64,000 nt of DNA from Elephas maximus indicus (Eukaryota; Chordata; Mammalia; Proboscidea; Elephantidae), in the NCBI RefSeq assembly GCF_024166365.1, contig NC_064831.1, forward strand, positions 26,154,768 to 26,218,767, read 5' to 3'. Made by a program: the position numbers and the translations under genes. The notes below the pieces were generated by a model. That model did no database searches and was not told where the DNA came from. It worked only from the letters and a program-made list of their open reading frames with translations. Numbering within the stretch: the stretch's first letter is position 1; the number at the start of each line of letters is the position of its first letter. Shown one piece after another: positions 1 through 64,000 of this stretch.

Positions 1-640
1 TTTAATAGGTTTTCACTTTCATTCCACTTATCGTTTCATTTTTTCTGTTTACTTCCAGTAAATTTACTCTTATTTTCCTTGTTACTTAAGGATGAAGGTC
101 TGGTCATTTTATATTGTTATATATTTTTATATTATGCTATGAATTTTCCCCTAATTAATGCTATAGAGTTTGCCTCAAATTTGAACTTTTTTTTAATCCC
201 ATTTCTAATATATTCTAATTTATCTTTTAATTTCTTCTTTGACCCATGGTCTATTATATTAAGTAAGTGGTAAGGCAATGGTTTCTTACATATGACAGCA
301 AAAGTACAAATGACGAAAAATAGATAAGTTGTAATCATCAAAAAAAAAAATGTTGGTGCTTAAAATGACATCATCAAGAATGGGAAAGGCAACACATAGA
401 ATGGGCTAATAATTTTGAGTCATATATCGGATAAGAAACTTGTATGTAGAATGTAAAATAAGTCTTAAATTCAACAATAAAAAGAAAAAATAATCCTTTA
501 AGAATTTTATGGTTTAAGTTGTACAATTAGGCCCTTTGATCCATTCAGAGTTACTTTTTTCTATATTGTGTGAGGTATGGGTCTAACTTCTTTCTTTTAT
601 ATGCATATGTGGAGAAATCAGAATTCTCATCCATTACTGC
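1..640 (-). mobile_element. Old L1 mosaic, left end of unit C
   Basis: Bases 1-355 read as the antisense of an old mammalian L1 ORF2. About 365-485 reads as L1 in the opposite (sense) direction, and 486-640 returns to antisense, matching the L1 ORF2 C-terminal region. The same flip occurs in unit B near 31,945-32,100, so the rearrangement predates duplication of the unit. The window begins inside this copy, so its left limit is unknown. No open frame of note remains. Confidence 0.7.
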
Positions 641-1892
641 TTGTTGTTGTTGTTGCTAGGTACTATTAAGTCAGTTCCAACTCATGGAGACCCTATGACG
701 AGCAGAATGAAACACTGCCTGGTCCTGCACCATCCTCAAAATTGTTGCTATACTTGAGCCCATGTTGCAGCCACTGTGTCATTCCATCTCTTGACTGTCT
801 TCCTCATTTTCCTTGACTTTGAGCCAAGCATGATGTTCTTCTCTAAGGACTGGTCCTTCTGATAACTTCTACAAAGTATGTGAGAGGAATCTCGCAAACC
901 TTGCTTCTAGGGAGCATTCTGGCTGTACTTCTTCCAAGACAGATTTGTTGGTTCTTCTGGCAGTCCATAGTTTATTCAATATTCTTCACAAACATCACAA
1001 TTCAAAAGCATCTTCAGTCTTCCTTATTCATTGTTAAGCCTTTATACGCCTTCAATCACAATCAAGGTGATTGAAAATACCATGGCTTGAGTCAGGCACA
1101 CTTTAGTCTTCAGAGTAGAAGGCTTTGGTTTTTAACACTTTAAAGAGGTGTTTTGCAGCAAATCTTCCCAATGCAATACATCATTTGTTTTATTGGCTGT
1201 TGCTTCCATGGGCATTGATTGTGGAGCCAAGTAAAATGAAATCCTTGACAACTTCAATCTTTTGTCCATTTATCATGATGCTGCTTATTGGTCCAGTTGT
1301 GAGTTTTTTTGTTTTCTTTATGTTAAGGTATAATCCACAGTGAAGGTTGTAGTCTTTGATCTTCATCAGTAAGTTCTATTTACTTTCAGCAAAAAGGTTA
1401 TGCCATCTGCATATCTCTGGTTGCTAATGAGTCTTCCTCCAATCCTGATGCCATATCCTTCTTAATTTAGGCCAGTTTCTCAGACTATTTGCTCAGCATA
1501 CAGATGGAATAAGTATGTTGAAAGAATACAACCCTGACGACACCTTTTCTGATTTTAAACCATTCAGTAACCCTTTGTTCTGTTTGAAAGATGGCCTCTT
1601 GATCTCTTTACAAGTACTGCATAAGCACAATTAAGTGTTCTGGAATATCCTTTTTCTCAATATTATCCATTAATGAATTCGTTATGGTCTACACAATGGA
1701 ATGTCTTTGCTGAGTCAATAAAACACGGGTAAACATCTTTGTGGTATTCTCTGCTTTCAGCCAAGATCCATGTGACATGAGCAATGATATCCATCATTCC
1801 ATATTTTCTTCTAAGCCTAGCTTGTATTTCTGGAAGTTCCCTGCTGATGTACTGCTGCAACTGTTTTTTAATAATCTTCAGCAAAATTTTAC
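641..1892 (-). mobile_element. RTE-type LINE, 5'-truncated, antisense
   Basis: The element runs right to left. Its 3' end at 641 is a (TTG)n run followed by the RTE tail, and its truncated 5' end lies near 1,892. On the minus strand at 1,663-1,884 a reverse-transcriptase stretch is readable, including WILAESREY and CFIDSAK, corresponding to the FIDYAKAFD catalytic region in better-kept copies; the second Asp of that motif is lost here. Stops and frameshifts abound. Copies with the same two junctions occur at 12,552-13,656 and 32,220-33,433. Confidence 0.85.
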
Positions 1893-2530
1893 TACATTGC
1901 TAGTGTGAACAAAAAATAGTAAGTAGTTGTGGGAAACAGTTTGACAGTTCCTTAAAAAGTGAAGCGTAGGCCTACTAAATGACCTAGAAATTATATTTTC
2001 AAGTACATAACTAAGAGACTTTAAGCAGTGACACAGACACATGTACAACGATGTTCATTGCACCACTAATCATAGTAGTTAAAAGGTGGAGACAACCCAA
2101 ATACCCATAAACAGATTATTGGATAAACCAAATGCGATGTACACATAAAATGGAATCTGTCCTAAAGAGAAATGAAGTCCTAATACATGCCACAACATGG
2201 AAGAATCTTGAAAACGTTATGCAGAGTGAAATAAGCCTATTGCAAAAGGACAAATATTGTACAAACTCACTAATATTAAGTGCGTAGAACAGGTAAATAT
2301 ATAGAGACTATAGTTTTATAATTGCTATCAGGGGCAGAAGGAAATGAGAATGAGAGGAATTGTTTAGGAAGCATTGAGTTTGTGTTCATGGGGATGGAAA
2401 ACGTGGCAAAGGACATAGATGGTGCTTGCACAACATAATTGATGTAATTGATCTCACTGAATTACATATGAAGGAAATGTTGAATTGGCAAACGTGGTGC
2501 TGCCTATATTTTACAACAGTAAAACAATTA
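1893..2530 (+). mobile_element. Old L1 3' end, first of two tandem pieces
   Basis: The sequence reads as the sense strand of a mammalian-wide L1 3' end, with recognisable stretches such as 'cagtttgacagttcc' and 'acaacccaaatacccat'. It is non-coding and degenerate. The matching segments are 33,434-34,050 (same orientation) and 11,110-12,551 (inverted, with two extra insertions). Confidence 0.7.
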
Positions 2531-3275
2531 AAGACAGACAATTTAAGTACACAACTAGGGAAAGAGGCGAATAGATATTTCTTCAAAGAAAGTATACAAG
2601 TGGTAAATAAATACATGAGAAGATACACAAAATCATTAGTCATTGTTGTTGTTGTGTCCCATTGAGTTGATTCTGACTCATAGCTACCCTGTAGGGCAGG
2701 GTAGAACTTCCCCTAGGGTTTCCTAGAGAGATACAAATCAGAATCATAAAGACATATAACTTCACACCTACTAGAATGACTGAAATTAAAAAGGCAGAAA
2801 ATTACAAGTGTTGGTGATGTGAATGATTGAAATCTCATACATTGAGGTGGTGGATAAATTGAAACTTCATACATTGCTGAAGAGAATGTAAAACGGCACA
2901 GTTGCTGTGAAAAATAATTTGAAAGTTCCTCAAAATACTAAACACAGAGTTACCATACTATATGACCCAGCAATTCCATTTCTAGGTATGTACACATGAT
3001 AAATAAAAATAAAAACCTTGTACATGAATGCTCATAGCAACATTATTCATAATAGCCAAAATGGGTAGCAACCAAATGCCCCTAAAATGATAAATGGAAA
3101 AACACAGTATGGCGTATCCACAGAATTAACTATTATTCAGCAATAAAAATGGATTAAGCACTGATGCATACTACAACGTGGATGGACCATGAAATCATGC
3201 TAAATATTAGAAGCCAGTCGCAAAAGACCATGTGATTCTATTTGTATTAAATATCTAGAACAAGCAAATCCATAC
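2531..3275 (+). mobile_element. Old L1 3' end, second piece, interrupted by a SINE fragment
   Basis: A second L1 C-terminal/3'UTR segment in sense orientation, recognised from 'gacccagcaattccatttc', 'tcataatagccaaaatg' and similar diagnostic stretches. It is split by a short AfroSINE fragment at 2,643-2,733. The equivalent segments are 34,051-34,980 and, inverted, 10,180-11,100. Copy C stops at about 3,275, where it jumps directly to an L1 5' segment, so it lacks sequence present in A. Confidence 0.7.
2643..2733 (-). mobile_element. AfroSINE fragment shared by all three unit copies
   Basis: This is the antisense of the AfroSINE 3' tail ('attgagttgattctgactc') followed by the 'gggtttcc' part. 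The same fragment sits at the same L1 position at 10,921-11,003 (inverted) and 34,166-34,244. It was therefore present before the unit was duplicated. Confidence 0.8.
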
Positions 3276-3502
3276 ACACAAGCACTATTCTTTGTCCTGT
3301 GTCAGTTCAGTGCTTGTTACCTCTAATCTTTTTGGGTGTTTTTCTCCCCAACTTGTGTAGTGATCTTACTCTTATATATTCATCCATAATCAAGCAAGTG
3401 GTCAAGCAGACTCAATGCAGATCTCTGGGGCTTTGTTGCAAAGCAGAAAGCTGGGGCAATCATAAGGCTCACTTTGTTTCTCTTTTCTTAAAGATCACTG
3501 TA
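3276..3502 (-). mobile_element. Old L1 5' region, antisense, right end of unit C
   Basis: The segment matches the reverse complement of 9,310-9,550 (for example 'gctttgttgcaaagcagaaag' region against 'ctttctgctttgcaacaaa'). That sequence in unit A belongs to an L1 5' region. Similarity ends near 3,502, which sets the right limit of unit C. Confidence 0.65.
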
Positions 3503-4414
3503 AAATGAACAAAAAACATAATATGAGAGGCATTAACTCTTGAGTTCTTTGCCTTTAAGAAGTAATAATATCATATATATGTGGCTGAGTGTACCGTAGT
3601 AAAACCTAGTAAACAACCATTCACATTTTTACTATGACTGACTAATGAGATATTGTTAGTTTATGACCAGAAAATGCTCAATGTGCTAATATATACATGT
3701 GTGTACTTTGAATCAAGTATATGGAGAGTATATTTATCTACATGGTGTTTATCTACTATGACAGTTGATTGTGACAAATGTTAGGAAATCCCTATAGCAA
3801 GCTAGCATCTGAAAGTTGTTAATTTGATATTCACTGGAAGTTAGTGATACAGATTTGGATAAATTACTTCTTCAGGGGGCTTGAGTATAATAAATCATTT
3901 TTAGAAATATAGTTTTGGTTTTTTTTTTTAGTAAGTTTGGGTTTATCAATACATATGCAGAGTGCCATTTAAATTTAAATAAGGCTAAGAACTGAGTCTA
4001 CATTTGAGGCCAATTTGGGCTTCACAGAGGAGGATAGCATCTCTATCATCCTCAGAATCTTTGTTTATCATTTTAAATCTGAGGAGCCTAGTAGGTCTCA
4101 TTGTTCATGCAGCATTTTAAAGACTAGAAAATCCCACCTATCTGGAATATAAGCATATATACTTCTACCATCTCAGACACATTCAAGATTAATTATCTCT
4201 GCTACTGAAATTTATTCAAAGAGGGAGAGAGAATCTCTGTCTTCCTTTAATCAAGAGAGGTTCTGAAGAGATGGGATCCAAAGAGAGTCTCTAGCGAAAT
4301 GACTCAATATCCTCAGAGATGATTGGATGATAGGCACATTACACCTTGGATATAATATCTTTACACTGATTTTCCTTGAAGGAATAATTAAGTAGTAAGA
4401 TGGGAAGGGTGCTA
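3503..4414. other. No recognisable feature
   Basis: AT-rich sequence without a convincing ORF, RNA gene or repeat that I can name. It separates unit C from the SINE at 4,415. Confidence 0.5.
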
Positions 4415-4596
4415 AAACCAAAAAACCAAACCCAATGCCTTCGAGTCGATTCCAACTCATAGTGACACTTCATAGTGACACTATCGGACAGGGTAGAACT
4501 GCCCCATAGAGTTTCCAAAGAGCACCTGGTGGATTCAAACTGCTGACCCTTTGGTAAGCAGCCATAGCACTTAACCACTATGCCACCAGGGTTTCC
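4415..4596 (-). mobile_element. AfroSINE, near full length, antisense
   Basis: It begins with an A-rich tail (aaaaccaaaaaaccaaaccc) and ends with the tRNA-like head ('cactatgccaccagggtttcc'). Near-matching target-site duplications flank it: gggaagggtgcta at 4,402-4,414 and agggagggtgcta at 4,597-4,609. The element combines a tRNA-related head with a tail that matches the RTE LINE 3' end. Confidence 0.9.
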
Positions 4597-5046
4597 AGGG
4601 AGGGTGCTACTCTTAACTTTTTGGACTTATTAGTTAGACCAGTATCAAGATGGGAGTATGATTGACCCTTATAGAGTTTTAATTAACATTTCCTTGTTGT
4701 CATTATTCGGTTTTCATAGTATCTCTGGTCATTCAGATATCCTCTTTTGTAAAGTGACTATTCAATTCATTTGCACATTTTGATTAATTTGTCAGTTTTT
4801 TCATTATATTTTCAGAAATACTTTTATAGCCTGGGTACAAATTCAATTGTTACATGTATATATGGCAAATGTCACCTATCACTTTTGTGGCACGTTTCTC
4901 AAGACTCTTTCAAAGAACTTCTTTGAATGAATTTCATGATGAATTTTGATGAATTTAAGCATTTCTTAAATTTAATAAATTTCCTTTTCTAGATTAGTTC
5001 ATTTTGTCTTTTTGACTATGAGTTACTATCATGATGTAGATAACTA

Positions 5047-5532
5047 CGTTGTTGTTGTTAGGTGCCATTGAGTCAGTTCTGACTTGTAGTGACACTATGT
5101 ACAACAGAATAAAACACTGTCTGGTCCTGTGCCACGCCCATGATAACTGTTATGCTTGAGCCTGTTGTTGCAGCCACTGTGTCAACCCATCTCCTTGAGA
5201 GTCTTCCTCTCCTTTGGTGACCCTTCACTTTACCAAGCATGAATGTACAAAGTATGTGAGATGAAGTCTTGCTACATACGCTTATAAGAAGCATTCTGGC
5301 TTTACTTCTTCCAAGAAAGATTTGTTCATTTTTTAACAGTCCATGGTATATTCAACATTCTTTGCCAAGACCATAACTCAAAGGTGTCAATTCTTCTTTG
5401 GTCTTTCTTATTTAGTGCCCAACTTTCACATGCATATGAAGCGATTGAAAGCACCATGGCTTGGGTCAGGTGCATCCTAGCCCTTAAAGTGAACTCTTTG
5501 CTTTCTAACACTTTAAAGAGGTCTTTTGCAAC
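5047..5532 (-). mobile_element. RTE-type LINE, 5'-truncated, with target-site duplication
   Basis: Antisense RTE 3' portion beginning with (GTT)n and 'aggtgccattgagtcagttc'. A perfect 9-base target-site duplication, agataacta, flanks it at 5,038-5,046 and 5,533-5,541. This marks a target-primed insertion truncated at its 5' end. The minus-strand translation retains decayed C-terminal RTE protein (for example ESWALNKKDQRRIDTFELW). Confidence 0.9.
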
Positions 5533-6103
5533 AGATAACTATATTCGGTCTTAATTTATAAAAACAAATGTTTTCTTGTTTTTCTTCTTTAAGAGTATCT
5601 TAGCTTCTCTTGGCCAATTAATATTTCTTATCAATTTCTTTGAAAATCTTACTGGGATTTTGACAGAAAATTTGGAAACAGACTGTTTTATGCTATTAAA
5701 AATTTCTAACAATGAAGATGGCATGTAATTCTATTTAATTAGGTTTTCTCAGAAGTCAATGTATTTTGCTCATTTTTTATATATTCTACCACTCATCTTA
5801 ATATTTTTAACATATTTCGCAATGTAATCTTTTATAGTTGTAATACCTCAAAATTTGTAGTGCTATGTAAAGATGAATATACATTTTGTAATTGATCTCA
5901 CATCCAATATTCTTTCAGTTAATTTTTTTCATATATTATTTTTATTTGTCACAATAAAACTCACATACATAATCACATTATCTGCAATAACAGCAGTTTT
6001 ATAGCTTTTTTTTCCTTTAATTTCACTAGAGTATTTAAGTTGTTTTGACTGTGAGAAACCATCAATATTCCTTAGTGAGAGAGCTCTCTAGCTGCTAAGT
6101 GAC

Positions 6104-6965
6104 TTTTTATTTATTTATTTATTTTACAATAACTTATCGTGCTTTCAGTGAAGTCTTAAGCAGCAGTTTAGGTTCCTACTGAACAATTTTTACATGAATT
6201 TTTCAGTGACATTGGTTACATTCTTTACAATGTTCTCATTAGTTCCATTCTGGTTGTTCCATTTCCATTACTCTAGTTTCCCTGTCCCCTTATAGTCTCA
6301 TGTTTGTTTTAAAGTAATTGTTGACCATTTGATCTGATATAGATGTTTTTTTTTTTAATGGACACAGTACTCAAGGGTGATTTTCTTTATTTTGTGAGCC
6401 ATTCAGCTAAAAGGTGACCACCAGGGCTAGTTTCCCTTCACCATTTAAACGGTATCTCAGAACAATAGTATCGGGGAGTCCTCCAGTTTCAACTGGTTCA
6501 GTAAGTCTGGATTTTTTTTTAAGAATTTGAGGTTCGACTTGACAATTTTCTTTCATCTATCACGATCCCTCTATTGTCGCTCAGACTTGAGAAGTAGTAA
6601 TTTGTAGCCAGGCACCATCTAGTTCTTCTGGTCTCAGGGTAGATGAGGCCGTAATTTATGTAGACTTCTACTCCTGTCAACTAGTTTATTCTTTGAGTCT
6701 TTGGTTCGCTTCATTCTCTTTTGTTCCAGATGGGAAGAGACCAATAGTTGTATCTTAGATGGTTGCTTGCAAGCTTTTAAGACCCCAGATACTACTCACC
6801 AAACTAGGGTGTAGAAGATAAACTTTATCAATTATATTATGCCAGTTGACTGAGATGTCTCAGGAGGCTATATTCCTAAGCCTTCAGTCCAATGAGGTGT
6901 TTGGTCATGCCAGCGAAACATCTGTAAGTGGCCCTCTTGCGTTTTATTATATATAAGAACATACA
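6104..6965 (-). mobile_element. Lineage-specific L1 3'UTR, antisense
   Basis: It starts with a T-rich tail and reads as the reverse complement of the same 3'UTR seen in sense at 37,651-38,196. Shared stretches include 'ctggaggactccc' and 'gatggtgcctggctac'. No coding sequence is included, so the insertion is strongly 5'-truncated. Confidence 0.75.
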
Positions 6966-7225
6966 TTCATGCAGTCACATACATGCATATACATATGCAT
7001 GCACCTACATATACGTTCATAGATACTTGTATATACTGCTGCTTAATTTTTAAATATTCTGATTTTTTTGTTTTGTTTTATTTTATAGTGCAGTTTTACT
7101 TTATAGCCTTGTATATTTGAGAGTAGAAAAGACAATAGCAGAAATGCTTATTTGCCATCCTGATTTCAATTCAACATGTTTAATGTTTCTGTAGTAACAC
7201 TGATGTTTGTTGTAGTGTTTCATGT

Positions 7226-7390
7226 ATATGGCATAGTGGTTAAGAGCTCGGCTGCTAAACAAAAGGTTGGCAGTTCAAATTCAACAGCCACTCCCTGGAA
7301 ACCCTTTGGGGGAGCTCTACTCTGTCCTGTAGAGTTAGTATGAGTCAGAACTGACTCGAAAGCACCTAACAGCTCCTAACAACGACAAAT
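7226..7390 (+). mobile_element. AfroSINE, sense
   Basis: The tRNA-like head is readable (ggcatagtggttaagagc as box A, then ggcagttcaaattcaac as box B). It is followed by 'ctctgtcctgtagagt' and the RTE-like tail. A second, longer AfroSINE follows in the same orientation after about 35 bases. Confidence 0.9.
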
Positions 7391-7423
7391 ACATATGTGT
7401 GTTATATACACATACATATTTGT

Positions 7424-7632
7424 TATATAGTGGCCCAGTGGTTAAGCCCTTGGGTGCTAACTGAAAGATCACCAGTTGGAACCCACTATCCCCTCCATGG
7501 GAGAAAGATGTGGCGGCCTGATTCTGTACAGATTTACAACCTTGGAAACTCTGTGGGGCAATGCTACTTTGTCCTATAGGGTTGCTATTAGTTGGAATAG
7601 ACTCGATGGCAACAGGTATGAATTGTTTAACA
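7424..7632 (+). mobile_element. AfroSINE, long subtype with an internal segment, sense
   Basis: The head is 'cccagtggttaagccctt'. Between head and tail there is an extra block (about 7,500-7,545, 'gggagaaagatgtggcgg' onward) that short AfroSINE copies lack. The same block occurs in the copy at 54,283-54,490, which suggests a distinct subfamily. Confidence 0.85.
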
Positions 7633-9194
7633 GGTTTAATGTGGTTGAGTATATTTCTATATCCAGACAATCTTTATTAATTTGTTATAATATGTTTCCT
7701 GATATTGAATCGAACTTACGCTACTTGAAAAATTCAAACTTGGTTGTAAAGCTTTAATGATGTGTTGTTCCGTTTACTGTTTTTAAACCTGTATACCTTA
7801 GGAGAATTAGCCTGTCAGTTCCTTTCTTCTAATGTCATCGTATGATTTTGGTACCAAGTCATTTGTTTATTTTTCTAAATATCAAATGCAGTCTTTTAAA
7901 TTATTTTATCATTTCTAATTAAATTTCTTTTTGGTCAGAAAAATGTTAATTTCACAGTAGTGATACTTGAAATTTGTTGAGATTTGCTTAATGGCATAGA
8001 ATCAAATCAATCTGAACACAGATATCATGTGTGCTTGGAAAAAATATGTATCATAAAACCAATTTTTTTAATTTTGTTCTTTTTTGAATTATTTGTAATT
8101 CATTTTTTAGTGAAAACAGTTTGTAGAAATCTACCACTCTGATCCACTTCTGCTTATGTTGTTTTAAAGCATCGAGTGAACTTCAACTCACAGCAACGTC
8201 ATGTCTAGTTTTATCAAGTCCAATTTTATATATTTGAATCTGTATTCTTAGTTGAAGATTATTTTAGTTGTTTTATATTTTGCTCTTAAATAGAAGTTTT
8301 AATATTATAATGCTCAATATATTAGGAAATATTATTAAAGATTATTTTCTTCTGGTGTTAATATGAATTGACTAGTTTTTATCTTTCATGTTTAATTAGT
8401 GTACCACTTAACAAAATATCTCTTATTGTTTCCATTTCCTTATGTTTTATGTTTTCCTTGTAAACAGCAAACTCTAGATATTTTTTTAATCCTGTATGAA
8501 TATCTTGTCTTTTGTCTTGAAGGCTCAATATATTATTTACCGATGTTTAATGCATCTTAAAAGATTTACGTTGTCTTATATTATTTTTTAAATTTGTGCT
8601 ACAAAATCAATAATTAATTTTTGCTTTCTGTCATGTTTTGTAACAATGAATTTTCTCTTGCATGACATTTTACTATTGATTAGTTTGCAAAAAATAATTT
8701 TAAGCTGTTACAATATTTTCAAATCAAAATTAATTTTTTAAACTAAAATTAATTATATATAACATCATAAAAGTTATTAAAACTTTTAGAGTGTTTTTAC
8801 TTTGATCATACAAGCTGTCATTACATTATTCTCTCTAGAAAATAACTTAAAATCTCTAAGAGATAGTAATTTTATGCAAAATGATGATTAATCTTGAATT
8901 GCTCTATAAATTCTTAAATTTTTTTGTCATTATACTTTTCAGATTCATTTCGTCTACCTTTTACCCCTTTGGCCAAGGCGTTTAACAATACTTCTAGCTG
9001 CAGGTTATCTTTCTTAATATGTGTTGGACATTTGCTGACTCTAAAAGTATCAAACACTGTAGATTTTTGTAGAATATATAGAATAGAGTTTAAGTATTGA
9101 ACAAAAATGATTTTTCTTATGACAAAACAGCAAATATATCTTACTAATTAAGCATAACATGAATTTTTTTCATTAATGTTGAAATGTAATTTAT

Positions 9195-9985
9195 GGATAT
9201 CTGCTTCCAGTCAAGATGTAGGAACACAGACTAGATTTATTCCCTGGCCATAAACAACCAAAGCATGAATATGATGTATGAAACAATGTTTTGCAAGACC
9301 CTTGACATCAGAAAGTAAGGACAGTGATCCTTAAGAGAAGAGAAACAAAGTAAGCACTAGGATTCCCCCAGCTTTCTGCTTTGCAACAAAACCCCAGAAA
9401 TCTGCACCGAGTTCTCTTGACCACTCACTTGGTTATGAATCAGTACATAAAAGTAAGATCGCTACAAAGGCTGGGTAAAGAAACACCCAAAAAGATTAGA
9501 AGTGACAATAACTGACACTGACACTGGACAACGAATAGTGCCTGTCCCCAGAAGCCACCTGGAATTTATCAACAGTCATGGGGCCTTAGCTACGGAACAC
9601 AAGAACGTCCTGTGTTGGTGGTGGGGAATAATTAGCCCTAAACTGGTGGACACCTAAAAATATTTTAAAAGCAAGACTCAGAAGAATCAAACTGTTAACA
9701 AATAACATATATGAGGCCAGAAGAAAGGTCAAGAATATTTATAGGACACAATAATCCTCATAACCCAAAAGGTATATTTCACAATGCTGACACCAAAAAA
9801 ACCCCAAGAAACATGAAAAAAATTAGAAAAATATGAGGAAAAGTAAAGGAAATAATAAATCAGTCAAAACCAGCTTAGAAGTGATGTGAAGGTTAGAATT
9901 AGCAGAGAAAGTCATTAAAACAATTTTAACTGTATTCTTTTTTTCAATATCAGCACTTAAAAACTGATTTCATTCTTTTTACCAG
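9195..9985 (+). mobile_element. Old L1 5'UTR/ORF1-like segment, left end of unit A
   Basis: 'cttccagtcaagatgtaggaac' marks an L1 5' leader, and the stretch near 9,880-9,940 ('agaattagcagagaaag') resembles the ORF1 start region of old L1s. Bases 9,310-9,550 are inverted relative to 3,278-3,502 in unit C. No frame is intact. Confidence 0.65.
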
Positions 9986-10920
9986 GCTTAAGGTATACAA
10001 TTTTATGAATATATTATATATGTATTTTTTTTTCAGGGCTGAAGGGTATTGGTTTCTGGGTTTTACTATTAAAAACAGTGCTCTAAGATATATTCTTGAA
10101 ATTACATCTTTTGGAGCTTGTATATCTATAGTATATATTTTCTTTGTGAAAGTTTGAGATATAATTCACATACCTCAAAACTTACTTTTTAAAGTGTACA
10201 ATTCAGTGGTTTTTAGCATATTACCAAATTGTGGAAGAATTACCACTAATTCCAGAACATTTGCATCACCCCAAAAAGAAACTCCACACCCAGTAGCAGT
10301 CACTCTCTGTCCCTCCATCCCTCAGCCCCTAATAATCACTAATCTGCCCACTATAATCATGGATTTGCCTGTTCTGGATATTTAACACAAATGGAATCAT
10401 ACAACATGTGGTTCTTTGTGACTGGCTTCTAATATTTAGCATAATTTCAAGGTCCGTCTATTTCGTACCATGCACCAGTGCTTAATCCATTTTTATTGCT
10501 GAATAATAGTTCATTGTGTGGATATACCATACTTTGTTTTTCCATTTATCATTTTAGGGGCATTTGGGTTTTCCCCATTTTGGTAATTATGAACAATGCT
10601 GCTATGAGCATTCATGTGCAAGGTTTTTGTAGACATGTATTTTTATTTATCATGTGTGCATACCTGGAAATGGAAATTCTGGGTTGTATGGTAATTCCAT
10701 GTTTAATATTTTGAGAAACTGTCAAGCTATTTTTCACAGTAACTGTACCATTTTACATTCTCATCAGCAATGTATAAGGTTTCAATTTATCTACAGCCTC
10801 AATGTATGAGATTTCAATCATTCACATCACCAACACTTGTAATCTTCTGCCTTTTTAATTTCAATCATTCTAGTAAGTGTGAAGTTATATGTCTTTATGA
10901 TTCTGATTTGCATCTCTCTA

Positions 10921-11003
10921 GGAAATCCTGAGGGAAGTTCTACTCTGTCCTATAGGTTAGCTATGAGTCAGAATCAACTCAATGGGACACAACAATGACT
11001 AAT
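10921..11003 (+). mobile_element. AfroSINE fragment (shared), inverted copy
   Basis: Reads 'agttctactctgtcctatag' followed by 'gagtcagaatcaactcaatg'. It is the inverted counterpart of the fragments at 2,643-2,733 and 34,166-34,244, at the same site in the host L1. Confidence 0.8.
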
Positions 11004-11337
11004 GATTTTGTGTATCATGTACCTCTTGACCACTTGTATACTTTCTTTGAAGAAATGTCTATTCAACTCATTCCTCAGTTGTGTAATTGAATTATTTGTC
11101 TTTTGAAAAAAATTTTTTTTACTGTTGTAAAATATAGACAGCACCACATTTGCCAGTTCAACATTTCCTTCATATGTAATTCAGTGAGGTCAATTTCATT
11201 AATCATGTTGTACAAGCACCACCAATGTCCTTTGCCACATTTTCCAACCCATAAACAAAAATTCAATGCTTCATAAACAATAATTTCTCTCATACTCCTT
11301 TTTTCCTGCCCCTGACAGCCACTGTTAAACTATAAAA

Positions 11338-11504
11338 ACCCGCTAAACCAAACCCACTGCCATCGAGTCGATTCCGACTCATAGTGACCCCATAGGAGAG
11401 AATAGAACTGCCCCATAGAGTTTCCAAGGAGCACCTGGAGGATTTGAACTGCCATCCTCTTGGTTGGCAGCTGTAGCACTTGACCACTATGCCACCAGGG
11501 TTTC
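11338..11504 (-). mobile_element. AfroSINE private to unit A, antisense
   Basis: Nearly full-length AfroSINE. It is flanked by an 8-base target-site duplication, ctataaaa, at 11,330-11,337 and 11,505-11,512. The corresponding positions in C (near 2,310) and B (near 33,845) read straight through ('gttttataat') without a SINE. The insertion therefore came after the duplication. Confidence 0.92.
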
Positions 11505-11868
11505 CTATAAAACTATCGTCTCTATATATTCACCTATTCTATGCAGTTCATATTAGTGAGTTCATACAATATTTGTCCTTCTGTGATAAGCTTATTTCAC
11601 TCTGCATAATATTTCCAGGTTTTTTCTATGGTGTGTCCTGTATCAGAACTTCTTTTCCCTTCAGGACAGATTCCATTTTATGTGTATACTACGTTTGGTT
11701 TATGCAATAATCTGTTTCTGGGTATCTGGGTTGTTTCCACATTTTAGCTATTATGAATAGTGCTGCAATGAACATTGTTGTACATGTGTCTCTGGCACTG
11801 CTTTAAAGTCTCTTAGGTACATACCTGAGAATATAGTTTCGAAGTGATATAGTAGTTCTATGCTTTAC

Positions 11869-12475
11869 TTTTTTTTTGTCTTTTTTTTTAAATTGTGCCC
11901 TAAGTGAAAGTTTACAATTCAAGTCAATTTCTCATACAAAAACGTATACACGCATTGTTATGTGACCCTAGTTTCTCTCCCCGTAACGTGACAGCACACT
12001 CCTTCTATCCACCCTGTATTTCCCCTGTCTGTTCAACCAGCTCCTGTCTCCTACTGCCTTCTCATCTCACCTCCAGACAGGAGCTGCTCACATAGTCTCA
12101 TGTGTCTACTTGAGCTCAAAAGTACACTTCTCACCAGTATCATTTTATATCTTATACTCCAGTCTAATCTTTGTCTGAAGAGTTGGTTTTGGGAATGGTT
12201 TTAGTTTTGGGCTAACAGAGAGTCTGGAGTCCATGTCCCCTGGAGTCTGTCCTTTCTCAGTCAGACCCTTAAGTCTGGTCTTTTTTCTAGAATTTGAGGT
12301 CTACATCCCAGTTTTCTTGTGCTCCATCAGGGATTTTCTGTTGTGTTCCCTGTTAGAGCAGTCCTTGGTAGTAGCAGGGTACCATCTAGTTCTACTGATC
12401 TCAGGCTGATACAGTCTCTGGTTTACTTGGCCTTTTCTGTATGTTGGGCTCATATTTTCCTTGTGTCTTTGGTAT
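11869..12475 (-). mobile_element. Lineage-specific L1 3'UTR private to unit A, antisense
   Basis: It starts at a T-rich tail and matches the 3'UTR of the L1 at 38,342 onward ('gacagcacactccttc', 'ctctggtttac'). Imperfect 9-base target-site duplications flank it: atgctttac at 11,860-11,868 and atgcttcac at 12,476-12,484. Units B and C lack this insertion. It is a 5'-truncated fragment without coding sequence. Confidence 0.85.
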
Positions 12476-12551
12476 ATGCTTCACTTTTTGAGGAACTGCC
12501 AAAATGTTTCCCTCAGCGGCTGTACCATTTTGTGTTCCCACCAGCAATGGA

Positions 12552-13656
12552 ATAAAAGTTTGCTGAAGATAATTCAAAAATGGTTTCAGCAGTACATCAA
12601 CAAGGAACTGCCAGAAATGCAAACTGGATTTCGAAGAGAATGTGGAACGAGGGTTATTGTTGCTGATGTCACATGGATCTTGGCTGAAAGCAGAGAATAC
12701 AATAAAGATGTTTACATGTGTTTTATTGACTATGCAAAGGAATTCGACTGTGTAAACCACAATGAATTAATGGATAACCTTGAGAAGAATGGATATTTCA
12801 AAGCAATTAATTGTGCTCATGCAGTACCTGTAAATAGATCAAGAGGCCATCTTTCAAACAGAACAAAGGGTTACTGAATGGTTTAAAATCAGGAAAGGTG
12901 TGCATCAGGATCGTGTCCTTTCAACATACTTATTCAATCTGTCTGCTGAGCAAATAATCTGAGAAGCTGGACTATATTAAGAAGAATATGGCATCAGGAT
13001 CGGAGGAAGACTCATGAGCAACCTACTGTATCCAGATGACATACCCTTGTTTGCTGATAGTAAAGAGGACTTGAAGCAACATCATGATAAATGGGGAATA
13101 GGTTGAAATTGTCAAGGATTTCATTTTACTTGGATCCACAATCAATGCCCATGGAAGCAACAATCAATAAATCAAATGATGTATTGCATTGAGCAAATCT
13201 GCTGTAAAAGACTTCTTTAAAGTGTTAAAAATCAAAGTTATCTACTTTGAATATTAAGGTGCATGTGAAGGCTGGACAATGAATAAGGAAGACTAAAGAA
13301 GAATTGATGCCTTTGAATTATGGTATTGGTAAAGAGTACTGAATATACCATGGACTGCCAGAAGAACAAATAAATCTGTCATGGAAGAAGTACAGCCAAA
13401 ATGCTCCCTAGAAGCAATGATGGTGAGACTTCATCTCACATAGTTTATACATGTTATCCGGAGGGACCAGTCCCTGAAGAAGGACATTGCACTTTGTAAA
13501 GTCAGGGAAAAAGGAAAACTATCAATAAGATGGATTGATGCAGTGGCTGCAACATGGGCTCAAGCATAGCAACAATTGTGAGGATGGTGCAGGACCAGAC
13601 AGTGTTTCATTCTGTTCATCACAGGGTCTCCATTAGTATGTAGCAATAACAAAAAG
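12552..13656 (+). mobile_element. RTE-type LINE, sense, with readable reverse-transcriptase core
   Basis: This is the clearest RTE RT fragment in the window. From about 12,552 to 12,815 the plus-strand frame reads through IIQKWFQQYINKELPEMQTG, then WILAESREYNKD and CFIDYAKEFDCVNHNE. FIDYAKEFD carries one of the catalytic aspartates of the RT. Downstream the frame breaks repeatedly, although 'tatccagatgac' near 13,030 matches the region of the second catalytic motif. The 3' tail ends near 13,656. It is the inverted counterpart of 641-1,892 and 32,220-33,433. Confidence 0.88.
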
Positions 13657-16191
13657 CAGTAATGGATGAGGATTCTGATTTCTCCACATATTCGTGTAAA
13701 AGAAAGAATTTAGACCGGTACCTCACACAATATAGAAGAAAGTAACTTCAAATGGATCAAAGAGCCTAGTGTACAATTTAAACCGTAAAATTCTTAAAGG
13801 ATTATTTTTCTTTTTGTTCTTGAATTAAGACATTTTCCATATTCTGCATACAAGCTTCTTATCAGATACATGACTTACAAATTATTTGCGCATTCTATGT
13901 TTTACCTTCTTACATTTTTGATAGTCATTTTAAGCACCAGCTTTTTTTATGATTACGATTTATCTATTTTTTGTCACTTGCACTTTTGCTGTCATATGTA
14001 AAAAACAATTGTCTTACCAGTTACTCAATAGGCCATGGGTCAAAGAAGAAATTTAAAAAATTAGAATATATTTGTAATGGGATTAAAAAATACAAATTCG
14101 AGGAAGACTCAACAGCATTAATTAGGGGGAAATCCATAGCACTAGATACCTATGTTAAAAAAATAAAATAAAATCATACTTTGAAATCAATGACTACAGC
14201 TTCAAACTTAAGTAATGAGAAGAGTAAGTTTACTGAAAGTAAACAGGAAAAGAAATGACAGTGAAAATCCATTAGACTATAAAAAAGACTATAGAAAAGC
14301 CATAAATAAAATCAAAGAAACCAAATCTGACTGTCTGAGAGGATCAATAAAATAGACAAATTTCCAGGAAAACTGATCAGAGAGAGAAAAAAAAGACAAA
14401 ACACTAACATTTTGGATAAGAAAAGAAGCATACTGACAGTTTCTATATATACTAAAAAGATAGAAACGGAATTCTAGGTTTTTTTTATTTGCTTGTTTGT
14501 TTTTGAACAAAGATTTAAACAACTTAGATGAAATGGAAAAAATCCTGGAAATAAACAAATTATCAAAGTTTATGCAAGAAGATGTAGACAACATGGGTAT
14601 CCTTATATCCATCTAAAAATTTAAAATATAGATTTTAAAAAAAGTATTACCTTCTTTCATTCTTTTGTAAATTCTAACAAACATTTAGGAAGATGTCTTT
14701 TTTGGTGAATTCTGCAAAAATTTAAGAAAGACATAATACCAATTTTACAATAACTTGGAAAAAATTAGAGGAGGGGATACTTTGCAAATAATTCTATGAG
14801 GTTAGATTTACCCTGATACTAGTTCCAGTCAAAACACATAAAGAAAAAAAATTAAAAATGAGTAAAGCACATGAACATGGATTCTAGCATATTCTAAATA
14901 AAATTTTACCAAATTGAATCTAAAAATATGTAAGAATGCTAATAGATTATAACTAAATGGGTTTACCCCAAAAATGCAGATTTTGCTTAATATTTTTTTA
15001 AAAAGTTTAACCGTGTTAACAAACTTAAAAAAGAAAAATATGTGATCATTATAGTAGATTCAGAAAAAGCATCCTTAATTGAAAAAAAAAAAAAAAAAAA
15101 AAAAACAGCAATAGAAAGGATCTTCCTCAACCTGAAGAATTTATTCGTAAATCCTGCAGCTAACATTATGTTTAGTATTAGAACATTGAACATTTCCCCT
15201 GCAAGATCAGGAAAAAGACAAGGGTTTTTATTCTCATCGCTTCTATTCAAAATTGTACTAGTGGTTATAACCAGCACCAGAAAGCACAAAGAAAATAAAT
15301 AAAAAAAGGAATCCCACTGAAAAGAAAAAAAATCAATAAAAAAGAAGAAAGTCGTCAGATTGGAAAGGAAGGAATAAATCTGTTCTTTAGAAAACATGAT
15401 TCTTTATGTAAAAAATCTGATGAAATCTACAAAAGTCTGCTGGAATTAATAGCTGACTTTAACAAATTTGAAAGATACAAGACCAATACATAAATATGAA
15501 TTATAATCCTCATTTGCTGGTAATGAGCAAACAGAATCTGAAATTATAAAGATTATATCATTTACAACAGCAAGCTAACTGTTAAACACTGTGGATTAAT
15601 TTGGGGGGAGAAAGTGTGAAATACTTGTAAACTGAAAACAAACAAAGCTGAGAGACATTTTAGAAGTTCCAAATAACTGGAGAGATAAACTGTGTTAGTG
15701 GGTTGGAAATATCAATATTGCTAAGATTTCACGTTGCATTTATTTCCAAGTTGATGTACAGATACAACCAAATCCCAATAAAAATTCTAATTTTTTTTTT
15801 GTTGAAAAAGGCACACTGTTGCTAAAATTCATATGGGAATTTAAAAAAAAAACAAAACTAAAATAGCCAAAATAGATTTTCAAAAGAAGAAAAAAGTTGG
15901 ATAAGGTACACTGTCTAATTTAAAGCCTTTAAAATTATGGCAATCAAGACAGTTTGGTACTTGTACAAAGGTTGTTAAATGTATGAACAGAGGACCATAA
16001 AAAGATCATAAATAGTACCACATATACACTGGCAACTGACTTTTTACAAAGGAGCAATGGCAATTCAATGGATAAAGGACAGCCTTTTCAAAGAATGGTT
16101 CTGAATATGTAAAAAAAAAATTTTTTTTGATCTAGATCTTGAAACACATAAAAAATTAGCTCAAATGATCATAGACCTAAATTTACACCTA
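13657..16191 (+). mobile_element. Old L1 ORF2 segment, sense (unit A)
   Basis: Several stretches match mammalian L1 ORF2. They include 'gaggatcaataaaatagac' near 14,340, 'ccaaatcccaataaaaattc' near 15,770, 'aatcaagacagtttggtac' near 15,942 and 'aattcaatggataaaggac' near 16,060. Stops and indels are dense, and a run of about 24 A lies at 15,081. The inverted counterpart is 29,587-32,219. Confidence 0.75.
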
Positions 16192-17064
16192 TTGCTGTTG
16201 TTGTTAGGTGCCCTAGAGTTGGTTCCAATGCAGAGTGATCTTGTATATAAAAGAACAAAATGTTGTCTGGGCCTTAGTCATCCTCATAATTCTTATTACG
16301 CTTGAGCCCATTGTTGGAGCCACTGTGTCAGCCCATCTCATTGAGAGTCTTCCTGTTTTTTGCTGACCCTTTACCAAGCATGATGCCCTTCTCCAGAGAC
16401 TGGACCCTCCTGATAACATGCTCAAAGTAAGTGAATCAAAGTCTTGCCATCCTCACTTCTAAGGAGCATTCTGTCTATGCTTCTTCCAAGACAAATTTGT
16501 TCATTCTTCTGGCAGTCCATTGTCTATTCAATATTCTTCACCAACACCATAATTCAAAGGCATCAGTTCTTCTTTGGTCTTCCTTATTCACTGTCCAGCC
16601 TTCACATGTATATGAGCCAATTGAAAACACTATGGCTTGGGTCAGGCATACCTTATTCCTCAAAGTGACATCCTTGTTTTTTAACGCTTTAAAGAAGTGT
16701 TTTGCGGCAAATTTTCCCAATGCAACACATCCTTTGATTTCTTGATTGCTTCTTCCATGGGCATTGATTGTGGATCCAAGTAAAATGAAATCCTTGACAA
16801 CTTCAGTCTTTTCTGCATTTATTATGATGTTGCTTATAGGTTCAGTTGTGAGAATTTCTGTTTTCTCTGTGTTGAGTTATAATCCATAGTGAAGGCTATA
16901 GTCTGATTTTCATCAGTAAATGCTTCAAGTCTTCTTTACGTTCAGCAAACAAGGATGTGTCATCTGCATATTGCAGGATGTTAATGAGTCTTCCTCCAAA
17001 TCTAATGTCTTTTTCTTCTTCATGTAGCCCAGATTACTGGACTGTTTGTTCAGCATTCAGATTT
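16192..17064 (-). mobile_element. RTE-type LINE, antisense (unit A)
   Basis: It begins with 'ttgctgttgttgttaggtg' and runs to 'ctgtttgttcagcattcag', after which L1 resumes. Minus-strand frames keep decayed RTE C-terminal protein (for example CEGWTVNKEDQRRTDAFELW at 16,538-16,720). The inverted counterpart with the same junctions is 28,721-29,586. Confidence 0.88.
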
Positions 17065-17305
17065 ACAGCTAAAACTACAGAAGAAAATGTAGGAGAAAAC
17101 ATTTGCAACTTTGGGTTAGACAAAGATTTTTTTAGAGAGGACAATGGAGAAAAATGATTTATAAATAAATAAATTGGGTTTAATTAAACTTTAAACTTCT
17201 GTTCATTTAAGAACATTCTTAAGACAATCCGAAGATAAGCCAGTGCCTAGGAGAAGATATTTGCAAATCATATATCTCATAACAGGCATGCATTCAGAAG
17301 ACACA
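17065..17305 (+). mobile_element. Old L1 segment, right end of unit A
   Basis: 'gagaagatatttgcaaatc' followed by 'atatatctcataacagg' is the L1 ORF2 C-terminal region in sense. The matching inverted sequence is around 28,490-28,720. Similarity stops where the next L1 begins at 17,306. Confidence 0.7.
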
Positions 17306-18732
17306 AGGAGGCAGGGTCAAGATGGCAGAGTAGTCAGACATTTCCTGTGGTCCTTCTTAAAACAAAGACCACCCCCTCCCCCAGAAAAGTGAATTGATTA
17401 TATTTGAAAATCTAGGAGCACTGAACATCAAAGGCAAAGTTGAGGAATTGGACTGAGTAGCAGAGGGAGGGAGAAATGAATCAGAAGCAGCAAGGAGTTG
17501 CCAAACCTGACCCAGGGGGAACCAGCACCCTGCAGGTACATTCCGCTGCCACAGGAACAGTGGGCAAGCAGCGGCATTCCAGATGTATTTTTCACATCAG
17601 GAGAGAACAAGCAGTGGAGAAGTCTGCTCAGCCCTCTATAACAAACAAGAAGCTGCCCTCAATTGGCAAAAGATAAACACCTGCATTTAACCTACTGAGC
17701 TGATCCAAAAACACCCCTTTAGGAAAAATCTTTCTCCTACTGATGTGCTCCTATCCCACTCTGCACTGGGTCCCAGCCAGCTGCACCCCCTGGGCCAGAA
17801 GAAGGACACTTCCCTAGCCCTGAGTCATTCTCCTGACCTTGGAGAGGGAACAAATTAACAAACAGGGAAAAAAATAATCTGCCAGCTCCCCTAAACCAGG
17901 AACTCAGGGCAGAAACAGCTCCTTTCTCTAAGCACAAGCATAAGAAATCCACAGGTTCTGAAAGCCTTTCACCCCTACATAGACCTGTGTGGGCCCACTA
18001 AAACAGCATAGGCCTTCATTAGCACAGTACAACAGAGCATATACCTGAAGTCTAACTTCAGCTGTTTCAGCTACATGGTGGAGAAGCAAGTTTGTGACAT
18101 ATGACACCGCTATGCCTATTAAGCAGGGTGCTCACCTACCCACATCAGGGGCCTGAGGACTAGTGTCTCCACCCACAACATCTAGCCACCCACGACAGGG
18201 GCCCAAGAGTAATTGGTGCTTCACAGTCCTTACAGCCAACAGCACTAGGTGCTCGTAGTCTGGCTGCAAACTCATCCACCTAGTGCACTAGGGAACAGGG
18301 AAACACTTTCCCCACAGACACTCAGGTGCGATTGTCAGCCCCCGGCCTTTCTCAGCACGTGACCCCCTACTGCACCCAGATAACTGTGCCTACACCAAAC
18401 ACCCCTTGTGGTCTAGGACTGTAGGTGAGGGTCCGAACCACACATTTGGTGACTGACTACCTGGACACCTGAGCTGAATTGATAAACGAAAAGTGAATGG
18501 ACTCCTGGGATCACATACCTAGTAACAGCTCTAACCACATGGTGACAGGATGTTAGAGCTTCAAAGGTGCCAATAATCAAACTGTCTTACTCGAGCACCA
18601 TACTTGGACATACCAAAAACAAAACAAGAAGCTAGGACACAGTAAGCAAACATAAAATAAGTACATACAATAACTTATTGATGGCTTGGAGACAACAGTC
18701 AATATCAAATCACATAAAGAGACAGATTCACG

Positions 18733-19690
18733 ATGGCTTCAGCAAGCTCCCCAAAAAAGAATCAAGAAATTTTGCAGATGAAGAGAACTTCCTGGAATTA
18801 CTGAAGATAGAAAACAGAAGATTAATATACAAAACTCTTTAAGAGATCAGGAAGGAGATCAGGCAAAACACAGAGCAAGCCAAGCGGTACACAGCCACCA
18901 GTACATAACATTAGAGGAACTAAAACAGATTACACCAGAGCATAATGACAAATGTAATAGGCTGCAAGAATCCACAGAGAGCGATCAGAAATTCAGTGGA
19001 ATAACAACAAAATTTCAAAATTAGATAATTCAATAGAAAGTCAGAAGAGCAGAATTGAAGAAATGGAAGTCAGAATTAGTGAGATTGAAGTTAAAGTACT
19101 TGACACCAACATATTCGAGGAAAAATCAGATAGAAGAATTTAAAAACATGAGGAAACACTAAGCATTATGTGGGACACTATCAAGGGAAATAAATTAAGA
19201 GTTACTGGAGTACCAGAAGAGGGTAGGATAACAGAAAATACACAGAGAAATGTAAGATTCGTTGGCAGAAAACTTACCAGATACTGTGGAAGATGATATC
19301 TATCCAAGATGCTCATTGAACCATGCACAAGGTCGATCCCAAAAGAAGTCACCAAGACATATTATAATTAAACTTTGCAAAACCAAAGATAAAGAGAGAA
19401 TTTTAAAAACAACTAGGGATAAACAAAAGCCACCTGCAAAGGAGAGTCAATGAGACTAAGCTCAGACTATTCAGCAGAAATAATGAAGGCAAGAAGACAA
19501 TGGGATGATATACATAAAGCCTTGAAGGAAAGAAATTGTAAGCCAAGATTACATATCTAGCAAAACTCTCTCTCAAATATGCAGGTGAAATTAGGACATT
19601 TCCAGATAAACAGAAGTTTAGGGAATTTCCAAAAACTAAACCAAAATTACAAGAAATAGTAAAGAGAGTCTTCTGCTTAGAAAGTCAATA
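18733..19690 (+). pseudogene. L1 ORF1 remnant (nucleic-acid-binding protein p40-like)
   Basis: The reading begins at the ATG of 'atggcttcagcaagctcc'. A coiled-coil-like acidic/basic stretch follows near 19,030-19,130, then an RRM-like region with IMWDTIKGNKLRVTGVPEE around 19,165-19,225, and the C-terminal domain with RHIIIKLCKTKDKERILKTT near 19,350-19,420. In the family this protein forms trimers that coat L1 RNA. Several stops and frameshifts, for example a TAA at about 19,140, show it is dead. The C-terminal continuation past 19,450 resembles older L1 ORF1 types. Confidence 0.75.
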
Positions 19691-20110
19691 ATATCAGATA
19701 ATAACCCAAACCTAGAACACAGCACAGAACAACCAGATATCAACCCAGATAGGGAAATCACAAAAACAATTCAAAGCTAAAATGTTCAAAACAGGAAAAC
19801 AGTGATGTCATTATATAAAAGATGACAACATTAAAACAAAACAGAGGGACTAAGAAATGTAGTCATATAGCTTTCATATGGAGAGGAAGTCAAGGCAATA
19901 TAAAGAAATAAAGATTGATTTAATGTTAGAAAAATAGCAGTAAATATTAAGGTAATCTCAAAGGAAACAATCATACTGCTCAAAACAAAAAACATGAGAA
20001 ACATAATGACTCAGCAAATACAAAATCAACAACACTGAAAAAGAGGAAAAGACAACATATAAAGAAAAATGACTGCACAGAAAATTAAGGGGAAAAAGAA
20101 ACTCTCAACA

Positions 20111-20137
<27 letters not shown>
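20111..20137. repeat. (AC)n microsatellite
   Basis: About 13 AC units lie between the ORF1 and ORF2 remnants of the L1 at 17,306-21,060. Confidence 0.95.
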
Positions 20138-20141
<4 letters not shown>

Positions 20142-20149
20142 ACATCAAA

Positions 20150-21060
20150 ATGACAGCACTAAACTCATACCTATCCATAATTACACCAAATGTGAATGAA
20201 CTAAATGCACCAATTAAGAGACAGAAAGTGGAAGAATGGATTAAAAAAAAAAAATCCATCTATATACTGCCTACAAGAGATTCACCATAGACTTAAAGAC
20301 ACAAACTAAAAAAAGGATAGAAAAAAATGTATCAAGCAAACAACAATAAAAAAAATCAAGCAAAATGAGGACAAGTGGCAATATTAATTTCTGACAAAAT
20401 AGAGTTTAAAGTAAAATCCACAGCAGAGGATAAGGAAGGACACAAAATAATGATAAAAGTGTCAAATACCAGGAGGATATAACCATATTAATATTTACGC
20501 ACCCAATGACAGCGCTCCAAAATACATAAAACAAACTCTAACGGCATTGAAAAGAGAGAGACGGCTCCACAATAATAGTAGATTTCAACACATTACTTTC
20601 AGTAAAGAACAGAACATCCAGAAAGAAACTCAATAAAGACAGAGAAGATCTAAATGCCACAATCAACCAACTTGACCTCATAGACATATACAGAACACTC
20701 CACCCAACAGCAGCCAAGTATGCTTTCTTTTCCAACATATGTGGAATATTCCCTAGAATAGACCACATATTAGGCCATAAAGCAAGCCTTAACAGAATCC
20801 AAAACATTGAATTTTACTAAGCATCTAAAAGTAGAAATCAATAATGGAAAAAGCAAGGAAAAAAATCAAACACACAGGAACTGAAAAACACCTTGTTCAA
20901 AAACTGCTGGGTTATAGAAGAAATTAAGAATGAAATAAAGAAATTCCTAGAATCAAATGAGAATGAGAACATTTCCTGCTGGAACCTTTGGGACATGCAA
21001 AAGCAGTGCTCAGAGGTCAATTTATAGCAATAAACAAACACATTCAAAAAGAAGAAGGGG
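20150..21060 (+). pseudogene. L1 ORF2 remnant, endonuclease portion only
   Basis: From the ATG at 20,150 the frame reads MTALNSYLSIITPNVNELNA, the usual start of L1 ORF2 endonuclease, and stops at 20,288. Later stretches stay recognisable in shifted frames. The segment ends near 21,060 with 'gcagtgctcagaggtcaat' and following sequence. The reverse transcriptase and Cys-rich C-terminus are absent. Confidence 0.8.
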
Positions 21061-22429
21061 CCAAAGGGCCATGTGTTTGCTCAACAACAACAATAAATAA
21101 AATCTGGTTAAAAAATAAATACAGCACACGTTATATTTCAAGAGTATGTTTTGAAGTATGAAAGCTTACGTCTAATGCTGATTTTATCTCATGTTACTCC
21201 AGATATTTACTCTTAAGTCTTAAAGACACTTTTAAGACTTCTTACACATGGTTAAGAAAAAGAAACTTTTAAAGTGCACTGAAATCTAGCTTGCTTATTT
21301 TCCTTTCTAAAGAGAATGCCTGGTAGTTAGGTGAACATATATTTCTTCTCATCACAGCAATCTTCTGAAGGCAGAGTTCCAAAACTATCTCCTTATTCCT
21401 GTCATATTCCATCCTTTGCTGTGTTTATTAGAATCCTTGGGTTCATTTTGTTATTAGAAAACACTTTCAAATAGGGTTTTTATTTACCCATGTTGTTGTG
21501 GATGTTATTTTTGATAAGTTGTGGATGATATTTTTATGTCAATTATGTGTTTAGAATCATAGTACTTGATTTCTAGGGAAGAAAGTTTATGTCAGTTCTC
21601 CCAAATTGAATACTAGAATCAAATCCATGTTATGTTCCTATATGGACTCCAAACCATTTCAGCTGGACTTCAGGGAATATTAGGGCAAATGGCAAAGTCC
21701 ATGGAATTAGTTTACATTTTATTAAAATTCTTACTTCTCTAATTACTCTCTGAATGATATCTTAATGGTTTTCTTTCAATATCTAAATTTCATAATTCCC
21801 TTATATATTAATTGGGAAATAAATTAAAAAAATTTTTTTTAATATGCCCTGTAGGAATATTTCAAAGATTAAAGAAGTAAACATTTTTGCATATAATATA
21901 TATTTAATACATGGCATATTTTGAAAAATTATGATAGTTTATATATTAGTTGTCATTATATTCAAAAAGATATAAAGCAAAAAAATTCCATTTCTTTTTC
22001 TACTTTTTACTATGAAAATTCAACTGAGTAAAAATGTAACCTAAAAGATATTACAGAATATATCTAAAGAATATGTTTCTATCCTTGATTTTGATTAGGA
22101 CTCCAGAAGGCTAGAAATTCGACCAATATCTGTCACTTTTGATTTCATGCATTCGTGATCTGGAGCAATGACCTTGAACCTGGAATAAAAGCAGATAAAA
22201 TATGAGGTGAATCTCTTTCTGTTAAAACTTGCAGCCTTGAAACATAATTATGGCATACTTATTATCTTATGGATAGGCATCACATTATAACTTAAATTTA
22301 AAAATTCATTTTAAACCCATTTAAATGTGTTCGACAAGACATTGTTTCTGAGACTCTGAATATCATACGTGTAATTTATACATTTACCATATGTATAAAA
22401 TATGTACCTCTCATTTTTTTATTTTAAAT
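21061..22429. other. No recognisable feature
   Basis: AT-rich sequence with no convincing ORF and no repeat I can name. The old unit A/B sequence does not resume here after the L1, so the right flank of unit A is either deleted or was never part of the copy. Confidence 0.5.
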
Positions 22430-22526
22430 ACAGAGTAGAACTGTCCCATAGGGTTTCCAAGGATCTGCTGGTAGATTCAAACTGCTGACCTCTGAGTTAG
22501 TAGATGAAAGCTTAACCACTCCTTAG
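22430..22526 (-). mobile_element. AfroSINE fragment, antisense
   Basis: Reads 'agagtagaactgtcccatag' and on to the head region 'cttaaccactcc'. The tail half is missing. Confidence 0.8.
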
Positions 22527-22955
22527 TCTGGAACTTCATTTTGTCTCTTTGCCAAGTTATAACTCTTGAGGGAATCAAAACGCTCTTGTTAAAACAAAAC
22601 CTTAGAGAATAAATCTCAGATGACCAGCTCTAAGGAAGCAGTGCTATAAATCCCACTCCTTTCTCTGGCAAAATTGTGCTGTGGAAGTTTCACATGGGCA
22701 TTCCTAATCACAGAGTTGATGTGGTACCAACTGTGAACCATCTAGGAAGAGAAGGCCCAGGACATTTAGGTGAGGTTTATTTTATTGAAAAAATAGAACA
22801 TTTTCAAAAAGTCCCTGTGACCAATTCAGTTCTTTTAAAATCTAGTAAATTCAGTGGGAAAGCTAAATCAGTCACAGTTTACTGATGAGCTCCAACTGGT
22901 CTGGGAAAAAAGCAGATCTCAATTAAAAAGGTATTGGGTAATGATTAAACTACTA
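22527..22955. other. No recognisable feature
   Basis: Non-repetitive-looking sequence with only a short plus-strand ORF of 69 codons (22,676-22,885). That ORF has no recognisable domain and is not called as a gene. Confidence 0.45.
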
Positions 22956-23175
22956 CTAATAAAGAGAGAATACTCATATGATGCTTATTGTATGCCAGGG
23001 ACTCTTCAAAGTGCTTTTATGTATGAAACACTTTTAATCCTAACAATGAAGCACACAGTCTCAGTATAATATTTGACAGGTCAGGCTACTAAATTTCACA
23101 AAGAATAAGACACTTGTCAAAGGGAATTTAGCTACTAAGTGTTTGCATCAAGGGCTCTGGCAACAGAAACCCTGG
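22956..23175 (+). mobile_element. MIR SINE, sense
   Basis: The core is readable: 'gcttattgtatgccaggg', then a 'cttttaatcctaacaa' stretch, then 'acacttgtcaaagg' and 'ctactaagtg'. These match the MIR order of core, 'aatcctcacaac', 'cttgcccaaggtc' and 'agctagtaagtgg' blocks. Confidence 0.75.
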
Positions 23176-23517
23176 TTTTAACTTTTATTTTACATTGTTT
23201 CTCTGTGGTGTGTCACCCATAGCACTATGTTCCTTTAACACACAAGTCTAAAACCAATTCCTCCAACAGGGAGAGACCTGTTAAATGGACATTTAATAAT
23301 GCATAGACCAATGTCTAAAAAAAAAAAAAATTTTTTTTTGTTTAGACCTTTTAAATTGTGGATGACTGATGCAAATTTTAAATAGGAGTACCTCCATAGA
23401 AATAGATACTCAAAATGCTTCAACTTGACTCTTAAATATGTATATATATTAAAGAATCCTTTAAGAACATTGTGGCATGGACTCTGAGCCAAGTTTGTGG
23501 CTCTCATCTTTACTAAT

Positions 23518-23672
23518 GGAGCCCTGGTGGTGAGTGGTTAAGATCTCAGCAGCTAATGGAAAGGTCAGCAGTTAAGATCCACCAGCTGCTCCTTGGAAAC
23601 CCTATGGGGCAGTTCTGCTCTGTCTTTTAAGGTCTCTATAAGTCAAAATCTACTCAACGGCAACAGATCATT
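23518..23672 (+). mobile_element. AfroSINE, sense
   Basis: Head 'agccctggtggtgagtggtt', box B-like 'cagcagttaagatccacc', then 'ccttggaaaccctatggggc' and the RTE-like tail ending 'ctactcaacggcaac'. Confidence 0.9.
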
Positions 23673-23689
23673 TAATAATAGTGTAAACT

Positions 23690-23840
23690 TGAATAAATTG
23701 TCTGACTCAGTTATTACACTTTCAGTAATTATAGTACTTACCACATACAGTTTTTAGGAGTATTAAATGAGGAAATACACGCACAGTAGTTGGGATCATG
23801 CCTGGCATAGGAAGTCTATTCAATCTATTTTATTATGGAA
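23690..23840 (-). mobile_element. MIR SINE, antisense
   Basis: 'tattaaatgaggaaatacac' and 'gggatcatgcctggcatagg' correspond to the antisense MIR blocks. The copy is short and old. Confidence 0.6.
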
Positions 23841-23888
23841 GACATCAGAACACGTTGCTCAACTTTTCTCATTGGACTACTGGCAGAA

Positions 23889-24073
23889 TAAAGCAAAAAA
23901 AAACAAAAAACAAAAAACAAAAAACAAGCCCATTGCCGTCGAGTCGATTCCAACTCATAGCTACCCTATAGGACAGAGTAGAACTGCCCCATTAAGTTTC
24001 CAAGTAGCACCTGGTGGATTCAAACTGCCAACCTTTTGGTTAGCAGCTGTAGCACTTAACCACTACTCCACTT
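23889..24073 (-). mobile_element. AfroSINE, antisense, with A-rich tail
   Basis: An A-rich (CAAAAAA)n tail at 23,895-23,926 leads into 'cccattgccgtcgagtcg' and runs to the head 'gtagcacttaaccactac'. It is near full length. Confidence 0.9.
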
Positions 24074-24599
24074 AGAAAAATACTTCGTGACTTAAAAGTC
24101 CAATGCACACTCCATAATATCACAGAGTTTTCACAGCCTCAATTTTTCAACTGTTCATTAGCTGAAGAGTTGGTGTTTCATGATATTTATCCAAAGAAGA
24201 ACTGCAAGTATTGCAACATCTCCAAATAATGTTTTATTATATTCTTTTTGCCTTATTTCCATAGATACAAAGAATCAATATAAGATACAATTGTACATTC
24301 AAAGGGAAAAATAGATAATATTAGCTATTAACAATGAGTGCACTTCAGCACTTGTCTATTTGGAGGACTCAGTCTCACATATTAGAAAATAGAAGTGAGA
24401 GAAACTTAGGTAATTATTTCCCATGTTTACAAAACTCATTATCTACCTAGTCAGAATTAGGGTCCAGGCCCAATCACTCACAAAATATTTACTACATCAT
24501 GCTATCTGTCAAGATGGTGAAGTTCTAGTGATTAAAGAGAATGTTTTGGACTGAAAGCTAATAACAGAGCAAGAAAATCTATGATAAAACAGCATATGG
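24074..24599. other. No recognisable feature
   Basis: No supported ORF, RNA gene or nameable repeat. Confidence 0.45.
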
Positions 24600-24840
24600 T
24601 ATAACACCTGTAAATGTGGGGGCCATGAGAATAGGCCCCGGAGTCAGGCCAAAAACCTGGCCCCTTACTCATGGGAGACCTTGGCACAGTTTTTAATGCT
24701 CCTCTGTAAAACTTTCCAGTATTAGCATGTGGGGTTTTTGTGAGTGTTAAGTAAAATAAAGCCAATTAGGAGCCTTTTGTTTTTGTTTTTTGATTGAGTA
24801 GTTTATAATCATTGTTCAATAAATATCAGGTATTATTTTT
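24600..24840 (-). mobile_element. MIR SINE, antisense
   Basis: 'ggagtcaggccaaaaacctg', 'gagaccttggcacag' and the final 'tgttcaataaatatc' match the antisense MIR order. An A/T-rich insertion near 24,775 interrupts it. Confidence 0.65.
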
Positions 24841-25261
24841 GGCCTTGGGTTTTTGATCTTTTATTTTATGTATCAATGTGTTACAGTGCAACCACAAATG
24901 CTGCATCTCGAAAAGCACCCAAAACCTTTGGATCTAAGACTGTAAAGTTCTCTTATATGTAATTTATATATGTCATTAATAACTGACAAAAATGTCATTC
25001 ATAATTTTATTTATTTATTTATTTTTGGTGAGAATTCTTTCCTCATGTGAGATTCTGTGGTACTGACAGTTCCAGGAAAAGATGGCCTTTGGTGAGATGA
25101 AAACACTTATTAGCTCATTTATTCACAAGGACATTTATGTCTTGTCTATTATATTCTTCCTTTTAAGATAAAATAATATTACTACACCCTGATTATTTTA
25201 TTATAAGTAATAATTTTAAAACAGCAACTACTATTTTATATGAAAATGACTTACTTTACCC
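24841..25261. other. No recognisable feature
   Basis: AT-rich, including a short (TTTA)n run at about 25,005-25,025. No gene seen. Confidence 0.45.
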
Positions 25262-25483
25262 TCCTGTACTATTGGAATAGTCTGGGTGGCACAAATGGCC
25301 AAGCGCTTGGCTGCCAACTGAAAGGTTGGCGGTTTGAGCCTACCCATTGGCAACTTGAAAGAAAGACCTGGCCATCTGTTTCCAAAAAATCAGCCATTGA
25401 AAACCCTATGGCTCTCAGTTCTACTTTGCACACATGGCATCTCCAAGAGTCAGAATCAATGTGACAGCAACTGGTTTTTGTTT
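25262..25483 (+). mobile_element. Divergent AfroSINE-related SINE, sense
   Basis: The head 'ggtggcacaaatggccaag' and box B-like 'ggcggtttgagcctaccc' are AfroSINE-like. The body ('gaaagaaagacctggccatc') and the tail ('gtcagaatcaatgtgacagc') differ from the short type and resemble the body of the tRNA-Gly-headed SINE at 53,071. It may be an older or intermediate subfamily. Confidence 0.75.
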
Positions 25484-26887
25484 TTGCTTTTTAATGTTGG
25501 AATGACTTTGTGATTTGATTCAAGACATAGGTTCCTTAGGCTTTAAAATTAATATCCAAAATAAGGAGTTATGTTATACTCTGCCCATTATGAAATCAAG
25601 GTGTAATCAAACACATCCAGTCTGTGGTGTGAAGTGGCATCACTGAGAAAGTTTATTTGAATCCCTACTCTCAGCCAAGTGCTAATCTAGTTGGTCGAGT
25701 TAGAGTAGTGAAGTAAATATTACAGTTGTTCCTGTCCTGGAAGCTGAAACTTATGTAAAAACAACCAACCAAAAAATACCCTCGCATTTATATTTGGAGA
25801 TGTTATCTGAAGAAAAGAAAAAGTCAAAAGAAGTACAAACTAATTAAAGTTTTATGAAATTCTGAAGAGCTGAAGAACTGAAGGTCTGGTAATGAATTTT
25901 AGTGGTATAAATTTTAAGAGGACAAGGGTAGAGTTCATAAGACGAGAGAGTCAATCCACGTTTATTTTGCATTTACTCTGTGTAAACCTGTCATATTCTA
26001 TGTTATTTACTGTTCCTCATATGTTTATTTCCACTTTGTGCAGAGTAACAGAGTTTTTGTAAATTTACAAATGATAAATGCACAAATAAGCACACACATT
26101 TTGAAATGATGGCATGCGTGCTTCAGCTCTTTTGCTTGTTGTCTCTTTTTAGTTGTTGTCGTGTGCTTTTCCATGGCTAACTGTATAGATCAACAATAGC
26201 CGAGTCATCATTTCTCTAGCAATTATGAACATTCCTCTTAAACACTGCTTCATCCAGTGCTTAATTTTCTGTGAATGGGATTCGCACCCCTCAATTGAAT
26301 TCCTCATTATTTATAGGTCAATCAATTTTAAATACACTCCTTGAATATGTTTTCTTTATCATGTTATCCTACTAAATTTGTAGTAATCTGCTACAATTGC
26401 AATAGGAAACTAATACAATGTGAGAAAACAGTGGGAATGAATAGATTTTACACACATGATCAAGTCAATTTGCCAATATTCCCAGCCAAGAATAATAATT
26501 CTTATAGAGCAAAACTAACAAAGTAGCTATGCACTGGGTGTTCTCGTGTCCATCATTGTTCTCTGATTTTGAGATTTACTAAAAAAAAAAAAAAACAGGA
26601 ATGTGAAGATATGACTGTAAATAGATCATAGATGCCTTTTCCATGTTTTATTGAAGTGATTAGAATTAAAAAAATACAGTGATACCTTAATAGATGCAGA
26701 CGATTTATGCATGAATACCTATTTATTTCTGATTTGTTTCCCTAGTAGCATAAACATTTCATAGTACATGAATGTATTGGACCAAAACATTATACCCAGG
26801 ATCACAGACAGAACTTCTTCAATACCTCGTGAAGATCTCAAATATAATTTCATGTGTTTAAGCACTAAATAATATTGACTGGCGACA
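25484..26887. other. No recognisable feature
   Basis: About 1.4 kb upstream of the first OR pseudogene, without a supported gene. An A-run sits at about 26,581-26,594. Any untranslated leader exon of the OR locus would be expected here or further upstream, but I cannot identify one. Confidence 0.45.
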
Positions 26888-27000
26888 TTTTTTTTCTCTC
26901 TCTCACTTCCTTGCCTTCTCCCGTTCTTCTTCTTTTTCTCATCTTTCTTCTGCTCCTTTTTCTCCTTCTTGTTCTTCTGTCTCTCTGTCTCTTGTTTTTG
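26888..27000 (+). repeat. Pyrimidine-rich tract just upstream of the OR start
   Basis: About 110 bases almost wholly C and T on the plus strand end roughly 10 bases before the OR ATG at 27,010. Minus-strand translation gives an artefactual Arg/Glu-rich ORF. It may have functioned as a splice-acceptor tract, but no clear AG acceptor was confirmed. Confidence 0.8.
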
Positions 27001-27009
27001 CTGTACTTA

Positions 27010-27935
27010 ATGATGAATTTTTCAGCTGTCTCATCGTTTGTTCTACTTGGATTCGGAGGGGGTCCAGGGATGCAGGCAATACTATTTCTGATCTTTTGAT
27101 CTTGCATGTCTTATCTGTGGTTGGGAACTTTGGCATGATCGTAATTATCAAGGTGTACTCCCACCTCCACACCCCAATGTATGTCTTCCTCCAAAGCCTT
27201 TCCTTGTTGGACATCTGCTATTCTTCCACAATTGCACCTCGGGCTCTGGTGAACTTCTTGCAGAAAGACCACACAGTTTCCTTTGATGGGTGTGCAGCAC
27301 AATTTTTCTTTCTGTCTCTTTTCGGTACCACAGAGGCCTTCCTCCTGGCTATTATGGCCTATGACTGCTACATCGCCATCTGTAACCCCCTGCAGTAATC
27401 TGTGAGTATGTCTCACCAAGTCTGTGTATGCTTGGTGGTGGGGTCCTACTTACGGGGTTTAGTGAATGCTGTCACTCAAACAATGATGACTTTCACATTG
27501 CCCTTTTGTGGGTCCAATGAGATCAATGACTTTTTCTGTGATGTACCTCCACTCTTGTCCCTCTCATGCTCAGATACATTTATAAACCAATTGGTTCTTC
27601 TTGGTTTATGTGGCTCCATTATTGTCAGTACATCCCTGATTGTATTGGTCTCATACATCTGCATCATATCAGCAATTCTGAGGATCCATACTGTGCAGGG
27701 ATGCCAAAAAGCTTTCTCCACCTGTGCCTCCCACCTAACTGGGGTGTGCTTGTTTTTTGGTACCGTTTTCTTCATGTATGCACAACCCAGTGCTATCTTC
27801 ACCATGGATCAGAGTAAAGTGGTGTGCATCTTTTACACTATCGTCATCCCCATGTTGAACCCCCTGATATACAGCCTGAGGAACAAAGATGTCAAACAAG
27901 CTCTGAGGAGCAGCAGGCAGAAGTTCTCTTTGTGA
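27010..27935 (+). pseudogene. Olfactory receptor pseudogene, class II, OR5/8/9-like
   Basis: An odorant-binding seven-helix receptor in origin. The ATG at 27,010 or 27,013 starts MNFSAV with an N-glycosylation sequon. Visible family motifs in order: GNFGMI in helix 1, LHTPMY after it, [10 protein letters not shown] at the end of helix 3 (the usual R of DRY is C), FFCDVPPLL in loop 2, KAFSTCASHL in helix 6 and PMLNPLIYSLRN in helix 7. Two lesions break it. One T is missing from a T run at 27,094-27,097, shifting the frame after helix 1 begins. An in-frame TAA sits at 27,396-27,398, just after the helix-3 motif, where family members have Tyr. The rest is open to 27,935. OR9H1, a pseudogene recalled from the matching human cluster, is a candidate ortholog, not proven here. 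Confidence 0.9.
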
Positions 27936-28139
27936 TTACTGTGGCTGTGAATCTCATAAACTGTCCTGGGCTTCTCTGGAAATCACTGCTACTAAATGGA
28001 TTATGTTTTTCAAATCTGGCATTCATGAGTTTTTTTAGTTTAACTATTGAAGTCTGTGATCTAGAAGGTAGAGTGTATTTTAATTATATTTATATGTCCA
28101 CCAACAAACAGAAATCTAGAACTTATGCTAAATAAAGTG

Positions 28140-28720
28140 TTGTAAACTGGAAAAACAGACGATTGAATGGATACAAACTGCAACACTCTTCTTCAAAGTT
28201 CTTCCATCTCATGTGTCTAGCATCAGCTTGTGAGAATTTCATGTCTTCCATATCCTCATTAATTTTGGTGTAATCCATTTTATTTTAGTCATTCTTGTAG
28301 CAGTGTGGTGCTATCTCATTGTGGTTTTGAGATGCTTTTCATAAATGACAAATAATGTTGACCATCTTTTAAGGTATTTGTTTTTCATCTGTATATCTTT
28401 GCTTGGTGAAGTATCTGCTTAAATCATCTGCTCATTATATTTCATCAGATTGTTAATATTCTTACTATTGAGATCTGAGAATTCTTCATGTCTTCTCAAT
28501 GCATGCCTGTTATGAGATATATGATTTGCAAGTATTTTCTCCTAGGCACTGACTTATCTTTGAATTATCTTAAGAATGTTCTTAAATGAGCAGAAATTTA
28601 AAGTTTAATTAAATCCAATTTTATTTATAAATCATTTTTTCCATTGTCCTATCTAAAAAGTCTTTGCCTAACCCAAAGCCACAAAAGTTTTCTCCTATAA
28701 GTTTTATAGTTTTAGCTGTA
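28140..28720 (-). mobile_element. Old L1 3' portion, antisense, left end of unit B
   Basis: 'agtgtggtgctatctcattg', 'aatgttgaccatctttt' and 'gagatatatgatttgcaag' are antisense L1 C-terminal/3'UTR stretches. From about 28,480 the sequence is the inverted match of 17,065-17,305. Confidence 0.7.
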
Positions 28721-29586
28721 AATCTGTATGCTGAGCAAATAATGCAGTAATCTGGCATATATGAAGAAGAACAAGACATTAGATTTGGAGGAAGACCCAT
28801 TAACAACCTGTAATATGCAGATAACACAACCTTGTTTGCTGAAAGTGAAGAGGACTTGTAGTACTTACTGGTGAAAATCAAAGACTATAGTCTTCAGTAT
28901 GGATTATACCTCAATATAAAAAAAAAAAAAAAATCCTCACCACTGCACCTATAAGCAATATCACAATAAAAGAAGAAAAGTTTGTAGTTGACAAGGATTT
29001 GCTTTTATTTGGACGCACAAATCAATGCCCATGGAAGCAGCAAACAAGAAATCAAAAGATGTATTACATTGGGAAAATTTGCTGCAAAACAGCTCTTTAA
29101 AGTGTTTAAAAGCAAAGATATCACTTTGAGGAATAAGGTGTGCCTGAATCAAGCCATGATGTTTTCAATTGCCTCATGCATGCAAAGGCTAGACAATGAA
29201 TAAGGAAGACCAAACAAGAACTGATGCCTTTGAATTATGGTGTTAGTGAAGAACATTGAATATACCACGGACTGACAGAAGAACAAACTGTCTTGGAAGA
29301 AGTACAGCCAGAATGCTCTTTAGAAGTGAGCATGGCAAGACCTAGTCTCACTTACTTTGCACATATTATCAGGAGGGGCCAACCCCTGGAAAAGGACGTC
29401 GTGCTTGGTAGTGGGTTGGTGAAAAAGAGGAAGACTCTCGACAAGACACAGTGGCTCCAGCAATGGGCTCAAGCATAAAAACGATTGTGAGGATAACTCA
29501 CACCTGGGCAACATTTTGTTCTGTTACATAAGATCACTAAATTTTGGAACCAACTCAAAGGCACCTAACAACAACGACAACAACAG
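28721..29586 (+). mobile_element. RTE-type LINE, sense (unit B)
   Basis: Runs from 'tgtatgctgagcaaataatg' to the 3' tail 'gcacctaacaacaac'. It is the inverted counterpart of 16,192-17,064, with the same L1 junction at both ends. An A-run near 28,918-28,933 is private to this copy. Decayed protein remains in plus-strand frames. Confidence 0.88.
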
Positions 29587-32219
29587 GTATAAATTTAGGT
29601 CTATGATAACTTGAGTTAATTTTTTATGTGATGTGAAATCTAGATTTTTTTCACATATTCAGAATCATTTCTTGAAAATACTGTCCTTTATCCATTGACT
29701 TGCTATTGCTCCTTTGTAAAAAGTCAGTTGCCCATGTATATGTGGACCTATTTATGAAATTCGTATTGTCTTCCATTGATATATATATTAATCTTTATAC
29801 CAATACCAAACACTCTTGATTGCCATAATTTTATAAACCTTCAAATTAGACAGTGTATCTCATCCAAATTTTATTCTTTTAAAAATCTATTTTGCCTATT
29901 TTATTTATTTCAATTCCCATATGAATTTTAGAAAGTTGCCTTTTTCAACAACAAAAAAAAAGGTATTGGAATTTTTGTCGGGATTCAATTTAATCTGTAC
30001 ATCAATTTGGAAATAAATGCCACCTGACATCTTAACAATATTGCGATTTCCAACCCACTAACACTTTTTTTTTTTTAACACAGTTTCTCTCTCCAGTTAT
30101 TTAAAATTTCTATAATGCCTCTCACGGGCAGTTCTACTCTGTCCTATAGGGTTGCTATGAGTCGGAATCAACTCAACGGCACTGGGTTTGGGTTTATAAT
30201 GCCTCTCAGCTTTGTTTTCAGTTTACAAGTATTTCACACTTTCTCCCCCCAAATTAATCCATAGTATTTAACATTTTTCTGGCTGCTTTAAATTATATAA
30301 TATTTATAATTTCAGTTTATGTTTATTCATTACCAGCAAATTAGAATTAAAATTAATTTTATGTATTGATCTTGTATCTTTCAAACCTGCTAATGTGTTA
30401 TTTTTTAATGTCAGTTATTAATTCCACCAGATTTTTGTAGATTTTCTCAGATTTTCTGCATAAAGAATTATGTTATCTAAAAAAAAAAAAAAGTATAGCT
30501 TTATTCCTTCCTGTCCAATATGATGACTGTCTCTCTTTTTGTTGATTTTTTTTTTCTTTTTCAGTGGGATTCCTTTATTTATTTGTTTTTCCTTATATTT
30601 TCTTGCACTGGCTATACCCACTAGTACAATTTTGAATAGCAGTGATGAGAATAGAAATCCTTCTCTTGATCCTGATCTTAGGGGAAAAATATTCATTGTT
30701 CTAATATTAAGCATAATGTTAAGCTGTAGAATTTATACATATAGCCTTCCTGTTGAGTAAACTCATTTCTAATGCCTGGGTTTTTTTTTGTTTGTTTTAA
30801 ATCAAGGATGCCTTTTTCTGAATCTACTATGATGATCACTTTTTTTTCCTTTTTAATTTTGTTAACATTGTTAATTAAACTTTTTTTTTAATATTAAACC
30901 AAATATGCATTTTTTGGGGTAAATCCATTTAGATATATTATTATCCTTATATATATTTTGAATTAAATTGGGTAAAAGTTTATTTAAAATATGTTAGAAT
31001 CAATGTAAATGTGGGATACTCATTTTTAATTTACTTTCTTTATATGTTTTGACTGGATCTAGCATCAGGCTAATGCTAACCTCATGGAATTATTTGCCAA
31101 GAATCCCCTCCTCTAAATTTTTATAAGACTCATTGCAAAATTGGTATTATTTCTTCCTTAAATTTTGATAGAATTCACCAATAAGGCATATTCCTAAATG
31201 TTTGTTAGAATTCACCAAAGAACGCAATAAAGTTTTTTTTTTTAATCTATAATTAAAATTTTTAGATAGATATAGGGATACTCATGTTATCTATATATTC
31301 TTGCATAAACTCTGGTAATTTGTTTATTTCTAGGAACTTTTTCATTTCATCTAAGTTGTCCAAAACATTGGCCATAAGCAAACAAATAAATAAACCCCTA
31401 GAGTTCTGTTTCTATCCTTTTAATATATATGGAAAATGTTAAGTATGCCCCTTTTCTTATCCAAAATGTTGGTGTTTTTTTTTTTTTTTCCTGAGCAGTT
31501 TTCCTGGAAATTTATCTATCTTACTGATCCTCTCAGACAACCAGCTTTTGGTTTCCTTGGTTTTATCTATTGTTTTTCTATAGTCTATTTAACAAATTTT
31601 CACTTCAACATTTATCATTTCGTTTCTTTTCTGTTTCCTTTCAGTGAATTCACTCTTATTTTTCTCCTTACTTAAGGTCGAAGCTGTGGTAGCTGATTTG
31701 GAAGTGTCCTTTTTATATCTTTTCTAACAGAGCTAGAAAATTCCATTAATTAATTCCCCTAATAGATGCTATAGAGTCTGCCTCAAATTTGTATTTTTTA
31801 TCTTATTCCAAATATATTCTAACACGTCTTTTAACTTCTTCGACCCACGTGCTGTTAAGAAAGCAGTAAGACAATGGATTCGTACATATTACAGCAAAAG
31901 TACAAGTAACAAAAAAAGATTGTAATCATAAAAAAAGTGCTTAAAATGACATCATCAAGAATGTGAAAATGCAAAACATAGAAATGACAAGGAATCTGTA
32001 AATCATTTATCTGGTAAGAAACTTGTATGTAGAATATAAAGAGAAGTCTCAAATTTGACAATATAAAGAAAAATCCTTTAAAAATTTTATGTTTTAAGTT
32101 GTACATTAGGGTCTTTGATCCATTTGGAGTTACTTTTTGGTGTATTATGTGAGATATGGGTCTAACTTCATTCTTTTACATGAATATATAGAGAAATCAA
32201 AATCCTCATCCATTACTGG
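29587..32219 (-). mobile_element. Old L1 ORF2, antisense (unit B)
   Basis: Antisense L1 ORF2 matching 13,657-16,191 in inverse orientation. Shared stretches include 'attcccatatgaatttta' near 29,911 and 'actttctccccccaaatt' near 30,240 (the inverse of 'aatttggggggagaaagt' at 15,599). It contains a private 5'-truncated SINE at 30,125-30,194. Unit C at 1-640 matches the right part in direct orientation. Confidence 0.75.
30125..30194 (+). mobile_element. 5'-truncated AfroSINE private to unit B
   Basis: Only the 3' half of the SINE is present ('gttctactctgtcctatagg' to 'cactgggtttgggt'). A perfect 14-base target-site duplication, tataatgcctctca, flanks it at 30,111-30,124 and 30,195-30,208. The inverted counterpart near 15,650 in unit A has an uninterrupted site. 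Confidence 0.93.
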
Positions 32220-33433
32220 TTGTCGTTTTTGCTAGGTACTGTTAAGTTGGTTCCAATTCATAGTGACCCTGTGTCCAACAGAATGAAACACTGTCTGGTC
32301 CTGCACCATACTTATGATTGTTGCTATGTTTTAAGCCCATCTTGCAGTTCCTGTATCAATCCATCTTGTTGACAGTCTTCCTCTTTTTCCCTGACTTTAC
32401 CAAGCATGGTGTCCTTTTCTAGGGACTGGTCCCTCCTGATAACAGGTACAAAATATGTGAGACGAAGTCTCACCATCCTTGCTTCTAGGAGACATTCTGG
32501 CTATACTTCTTCCAAGAGAGGTTTGTTTGTTCTTCTGGCAGTCCATGGTATATTTAATATTCTTCACCAACGCCAAATTTGAATGCATCAATTCTTCTTC
32601 AGTCTTGAAAATACCATGGCTTGGGTCAGGTGCACCCTACTCTTCAAAGTAGATGATTTTGCTTTTTAATACTTTAAAGAAGTCTTTTACAGCAGATTTG
32701 CCCAATGTAATACATCGTTTGATTTATTGACTGTTGCTTCCGTGGTCATTGATTGTGGATCCAAGTAAAATGAAATCCTTGACAACATCGATCTTTTCCC
32801 CATTTATCATGATGTTACTTATTGGTCCAGTTGTGAGGATTTCTGTTTTCTTCACCTTGAGATATAATTCATAGTGAAGGTTGTAGTCTTTGACTTTCAT
32901 CAGTAAGTGCTTCAAGTTCTCTTTACTTTCAGCAAACAAGTTTATGTCATCCGCATATAGCAGGTTGTTAACGAGTCTTCCTCCAATCCTGATACCATGT
33001 TCTTCTTAATTTAGTCCAGTTTCTCAGACTATTTGCTCAGCATACAGATGGAATAAGTGTGTTGAAAGAATACAACCCTGATAACATCTTTCCTGATTTT
33101 AAGCCTTTCAGTAACCCTTTGTTCTGTTTGAAAGATGGCCTCTTGGTCTATTTACAAGTACTGCATAAGCATGATTTAGCGTTCTGGAAGATCCATTCTT
33201 CTCAATGTTATCCATTGATTTGTTATGATCTACACAGTACAATGCCATTGCATAGTCAATAAAACACAGGTAAACGTCTTTGTGGCATTCTCTGTTTTTA
33301 GCCAAGACCCATGAGAGATCAGCAATGATATCCCTCATTCCACATCCTCTTCTAAATCCAGCTTACATTTCTGGCAGTTTCCTGTTGATGTACTACTGTA
33401 ACTGTTTTTTAATTATCTTTAGCAAAATTTTAC
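32220..33433 (-). mobile_element. RTE-type LINE, antisense (unit B)
   Basis: The direct counterpart of 641-1,892 and inverted counterpart of 12,552-13,656, with the same L1 junctions. Minus-strand translation at 33,108-33,338 keeps RT sequence (LCFIDYAMALYCVDHNKSMD), with the FIDYAKAFD-type motif partly altered. Confidence 0.88.
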
Positions 33434-34165
33434 TCCATTGCTGGTGGGAACAAAAAAAATGGTACAGTTTGGCCGTTCCTTAAAAAGTGAAGCACAGAGC
33501 TAGGATATGGCCTAGAAATTATTTTCTCAGGTATGTACCTAAGAGAATTTAAAGCAGTGACACAGACACATGGACAAAAATGTTCATTGCAGAACTCTTC
33601 ATAAGATCTAAAAGGTGGAAACAATACAAATACCCATAAACAGATTATTGGATAAATAAAATGTGGTAAACACATAAAATGGAATCTTGTCCTAAAGAGA
33701 AAGGAAGTCCTGATACAAGCCACAACATGGAAAAACTTTGAAAACATTATGCAGAGTTAAATAAGTCTATTGCAAAAGGACAGATGTCATATGAACTCAT
33801 TAATATGAAGTGCATAGAATAGGTAAATATATACAGAGCAGAGTTTTATAATGGTTATCAGGGGCAGAAGGGAAGGAGAATGAGAAGAGGCTTTGAGTTT
33901 TTGTTTATGGGGTTGGAAAATATGGCAAAGGACATTGGTGGTGCTTGCACAACATGATTAATGTAATTGATCTCACTGAATTATATATGAAAGAAATGTT
34001 GAATTGGCAAATGTGGTGATGTCTCTATTTCACAACAGTAAAGCAATTATTTTAATGACAAACTATTCAATTACACAACTGGGGAAAGAGTTGATTAGGC
34101 ATTTCTTCAAAGAAAGTATACAAATGGTCAATAAGTACATGAAAAGATACACAAAATCATTAGTC

Positions 34166-34244
34166 ATTGTTGTTGTTGTTCCATTGAGTTGATTCTGACT
34201 CATAACTTCCCTATAGGACAGAGTAGAACTTCCCTTAGGATTTC
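34166..34244 (-). mobile_element. AfroSINE fragment (shared), unit B copy
   Basis: 'tccattgagttgattctgac' to 'cttcccttaggatttcc', at the same L1 position as the fragments at 2,643 and 10,921. Confidence 0.8.
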
Positions 34245-35157
34245 CTAGAGAGATACAAATCAGAATCATAAAGACATATAACTTCACACCTACTAGAATG
34301 AGTGAAATTAAAGACAGAAAATTACAAGTGTTGGTGATGTGAATGATTCAGATCTCATACACTGCAGTTGTGGATAAATTGAAACCTCATACATCGCTGA
34401 AGAGAATGTAAAACGGTGCAGTTGCTGTGAAGAATAGTTTGAAAGTTCCTCAAAATACTAAACAGAGTTACCATATGACCCAGCAATTCCATTTCCAGGT
34501 ATGCACACATGATAAATAAAAATATATGTCTACAAAAACCTTGCACATGAATGCTCATAGCAGCATTCTTCATAATAGCCAAAATGCGGAATAACCAAAT
34601 GCCCCTAAAACAATAAATGGAAAAACAAAGTATGGTGTTTCCACACAATGAACTATTATTCAGCAATAGAAATGGATTAAGCACTGATGCATGGTTCAAA
34701 ATAGATGGACCATGAAATCATGCTAAATATTAGAAGCCAGTCACACAGAACCACATGTTGTATGATTCCATTTGTATTAAATATCCAGAATAGGCAAATC
34801 CATAAATACAGTGGGCAGATTAGTGATTGCTAGGGGCTGAGGGATGGAGGGAGAGTGGCTGCTACTGGGTGTGGAGTTTCTTTATGGGGTGATGAAAATG
34901 TTCGGGAATTAGGTAGTGGCAATTCTTCCACAGTTTGGTAAATATGCTAAAAATCACTGAATTGTACACTTTAAAAAGTAAGTTTTGAGGTATGTGAATT
35001 ATATCTCAATAAAACTTTTACAAAGAAAATATATACTATAGATATACAAGCTCCAAAAGATGTAATTTCAAGAATATATCTTAAAGCAGTCTTTTTAATA
35101 GTAAAACCCAGAAACCAATACCCTTCAATAAAGCCCTGAGTAACATATATATATATA

Positions 35158-35308
35158 CCCATTGCTGTCGAGGCGATTCCGACTCATAGCGACCCTAAGG
35201 ACAGAGCAGAACTGCCCCATAGAGTTTCGGAGGAGCGCATGGTGGATTACAACTGCCGACCTTTTAGTTAGCAATGGTAGCGCTTAGCCACTATGTCACC
35301 AGGGTTTC
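35158..35308 (-). mobile_element. AfroSINE private to unit B, antisense
   Basis: Near full length, inserted in an AT repeat. The duplicated flank is catatatatatata at 35,144-35,157 and again from 35,309. The inverted site in unit A near 10,010-10,030 lacks a SINE. Confidence 0.88.
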
Positions 35309-35337
35309 CATATATATATATATTCATAAAATTGTTC

Positions 35338-37650
35338 TTTCTTTTGGCAGCTCATGGTATATTCAATATTCACCACCACCACAATTCAAAGGCGTCAACT
35401 CTTCTTCTGTCTTTCTTATTCATTGTCCAGCTTTCACATGCATATGATGTGCTCGAAAATAACATGGCTTGGGTCAGGCGCACCTTAGTCTTCAAGGAGA
35501 CATCTTTGCTTTTCAACATCTTTGCTTTTCAACTCTTTAAAGAGGTCCTTTGCAGCAGATTTGCCCAATGCAATGTGTCTTTTGGTTTCTTGACTGCTGC
35601 TTCCATGGGTGTTAATTGTGGATCCAAGTAAAAGGAAATCCTTGACAACATCAATCTCCTTTCCATTTATCATAAGGTGGTTTGTTGGTCCATTTGTGAG
35701 GATTTTTGTTTTCTTTATGTTGAACTGTAATCCATACTGAAGGCTGTGGTCTTTGATTTCATCAGTAAGTGCTTCAAGTCCTCTTCACTTTCAGCAAGCA
35801 AGGTTGTGTCATCTGCATAACACAGGTTGTTAAATGAGTCTTCCTCCAAACTTGATGCCCCATTCTTCTTCATATAGTCCAGATTCTCAGACTATTTGCT
35901 CAGCATACAGAGTGAATAGGTATCGTGAAAAGATACAACCCTGACGCACCCCTTTCCTGACTTTAAACCACACAGTATCCCCTTGTTCTGTCCGAACAAC
36001 TGCCTATTGATCTATGTACAGGTACCTCATAAGCACAATTTAGTGTTCTGGAATTCTCATTCTTCTCAGTGCTATTCATAATTTGTTATGATCCACAGAG
36101 TCAAATGCCTTTACATAGTCAATAAAACACAGGTAACCATCCTCCTGGTATTCTCTGCTTTCAGCCAGGATCCATCTGACATCAGCAGTGATATCTCTGG
36201 TTCCACCCCCTCTTCTGAATCCAGCCTGAAATTCTGGCAATTTCCTGTCTACATACTTCTACAGCCACTTCTGAATGATCTTCAGCAGTCTGTACACTGC
36301 TGCAACAGCTTTTGAATGACCTTCAGCAAAATTCGGCTTGCATGTGATATTAATAGTATTCAATAATTTCCTCATTTGGTTGGATCACCTTTCTTGGGAA
36401 TAGGCATAAATATGGATGTCTTCCAGTCAGCTAGCCAGGTGGCTCTCTTCCAAATTTCTTGGCATAGACGAGTAAGCACTGCCAGTGCTGCATCCATTGG
36501 TTGAACATTTTAATTGATATTCTGTCAATTCCAGGAGACTTGTTTTTCACCAGTGTTTTCAGTGAAGCTTGCAGTTCTTTCTTCAGTATCATCAGTTCCT
36601 GATCATATGTGACCTCTTGAAATGGTTGAACTTTAACCCATTCTTTTTGGTATCATGATTAGTGTATTCTTTCCATCTTCTTTTGACATTTCCTGCATCG
36701 CTTAATATTTTCCCCATAGAATCCTTCACTACTGCAACTCGAGGCTTGAATTTTTTCTTCATTTCTTTTAGCCCGAGAAATGCTGAGTGTGCCTTTTTTT
36801 TTTTTTTTCAACAAGGCCGTATTTTCCAACTACTATCCTCCTTCTTTTTTTCCAACTTTTGCATTCCAGTCACCCGTAATTATCGACACATCCTGATTGC
36901 ATGTTTGATCAATTTCAGACTGCAAAATTGGCAAAAATCTTCAGTTTCTTAATCTTTGGCCTCAATGGTTGGTGCATAAATTTGAATACTAGTCGTATTA
37001 ATTGGTTTTCCTTGTTGGCAGCATTGTACTTCAAGATAGATCTGGAAATGTTCTTTTTGATGATGAATGCAACACCATACTTCAAGTTGTCACTCCAGGC
37101 ATAGTAGACCATATGATTGTCTGATACAAAGTGGCCAATAACAGTCTGTTTTAGCTCACTAATGCCTAGGATATTGATGTTTATCCATTCTGTTTCATTT
37201 TTGACAATTTCCAATTTTTCTAGATTCATACTTCATACATTCCACTTTCTGATTATTAATGGATATTTGCAGCTGTTTCTTCTCATTTTGAGTCATGCCA
37301 CATCAGCAAATGAAGGTCCTGAAAGCTTGACTACTTCCACGTCATTAAGGTTGACTCTACTTTGAGGATGCAGCTCTGTCCCAGCTTTCTTCTAAGTGCT
37401 TTCCAACCTGGAGGGCTCATATTCTGGGATTATATCAGACAATGTTCCACTGTTATTCATAAGGTTTTCATGGGCTAATTCTTTTTAGAATTAGACAGCT
37501 GGGTCCTACTTCCCAGTCTGTCTTAGTCTGGAAGCTCAGCTGAAATCTGTCAGCCGTGGGTGACCCTGCTGGTTTCTGAATACTGGTGGCATAACTTCCA
37601 GCATCACAGCAACACACAAGCCCCCACAGTATGACAAACTGACAAGAGAA
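35338..37650 (-). mobile_element. RTE-type LINE, longest copy, with endonuclease region
   Basis: The longest RTE copy in the window, antisense. The left part is the RT-to-3'-end region; the match starts inside it at 'tcttttggcagctcatgg'. On the minus strand, 36,915-37,229 reads as the endonuclease start: MNLEKLEIVK, then ILGISELKQTVIGHF and YGVAFIIKKN. The order ISE(L)K...GVA is typical of apurinic-type endonucleases of RTE/BovB LINEs, which nick the target DNA. RT pieces lie to the left (36,050-36,350). Frameshifts, stops and a T-run near 36,793 interrupt it. The 5' limit near 37,650 is approximate. Confidence 0.85.
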
Positions 37651-38196
37651 ATAGCCTTCACGAATCACAGCCTCACCTACCCTGAGAACAGAAAAATTAG
37701 ATGGTGCCTGGCTACTACTACCAACCTTTCTAATCAGTGCCACAATGGATGGATCCTGATAGATGGGAGAAAAATATGGAACAGAACCTCAAATTCTTAA
37801 AAACAATCCAAATTTATTGGATCAGTTGAGACTGGAGGACTCCCTGATACTATGGCTCTGATATACTCTTTAAATTGTGGTCACCTTTTAGCTAAATTAG
37901 AGAGAGGTTTACAAAATAAAGAATATCATCCTTGAATACTGTGCCTCTTTTTTAAAAAATCATGTATATGAGACCAAATGGCCAACAATTACCTTAAAAC
38001 AAACATGAGCCTATAAGTGTACAGAGGAGCTAGAGTGACAGAAATGGAACAACTGGAATGGAACTGAGGAGAACAATCAAGCATTGTAAAGAATGTAACC
38101 AATGTCACTGAACAATTTGTGTACAAATTGTTGAATAGGAACCTAAACTACTGCATAAACCTTCATCAAAACCACAATAAATTATTATTTAAAAAA
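37651..38196 (+). mobile_element. Lineage-specific L1 3'UTR, sense, with poly(A)
   Basis: Reads as the sense of the 3'UTR seen antisense at 6,104-6,965 ('gatggtgcctggctac', 'gactggaggactccc', 'ctaaactactgcataaac'). It ends in 'attatttaaaaaaaa' at about 38,190. Confidence 0.75.
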
Positions 38197-38341
38197 AAGA
38201 ATCCCTTAGAAGACAGTTAAAGAGCTCTCTTTCTAAGGAATATCAATGTTTTCCACAGCAAAAACAGCTAAATACTTTGTGAAAATAAAGGAAAAAAAAG
38301 TATAAAATTGCCTTTATGCCAGATAATATGTAGGTACATAA

Positions 38342-41300
38342 GTTTTTTTTCTAATTTTGCTTTAAGTATAAATTTACAAACGAAGTCAGTCTCTCATACA
38401 AAAATTTATATAAACCTTACTATATACTCCTAATTGCTCTCCCCCTAATGGGACAGCACACTCCTTCCTGCCACTCTCTATTTTCCTGTCCATTTGGCCA
38501 GCATCTGACCCACTCAACCCTCTCATCTCCCCTCCAGGCAGGAGCTGTACACATAGTCTCATGTGTCTACTTGATCCAAGAAGCTCATTCTTCACCAGTA
38601 TCATTTTCTATTCCATAGTCCAGTCCAAACCCTTTCTGAAGAGTTGGCTTTGGGACTGGTCCCTGTCTTGGACTAACAGAAGGTCTGTGGATCATGACCT
38701 CCGGAGTCCTTCTAGGCTCAGTCAGACCATTAAGTCTGGTCTTTTTACGAGAACTTGAGGTCTACATCGCATTGCTCTCCTGCTCCCTCAGGGGTTCTCT
38801 GTTGTGTTCCCTGTTAGGGCAGTCATCGGTTGTAGCCAGGCACTATCTAGTTCTTCTGGTCTCAGGCTGATGTAGTCTCTGGTTTATGAGGCCCTTTCTG
38901 TCTCTTGGGCTCATAATTATCTAGTGTCCTTGGTGTTCTTCATTCTCCTTTGCTCAAGGTGGGTTGAGACCCACCGATGCTTCTTAGATGGCCGCTTGCT
39001 AGCATATAAGACCCCAGAAGCCACTCTCCAAAGTGGGATGCAGGATGTTTTCTTAATAGATTTTATTATGCCAATTGACTTAGATGTCCCCTGAAACTAT
39101 GGTCCCCAAACCCCTACCCCTGCTACACTGGCCTTTGAAGCATTCAGTTTATTCAGGAAACTTCTTTGTTTTTGGTTTAGTACACTTGTGCTGACCTCTC
39201 CTGTACTCTGTGTTGTCTTTCCTTTTGCCTAAAATAGTTCTTATCTACTATCTAATGAGTGAAAACCCCTCTCCCTCCCTCCTTCCTTCCCTCCCTCCCT
39301 CCTTCCCTGCTCTCGTAACCATCAAAGAATATGTTCTTCTCCGTTTAAACTATTTTTTGAGTTCTTATCATAGTGGTCTAATACAATATTTGTCCTTTTG
39401 CAATTGACTAATTTCACTCAGCAAAATGCCTTCCAGATTCCTCCATGTTATGAAATGTTTCAGAGATTCATCATTGTTCTTTGTCAATGCATAATATTCC
39501 ATTGTGTGAATATGCCGTAATTTTTTATCCTTTCATCTGTTGATAGGCACCTTGGTTGCTTACATCTTTTTGCTATTGTAAACAGTGCTGCAATGAACGT
39601 GGGTGTGCATATATCTGTTCATGTAAAGGCTCTTATTTCTCTAGAATATATTCCAAGGAGCAGGATTGCTGGATCACATGGTGGTTAAATTTCTAGTTTT
39701 TTAAGGAAGCACCAAATCGATTTCCAAAGTGGTTGTACCATTTTACATTCCTAGCAGCAGTGTATAAGTGTTCCAGACTTTCCACAGCCTTTCCAAAATT
39801 TATTATTCTGTGTTTTTTGGATTAATGCCAGCTTTGCTGGAGTGAGATGGAATCTCATTGTAGTTTTCATTTGTATTTCTCTAAAGGCTGATGATCGCGA
39901 GCATTTCCTCATGTATCTGTTAGCTACCTGAATGTCTTCTTTAGTGAAGTGCCTGTTCATATCTTTTGCCCACTTTTTAATTGGGTTATTTGTCTTTTTG
40001 TCATTGAGTTTTTGTAGTATCATGTAGATTTTAGAGATCAGGCACTCATTGGAAATGTCATAACTAAAAACTTTTTCCCAGTCTGTAGGTAATCCTTTTA
40101 CTCTTTTGGTGAAGTCTTTGGATGAGCATAGGTGTTTGATTTTTAGGAGCTCCCAGTTATCTGGTTTCTCTTCTGCATTGTTAGTAATGTTTTGTATACT
40201 GTTTATGCCATGTATTGGGGCTCCTACCATTATCCCTATTATTTCTTCCATGATCTTTATCATTTTAGATTTTATATTTAGGACTTTGATCCATTTCGAG
40301 TTCATTTTTGTGCATGGCTTGAGGTATGGGCCTTGTTTCATTTTTTTTGCAGATGGATATACAGTTATGGCGGCACCATTTGTTATAAAAAGGCTGTTTT
40401 TTCCCTATTTAACTGACTTTGGACCTTTGTCAGAAATCAGTTGCTCATGTGTGGATGGATTTATGTCTGGATTCTCAATTCTGTTCCATTGGTCTATGTA
40501 TCTGTTGTTGTACCAGTACCAGGCTGTGTTGACTACTGTGGAAGTGTAACAGGTTCTTAAATCAGGTAGAGTGAGGCCTCCCACTTTGTTCTTCTTTTTC
40601 AGTAATGTTTTTCTTATCTGGAGCCTCTTTCCCTTCCATATGAAGTTGGCGATTTCTTTCTCCATCTCTTTAAAAAATGTCGTTGGAATGTGAATCAGAG
40701 TTGCATTGTATCTATAGATCTCTTTTGGTAGAATAGACATTTTTACAATCTTAAGTCTTTTTATCCAAGAGCAAAGCATGTTTTTCCACTTATGTAGTTC
40801 TCTTTTGGTTTCTTGAAGTACAGTCTTGTAGTTTTCTTTGTACAGGTCTTTTACATCTCTGGTAAGATTTATTCCTAAGTATTTTATCTTCTTGGGGGCT
40901 ACTGTAAATGGTATTGATTTGGTGATTTCCTCCTGGATGTTCTTTTACTTGGTATAGAGGAATCCAACTGATTTTTGTATGTTTATCTTGTATCCTGATC
41001 CTCTGCTGAACTCTTCTATTAGTTTCAGTAGTTTTCTTGAAGATTAGTTTTCTGTGTATAATATCATGTCATCTGTAAATAGAGATACTTCGACTTCTTC
41101 CTTACCAATCTGGATGCCCTTTATTTCTTTGTCTAGCCTAATTGCTCTAGCTAGGACCTCCAGCACAATGTTGAATAAAAGCGGGATAAATGGCACCCTT
41201 GTCTGTTTCCCGACCTCAAGGGGAATGCTTTCAGACTGTCTCTATTTAACATGATACTGGCTTTGTATAAATGTCCTTTATTATGTTGAGGAATTTCTCT

Positions 41301-42469
41301 TCTATTCTTATTCCACTGAGAGTTTTTATCATGAATGTGTGTTGAACTTTGTCAAATGCCTTCTCTGCATCAATCGATAGAACCATGTGGTTCTTGTCTT
41401 TTATTTATATGATGGATTACATTAATTGTTTTCCTAATGTTCAACCATCCCTGCATACCTGGTATGAATCCCACTTGGTCATGGTGATTTTTTTTTTTTT
41501 TTTTGATATGTTGTTGAATTCTATTGGCTAGAATTTTGTTGAGGATTTTTGCATCTAAGTTCATGAGGGATATGGGTCTGTAATTTTCTTTTCTTGTGGT
41601 GTCTTTACCTGGTTTTGTTATCAGGGATATGCAGCCCTCATAGAATGAGCTTGTGAGTATTTTGTCCTTTTCTATGCTCTGAAATACCTTTAGTGGTAGC
41701 AGTGTTAACTCTTCTCTGAAAGTTGGTTGAACTCTGCAGTGAAGTCGTCCGGGCCAGGGATTTTTTTGTTGGAAGTTTTTTTGATTAACTTTTCAATCTC
41801 TTCTTTTGTTATGGGTCTATTTAGTTGTTCTACCTTCACTTGTGTTAGTTTAGGTATGTAGTATGTTTCTAGAAATTCGTCCATTTGTTCTAGGTTTTCA
41901 AATTTGTTAGCATATAATTTTTTGTAGTAATCTGATTCTTTGAATTTCAGTTGGTTCTGTTGTAATATCACCCATCTCATTTCTTATTCTGGTTATTTCC
42001 TTCCTCTCCTGTTTTTCTTTTGTCAGTTTGGCCAATGGTTTATCAATTTTGTTAATTTTTTCAAAGATCAATATTTTGTTCTTGTTAATTCTTTCAATTG
42101 TTTTTCTATTCTCTATTTCACTTAATTCTGCTCTAATTTTTGTTATTTTCTTTTTGTTGGTGCCTGAGGGTTTCTTTGGTTGCTGTCTTTCTGTTTGTCC
42201 AAGTTGTAGGGATAATACTTTGATTTTGGCCCTGTCTTCTTTTTGGATGTGTGCGTTTATTGATATAAATTGACCTCTGAGCACTGCTTTAGCTGTGTCC
42301 CAAAAGTTCTGATAGGAAGTGTTCTCATTCTCATTTGATTCTATCAATTTCTTTATTCCAACTTTAATTTCTTCTATAATCCAGTACCTTTTGGGTAGGG
42401 TATTGTTCAATTTCTAAGTGTTTGATTTCTTTTCCCTGCTTTTTCTGCTATCAGTTTCTACTTTTATGG
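38342..42469 (-). mobile_element. L1 with ORF2 reverse-transcriptase and C-terminal regions, antisense
   Basis: Starts with a T-rich tail and a long 3'UTR (38,342-39,740). ORF2 follows on the minus strand. The C-terminal part at 39,751-40,341 contains WAKDMNRHFTKEDIQVANRY and a Cys-bearing GCGKSGTLIHCC end. Further pieces lie at 40,405-40,779 ([14 protein letters not shown]), 41,370-41,564 ([13 protein letters not shown]) and 41,705-41,980. In the family this region holds the RT and a zinc-knuckle-like tail. It is 5'-truncated at about 42,469, inside ORF2. Frameshifts and stops disable it, but it is among the better-kept L1 sequences here. Confidence 0.88.
39271..39310. repeat. (CCTY)n pyrimidine tract in L1 3'UTR
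   Basis: Repeats of CCCT and CCTT within the antisense L1 3'UTR; the sense strand of the L1 is therefore G/A-rich here, as is common in L1 3'UTRs. Confidence 0.9.
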
Positions 42470-42743
42470 CCATGATATTTTCAATTGCCTCATATGCATG
42501 CAATAGCTGAACAATGAATAAGGAAAACCAAAGAAGAATTCAGGTCTTTGAATTTTGGTTTTGATGAAGAATGGTGAATATACCATGGGCTGTCAGAAGA
42601 ATGAAGTAGTCTATCTTGGAAGAAATACAGCCAGAGCACTCCTTGGAAGTGAGGATGGCCAGGCTTCATCTCATGTACTTTGAACATATTCTCAGGAGGG
42701 ACCATTCACTGGAGAAGGACATCATGCTTGATAAAGTAGAAAC

Positions 42744-42775
<32 letters not shown>

Positions 42776-43121
42776 AAAGCCCACTGCCGTCAAGTCAATT
42801 TGGACTCAAAGCAACCCTATAGGACAGAGTAGAACTGTGCCATAAGGTTTCCAAGGAACACCTGGTGGATTCAAACTTCCTACCTTTTGGTTAGCAGCCG
42901 CAGCTCTTAACCACTATGCCACCAGGTTTTCCTGATAAAGTAGGGGGTCAGCAAAAAACAAGGAAGACCCTTGGCAAGATGGATTGATATAGTAGCTGCA
43001 ACAATGCGCTCAAACATAGCAAAGAATTTGAGGATGGTGCAGGACCTGGCAGTGTTTTGTTTTGCTGTACATGGGTTTGCTATTAGTCTGAACCAACAAG
43101 ATGGCACCTAACAACAACGAC
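42470..43121 (+). mobile_element. RTE-type LINE 3' part, sense, split by an AfroSINE
   Basis: Starts at 'gatattttcaattgcctc', abutting the L1, and ends with 'gcacctaacaacaacgac'. A SINE at 42,740-42,932 splits it with a perfect target-site duplication. The piece after the SINE resumes exactly where the first stops. Confidence 0.9.
42740..42932 (-). mobile_element. AfroSINE nested in RTE, antisense
   Basis: A run of about 28 A precedes 'gcccactgccgtcaagtc', and the head ends at 'gccaccaggttttcc'. The 11-base target-site duplication tgataaagtag is perfect (42,729-42,739 and 42,933-42,943). The long, nearly pure A-tail suggests a fairly recent insertion. Confidence 0.95.
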
Positions 43122-43235
43122 AGTAAGAGGAATAAGTGAACTGTCCTGCTTACTTTAATCTTGACCATTCTACATTGTTATACAGTGAAATCTCAGACAG
43201 GAATAAAAAACTTATATCTCAAATAATAGGTTTAT

Positions 43236-43585
43236 CTCTTATTGTTGTTAGGTGATGTCAGGTTGGTTCCAACTCATCGCAATCCTTTATACAATAGACC
43301 AAACACTGCCCCATCCTGTGTCTACCTCACAATTGTTGCTATGTTCAAGCCCATTGTTGCAACCACTGTTGTCAGTCCATCTCATTGAGGGTCTTCCTCT
43401 TTTTCACTGATCCTCTACTTTATTCAGCATGATGTCCTTTTTCAGGGGCTAGTTCCTCCTGATAACACATCCAATGTACATAAGATGAAGTCTCACCATC
43501 CTCCCTTCTAAGGAGCATTCAGACTATATTTCTTTGAAGAAAGTTTTGTTTGTTCTTTTGGCAATCCATGGTATATTCTATATTC
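43236..43585 (-). mobile_element. RTE-type LINE 3' part, antisense, with target-site duplication
   Basis: 'attgttgttaggtgatgtc' begins the 3' end, and truncation is after 'atccatggtatattc'. A 9-base duplication, taggtttat, occurs at 43,227-43,235 and 43,586-43,594. Confidence 0.9.
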
Positions 43586-43594
43586 TAGGTTTAT

Positions 43595-43919
43595 GTAGTC
43601 TCTTTTAGTATTGGCTTTTTTTTTTTCCTTCTCTTTGACAAATCCATTGCCCTCTCCACTTAGAGTTATCTGTACTTAGACCATGCTGTTGCAATGGCAT
43701 ACACTCACACACCATTGTATTTTACAGTATGCCCTCTTGGCCCCTCTAAATATTGTGACTTGACATATGGAAAAGATGTAGACTGATAAATAATAATAGC
43801 AGAAAAAAAAAAAAAACTAAATGAGGCATTAGGAAAGCATTCAACCTGAAAAATAGTAAAAACAATACTAATGATATAATAATGAAGTTAACAGTTAGGA
43901 CAGTCTGTTACTATTACAA
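43595..43919. other. No recognisable feature
   Basis: No supported gene or named repeat. Confidence 0.45.
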
Positions 43920-44150
43920 ATACTATTTGTATTAATTCTTTTAATTTACACAAAAGATCTATAAAGTAGGGTCTATCTGTATACCCATCCTACAATTATA
44001 TATATATATATGTTTTAAAAAGTGTGCTACAAAGAATATAATCCCTTACCAAGGATACACAGCCAGTTAGTAGTGCTGGAACTAGGATTTCAAGCAATGC
44101 ACGATGGCTCAAATTCACACTCTCAACCCACAGGTTTTATTGATTCTAAG
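43920..44150 (+). mobile_element. MIR SINE, sense
   Basis: 'aattcttttaatttacac', 'cttaccaaggatacacagcc' and 'agttagtagtgctggaac' follow the MIR order. A short (TA)n lies within it at about 43,996-44,011. Confidence 0.7.
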
Positions 44151-45026
44151 AAACTCTCACTATTCAGATTAGCACTGAGCACCACAGCAGAATAATTATC
44201 ACTGTTTCCTCTTCTGTTAGATTATTTTTTAATACCTTCTTTAACATCTTTACATTATTTAGCACTCAGTTGACAAATACAGGAAGTAAAATTTCTAGAA
44301 ATGATAATATCATGTATCTTTTGATTCAACCGTACCTCCAAGGGTCTCTTCCCCAGGAACAATTATAAATAATAATAGTTTGTGGTCTTACCTTTGAGAA
44401 AGAAAGAAATCTGAGAAAGATTTGTCCAAAATTTGGGAAGAAAATTACAAAATGGAGATTGTGGTCTTTTCTGCCTACTAAAAAAGACATTTCACAAAGA
44501 TGATGAGAGTATTGAGTTTTCCAGGAGAAAAAATTTAAAAAAAAAAAAGAGAGAGAGACATCAAGATCTGTTACTTAATCAGTCAAATTCACTCACAATT
44601 TGTTGTTCAGAATTGTGTTGATGCCATGATTTCACCAGTCTCCGCAGGAACCAAACTGAGGAAAGGAATCTGCCCTAGTTCTTGCTGGAGTTGGGGATTC
44701 CTGGGTTCCATCCCCTGCTCCTTCAAATCTGAGTCATCTTCGGTGATCCTTCCCTTTTCTGGAGTACAGGCAGAGTGCTGAGATAAGACAATAATAATAT
44801 ATATATAAATCTCTATTTGTTACACTGAGCTCAGATGAGACAACACATTTCCATATTTCAAAACATTAACAAAAAATGAGGTCCCAATCCCTAGAGAAAT
44901 TTGTTAATATAGCTATGCTGGGTGTAGGGGAAAGGATAGGGAGGTGGAGAACAAACACAATTATATGCTGCTTAAATGAAAAAGAAGTTAACTTTGTAAT
45001 CCCAGTGAGTATATGTTTGTGTGATT
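44151..45026. other. No recognisable feature
   Basis: No supported gene. A purine run at 44,535-44,560 is simple sequence. Confidence 0.45.
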
Positions 45027-45290
45027 GTCTTAATCTAGTGCTGTTGTAATACAGATACCACAAGCAAAAATTAATTTTCTCATCTTTTAGGACGTTGGAA
45101 GTCCAAAGTCAGGGTGTTGGCTGTAGGGGAAGGCTTTCTCTCTCTGTGGGCACTGAAGGAAAGTCCTTGTCTCATCAAATTTCTGTTCCTGGGCTATCTT
45201 CATGTGGCATGGCATCTCTCTTCCCCCATCTCTGCTTTGCTCACTTATTTAATCTCTTTTTATACGTCAAAAGAGATTGACTCAAGATGG
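45027..45290 (+). mobile_element. Old interspersed repeat, same family as 55,418-55,806
   Basis: The order 'gctgttgtaatacagatacc', 'aattttctcatc', 'ggaagtccaaagtcagg', 'ggctatcttcatgtggc' and 'gactcaaga' parallels the fuller copy at 55,418-55,806. The family is widespread in mammals, but I cannot name it with certainty. Confidence 0.65.
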
Positions 45291-45639
45291 CTTGTAGTAG
45301 AGCACTTAACCATTTGTACCACCCATGGATTATACCTAGATATTGGAACTACATAATCAGAGACAAAACACTATTATTCTTAAAATTTTACTTATGGCAT
45401 TAATTTTGTCACTTCAGCAGCCATTCAGGTACATTATTTGACAGTAGGGGAATTCATTTTAAATTCCTGAAATAGAGCACTACGGCCTAAAGCCTAATGT
45501 ATTGAGAGATCATAATGTATGCGAGGTGTTAAATAACTTTGGTACCGTGTTTTGAGTACGAACGTATGTGTTTATGGATATATAAAGTAAAAGAAGGAAA
45601 AAGAAAATCCTATAATGTAGATTAGTGCCATACATGATT

Positions 45640-45980
45640 CAGCCTTGCTTATTGCCCTCTGCCCTCTCTGACCCCCTTTCCTTTCCTTTGCAGTATGTGC
45701 ACATATACTGTCTACCTTCTGTTCCCTGTTCTCCTGACCAAATCATCACAGCTTCATGTGCTGTTCCTTAGATCTACATCTCTTCCCATACTACTATCCT
45801 CCCTAAGTCTAATTCACCAGATTTCACGCTCCTCAGCTTAAATATCACTCCTCTAGGAAGCATCTCTTAACCTTAAAAATAGATTCCTTTTCCCTGTTAC
45901 TGATTTTCTAACATTGTCACTTTCCTTTTTACACCCTTTACTATAATAAATAAATTTATACTTTTATTGTTAAATTATTT
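45640..45980 (+). mobile_element. L2 LINE 3' end, sense
   Basis: 'gctcctcagcttaaatatc' with 'actcctctaggaagcatctc' and later 'ataataaataaatttatac' resemble the L2 3'UTR. Degenerate. Confidence 0.55.
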
Positions 45981-47290
45981 TATATTTATTATAACTATAA
46001 TTTGGGGGGAAATAATTTTTCAATTTCTCTGAGCTTAGAGAACATGACTAATTTAACATGATACACGCTACAACTCCCCCTGGAAGTAGAGCTTGGCAAG
46101 GAAAAGGAATTCAATAAAAATCTCGTGAATGAATTAGCCTTTTTCCAGTAGACATATTCAGGATGAAAATAATTATAAAACTGTGACCTGGGCATCCCAT
46201 GTTTCTCTCCATGATATTGGCTTGTAAAGCTGTCCCTTTGGGAAGTGCCCATGCCTCAGAGGGCAACTCTCCCAGAGCTCCTTTCAAGTGATAAATACTG
46301 AAAATAATTAGATGATTGTTCCTGTTACTCTCCTGACCTTCGTAAATTAGGAATAGTATGAATATCACTTGTGTGACTTACACTCTACTTCCTGGTAGAA
46401 GAGTGAATACTGTCAGCTCCTTCGGTAGGAATTCATTGAGAGGTACTGTTAGCTTAGGGCACTCATGGGTGAATCTGATGGATATTACGTAAAAACAAGG
46501 TTTCTTTATGAGGCTTCTTGATAAAAATGATCACATAAGAATCTTTCTCCATACCGAGATAATATTGATCACATTTAATAAGTCTGTACAATACTAAATA
46601 CAGTTTTCTATTAATTGGTTAAGAATATCATTGGGGCTTACATGTGCTATTTTGGATTTAAAATTTAAATGGTTATAATTGAAATATATAAGCCTTTGAC
46701 ATTTGAAATATGTACCAATAACCTTGAATTTTCATCTACATATCAGGACAATAGAACCTCATTCATTAACAAAAGATAGGAGGGAAATTGTTTACCTATT
46801 TTATTAAATAAATTGCTTTTGAAGAGTCAGAAATATTTTAACTCCCTGCATCAATAATTGAGTAAACATGCTATTATGAAATGATTACTACATAAATGCA
46901 TGAGGAAAGGAAATAAAAAACGAATGTAGGAAGGAAAGAAGAGAAATATGTAGAAAAAGGTATTTGGAAAATAGAAAGTCAAAAGCAAAGAAAAAAATTA
47001 ACAGTGCAGAATACAGAAAACCTTATTTGCAGTAGGCTGGATACCACATCTCTTTTGATTTAACTTCTTCCTGTACTGCAGTTCTCACCAGCAGATTTGC
47101 TATGCTAAGATTGAAGAAATAGAGCAACAATTGATTTTAAAATACATATAATGAAAAATAAACTAAATTTAAAATGATCATTTAATTTTACATTTTGCCC
47201 CTGAATCCATAGGTAACAATGAACAATGTCCTGACTCAATACGTTAATTCATGTTTTCTCTTCAACTACTTGACAGGTAGATTTCTAAGC
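45981..47290. other. No recognisable feature upstream of the OR14 pseudogene
   Basis: AT-rich. Short ORFs on both strands (for example at 46,111-46,368) have no recognisable domain. No promoter or leader exon could be assigned. Confidence 0.45.
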
Positions 47291-48244
47291 ATGTCCAATC
47301 ACACAGTGGTCACGGATTCTCTTCTGGTGGGCTTCTGTGGTATTCCACAGCTGCAGATTTTACAGGCTATGCTCTTTTTGCTCACTTACATTGTCACTGG
47401 GCTGGGAAAACTTCTTATTATCATCTTGACCAGCCTTGACCAACAACTCTACACGCTCATGTATTTTTTTTCCTGAAGAATTTGTCTTAGATCTCTCCTT
47501 CATCTCTGCTATTGTCCCCAAGTTTATCCATAATCCCTTTTCTCAACATAGCTCCATCTCTTTCCCAGGTTGTGCCACACAGATGTTTTCAATGACTGTA
47601 TCAACAGCCACTGAGCTCTTCCTCCTCACTGTCATGTCTTATGACCACTTCACACCCATCTACCATCCCCTGCACTATGAGATCATCATGAACTAAGGGG
47701 CTTGTGTGAAGCTGATGGTTTAATGTTGGCTCACTGGCAGTCTGACTGCCATAATGCACACAGTTGTCATTTTCTCCTTAACTTTCTGTGAGTCCAACGT
47801 CCACCAGTTCTTCTGTGACATCCCCCAATTAATTTATATCTCCTGTCCAGGTCAGCTCTCCAGAGAAACGGTGCCCATACTCATCAGTGTGATCTTGACT
47901 TTGGGCTGCTTTGTCTGCATCGTCTCCTACAGCTACGTCTTCTCCACTGTTCTGAGTATCCCATCTAAAACCGGACAGTCAAAAGCATTTTCCACCTACC
48001 TGCCCCATCCAGTTGTTACAGGACTTCTTTTCCTGGTTTTGTAATGTATTTAAAGACAAAGGCACAATCCCCTGCCCTCACCGACCTGGTATTTTCCTTG
48101 TTCTATGCAATTGTGTCCCCCACTCTAAACCCAGTCATCTATTGTCTGAGAAACAAAGACATAAAAATAGCTCTTCAGAGGTTGATTTGTGGAAAACTTT
48201 TTGCAAGGGATTACTTTTCCTTCAAGCTTATGAATTTACTGTAG
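47291..48244 (+). pseudogene. Olfactory receptor pseudogene, OR14 family
   Basis: Reading starts MSNHTVVTDSLLVGF at 47,291 (an upstream in-frame ATG at 47,219 is less OR-like). Family features in order are GKLLIIILT in helix 1, LDLSFISAIVPKFI, the decayed helix-3 end MSYDHFTPIYHPLHY (normally DRY...IC), HQFFCDIPQL in loop 2, KAFSTYLPH in helix 6 and [17 protein letters not shown] in helix 7. HQFFCDIPQL is characteristic of OR14. Lesions: two extra T in a T-run near 47,463-47,474, an apparent 4-base loss near 47,490, TAA at 47,694-47,696 and at 47,721-47,723, and a frameshift near 48,030-48,044. It is thus older and more decayed than the other two OR pseudogenes. Which OR14 member it was cannot be settled by eye. 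Confidence 0.9.
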
Positions 48245-49029
48245 CCACAGCTGAATTTGAGAAAATTATGTAGCTCTGTAATACTCTCATTTTATTATAA
48301 CTGACACTGATCACCCTTTGTTAGGTTTGGTCAGTGATCCATTAACTCACTTTTCGTAGTATTTTTCAGACTTTTGCTCTAAGCTATACGTTTCAGAGTA
48401 GAGAGAGAGACACAGAGATAGAGACAGAGAGAAACAGAGACAGAGAGAAAACATGTATTTGAGTTAAAAATATGAGTGCCAAGAATAAAAAATAGCCATT
48501 AAAAGTAGTTTATTCTTTTACCAAAGTTTTTGATTATATTTAGAACATTAATCTTTGTTGTGTTGTTACCTTCTTTGCTATTAGAGTTATATTAGTTTTA
48601 TAAAATTTTAGTTATGATATATAGTACTATTTTTATATCATTACTTGATGAAATATTGATAATGGTTTGATTATTCACAATACCTATAACTTTTTTTTCC
48701 CCTTACTTTCTGTAATTGTATTTAAGCTTTGGGCTTCAGCATTATGAAAGGGCAAATGCCATTAAGTTGGTGAAATCTTAAACTACTGCACTGAAAATGG
48801 ACAGAATTTTGTCAAAGAAGATAGATTTAAATAGTGGTTTTGTGTTAATTCATACCTTTTTATTTTTTACAATATCAGGTAACTTTTCTGTATAACCCCC
48901 CAAAAAGGCGTAGTTCTTTTTACAACTGTATTTAATAAAATTATTTTGATAAATTTTATTATTTGGTACTCATTTAATGGTAACAACATGGATTATATCC
49001 ATAACTCATGAAAACCAGTATTATCACAT
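48245..49029. other. No recognisable feature
   Basis: AT-rich sequence downstream of the OR14 pseudogene; contains the purine tract at 48,395. Confidence 0.45.
48395..48451. repeat. Purine-rich (GA/CA)n tract
   Basis: Imperfect GAGA/CAGAGA repeats on the plus strand. Confidence 0.9.
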
Positions 49030-49160
49030 TTGATGTTCCAAAGACCCAACGTCTATAGCCAGTTCCTTAACTACTGCCCCTCAATTCTCATCTAGAAATT
49101 GAGGGTTCTAATGGCTCCCTATGAGCTGAAAATGAACTTGATGGCACCTAACAATTGCAA
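49030..49160 (+). mobile_element. Degraded AfroSINE/RTE-tail relic
   Basis: 'ctccctatgagctgaaaatg' followed by 'cttgatggcacctaacaatt' matches the SINE/RTE tail, and 'agttccttaactactgcc' may be the head. Very old copy. Confidence 0.5.
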
Positions 49161-49276
49161 CACTACTGGAAAGTTTTGAGTCTTAAATGAAATAAAGCAT
49201 GAAAAAAGTCTATCATAGTTCATAAACTTAGAAATGATTAAACATCCATCTTTAGTATCCACTGGTTCAATAATTC

Positions 49277-49441
49277 ATCTGTAATTACCTGTTGTAATAG
49301 AGTCAATTCTGACGTATAGCAACCCTATAGGACAGAGTAGAACTGTCCCCTAGGATTTCCAATGAGCAGCAGGTGCATTCGAACTGCTGGCCTTTTGGTT
49401 AGCAGCTGAGCTCTTAACCACTGCACCATCAGGGCTCCCAT
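49277..49441 (-). mobile_element. AfroSINE, antisense
   Basis: From 'gttgtaatagagtcaattc' to 'ctgcaccatcagggctccc'. Flanks repeat as atctgtaatta before and atttgtaatta after, a one-mismatch target-site duplication. Confidence 0.9.
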
Positions 49442-50060
49442 TTGTAATTAGACCCTTAAAAATGGACACTTTCTATTATGTTGTTGAAGTTGATTGAAAC
49501 AAAAATAAACGTTTTATCTCTAAATGAATTTACTATGTTAATTTTTTTAAATGAAAATTCTCACCAAATAATCTGGGAAACTTGAGGAAATAATTATGAT
49601 GTTTATTTGATTAAAAACATGCAGAATATTATTGCTAAATATTTTTAAAAATATATTTAAGGATACTTTTTTTTCAATTATACCTTTTTCCTCTTTTGAA
49701 ACACTGAAAACTACAAAGACAATGAAAAAACTCTGTAGTTTAGATGAAAGAAAGAAAATAGCTACGGCTACGACCAGCCATCCTGATTAAAGGGGATGTG
49801 AGAAATAAAATCAAGTGAAGATATTTAGGATGCAGCAACCATTGGGAAACAAACCAGATGACATGGTAGCTTACTGTGAGCAACATTAACCACCTAAACA
49901 CTAAACTCTGAATGGATGAATGATCTTAGAATTAAGAAACCAGAAAGTTTACTGCTATAGTTTCTAAGACAAACAAACTTACTCCAAATCAAATACTAAA
50001 TGATTGCCCTTGTGTCTAAAACTCTTTGTATTTAAAGTTCTTTCAGTAATACACGCATGA
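49442..50060. other. No recognisable feature
   Basis: No supported gene or named repeat. Confidence 0.45.
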
Positions 50061-50890
50061 GTGTTTTGTTCTCTATAGACTGTACTCCAATAAAAATATA
50101 AAAAGATAAGTCTCACATAACCCACAGAGGATTAATATCCAAAGCATATGAATTATATCTATAAATCAATAAGCAAAATACAAACAAATTAATGAAGAAC
50201 TGGAGAAGTAAATTAAGAAGAATTTCTGGAGATAAAAAAGCAAATGGGCTATAACTACATTCAAATGTATTAAATCTCATTTCTAGTGAGAAAAGTGAAG
50301 TTTTAACCACACCGAGATACCATTTCACACTTACCTGGTAGAGCAATAAGTTATAGAATATCAAGTATTAGCAAGATTGTGGAACAACAAGGACACCCAT
50401 ACGCTGATAGCGGTCTTGCAAATGAGTTGCACATCTTCCCCAAACTTGGCAGTTACCTATTAATGTTAAAGGTGCACATTATTTTTGATCCAGCAGTTCT
50501 ACTCCCAGGCATATTTCCTGCAAAATCTTTTCACATGTGATCTGTTTGCCTTCTACAAGGATGTGTGTAGTGTCACTGCTTACAAAAGCAGGAAGCAAAC
50601 CAGTTGAAATGTACAATATAATTCCAATTAAAATGAGGAAATAAAAGAAAATTATAAAAATGTTGATCAATTTATAAAAAGTACAAAACCGTTAAACACT
50701 GTATGATATATAGTTTAGGGATGTATAAAAAAATTTAGGGATGTATAGGTTGTAAAAACCATAAAATTACGCAAAGGACCCTTTATTGTGATTCTATCGT
50801 GAGATAGAATCATGGCTATCTCACTAGGGGAATAAGAACTGTTATTCTTTAAAACTGTACTGTAAGTTCAATAAGAAATATAGAGCTTAT
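50061..50890 (+). mobile_element. Old L1 3' end, sense
   Basis: 'ataacccacagaggattaat', 'accgagataccatttcacac' and 'tttgatccagcagttctac' follow the order of the L1 C-terminal/3'UTR region. Decayed. Confidence 0.65.
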
Positions 50891-50894
50891 TCAA

Positions 50895-52800
50895 GTCAGG
50901 GTTATTGGTTATAGTTTACACATAATAAAATTTACCCTTTTTAGCTTACAGTTCTAAAAGTTTTGACAAATATGTACACCACCAGCTCACGTAACCACAA
51001 CCAAAATCTATACACAGAGTATTTCCAGCATGTCGAAAATTTCTCCTATCACTCTCAGGCCCTGGTTTGATACCTGATTTGATACCTGATTCTATAGTTT
51101 TACCTTTTCCAAAAGTCACATACACAGAATCATATAGCATGTGGCCTGTGGGGGTTGTCCTCTTTCAGAGAGATGGAGAGACAGAGAAAGAGGTAGATAG
51201 ATAGCTGCCTTTGAGTTGACTCCAACTCATCGAACCTATATAATAAGAAAAATACATGGGAACAAAACATTGCCTGGTCCTGTGCCATCCTCACCATCAC
51301 CACCATATTCAAGTCCCTGGTTAGGGCCATTGGATCAATTCATCTCACTGAGGGTTTCCCATAGGTTCATTGGCCCTCTAAGTCACTGATCACAAAGTCC
51401 TTCTCTACCAACTGATTCTTCCTGATGAGGTGTCCAAAATAAGTGAGTTGGGCAGTGTTCTGTTATGATCCATATGGTTTATATTGGATAATTTTTGCAC
51501 ATAAATTGCCAGGCCTTTCTTCCTAGTCTTAGACTGGAAATCCCACTGAAATTTGACTACCATAAGTGACCTCGCTGGTTTTTGAAATACCAGTAGCATA
51601 GCTTCCAGCATCATAGCAATATGCAAACCATCACAGTATGACAGACTGACATACTGTTTTGAGATTAACCCCATGTTGTTGCATGTATTGATACTTGGTC
51701 CCCTCACTAAGTGGTATACCATTTAGTGGGTATGTTACAATTTTATTAGCCCTTTCAGCAATTGGTAAGCATTTGGGTTATTTCCAGGTATTGGTTATTA
51801 TGAGTAAAGTTGCTGTGTACATTTGGGTACACATCTTTGTGTGAGCATAGGTTTTCATTTCTCTTGAACAAAAATGTAGGAGTGGGATTGCTGAGTTGCA
51901 TGGTAACTACAAGTGATCACTATATAATTGTGTGTTCACCATTTTGCATTCCCACCAACAGGCCATGAGATTTCCAGTTGATTCTTGTCTTCTCCATTAA
52001 CATGAGATGGATTAACTTAAAAAAAAAAAAATTCAGCCATTCTAATGGTGGTATCTCTTTGTGTTTTTAATTTGCATTTCCCTGGTTAGTGATGGTAAGC
52101 ATATTTTCTTGGGCATATTTTCCATCTTAATATCTTCTTTGGTAATTTGTTGGTTCAACCCTTTTAGTCAGTTTTCATTGGGTTTTTCATCTTCTTATAA
52201 TTGAATTGCAGACATTCTTTACATATTCTTGTTATATACTTATTCTGATATGTGTTTTCAAATATCTTCTTCTACTCTGTGACTTGTCTTTTCATCTTCT
52301 CAATAGAATCATTCTTTGAGAAGAAATTTTACTTTTAATTAAGCCAAAAATTACCATATTTTTCATTTGTGGTTCATGCTTTTTTATGTCTATCAAAAAC
52401 TGCTTGCCTAATCCAAGGTCTCAAAGATTTTTTCTTATGCTTTCTAATACAGGTTTTAAAACCTTAAGACTTTTATTTATATCTACGGCCTATTTGTAGT
52501 TAATTTTTGTATAAGGTGTGATGTAAGTGAAGAGGTTCTTTTTTTTTTTTTTTAATATGGATACTTATTCGTACCAACATACTTTTTTTTAAAGGCTATC
52601 TTTGTCCATTGAATTATCTTGATATCTTTGTCAAGATTTAGTTGACCATATATGTGTGGGCCTATTTTTAGATTCTATTCTGTTCCACTGATCAATATGT
52701 CTATACTTATGCCAATGCCACAATGTCTCGATCACTATAGCTTTCTTTATAGTAAATCTTATAATTAGTTACCTTTAGATAGCTTTAACTGTTGTTTAGT
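50895..52800 (-). mobile_element. Old L1 3' part, antisense, split by RTE
   Basis: 'tgacaaatatgtacaccacc', 'gtgggattgctgagttgc' and 'ttccactgatcaatatgtc' are antisense L1 3'UTR and ORF2. An RTE piece interrupts at about 51,190-51,720. Confidence 0.7.
51190..51720 (-). mobile_element. RTE-type LINE with internal deletion, antisense
   Basis: The left half (to about 51,445) is the RTE 3' end ('ctgcctttgagttgactcc', 'attgcctggtcctgtgcc'). The right half matches the 5' part of the copy at 35,338-37,650 ('atagcttccagcatcatagc'). The middle is absent, so the element lost its core. Confidence 0.75.
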
Positions 52801-53013
52801 CTCTGTCTTTACACTTGAAAAATATCTGACAAGTGGGAAACAAATCCCACTTTAGTGAAAAACATAATATAATAAATAAAATAATGGAAGTAAGAAAATA
52901 AATCTAAATTAATCTTGCAGGATTCCTTCCAAATCGGAAAACAAATCCCAGAATTTATGAAGAACTGAATATGAAGATTTGGTACATAAAAATTAATAAG
53001 TTTCTCATGATGA

Positions 53014-53062
53014 CACACATGGGGTCTCCATGAATCAGAGTTGACTCAGTGGCAACTGTTTT
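53014..53062 (+). mobile_element. AfroSINE/RTE tail fragment
   Basis: 'tctccatgaatcagagttg' and 'actcagtggcaactg' with a T-run. It sits directly before the tRNA-Gly-headed SINE. Confidence 0.65.
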
Positions 53063-53070
53063 TTTTTTGA

Positions 53071-53420
53071 GACGTTGGTCATTCAGTGGTAGAATTTTCA
53101 CCTGCAATGTCAGAAACCCTGGTTCATTCCTGGCCAGTGTACCTCGAGTGCAGCCAGTGCCAGTCTGGTAGTGGAGGCATCTATGTTCTATGATGCTGAC
53201 TACTTTACAGGTTTCAGTGGAGCTTCCAGGTGAAGACAGACTAGGAAGAATGGTCTGGCAATCTACTTCTGAAAATCAGTCAGTGAAAACCCTGTGGATC
53301 ACAAAGGTCCAATCTACAACTGATCATGGGGGTGGGGCAGGACCTGGCAGTGTTTTGTTTCATTGTACATGGGGTCGTAATGAATTGGATCCAACTTGAA
53401 AGCAACTAACAACAACAAAA
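53071..53420 (+). mobile_element. SINE with tRNA-Gly-like head and RTE-like tail
   Basis: The head 'gttggtcattcagtggtaga' and 'attttcacctgc' matches tRNA-Gly(GCC), with box B decayed to 'ggttcattcctgg'. A non-tRNA body follows ('gtgcagccagtgccag', 'gaatggtctggcaatctac'). The tail is 'gggcaggacctggcagtg' to 'aactaacaacaacaaaa', matching the RTE 3' end. This differs from the common AfroSINE head. A functional tRNA gene is unlikely because stem pairing is lost. Confidence 0.78.
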
Positions 53421-53611
53421 TGATTAAAAACACTATAAACAAATTCAAAACACAAGTGAGACTAAGAAACACTATTTGCATCACATTTAACATACGAGTA
53501 GTTGGTACAGCAAATGTTTAGCTTGGTACATAAAGTGGGCAATTGCATAAGAAATAAAAGAATATAAAATTGGCAAAAACTCAGATAAATGACCATCACT
53601 GGCTGCAAGAG

Positions 53612-53858
53612 CTCTTGTTGTTAGGTGCTGTTGAGTTGTTACTGACTCTTAGTGACCCTATGTACAGTAGAACAAAACTTTGCCCAGTCCTGAGCCGTCT
53701 TTACAATCATTGCTACGTTTGAGCCCACTGTTGCAGAAACTGTGTCAATCCATCTCATTAAGAGTCTTCCTCTTTTTTGCTGACCCTCTACTTTACCAAG
53801 CATGATGTCCTTCTCCAGGGACTGATCCCTCCTGATAACATGTCCAAAGCATGTGTAA
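53612..53858 (-). mobile_element. RTE-type LINE 3' part, antisense
   Basis: 'gctcttgttgttaggtgctg' to 'cctcctgataacatgtcc', a strongly 5'-truncated copy. Confidence 0.88.
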
Positions 53859-54213
53859 CATATTTAATAAGTTCTTCACCATGCTGACAACTTTTTTCTG
53901 AGGCTACTCCCTGTACACACATCACATAAATGGCTTCTCATCTCTGTATTGTGCCTTCTTATTCTTTTTTCAAGTATCTCTCCCATCACTTAAACTTTGT
54001 TTTAAAATTCCTCAGTGCCCTATCCTTCTTATTTTGTTAGTTTGTACTCTTTCCCTATTTGTGAAATTGTATTTAAAAATAGCATCTCTATGTTGAAAAC
54101 TTCTACATTTTTAAATCTAGACCAAGCCATTTCTCTGAGCTACAGGATGAGGATGAGCTATATATCCAAGTCTCCATTTAGCATCATTTCTTGAAGCCTC
54201 TCAGCTGTAGATC

Positions 54214-54216
<3 letters not shown>
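53859..54216. other. No recognisable feature
   Basis: No gene seen. Pyrimidine-rich and possibly old repeat, but not assignable. Confidence 0.4.

Positions 54217-54218
<2 letters not shown>

Positions 54219-54269
<51 letters not shown>
54219..54269. repeat. (TA)n microsatellite, about 25 units
   Basis: An uninterrupted TA run, self-complementary over its whole length. Confidence 0.97.
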
Positions 54270-54271
<2 letters not shown>

Positions 54272-54282
54272 CCCCTCTGGAA

Positions 54283-54490
54283 AGAGTCCAAGGAGACCAG
54301 ATTTCTCAGTAGTTAGAGAGCTCATCTGCTAACTGAAAGGTCAGTGGTTTGAACCCACCAGCAGCTCTGTGGGAGAAAAATATGGCAATCTGCTTCCTTA
54401 AAGATTTACAGCCTTGGAAACCCTGTGGGGCAGTTCTATAGGGTGGCTATGAGTCAAAATCAATTCAACATCAATGGGTTTTTTGATTGT
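54283..54490 (+). mobile_element. AfroSINE, long subtype, sense
   Basis: Head 'gtagttagagagctcatctg', box B-like 'cagtggtttgaacccacc', then the extra block 'gggagaaaaatatggcaatc' shared with 7,424-7,632, then the RTE-like tail. Confidence 0.88.
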
Positions 54491-54862
54491 TTTTTGGCTT
54501 AGGCAGAGTCTAGCACCTCTTAAGTTTAACACACTGGAAAAAAGCTAAAAAGCTTTCGGTAAGATAATATAAATCTGGTTATATACAAGGCATAATCAAT
54601 ACACTATTCAAAGATTAGCCTTTGTAGGGTAAGATATTTAATTTTTTAATATTCCATACCAATGAGTTAAACTCTCCAACCACCCACTTTCCCCCATTGC
54701 ATATGCCAAAGCTTCACTCTCTACCCAGTATTTGAACCAGATGGTTCAGAGAAGGAATAACAATTGTCCTCACAGACCAAGGCCCAAGAGGAAGAGGAAA
54801 CTTGAGGACTTGAAGAAGTATAAAAGAACACACTGACATGCGGTGAGAGGAAAATAAACATG
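54491..54862. other. No recognisable feature
   Basis: No gene or named repeat seen. Confidence 0.4.
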
Positions 54863-55330
54863 AGGGTAAGTCAAAAAATCATAGAAACCTTTATTAAACA
54901 AAATTATGAAAATGTGAAGCTATTGTTTCTGAGCATATCCGCTGAAGGCAGTGTTTCCATCTCTAACACTTATCCAAAGAATTCTGCACTCTTCAATTTA
55001 CATCACATCACATCGTGTTCCCTTTAAACATTCTTTGACTCTGGGGAACAAAAGAAGTCTGAGAGAACAAGATCAGGGCTATAGAGTGGATAGGGTAAGG
55101 TTTACCAACAAAATTCTTATAGGACCGCCCTTGCTACCCTTGAAGAATGAGCAGGTACATTGTCGTGATGGAAAAAAAAAATTCCTCAGCAACTTTCCTG
55201 GTCTTTTTCTTAACAACGCAGTTTTCAGTTTTCTTAGGACTTCTTCATAATAAGCCCCTGTGATCATCCTGTGTCCTTTAAGAGACTCTATCAACAATGC
55301 AATTTGTAAATGCAAAATGTATCATGTCAT
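54863..55330 (-). mobile_element. Mariner-like DNA transposon fragment with transposase remnant
   Basis: The end at 54,863 ('gagggtaagtcaaaaaatc') looks like a mariner terminal repeat. On the minus strand the transposase is readable in pieces: RMITGAYYEEVLRKL and RKRPGKL, then, after a frameshift, HHDNVPAHSS (the conserved HDN.PAH region with the second catalytic Asp), and YPLYSPDLVLSDFF (the PPYSPDL.PSDF block that holds the third). Order and spacing fit a mariner transposase C-terminal half. The 5' half and the other terminal repeat are missing or unrecognisable, so the element is inactive. Confidence 0.82.
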
Positions 55331-55417
55331 TTCCTAATTACTACTCCTCAATAATCAAGCATCTTTTTTTGTGTAAAATGCAAACATTCTACAGGGCTTT
55401 TGCTTCTTAAAGCTGGT

Positions 55418-55806
55418 GTAACAGAAGTATCACAAATAGGTGATTTTAAAGCACAGAAATTTATTTTCTCACAGTTCAGGAGGCCAGAAGTCTGAATTCA
55501 GGGCCCCAGTTTCAGAGGAAGGTGCTCTCTCTGTCCATTCCGGGGGAAAATCCTTCTCTAGCCCCAGCAGTGGCATTCCCTGGTTCCTTGGTGATCTTCA
55601 CGTGGCATCTATCTTTCCTCCATTTGTGCTTGTTCTTCTCTGTGCCTAATCTGCTCTTTTTATATCTCGAAAGTGATTAGGTTTAAGACACACCCTACCC
55701 TCCACATATGGTCGCAATAGCATAAGAAATTACCCTATCCCCAAACAAGTTTACATATATGGGTTAGGGTACCAACATTTATTTTGAGGAGACACAATTC
55801 ATTGCT
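55418..55806 (+). mobile_element. Old interspersed repeat, fuller copy
   Basis: 'ggtgtaacagaagtatcac', 'gcacagaaatttattttctc', 'ctcacagttcaggaggccag' and the end 'ttttgaggagacacaattc' follow a known mammalian consensus order. The family is the same as 45,027-45,290. The family name is not certain. Confidence 0.65.
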
Positions 55807-56455
55807 TTACAAATTTAAGGACCTACATGGACTAGCCTCTGCTTTTCTCTTCCATTTTATCTCCTTCTCTTATTCTCTAGGCTCCTTTCCTGACGTTCAT
55901 GCCATGATCTCTGCCTGGACACTCATTCCATTCTATTCCTCTCATCCTTGGAGTATAAGTTAAAGCACTTCTTAAACACAGAAATCTTTTCTAACCTTCC
56001 ATGTTGAATTAGATCTTACTGTCCTATGTTCATCCTCGTGGTGTGGTGGTTAAGAGCTACGTCTGCTAATCAAGAGGGTAGTTCGAATCCACCAGGCACT
56101 CCTTGGAAACTCCATGGAGCAGTTCTACTCTGACCTATAGGGTTGCTATGAGCCAGAATCGACTCAACAGCAATAGGTTTGGTTTTATCTTTTTTGGTTT
56201 GGTCCTATGTTCATGCACCAGCTTTCAATTTATTTCTCCATAGCAATTATCATGAATAGAAAGAAGTCACTTATTCACTTCATAGTTTATTACATATTTT
56301 ACCCCTTCCTAGACTAGAGGCTCCATTAAGATGGAGCTTTCCTTGGACTATTTTTTATTGGTTCATCCAGAGCAACCTAGACTGTAGCACAGGACCTGGA
56401 ACACAAAGGGGGATTAAAAACACTTGAGGAATTGATGAATAAAATAGTGAGCAGG
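55807..56455 (+). mobile_element. L2 LINE 3' end, sense, split by an AfroSINE
   Basis: 'aaggacctacatggactagc' and 'ttctctaggctcctttcc' are L2-like. After the SINE, 'gactagaggctccattaag' and 'gagcaacctagactgtagc' to 'gaattgatgaataaaat' continue to the L2 end. Confidence 0.65.
56034..56201 (+). mobile_element. AfroSINE nested in L2, with perfect target-site duplication
   Basis: The 13-base duplication gtcctatgttcat occurs at 56,021-56,033 and 56,202-56,214. The SINE head is 'cctcgtggtgtggtggttaag' region and the tail is 'gactcaacagcaataggttt'. Confidence 0.95.
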
Positions 56456-57152
56456 ATTAGTGATGTCTTGTAAGTACTGGCTAAATTAAAGAAAACATAA
56501 AAGCTATATCAGTTTTTTAATGTGCATCTTTTGCCTCCCAGGGCTCATAAATAACATATAATACTTTGAATTTCCCTTCCTTCCTAGCATATTATTGCAC
56601 AACAAAACATTAAAAAGTTTAAGTTACTATAGATAAATGTTTGGCCCATCAAAAATCCCTCTTTGTTATTTCTTGTCACTAGGAGAAAATTTAAGACAAC
56701 ACATATTTCAAAAAGCTTCTTCTTTTCTTCATTCATTCCACAAATATATAGTGAGCTCCAATGGCACCAGCAGTTGGGTCCACAAGGCTAGTCTCCTAAA
56801 ACTGCTTAAAGGACATGTACCTTTGTGTACATATGGCCATACAAACGCAAGGGAAATCCTGTAGTAGAATATGCAAGTTACGCATATATAATCCTCAAGC
56901 ATTGTCATTGTACAACCAGATTTCCTCCAAAAGATGAAGGTATGTGTCTAAACTCTCAATTGCCCCCAAAATGATTTGATAAAGGCAATTAATCTTTCTG
57001 ACCAGTTGTTGGCAAGGAACCATGAGGAAGCTGTTTCTTTATGACTTTTGGAAAATTAATATGGTACTGAAGAGGAGATTCAGGTTTGAAGGATGAATCT
57101 GCCACTTATTTTCCCAGTACTTCATCCACTCTGTCTTCTGAGCATCTTTTCC
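56456..57152. other. No recognisable feature
   Basis: 3' flank of the OR11L1 pseudogene; no gene seen. Confidence 0.45.
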
Positions 57153-58126
57153 CTACCTAATAAAGACACTTCCTTTCACTCTTACTCCATATATGCCACA
57201 CTTTCTTCTCATGACTTTTCTGACAGCCTCTTTGAAGTCTTTATTCCTCAAGCTGTAGATAACAGGGTTCAGTAGTGGGGTGACAACAGTGTAGAAGACA
57301 GAAATAATCTTGTTGATTTCCGGTGAAAAGTAAGCACTGGACGGACATACATGGAGATCATGGTCCCATAGTAGATAGTTACAACAGCCAGATGGGATCC
57401 ACATGTGGAAAAGGTCTTCATTCAGCCAGAGACTGAAGGAATTCTCAGTATGGAAGACAAAATGAAAACATAGGACACAAGTGTAAGAAGAAAACAAATG
57501 CACAGCACAGCAATTGATAGGATGAAGATTACCAACTCAGTGATATAAATGCTGGAACATGACGGCTGCATAATATGGGGAAGAAGGTCACAGAAGTTAT
57601 GATTGATCTGGTTGGGTCCACAGAATTCCAACTTGGAAATCATCAGTGAAGGTGGAAAGCCTGTGCCAATCCCTGTCAACCAGGAGATAGCCGCCAATTT
57701 GGCACAGATATCAGGACTCATCAAGAAGGAATAGTGAAGTGGGCTACAAATGGCCAGATATCGGTCATAGGCCATCATGGCCAGAAGAAAGCACTCTGTA
57801 GCCCCAAAGAAGACAAAGAAATAGAGCTGGGCCATACAAGCAGAGAAGGAGAAGACTTGGCCCCACGAGAGTAAGTTGGCCAGGAGAAGTGGTACAATGG
57901 TGGAGGTATACCAGATCTCTAGAAAAGAGAGGTGCTTGAGGAACATGTACATAGGTAGGTGCAGTAGCTGGTCCTGGCTCACCACCGTGATGATGATAAC
58001 ATTCCCCAAAACCATAAGGAAGTAAAGGATCAGAAAAATGGCAAGGAGCAAGTTTTGCCATTCAAGAGAGTTCTGGAATCCTAGCAAATGAAACTCAGTG
58101 ACAGTGGATACATTCTGGGTCTCCAT
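57153..58126 (-). pseudogene. OR11L1: OR11L1 olfactory receptor pseudogene, two lesions
   Basis: The start is the ATG at 58,126-58,124 giving METQNVST with an N-glycosylation site at N5; an in-frame ATG 26 codons upstream lacks OR character. Motifs by residue: GN 41-42 (helix 1), LHLPMY 55-60, Cys97, MAYDRYLAIC 118-127 (helix 3), Cys169/179/190 of loop 2 with NFCD 177-180, SY 219-220 (helix 5). Two lesions follow. Codon 235 is TGA (57,424-57,422) where the family has Arg, and the same frame then continues with [11 protein letters not shown] base is missing from a C run near 57,338-57,343, shifting the frame before [14 protein letters not shown] and [12 protein letters not shown]. Length matches human OR11L1 (about 322 residues from memory). 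Long stretches look identical to the human protein as recalled. The truncated product would lack helices 6 and 7, so it should not couple to G protein. Confidence 0.95.
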
Positions 58127-58798
58127 TGCCTGTGGAGGGAAAAACATTTTGGAAAAAAGCACAGTATTAAAAGCATAAGAATATTTATAACTCTTCTTTT
58201 TCAATATTTGAACTTCGGAGACTTTTTTTAAATAGATTTTATGTGCCTCTTTTTAGAGGAACAAAGATCCTGGCACTTCCTTCATAACTTAATTGCATCT
58301 CCCTTTTATAAGAACACACTTTACAACTGAATGTGAATATTAAATCTTGGAAGGAAAGTCAGTAAGTTCCATGAGTTCAGGTCTCTGAAACCTAGAAAAA
58401 GTCTAGGATCTAAACACATAGGCAAAAAAGGCCTTTGATTAAAATGAAACACAGAACCAAGCAACAATAAAGCTTTCAAAAACTTAGTCACATATAAAAT
58501 CAAATATAAGATTTGCTTCCTTAAGGTTCTCATGATGTGCAGTAGCTCTGCTCCATTCCTGCAAATACTGAATTGGCAACAGAACAAGCCTTGTTCGACC
58601 TCAGCAGCTAAGATTTCTCTGCTCTGCTAATGACAGAGAAAGCAGTATTTTAGCGATTAGGTGAATTCAGGAACACAGAATTGGAAAATAATGAAGGTTG
58701 ACTATACTTTTCTCATATGTGGCCTTTTTCTGAAAAAGAAGACAAAACATATCTCCTACTGACATCTTGAAAAAGTTTATTCATTCTTTCATCAATCT
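58127..58798. other. No recognisable feature
   Basis: 5' flank of the OR11L1 pseudogene on the minus strand. No leader exon or promoter element could be assigned. Confidence 0.45.
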
Positions 58799-58835
58799 GT
58801 GTTAGTGTGTGTGTGTGAGAGAGAGAGAGAGTGAG
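58799..58835. repeat. (GT)n(GA)n microsatellite
   Basis: GT units at 58,805-58,816 pass directly into GA units at 58,817-58,831. Confidence 0.9.
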
Positions 58836-59357
58836 AAAGAAGTCTTTTGTTAGCCCTAAGCTAACCTACTCCTCACTGCAAAGATGTCCTTTTTTAGCCT
58901 GATAGATACCATGGCCCACCAAAGTAATCATTCCTTCCTATATAAATTCAACATATCACCCCTTCTTTGGTTTCATTTAATTCACTAGTCAAATCCAGTT
59001 CTGGATAAAGTCAAAATCCCATCTGCCATGTATGTGCATCCATCTAATTGAGGGGGCTAGCAAAAAAACAAACAAACATAATGTTGCCAAATTTAAGATT
59101 CATGACCAATAAACTCAAGATTGTCTGTAATGCTGCAGAGTAATCCTTCTACATGTCTTTCTTCTATTCACTTTTCCATTCTTATCATGACTATTTCATA
59201 TATGATCTATTTTCTAACTTCCGGCACTTCCGTGTCTACCTGCACTCTCAGCAAAAGCCCTATTTTACTGAAAGTTCTGAATTCCTCCAATGGGAATGTC
59301 AGCAAGCTCAGGTAACTAAATTCCCCCATCTACCACCATTTGCTCCTGTGCACTCTG
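58836..59357. other. No recognisable feature
   Basis: No gene. It may be an old repeat leading into the RTE tail, but nothing is diagnostic. Confidence 0.4.
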
Positions 59358-59560
59358 CTTGATAAAGTGGAGGATCCACGAAAACAAGGGAAACCCTCTA
59401 TGAGATGGGTGGACACAATAGCCACAACGATGGACTCAAACATACCAACAATCACGAAGACGGCGCAGGACTGGGCAATATTTCATTCTATTCTACCTGA
59501 GGTCCCCATGAGTCAGGGCCCACTCAACTATCAAGTGGGCTCGATAGCAATTAGCAAGGA
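59358..59560 (+). mobile_element. RTE-type LINE 3' tail, sense
   Basis: 'gataaagtggaggatccacg', 'gagatgggtggacacaatag' and 'gcgcaggactgggcaatatt' are the RTE 3' end. Translation keeps SMRWVDTIATT. Strongly truncated. Confidence 0.85.
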
Positions 59561-59829
59561 CACTCTCCTTCCTAAATTTTCTTCTGAATAAACTCTCAAC
59601 CCAGTCTAGGGCAAAACCCTCCAATGCACACTAGGTGCCATACCCTCCCTAGTACTGAAAGATATTGTGTGCATTGCTACTATATTCTCTCACTGTCCTG
59701 ATTAATAGAGGTCCCCTGCCCCCTGCTGGATCATTTCCTCAGTCTGTGCACATGTTGGTTTTTACTTCCCCTTAACAAGACAAAACAAATAAGAAAATAG
59801 CTTGATGCTACTCTGATCTCCAAATACTT

Positions 59830-61075
59830 CCTGCATGTGTCTGCTCACTCTTACAAACTCCTATTCCTTAAAGGCATTTTCTCTCCCATGTGCCCCTATT
59901 TTCCCCATTTGCTTGAACTTACTGCAATGGAGGTTTTCCCTTGCCTCTGCTCTGCAGCCCTGGCCTCCATGTTATAAAGGCAGTCTTCCTTTCCCAGTCC
60001 TAATCATCCCTATCTTTCAGCAGCAATGTACAGGTGATTTCTCCCTCTTCCTGGACAGGCTTTTGTCACTTGACATCCAGTACCACATGCTGAGTTCTCC
60101 TTTTATAGTCTTGAATTTTTTACATTTTCTTTTCTTTTTTTTGTTTTGCATCTCTACATCTGCTAAGCTGCCAACATTTTTACCTCAGAGCTTAGTACTT
60201 CTCAGTCTGTCCTCTCTTCCTTCATAATTTCATCCAGCCTCTTAACTTTAAATGCCATCACTTGGCTGTTAACATTCCAAATTTATTCATCAAAACCTGA
60301 GTAAAAGCCTTGTGTAGACAACTGCCTTATTTAAAATGTACATGTGCATGTCCAATCAGCACCAGAAACTTAGTGTGTCCTGTCCTACATTCCTGTCATA
60401 TCCACAAGCCAGCCTTCTTGAAGTCCTCCTCATCTCATCAGTGGTCACTCCTTCCTCCCACTTGCTTAGGCTGCAAACCTTGAGCTTGACTTCTCTTTCT
60501 CTCAGACCTCACATAAGATCTTTTAGCAAAACTGAGTGGCTCTCCCTTGAAAATATATTCAGAATCTGATCAGTATTCACCACCAACGTGGCTTTTACCT
60601 CCGAAAAAGTGTCATTATCTCTAACCTTGATTGTTCTTATAGTACCCTCACAGGCCTCTCTGCCTCCACCCTGCCCTTTGTTAATAAATATAAATCAGAG
60701 AGAAAATTTTAAGACATAAAAAATAGCTATGACTCTTCTCTTCAAAGCCCACAGCAGTTCTCAGCTTACACAGGGATGGCCAAAATCCTGAAAGCTTACA
60801 GGGCCCTGCTTGATCTCTCCTCCAAATGCTTTTCTACCTCTTTCTCTACTTTGCTCCTTGCCCATTCTGCTCCCAGCACTCTGGCTTCCTTGACATCCTT
60901 TCAAACTGTCCAGGACTTGCCCCCCTTCATATTTAACACCTTCAGTTCCCTGGGATATTCTCTCTGAACATTTCCACATGCTCACATCTCATTGTTTCAT
61001 CTTTGCTCAAATATCACCTTCTCAGTGACGTTTTCACTGACTACTCCACTCCTATTTCTAGAGCTTATGCTATTA
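59830..61075 (+). mobile_element. L2 LINE 3' half, sense
   Basis: A long L2 copy. 'cttaactttaaatgccatc', 'acatgtgcatgtccaatcag', 'ttgagcttgacttctctttc' and 'ttgctcaaatatcaccttc' match the L2 ORF2 C-terminal and 3' region in the right order. ORFs on this stretch (for example 59,835-60,227) are remnants. Its upstream limit may lie as far left as 59,560. Confidence 0.75.
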
Positions 61076-62040
61076 ATTCAAAGTAAAACTGCTTGTATAT
61101 ATCTTGGCTTGAGGGCAGGTTATTACAAAAATTCTGGCTTGAAACCACTGAATGAACAATTAAGAGACATTAGATTATTATTCAATCTACACAGATTGGT
61201 TTGTTCAGAAACAGGGAGATTTGATGAAGGATTTCATGAGTCATAGCAATGCTCACAAGTTCTCTCAGTAACATAATAATGCCAATGGTCTCTGTATTCT
61301 CTCATTTTTGTAAGAATATTAGCATGCGACTCAATTTACAGTGAACAATTTTTTTTTTTAATGGGAAAAATGAGGGCTTGATTTCGGAAACAACAAAGGA
61401 AGTAAAACAGTGACGAATCAACAATGGAAGTAAAACAGTGACGAATCACTGTCACGTGTACTCACAGGATATTTGGCCCAATTTGCTAGTCATTTAAAGC
61501 CCTTCCCACAATACACGTTCAAATGACCAAGGAAATTGAATCCTATCCTCCACCATTCTTTGCTTAAATACTTTCAGTAGTGAGGAACTCACTAGCTCTT
61601 AATGATTACATTAAATTTAAATATCTCCTTCCCAAATTGTTGAGTTGGCTTCATTTACCAATACAAGGGTAACCAGTCTAACTACAGATCTGATTTTGTA
61701 GTTTTGTTGAAATTATATGAAAATAACTATAATCAATACTTATTTCTATTATAAGCAATATTGATTGAAGAAAGCCAAATGGCCTTTTCCCTTCTCAAGA
61801 TCTCTTCCTTGGTTACTTTCCATTGACTACAGTTTTATAATCTAGCCAATTTACACAAGTGTACTTACTTTTCTTTCTATATAGGTAGAGCATCTGAAAA
61901 GGCTAACAAAAATTGTCTTGATGGTAAGGACTAATTTCTTGAGGATTATGTAATTTTTGAACCCAACCACCACCCCCACCAAAACCAAAGTAACAAAACT
62001 TAATAACATTTGACACTATAACACACAACATGTTTATTTC
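61076..62040. other. No recognisable gene; contains a short tandem duplication
   Basis: AT-rich with no gene. The tandem duplication and hairpin at 61,391-61,452 are listed separately. Confidence 0.45.
61391..61452. repeat. 28-base tandem duplication ending in a short hairpin
   Basis: Two copies of a 28-base unit lie at 61,391-61,418 and 61,419-61,446, differing by one base (caacaaagg versus caacaatgg at their starts). At the right edge, acagtga (61,435-61,441) and tcactgt (61,446-61,452) form perfect 7-base arms around the loop cgaa. A cacgtg E-box core follows at 61,453. Confidence 0.85.
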
Positions 62041-62470
62041 CTGCTGGAAAAATACATGCTTGTCTGCAGGTACCTCACCTACCTGTTTTCTGGGTCTCGG
62101 CCCACATATGTAGGACAGCGCTCTGAAGAACTGGAGGACAAGGTCTTAGCACAGCCTTGGGGCTCAAATAGGCTGCTTACAGCTGACCTCGGCCCTGGAG
62201 AGCCCAGCACTGACAGCCCTAAATCTTGCCTGCTCCAGAATCTGCATCGCCAGCCTCTGACCCAAATAAAGACTGTGCTACCTTTGGATGATAGGAAATT
62301 CGACATCTTATGCTGGTGTTTGATGCTGGCTAAAGCTGACTTTTCCCTTCATTAATATCATGTTTCTTGGGGATCTGGCCATTCCCAGAATCCTGTTCCC
62401 CAGATATTCTTCTGTAATTTGCCAATCAAGTTAATAAACAATGCAACTTACCTCCTGAGATTCAACTTTG
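62041..62470. other. GC-richer unexplained segment with overlapping ORFs
   Basis: The stretch 62,090-62,290 is clearly GC-richer than its surroundings and is open on both strands (plus 62,056-62,355, 99 codons; minus 62,079-62,306, 75 codons). Neither translation shows a domain. 'caaataaagactgtgctacc' at 62,262 contains AATAAA, as in LTR or transcript 3' ends. It could be a solo LTR, a processed transcript fragment or an unknown repeat. Confidence 0.4.
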
Positions 62471-63069
62471 TCCACTGAGGCTTAGATGTTGAAAAACACT
62501 CAGAAGAAGGACACAATTCTTAAACCTTATTTGAAGTGGACTTTTTTTTCTAATTAGGATAGGTTCTAATGATGTTGAACTAAAAATTTAATTAAACAAA
62601 GAGGTATTTCTGTAAAATCCAGCAAGCCCATAATGAGTTAGTGAACTGTTCCTGTTGACTGAATTGATTGCAGCTGCTTTCAGTTGAGTGACAGATGGTT
62701 TAGAAACATTTCACAATCATATTTTAATTATGGGTGTGCCTAAAAAGAAGTAATTTGTTAATAAGGTTATCTGCGGTAAATTAAAGCAATCCATACCCAT
62801 GTTAATTCTAAGTGTGAATCTGCCAATTTAACAAAGAAAATGCAGTGTCTGAATTAGTCCGACAAGCCTAGCTTGAGTTTTAGAAGATGAGCTGGAAAAG
62901 AAAAAGTTTACAACATGTCTGAAATATAGCAGCTGGAGGGGAGGGGGAGAAACAAGTATATAAAATTCTCTCTTACTAAGAATAGCTAATTTTTTTGTGT
63001 GTTTTTGTTTAAAAGAAAGGGTTGACTAAATAATGACTAAAAATGAAAAGAAATTTGCACTTTTTTCTG
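62471..63069. other. No recognisable feature
   Basis: No gene seen. Confidence 0.45.
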
Positions 63070-63235
63070 TTTTTAATGATTCATTTATTTAACAAATATG
63101 TATTTAGTGCATGTACCAGGGGTTCTTCCATGCATTGGGATATCCCAGTGAATCACACAGACATTGATTGGTTTACATCTGTGGATCACATGAAGTTTAA
63201 AGTCTGATGGGGTAGGCTGATATCATTTATCATTT
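63070..63235 (-). mobile_element. L2 LINE tail, antisense
   Basis: 'tgattcatttatttaacaaa' with 'gggatatcccagtgaatcac' and 'gtttaaagtctgatggggt' resembles the antisense L2 3' end. Confidence 0.6.
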
Positions 63236-63781
63236 ATTGATGCTTTATTTAACTAACATATACTTTTTTCCAAAATAGTATGACTCATGTGCATATTTTT
63301 TTAAGAAAAGGTGGCAAAGAAAAGGACAAATAAAAACATATCTTTTTAAATATCCTTAGTACTGTCTCTCAGAGTTAGGCACCTGATATGTTTCCTTCCA
63401 AACACATTTTTTCTGTGTCCCACTTATGGGGTAGTGAAATCAGGTTATCACCATGAACATAGTCTATATCTTGCTGCTTACAATTAATTTCTATGGTAGG
63501 AATTTTCTTATGCCGTGAGAGTTAGGAGAAAAAAAAAAACATTAAAACACCATTTATAGCTTGCACAATAGCCTGTTATTCCTTGAGGGCTTGGGGGCGT
63601 CAGGATTAGCCTCCCACAATTAGTGCTTAACTGTGTTGTGAGAGGGTAGAAGTCTTTCTCTGTGTCAAGAAATAGATGTCAGAAGATATGTGGATTAATA
63701 TCCTCTTTAAGAGTGAGGTGCATATTAATTATTAAAAACATACTTCATGAAATATGTCAATTACAGCCTATAGTATACACA
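63236..63781. other. No recognisable feature
   Basis: No gene or named repeat seen. Confidence 0.45.
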
Positions 63782-64000
63782 GTGTTGAAAAGCAAAGATG
63801 TCACCTTGAAGACTAAGGTGTGCCCGACCCAAGCCATGGTGTTTTCAATTGCCTCATGTGCATGTGAAAGCTGGATGATGAAAAAGGAGGACAAAAGAAC
63901 TGACGCCTTTGAATTGTGGTGTTGGCAAAGAGCATTGAATATACCACAGACTGCCAGAAAAACAAATAAATCTGTCTTGGAAGAAGTATAACCAGAATGC
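63782..64000 (+). mobile_element. RTE-type LINE, sense, running off the window
   Basis: Decayed RTE C-terminal protein is open from the start of the match to the window edge: VLKSKDVTLKTKVCPTQAMV, then ACESWMMKKEDK and FELWCWQRALNIPQTARKTN. Only one residue gap separates it from the usual reading. It continues beyond 64,000. Confidence 0.88.

Follow-up and report, generated by a model that had tools for sequence, protein, structure and literature searches.

The 64 kb of DNA analysed here (the window) most probably carries an old segmental duplication with inversion, in which a mosaic of TEs is preserved in two arms of opposite orientation (A and B) and in a third, partial copy (C); we put the probability of this reading at about 0.92. 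Along the locus the copies lie in the order C(+) A(-) B(+), separated by spacers of 5.8 kb (C/A) and 11.2 kb (A/B) (Table 1). The analysis combined a self-comparison of the window with directed unit-versus-unit BLASTN and an alignment of A, B and C. In this reading, a stretch of genomic DNA at least 7.3 kb long, by then an L1 mosaic with two RTE copies and a SINE fragment, was copied locally to give C(+), A(-) and B(+). The alignments show that the copies have since decayed independently, by substitutions, private SINE and TE insertions, and deletions.

Table 1. Position and strand of the copies, their component elements and their neighbours in the window
Feature	Position	Strand	Remarks
Copy C, partial	1-3,501	+	rest of L1a, RTE2, L1b; same orientation as B, opposite to A
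C/A spacer	3,502-9,320		holds SINE, RTE and unnamed-repeat fragments
Part of A matched only in C	9,321-9,545	-	C 3,278-3,501, 83.6%
Copy A	9,986-17,309	- (inverted, middle)	L1a, RTE1, L1a, RTE2, L1b when read in B's orientation
Small SINE fragment common to A, B and C	A ~10,914-10,985; B ~34,174-34,248; C ~2,659-2,726	- in A	strand in A presumed to be as in B
SINE private to A	11,345-11,505	-	empty site in B and C; strand presumed from its tRNA-like head
TE private to A, 593 bp	11,881-12,473		close to the RTE2/L1b junction; B and C have the empty site
RTE2 in A	12,475-13,616	+	5' edge approximate
RTE1 in A	16,192-17,062	-	nested in L1a
Later L1, 5' part	17,310-21,065	+	start adjoins the end of arm A
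OR pseudogene, A/B spacer	26,862-27,935	+	one in-frame stop, mid-sequence
L1a, ORF2 C-terminal part	28,198-28,598	-	continues from arm B beyond the point where A stops
Copy B	28,483-35,328	+	same mosaic as A, opposite orientation
RTE1 in B	28,722-29,583	+	nested in L1a
SINE fragment private to B	30,125-30,194		empty site in A
RTE2 in B	32,220-33,494	-	5' edge approximate
SINE at outer end of B	35,158-35,310		absent from A; followed by ~16 bp of arm sequence
RTE fragment at outer end of B	35,332-36,287	-	joined to arm B; without ~300 bp of its 3' end

The two arms are collinear over their whole length. In BLASTN, A 17,303-10,015 chains to B 28,489-35,157 in reverse orientation through five neighbouring pieces at 79-88% identity. 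With gaps counted, the successive pieces of B match A at 81.6% (28,489-30,124), 79.2% (30,195-32,820), 83.3% (32,908-33,494), 83.2% (33,482-33,850) and 87.9% (33,842-35,157). At the inner end the alignment carries the homology a few bases beyond the BLAST match, to ~A 17,309/B 28,483, while at the outer end the raw sequences carry it past the B-private SINE for ~16 bp more, to ~A 9,986/B 35,328. This chain, together with an alignment that passes through the TE edges, bears out the observation of an earlier note that units A and B hold the same ordered set of TEs in opposite orientation. As an internal control the units were compared with the rest of the window, which gave 72 matches (E up to 1e-5); the longest of these covers 976 alignment columns and runs from RTE to RTE, for comparison with arms of ~7 kb.

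Measured in the three-copy alignment, the arms are identical at 85.5% of 6,349 gapless sites (K2P 0.163), or at 86.3% of 6,233 sites when CpG sites are left out. The earlier note had judged the identity by eye at roughly 90%, which is too high, while its description of the event as old fits the measured value. Segmental duplications are usually catalogued from a length of at least 1 kb and an identity of at least 90%; the arms exceed the former and, at 85.5% over 6,349 sites, fall below the latter, and the A/B duplication is older than those listed in the usual catalogues.

Read in the orientation of B, the unit begins with an old minus-strand L1 (L1a), inside which RTE1 (+) is nested and which continues beyond it, followed by RTE2 (-) and then by the 3' part of an L1 (L1b, +) containing the small SINE fragment. 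The L1a piece at 30,418-30,732 matches human LINE-1 ORF2p (E ~1e-5), while the other L1 stretches were placed by comparison with the window's own L1 at 39,751-42,413, one piece of which matches LINE-1 ORF2p with E ~1e-48. The L1b piece in C matches LINE-1 ORF2p weakly (E 0.31), and tblastn supports its placement as L1. The match of RTE2 of A to Pfam RVT_1 (1.1e-4) lies below the cut-off (22.4 bits, where the family needs 29.6). The name RTE and the SINE family assignment used for the arms are our assumptions, and both the SINE and the RTE elements have what we take to be an afrotherian look.

Homology between the copies crosses the boundaries of these elements. At RTE1 as well as at RTE2 the A-B alignment runs on across the two edges of the element. 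For RTE2, the copies have the 3' edge in common, with an 18-nt gap in A exactly at that point, and also the 5' edge, which a private insertion interrupts in A and which is located to within ~110 bp (in B, from ~33,452, where the RTE protein match lies, to 33,562, where the L1 match lies). The small SINE fragment inside L1b, which matches seven SINE copies of the window with E values of 6e-5 to 5e-14, sits at the same position in all three copies, so that the earlier note was right to call a small SINE fragment shared. Beside the shared fragment the arms carry three private SINE pieces and one private TE, with empty sites or absence in the counterpart (Table 1). The private TE of A lies between two 15-bp direct repeats that differ at one position, and the private SINE fragment at 30,125-30,194 in B has the 14-bp direct repeat TATAATGCCTCTCA on each flank. 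Collinear homology over several TE edges, which is what distinguishes a genomic copy from TE insertion, is thus present, and the self-alignment that the earlier note had proposed as a check gives matches that cross RTE and SINE edges and are not confined to the inside of each TE.

Phylogenetic evidence comes from RTE2. In a tree of 11 RTE copies, the three RTE2 sequences group in one clade (ultrafast bootstrap/SH-aLRT 100/100) that is the only well-supported one of the eight inner branches; a tree of nine trimmed copies returns the same clade at 100/97, again as the only well-supported branch, here out of six. The RTE1 pair of A and B is 84.2% identical, while RTE1 compared with other RTE copies gives 75.4-82.7% in 13 of 14 comparisons and 86.4% in the fourteenth (213 sites), and non-counterpart RTE copies in the window are 73-86% identical to one another. 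Among the nine trimmed copies the fork that would make the RTE1 pair sisters is not resolved from the other RTE copies; the evidence provided by RTE1 is therefore its position and truncation and not its identity, and the RTE1 tree was dropped as evidence for the duplication. Two RTE2 gaps, 30 and 13 bp long, had seemed to make A and B sisters; they were discarded as evidence, since with the other RTE copies aligned they look like different, overlapping deletions.

The earlier note pictured two arms around a spacer. The arms are real, but the picture is incomplete, since it overlooked copy C, which is cut by the start of the window (position 1). C 1-3,280 is a direct match to B 31,588-34,810 (81.5% by BLAST; 86.0% of 3,120 gapless sites) and matches A 14,251-10,359 in inverse orientation. 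The adjoining segment of A (9,546-10,358) is absent from C, after which the match between C and A resumes. The locus thus has the three copies and inverted middle copy of an inverted triplication (TRP/INV), with C truncated by the window edge.

The three copies are about equally distant from one another. Where all three can be compared, the K2P distances are 0.1653 (A-B), 0.1605 (A-C) and 0.1569 (B-C), and among 2,994 gapless columns A is the odd one out in 209, B in 203 and C in 190. Neither the RTE trees nor a block bootstrap detected an inner branch among the copies; if a clock is assumed, the 2,000 draws limit such a branch to no more than 5, 11 or 12% of the age (97.5% upper bound), according to which of three possible trees is taken. 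The near-equal distances mean that the copies are coeval to within 5-12% of their age or have been homogenised. At assumed mammalian substitution rates of 1.2-2.2e-9 per site per year, a K2P of 0.163 would place the duplication roughly 37-68 million years ago.

The outermost 500 aligned A-B sites contain 31 mismatches (28 in the lowest window), while the lowest window in 300 shuffles contained 43. Over A 10,520-10,359 the A-B identity is 93.8% (161 sites), as against 87.0% and 88.3% for the other pairs (154 sites each), while over A 11,331-10,520 all three pairs stand at 89-90%. The low mismatch may reflect past gene conversion or slow local change, and as a sign of recent gene conversion between A and B it is suggestive only.

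The copies do not end at matching points: the A-C match extends past the limit of B, and L1a in B past that of A, a pattern at odds with a mobile unit whose ends are fixed. At the inner end, A abuts the start of another L1 (position 17,310, which we take to be the 5' end of that element), whereas L1a in B continues; this end of the homology therefore probably results from later insertion and deletion in A and is not the first breakpoint. At the outer end, arm B and the RTE fragment joined to it have TTGT in common at the join. An inverted triplication is expected to have palindromic junctions placed at short, interrupted inverted repeats; the ends visible here probably reflect damage of later date or sequence that the copies do not share. 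Comparison of the two spacers and the right flank of B revealed no clear counterpart of the duplicated flanks expected of a DUP-TRP/INV-DUP, the matches obtained being ones that we assign to repeats, L1 and the OR family. One match, of A-side 6,679-5,953 to B-side 37,640-38,349 (75.1%), has the orientation and order expected if the arms continued. Between it and the arms nothing significant was found (best E 0.063), and a part of ~200 bp is found again at 38,703-38,899 and 12,242-12,405. We take this match to be a repeat family; as a candidate for an eroded flank of the unit it is ambiguous.

Several other accounts of the locus can be weighed against an old duplication with inversion. Had L1, RTE and SINE elements inserted independently at three places, the same order would have to have arisen by chance, and although the identity of the RTE1 pair does not discriminate, since non-counterpart RTE copies are as similar, the RTE and SINE edges are common to the copies, with the same truncations and orientations. 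The L1 parts of the arms are moreover ~79-88% identical to each other, while other L1s of the window were matched weakly or at the protein level, and the RTE2 clade has maximal support. Independent insertion was accordingly discarded on the strength of the shared edges, leaving it virtually no probability, and the view that the units arose by duplication plus inversion, already put forward in the earlier note, is upheld by these edges, by the empty sites and by the grouping of RTE2 from A, B and C. An assembly artefact, whether haplotig or misjoin, is extremely improbable, as 85.5% identity together with private insertions far exceeds allelic difference or sequencing error. It is also unlikely that the mosaic is a dispersed multi-copy duplicon of which three copies happen to fall in the window: a burst of such copies would likewise give equal pairwise distances, but the three are neighbours, their orientation alternates and their ends differ. 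A further possibility is that the arms are a live inverted repeat, recombining and flipping the OR spacer, as would suit their inverted orientation, a length of 7 kb, a separation of 11 kb and a 300-site stretch at 95.7% identity. This best stretch nevertheless falls short of the near-perfect tracts of a few hundred bp that mark NAHR-prone inverted repeats, A and B are nowhere identical for more than 64 bp in a row, and the arms contain unshared insertions. In a review (PMC2583991), recombination in mouse cells falls 20-fold between 232 and 134 bp and human meiosis is assigned 300-500 bp, with events also reported on matches shorter than 114 bp and shorter than 50 bp. An identical run of at most 64 bp makes present-day inversion of the spacer unlikely as a frequent event, though rare events may occur; the proposal that pairing or recombination of the arms can flip the spacer is thus unsupported for the present, and a live inverted repeat is very unlikely.

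Within the preferred reading, an old duplication with inversion, the three copies could have arisen in more than one way. A single replication-based template-switch event would produce an inverted triplication with a flipped middle copy, and we give it slightly less than an even chance; the present 5.8-kb and 11.2-kb spacers would then be due to later deletions and TE insertions in the surroundings of its palindromic junctions. Nearly as likely is a stepwise origin, either by tandem duplications in direct orientation, the middle copy being inverted afterwards, or by two separate inverted duplications at nearly the same time. These routes yield the same +/-/+ order, the age bounds allow for steps within ~5-12% of the age, and tandem duplications and inversions are reported for OR clusters (PMC1794568). 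However, they require at least two nearly coeval events, and an inner branch was not detected. The near-equal ages of the copies could also stem from gene conversion instead of a single event. That the locus is a fossil inverted triplication, with three coeval arms kept for tens of millions of years at one germline locus, is a tentative proposal to which we give somewhat less weight than its alternatives taken together.

Among human and yeast inverted copy-number variants, triplications are described in which the centre copy is inverted and secondary rearrangement has widened the spacers (PMC10766186); DUP-TRP/INV-DUP products are described as well (PMC4352052). Like these rearrangements (human MECP2 and PLP1; yeast SUL1, ODIRA model), the elephant locus has three local copies, an inverted centre and junction spacers. 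It differs from them in being old and decayed (~14.5% divergence) and ~7 kb in size, in that its original junctions are not recoverable, and in having flanks without a clear duplicate in the window. Fold-back inverted duplications with a disomic spacer also combine inverted copies with a single-copy spacer, but as reported (PMC3907307) they are large, two-copy and accompanied by terminal deletions, translocations or rings, whereas here three copies lie within 64 kb. Mammalian OR clusters, for which local duplication and inversion are reported (PMC1794568), offer a similar OR-bearing setting, although the duplicated segment here is TE debris. Overall the locus looks like a decayed example of an ordinary kind of mammalian segmental duplication and not like an actively recombining structure; its arms are relics, for which we propose no present function and see no functional consequence. 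The locus shows that a nested TE mosaic can act as a barcode by which duplications too old for the usual 90% cut-off are recognised. If one event made all three copies, it would exemplify a germline inverted triplication persisting in decayed form, and be a natural long-term record of palindromic template-switch products whose junctions were opened by deletion and retrotransposon insertion.

The A/B spacer holds, as the earlier note described, a 3'-truncated L1 and an OR pseudogene interrupted by a stop (Table 1). The L1 is represented by its 5' part, the sequence 3' of the ORF2 endonuclease region being missing past ~21,065. Besides the spacer pseudogene, two further OR sequences occur in the window, at ~47,213-48,273 (+) and ~57,153-58,252 (-), to which the spacer OR is 60.2% and 55.6% identical at the DNA level. 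These values are far below the identity of the arms, so no OR of the window was copied along with them. Among the best 60 of 242 solved-structure matches, the OR at ~57,153-58,252 is closest to OR6-type receptors.

The outer tract shared by arms A and B, the two opposite-orientation copies of the L1/RTE mosaic, is more similar (10015-10520, ~94% identity) than the 85.5% average of the arms, possibly as a result of old gene conversion. The private insertion of arm A belongs to an unnamed repeat present in the window as four partial copies, with 66-77% identity across the matches found; copies 3 and 4 adjoin in mutually opposite orientation.

Beside the start (42,466) of a minus-strand L1 lies a patch of oppositely oriented RTE pieces with a SINE between them (42469-43586); the RTE pieces match each other locally in inverted orientation, at 67% across 497 columns. 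The tRNA-like match at 53072-53141 (Rfam RF00005, 37.9 bits), where ARAGORN, used with the bacterial code, called no tRNA, is perhaps a SINE head. The OR6-like receptor may be a young pseudogene. A perfect (TA)25.5 microsatellite occupies 54219-54269.

Partial copies of the unnamed repeat and olfactory receptor (OR) sequences
Feature	Position	Strand	Remark
Repeat copy 1	5953-6876		
Repeat copy 2	11881-12473		private insertion of arm A
Repeat copy 3	37640-38349		
Repeat copy 4	38343-39105		
OR pseudogene	47213-48273		reading spread across several frames
OR6-like receptor	57153-58252	-	3' part split over two reading frames
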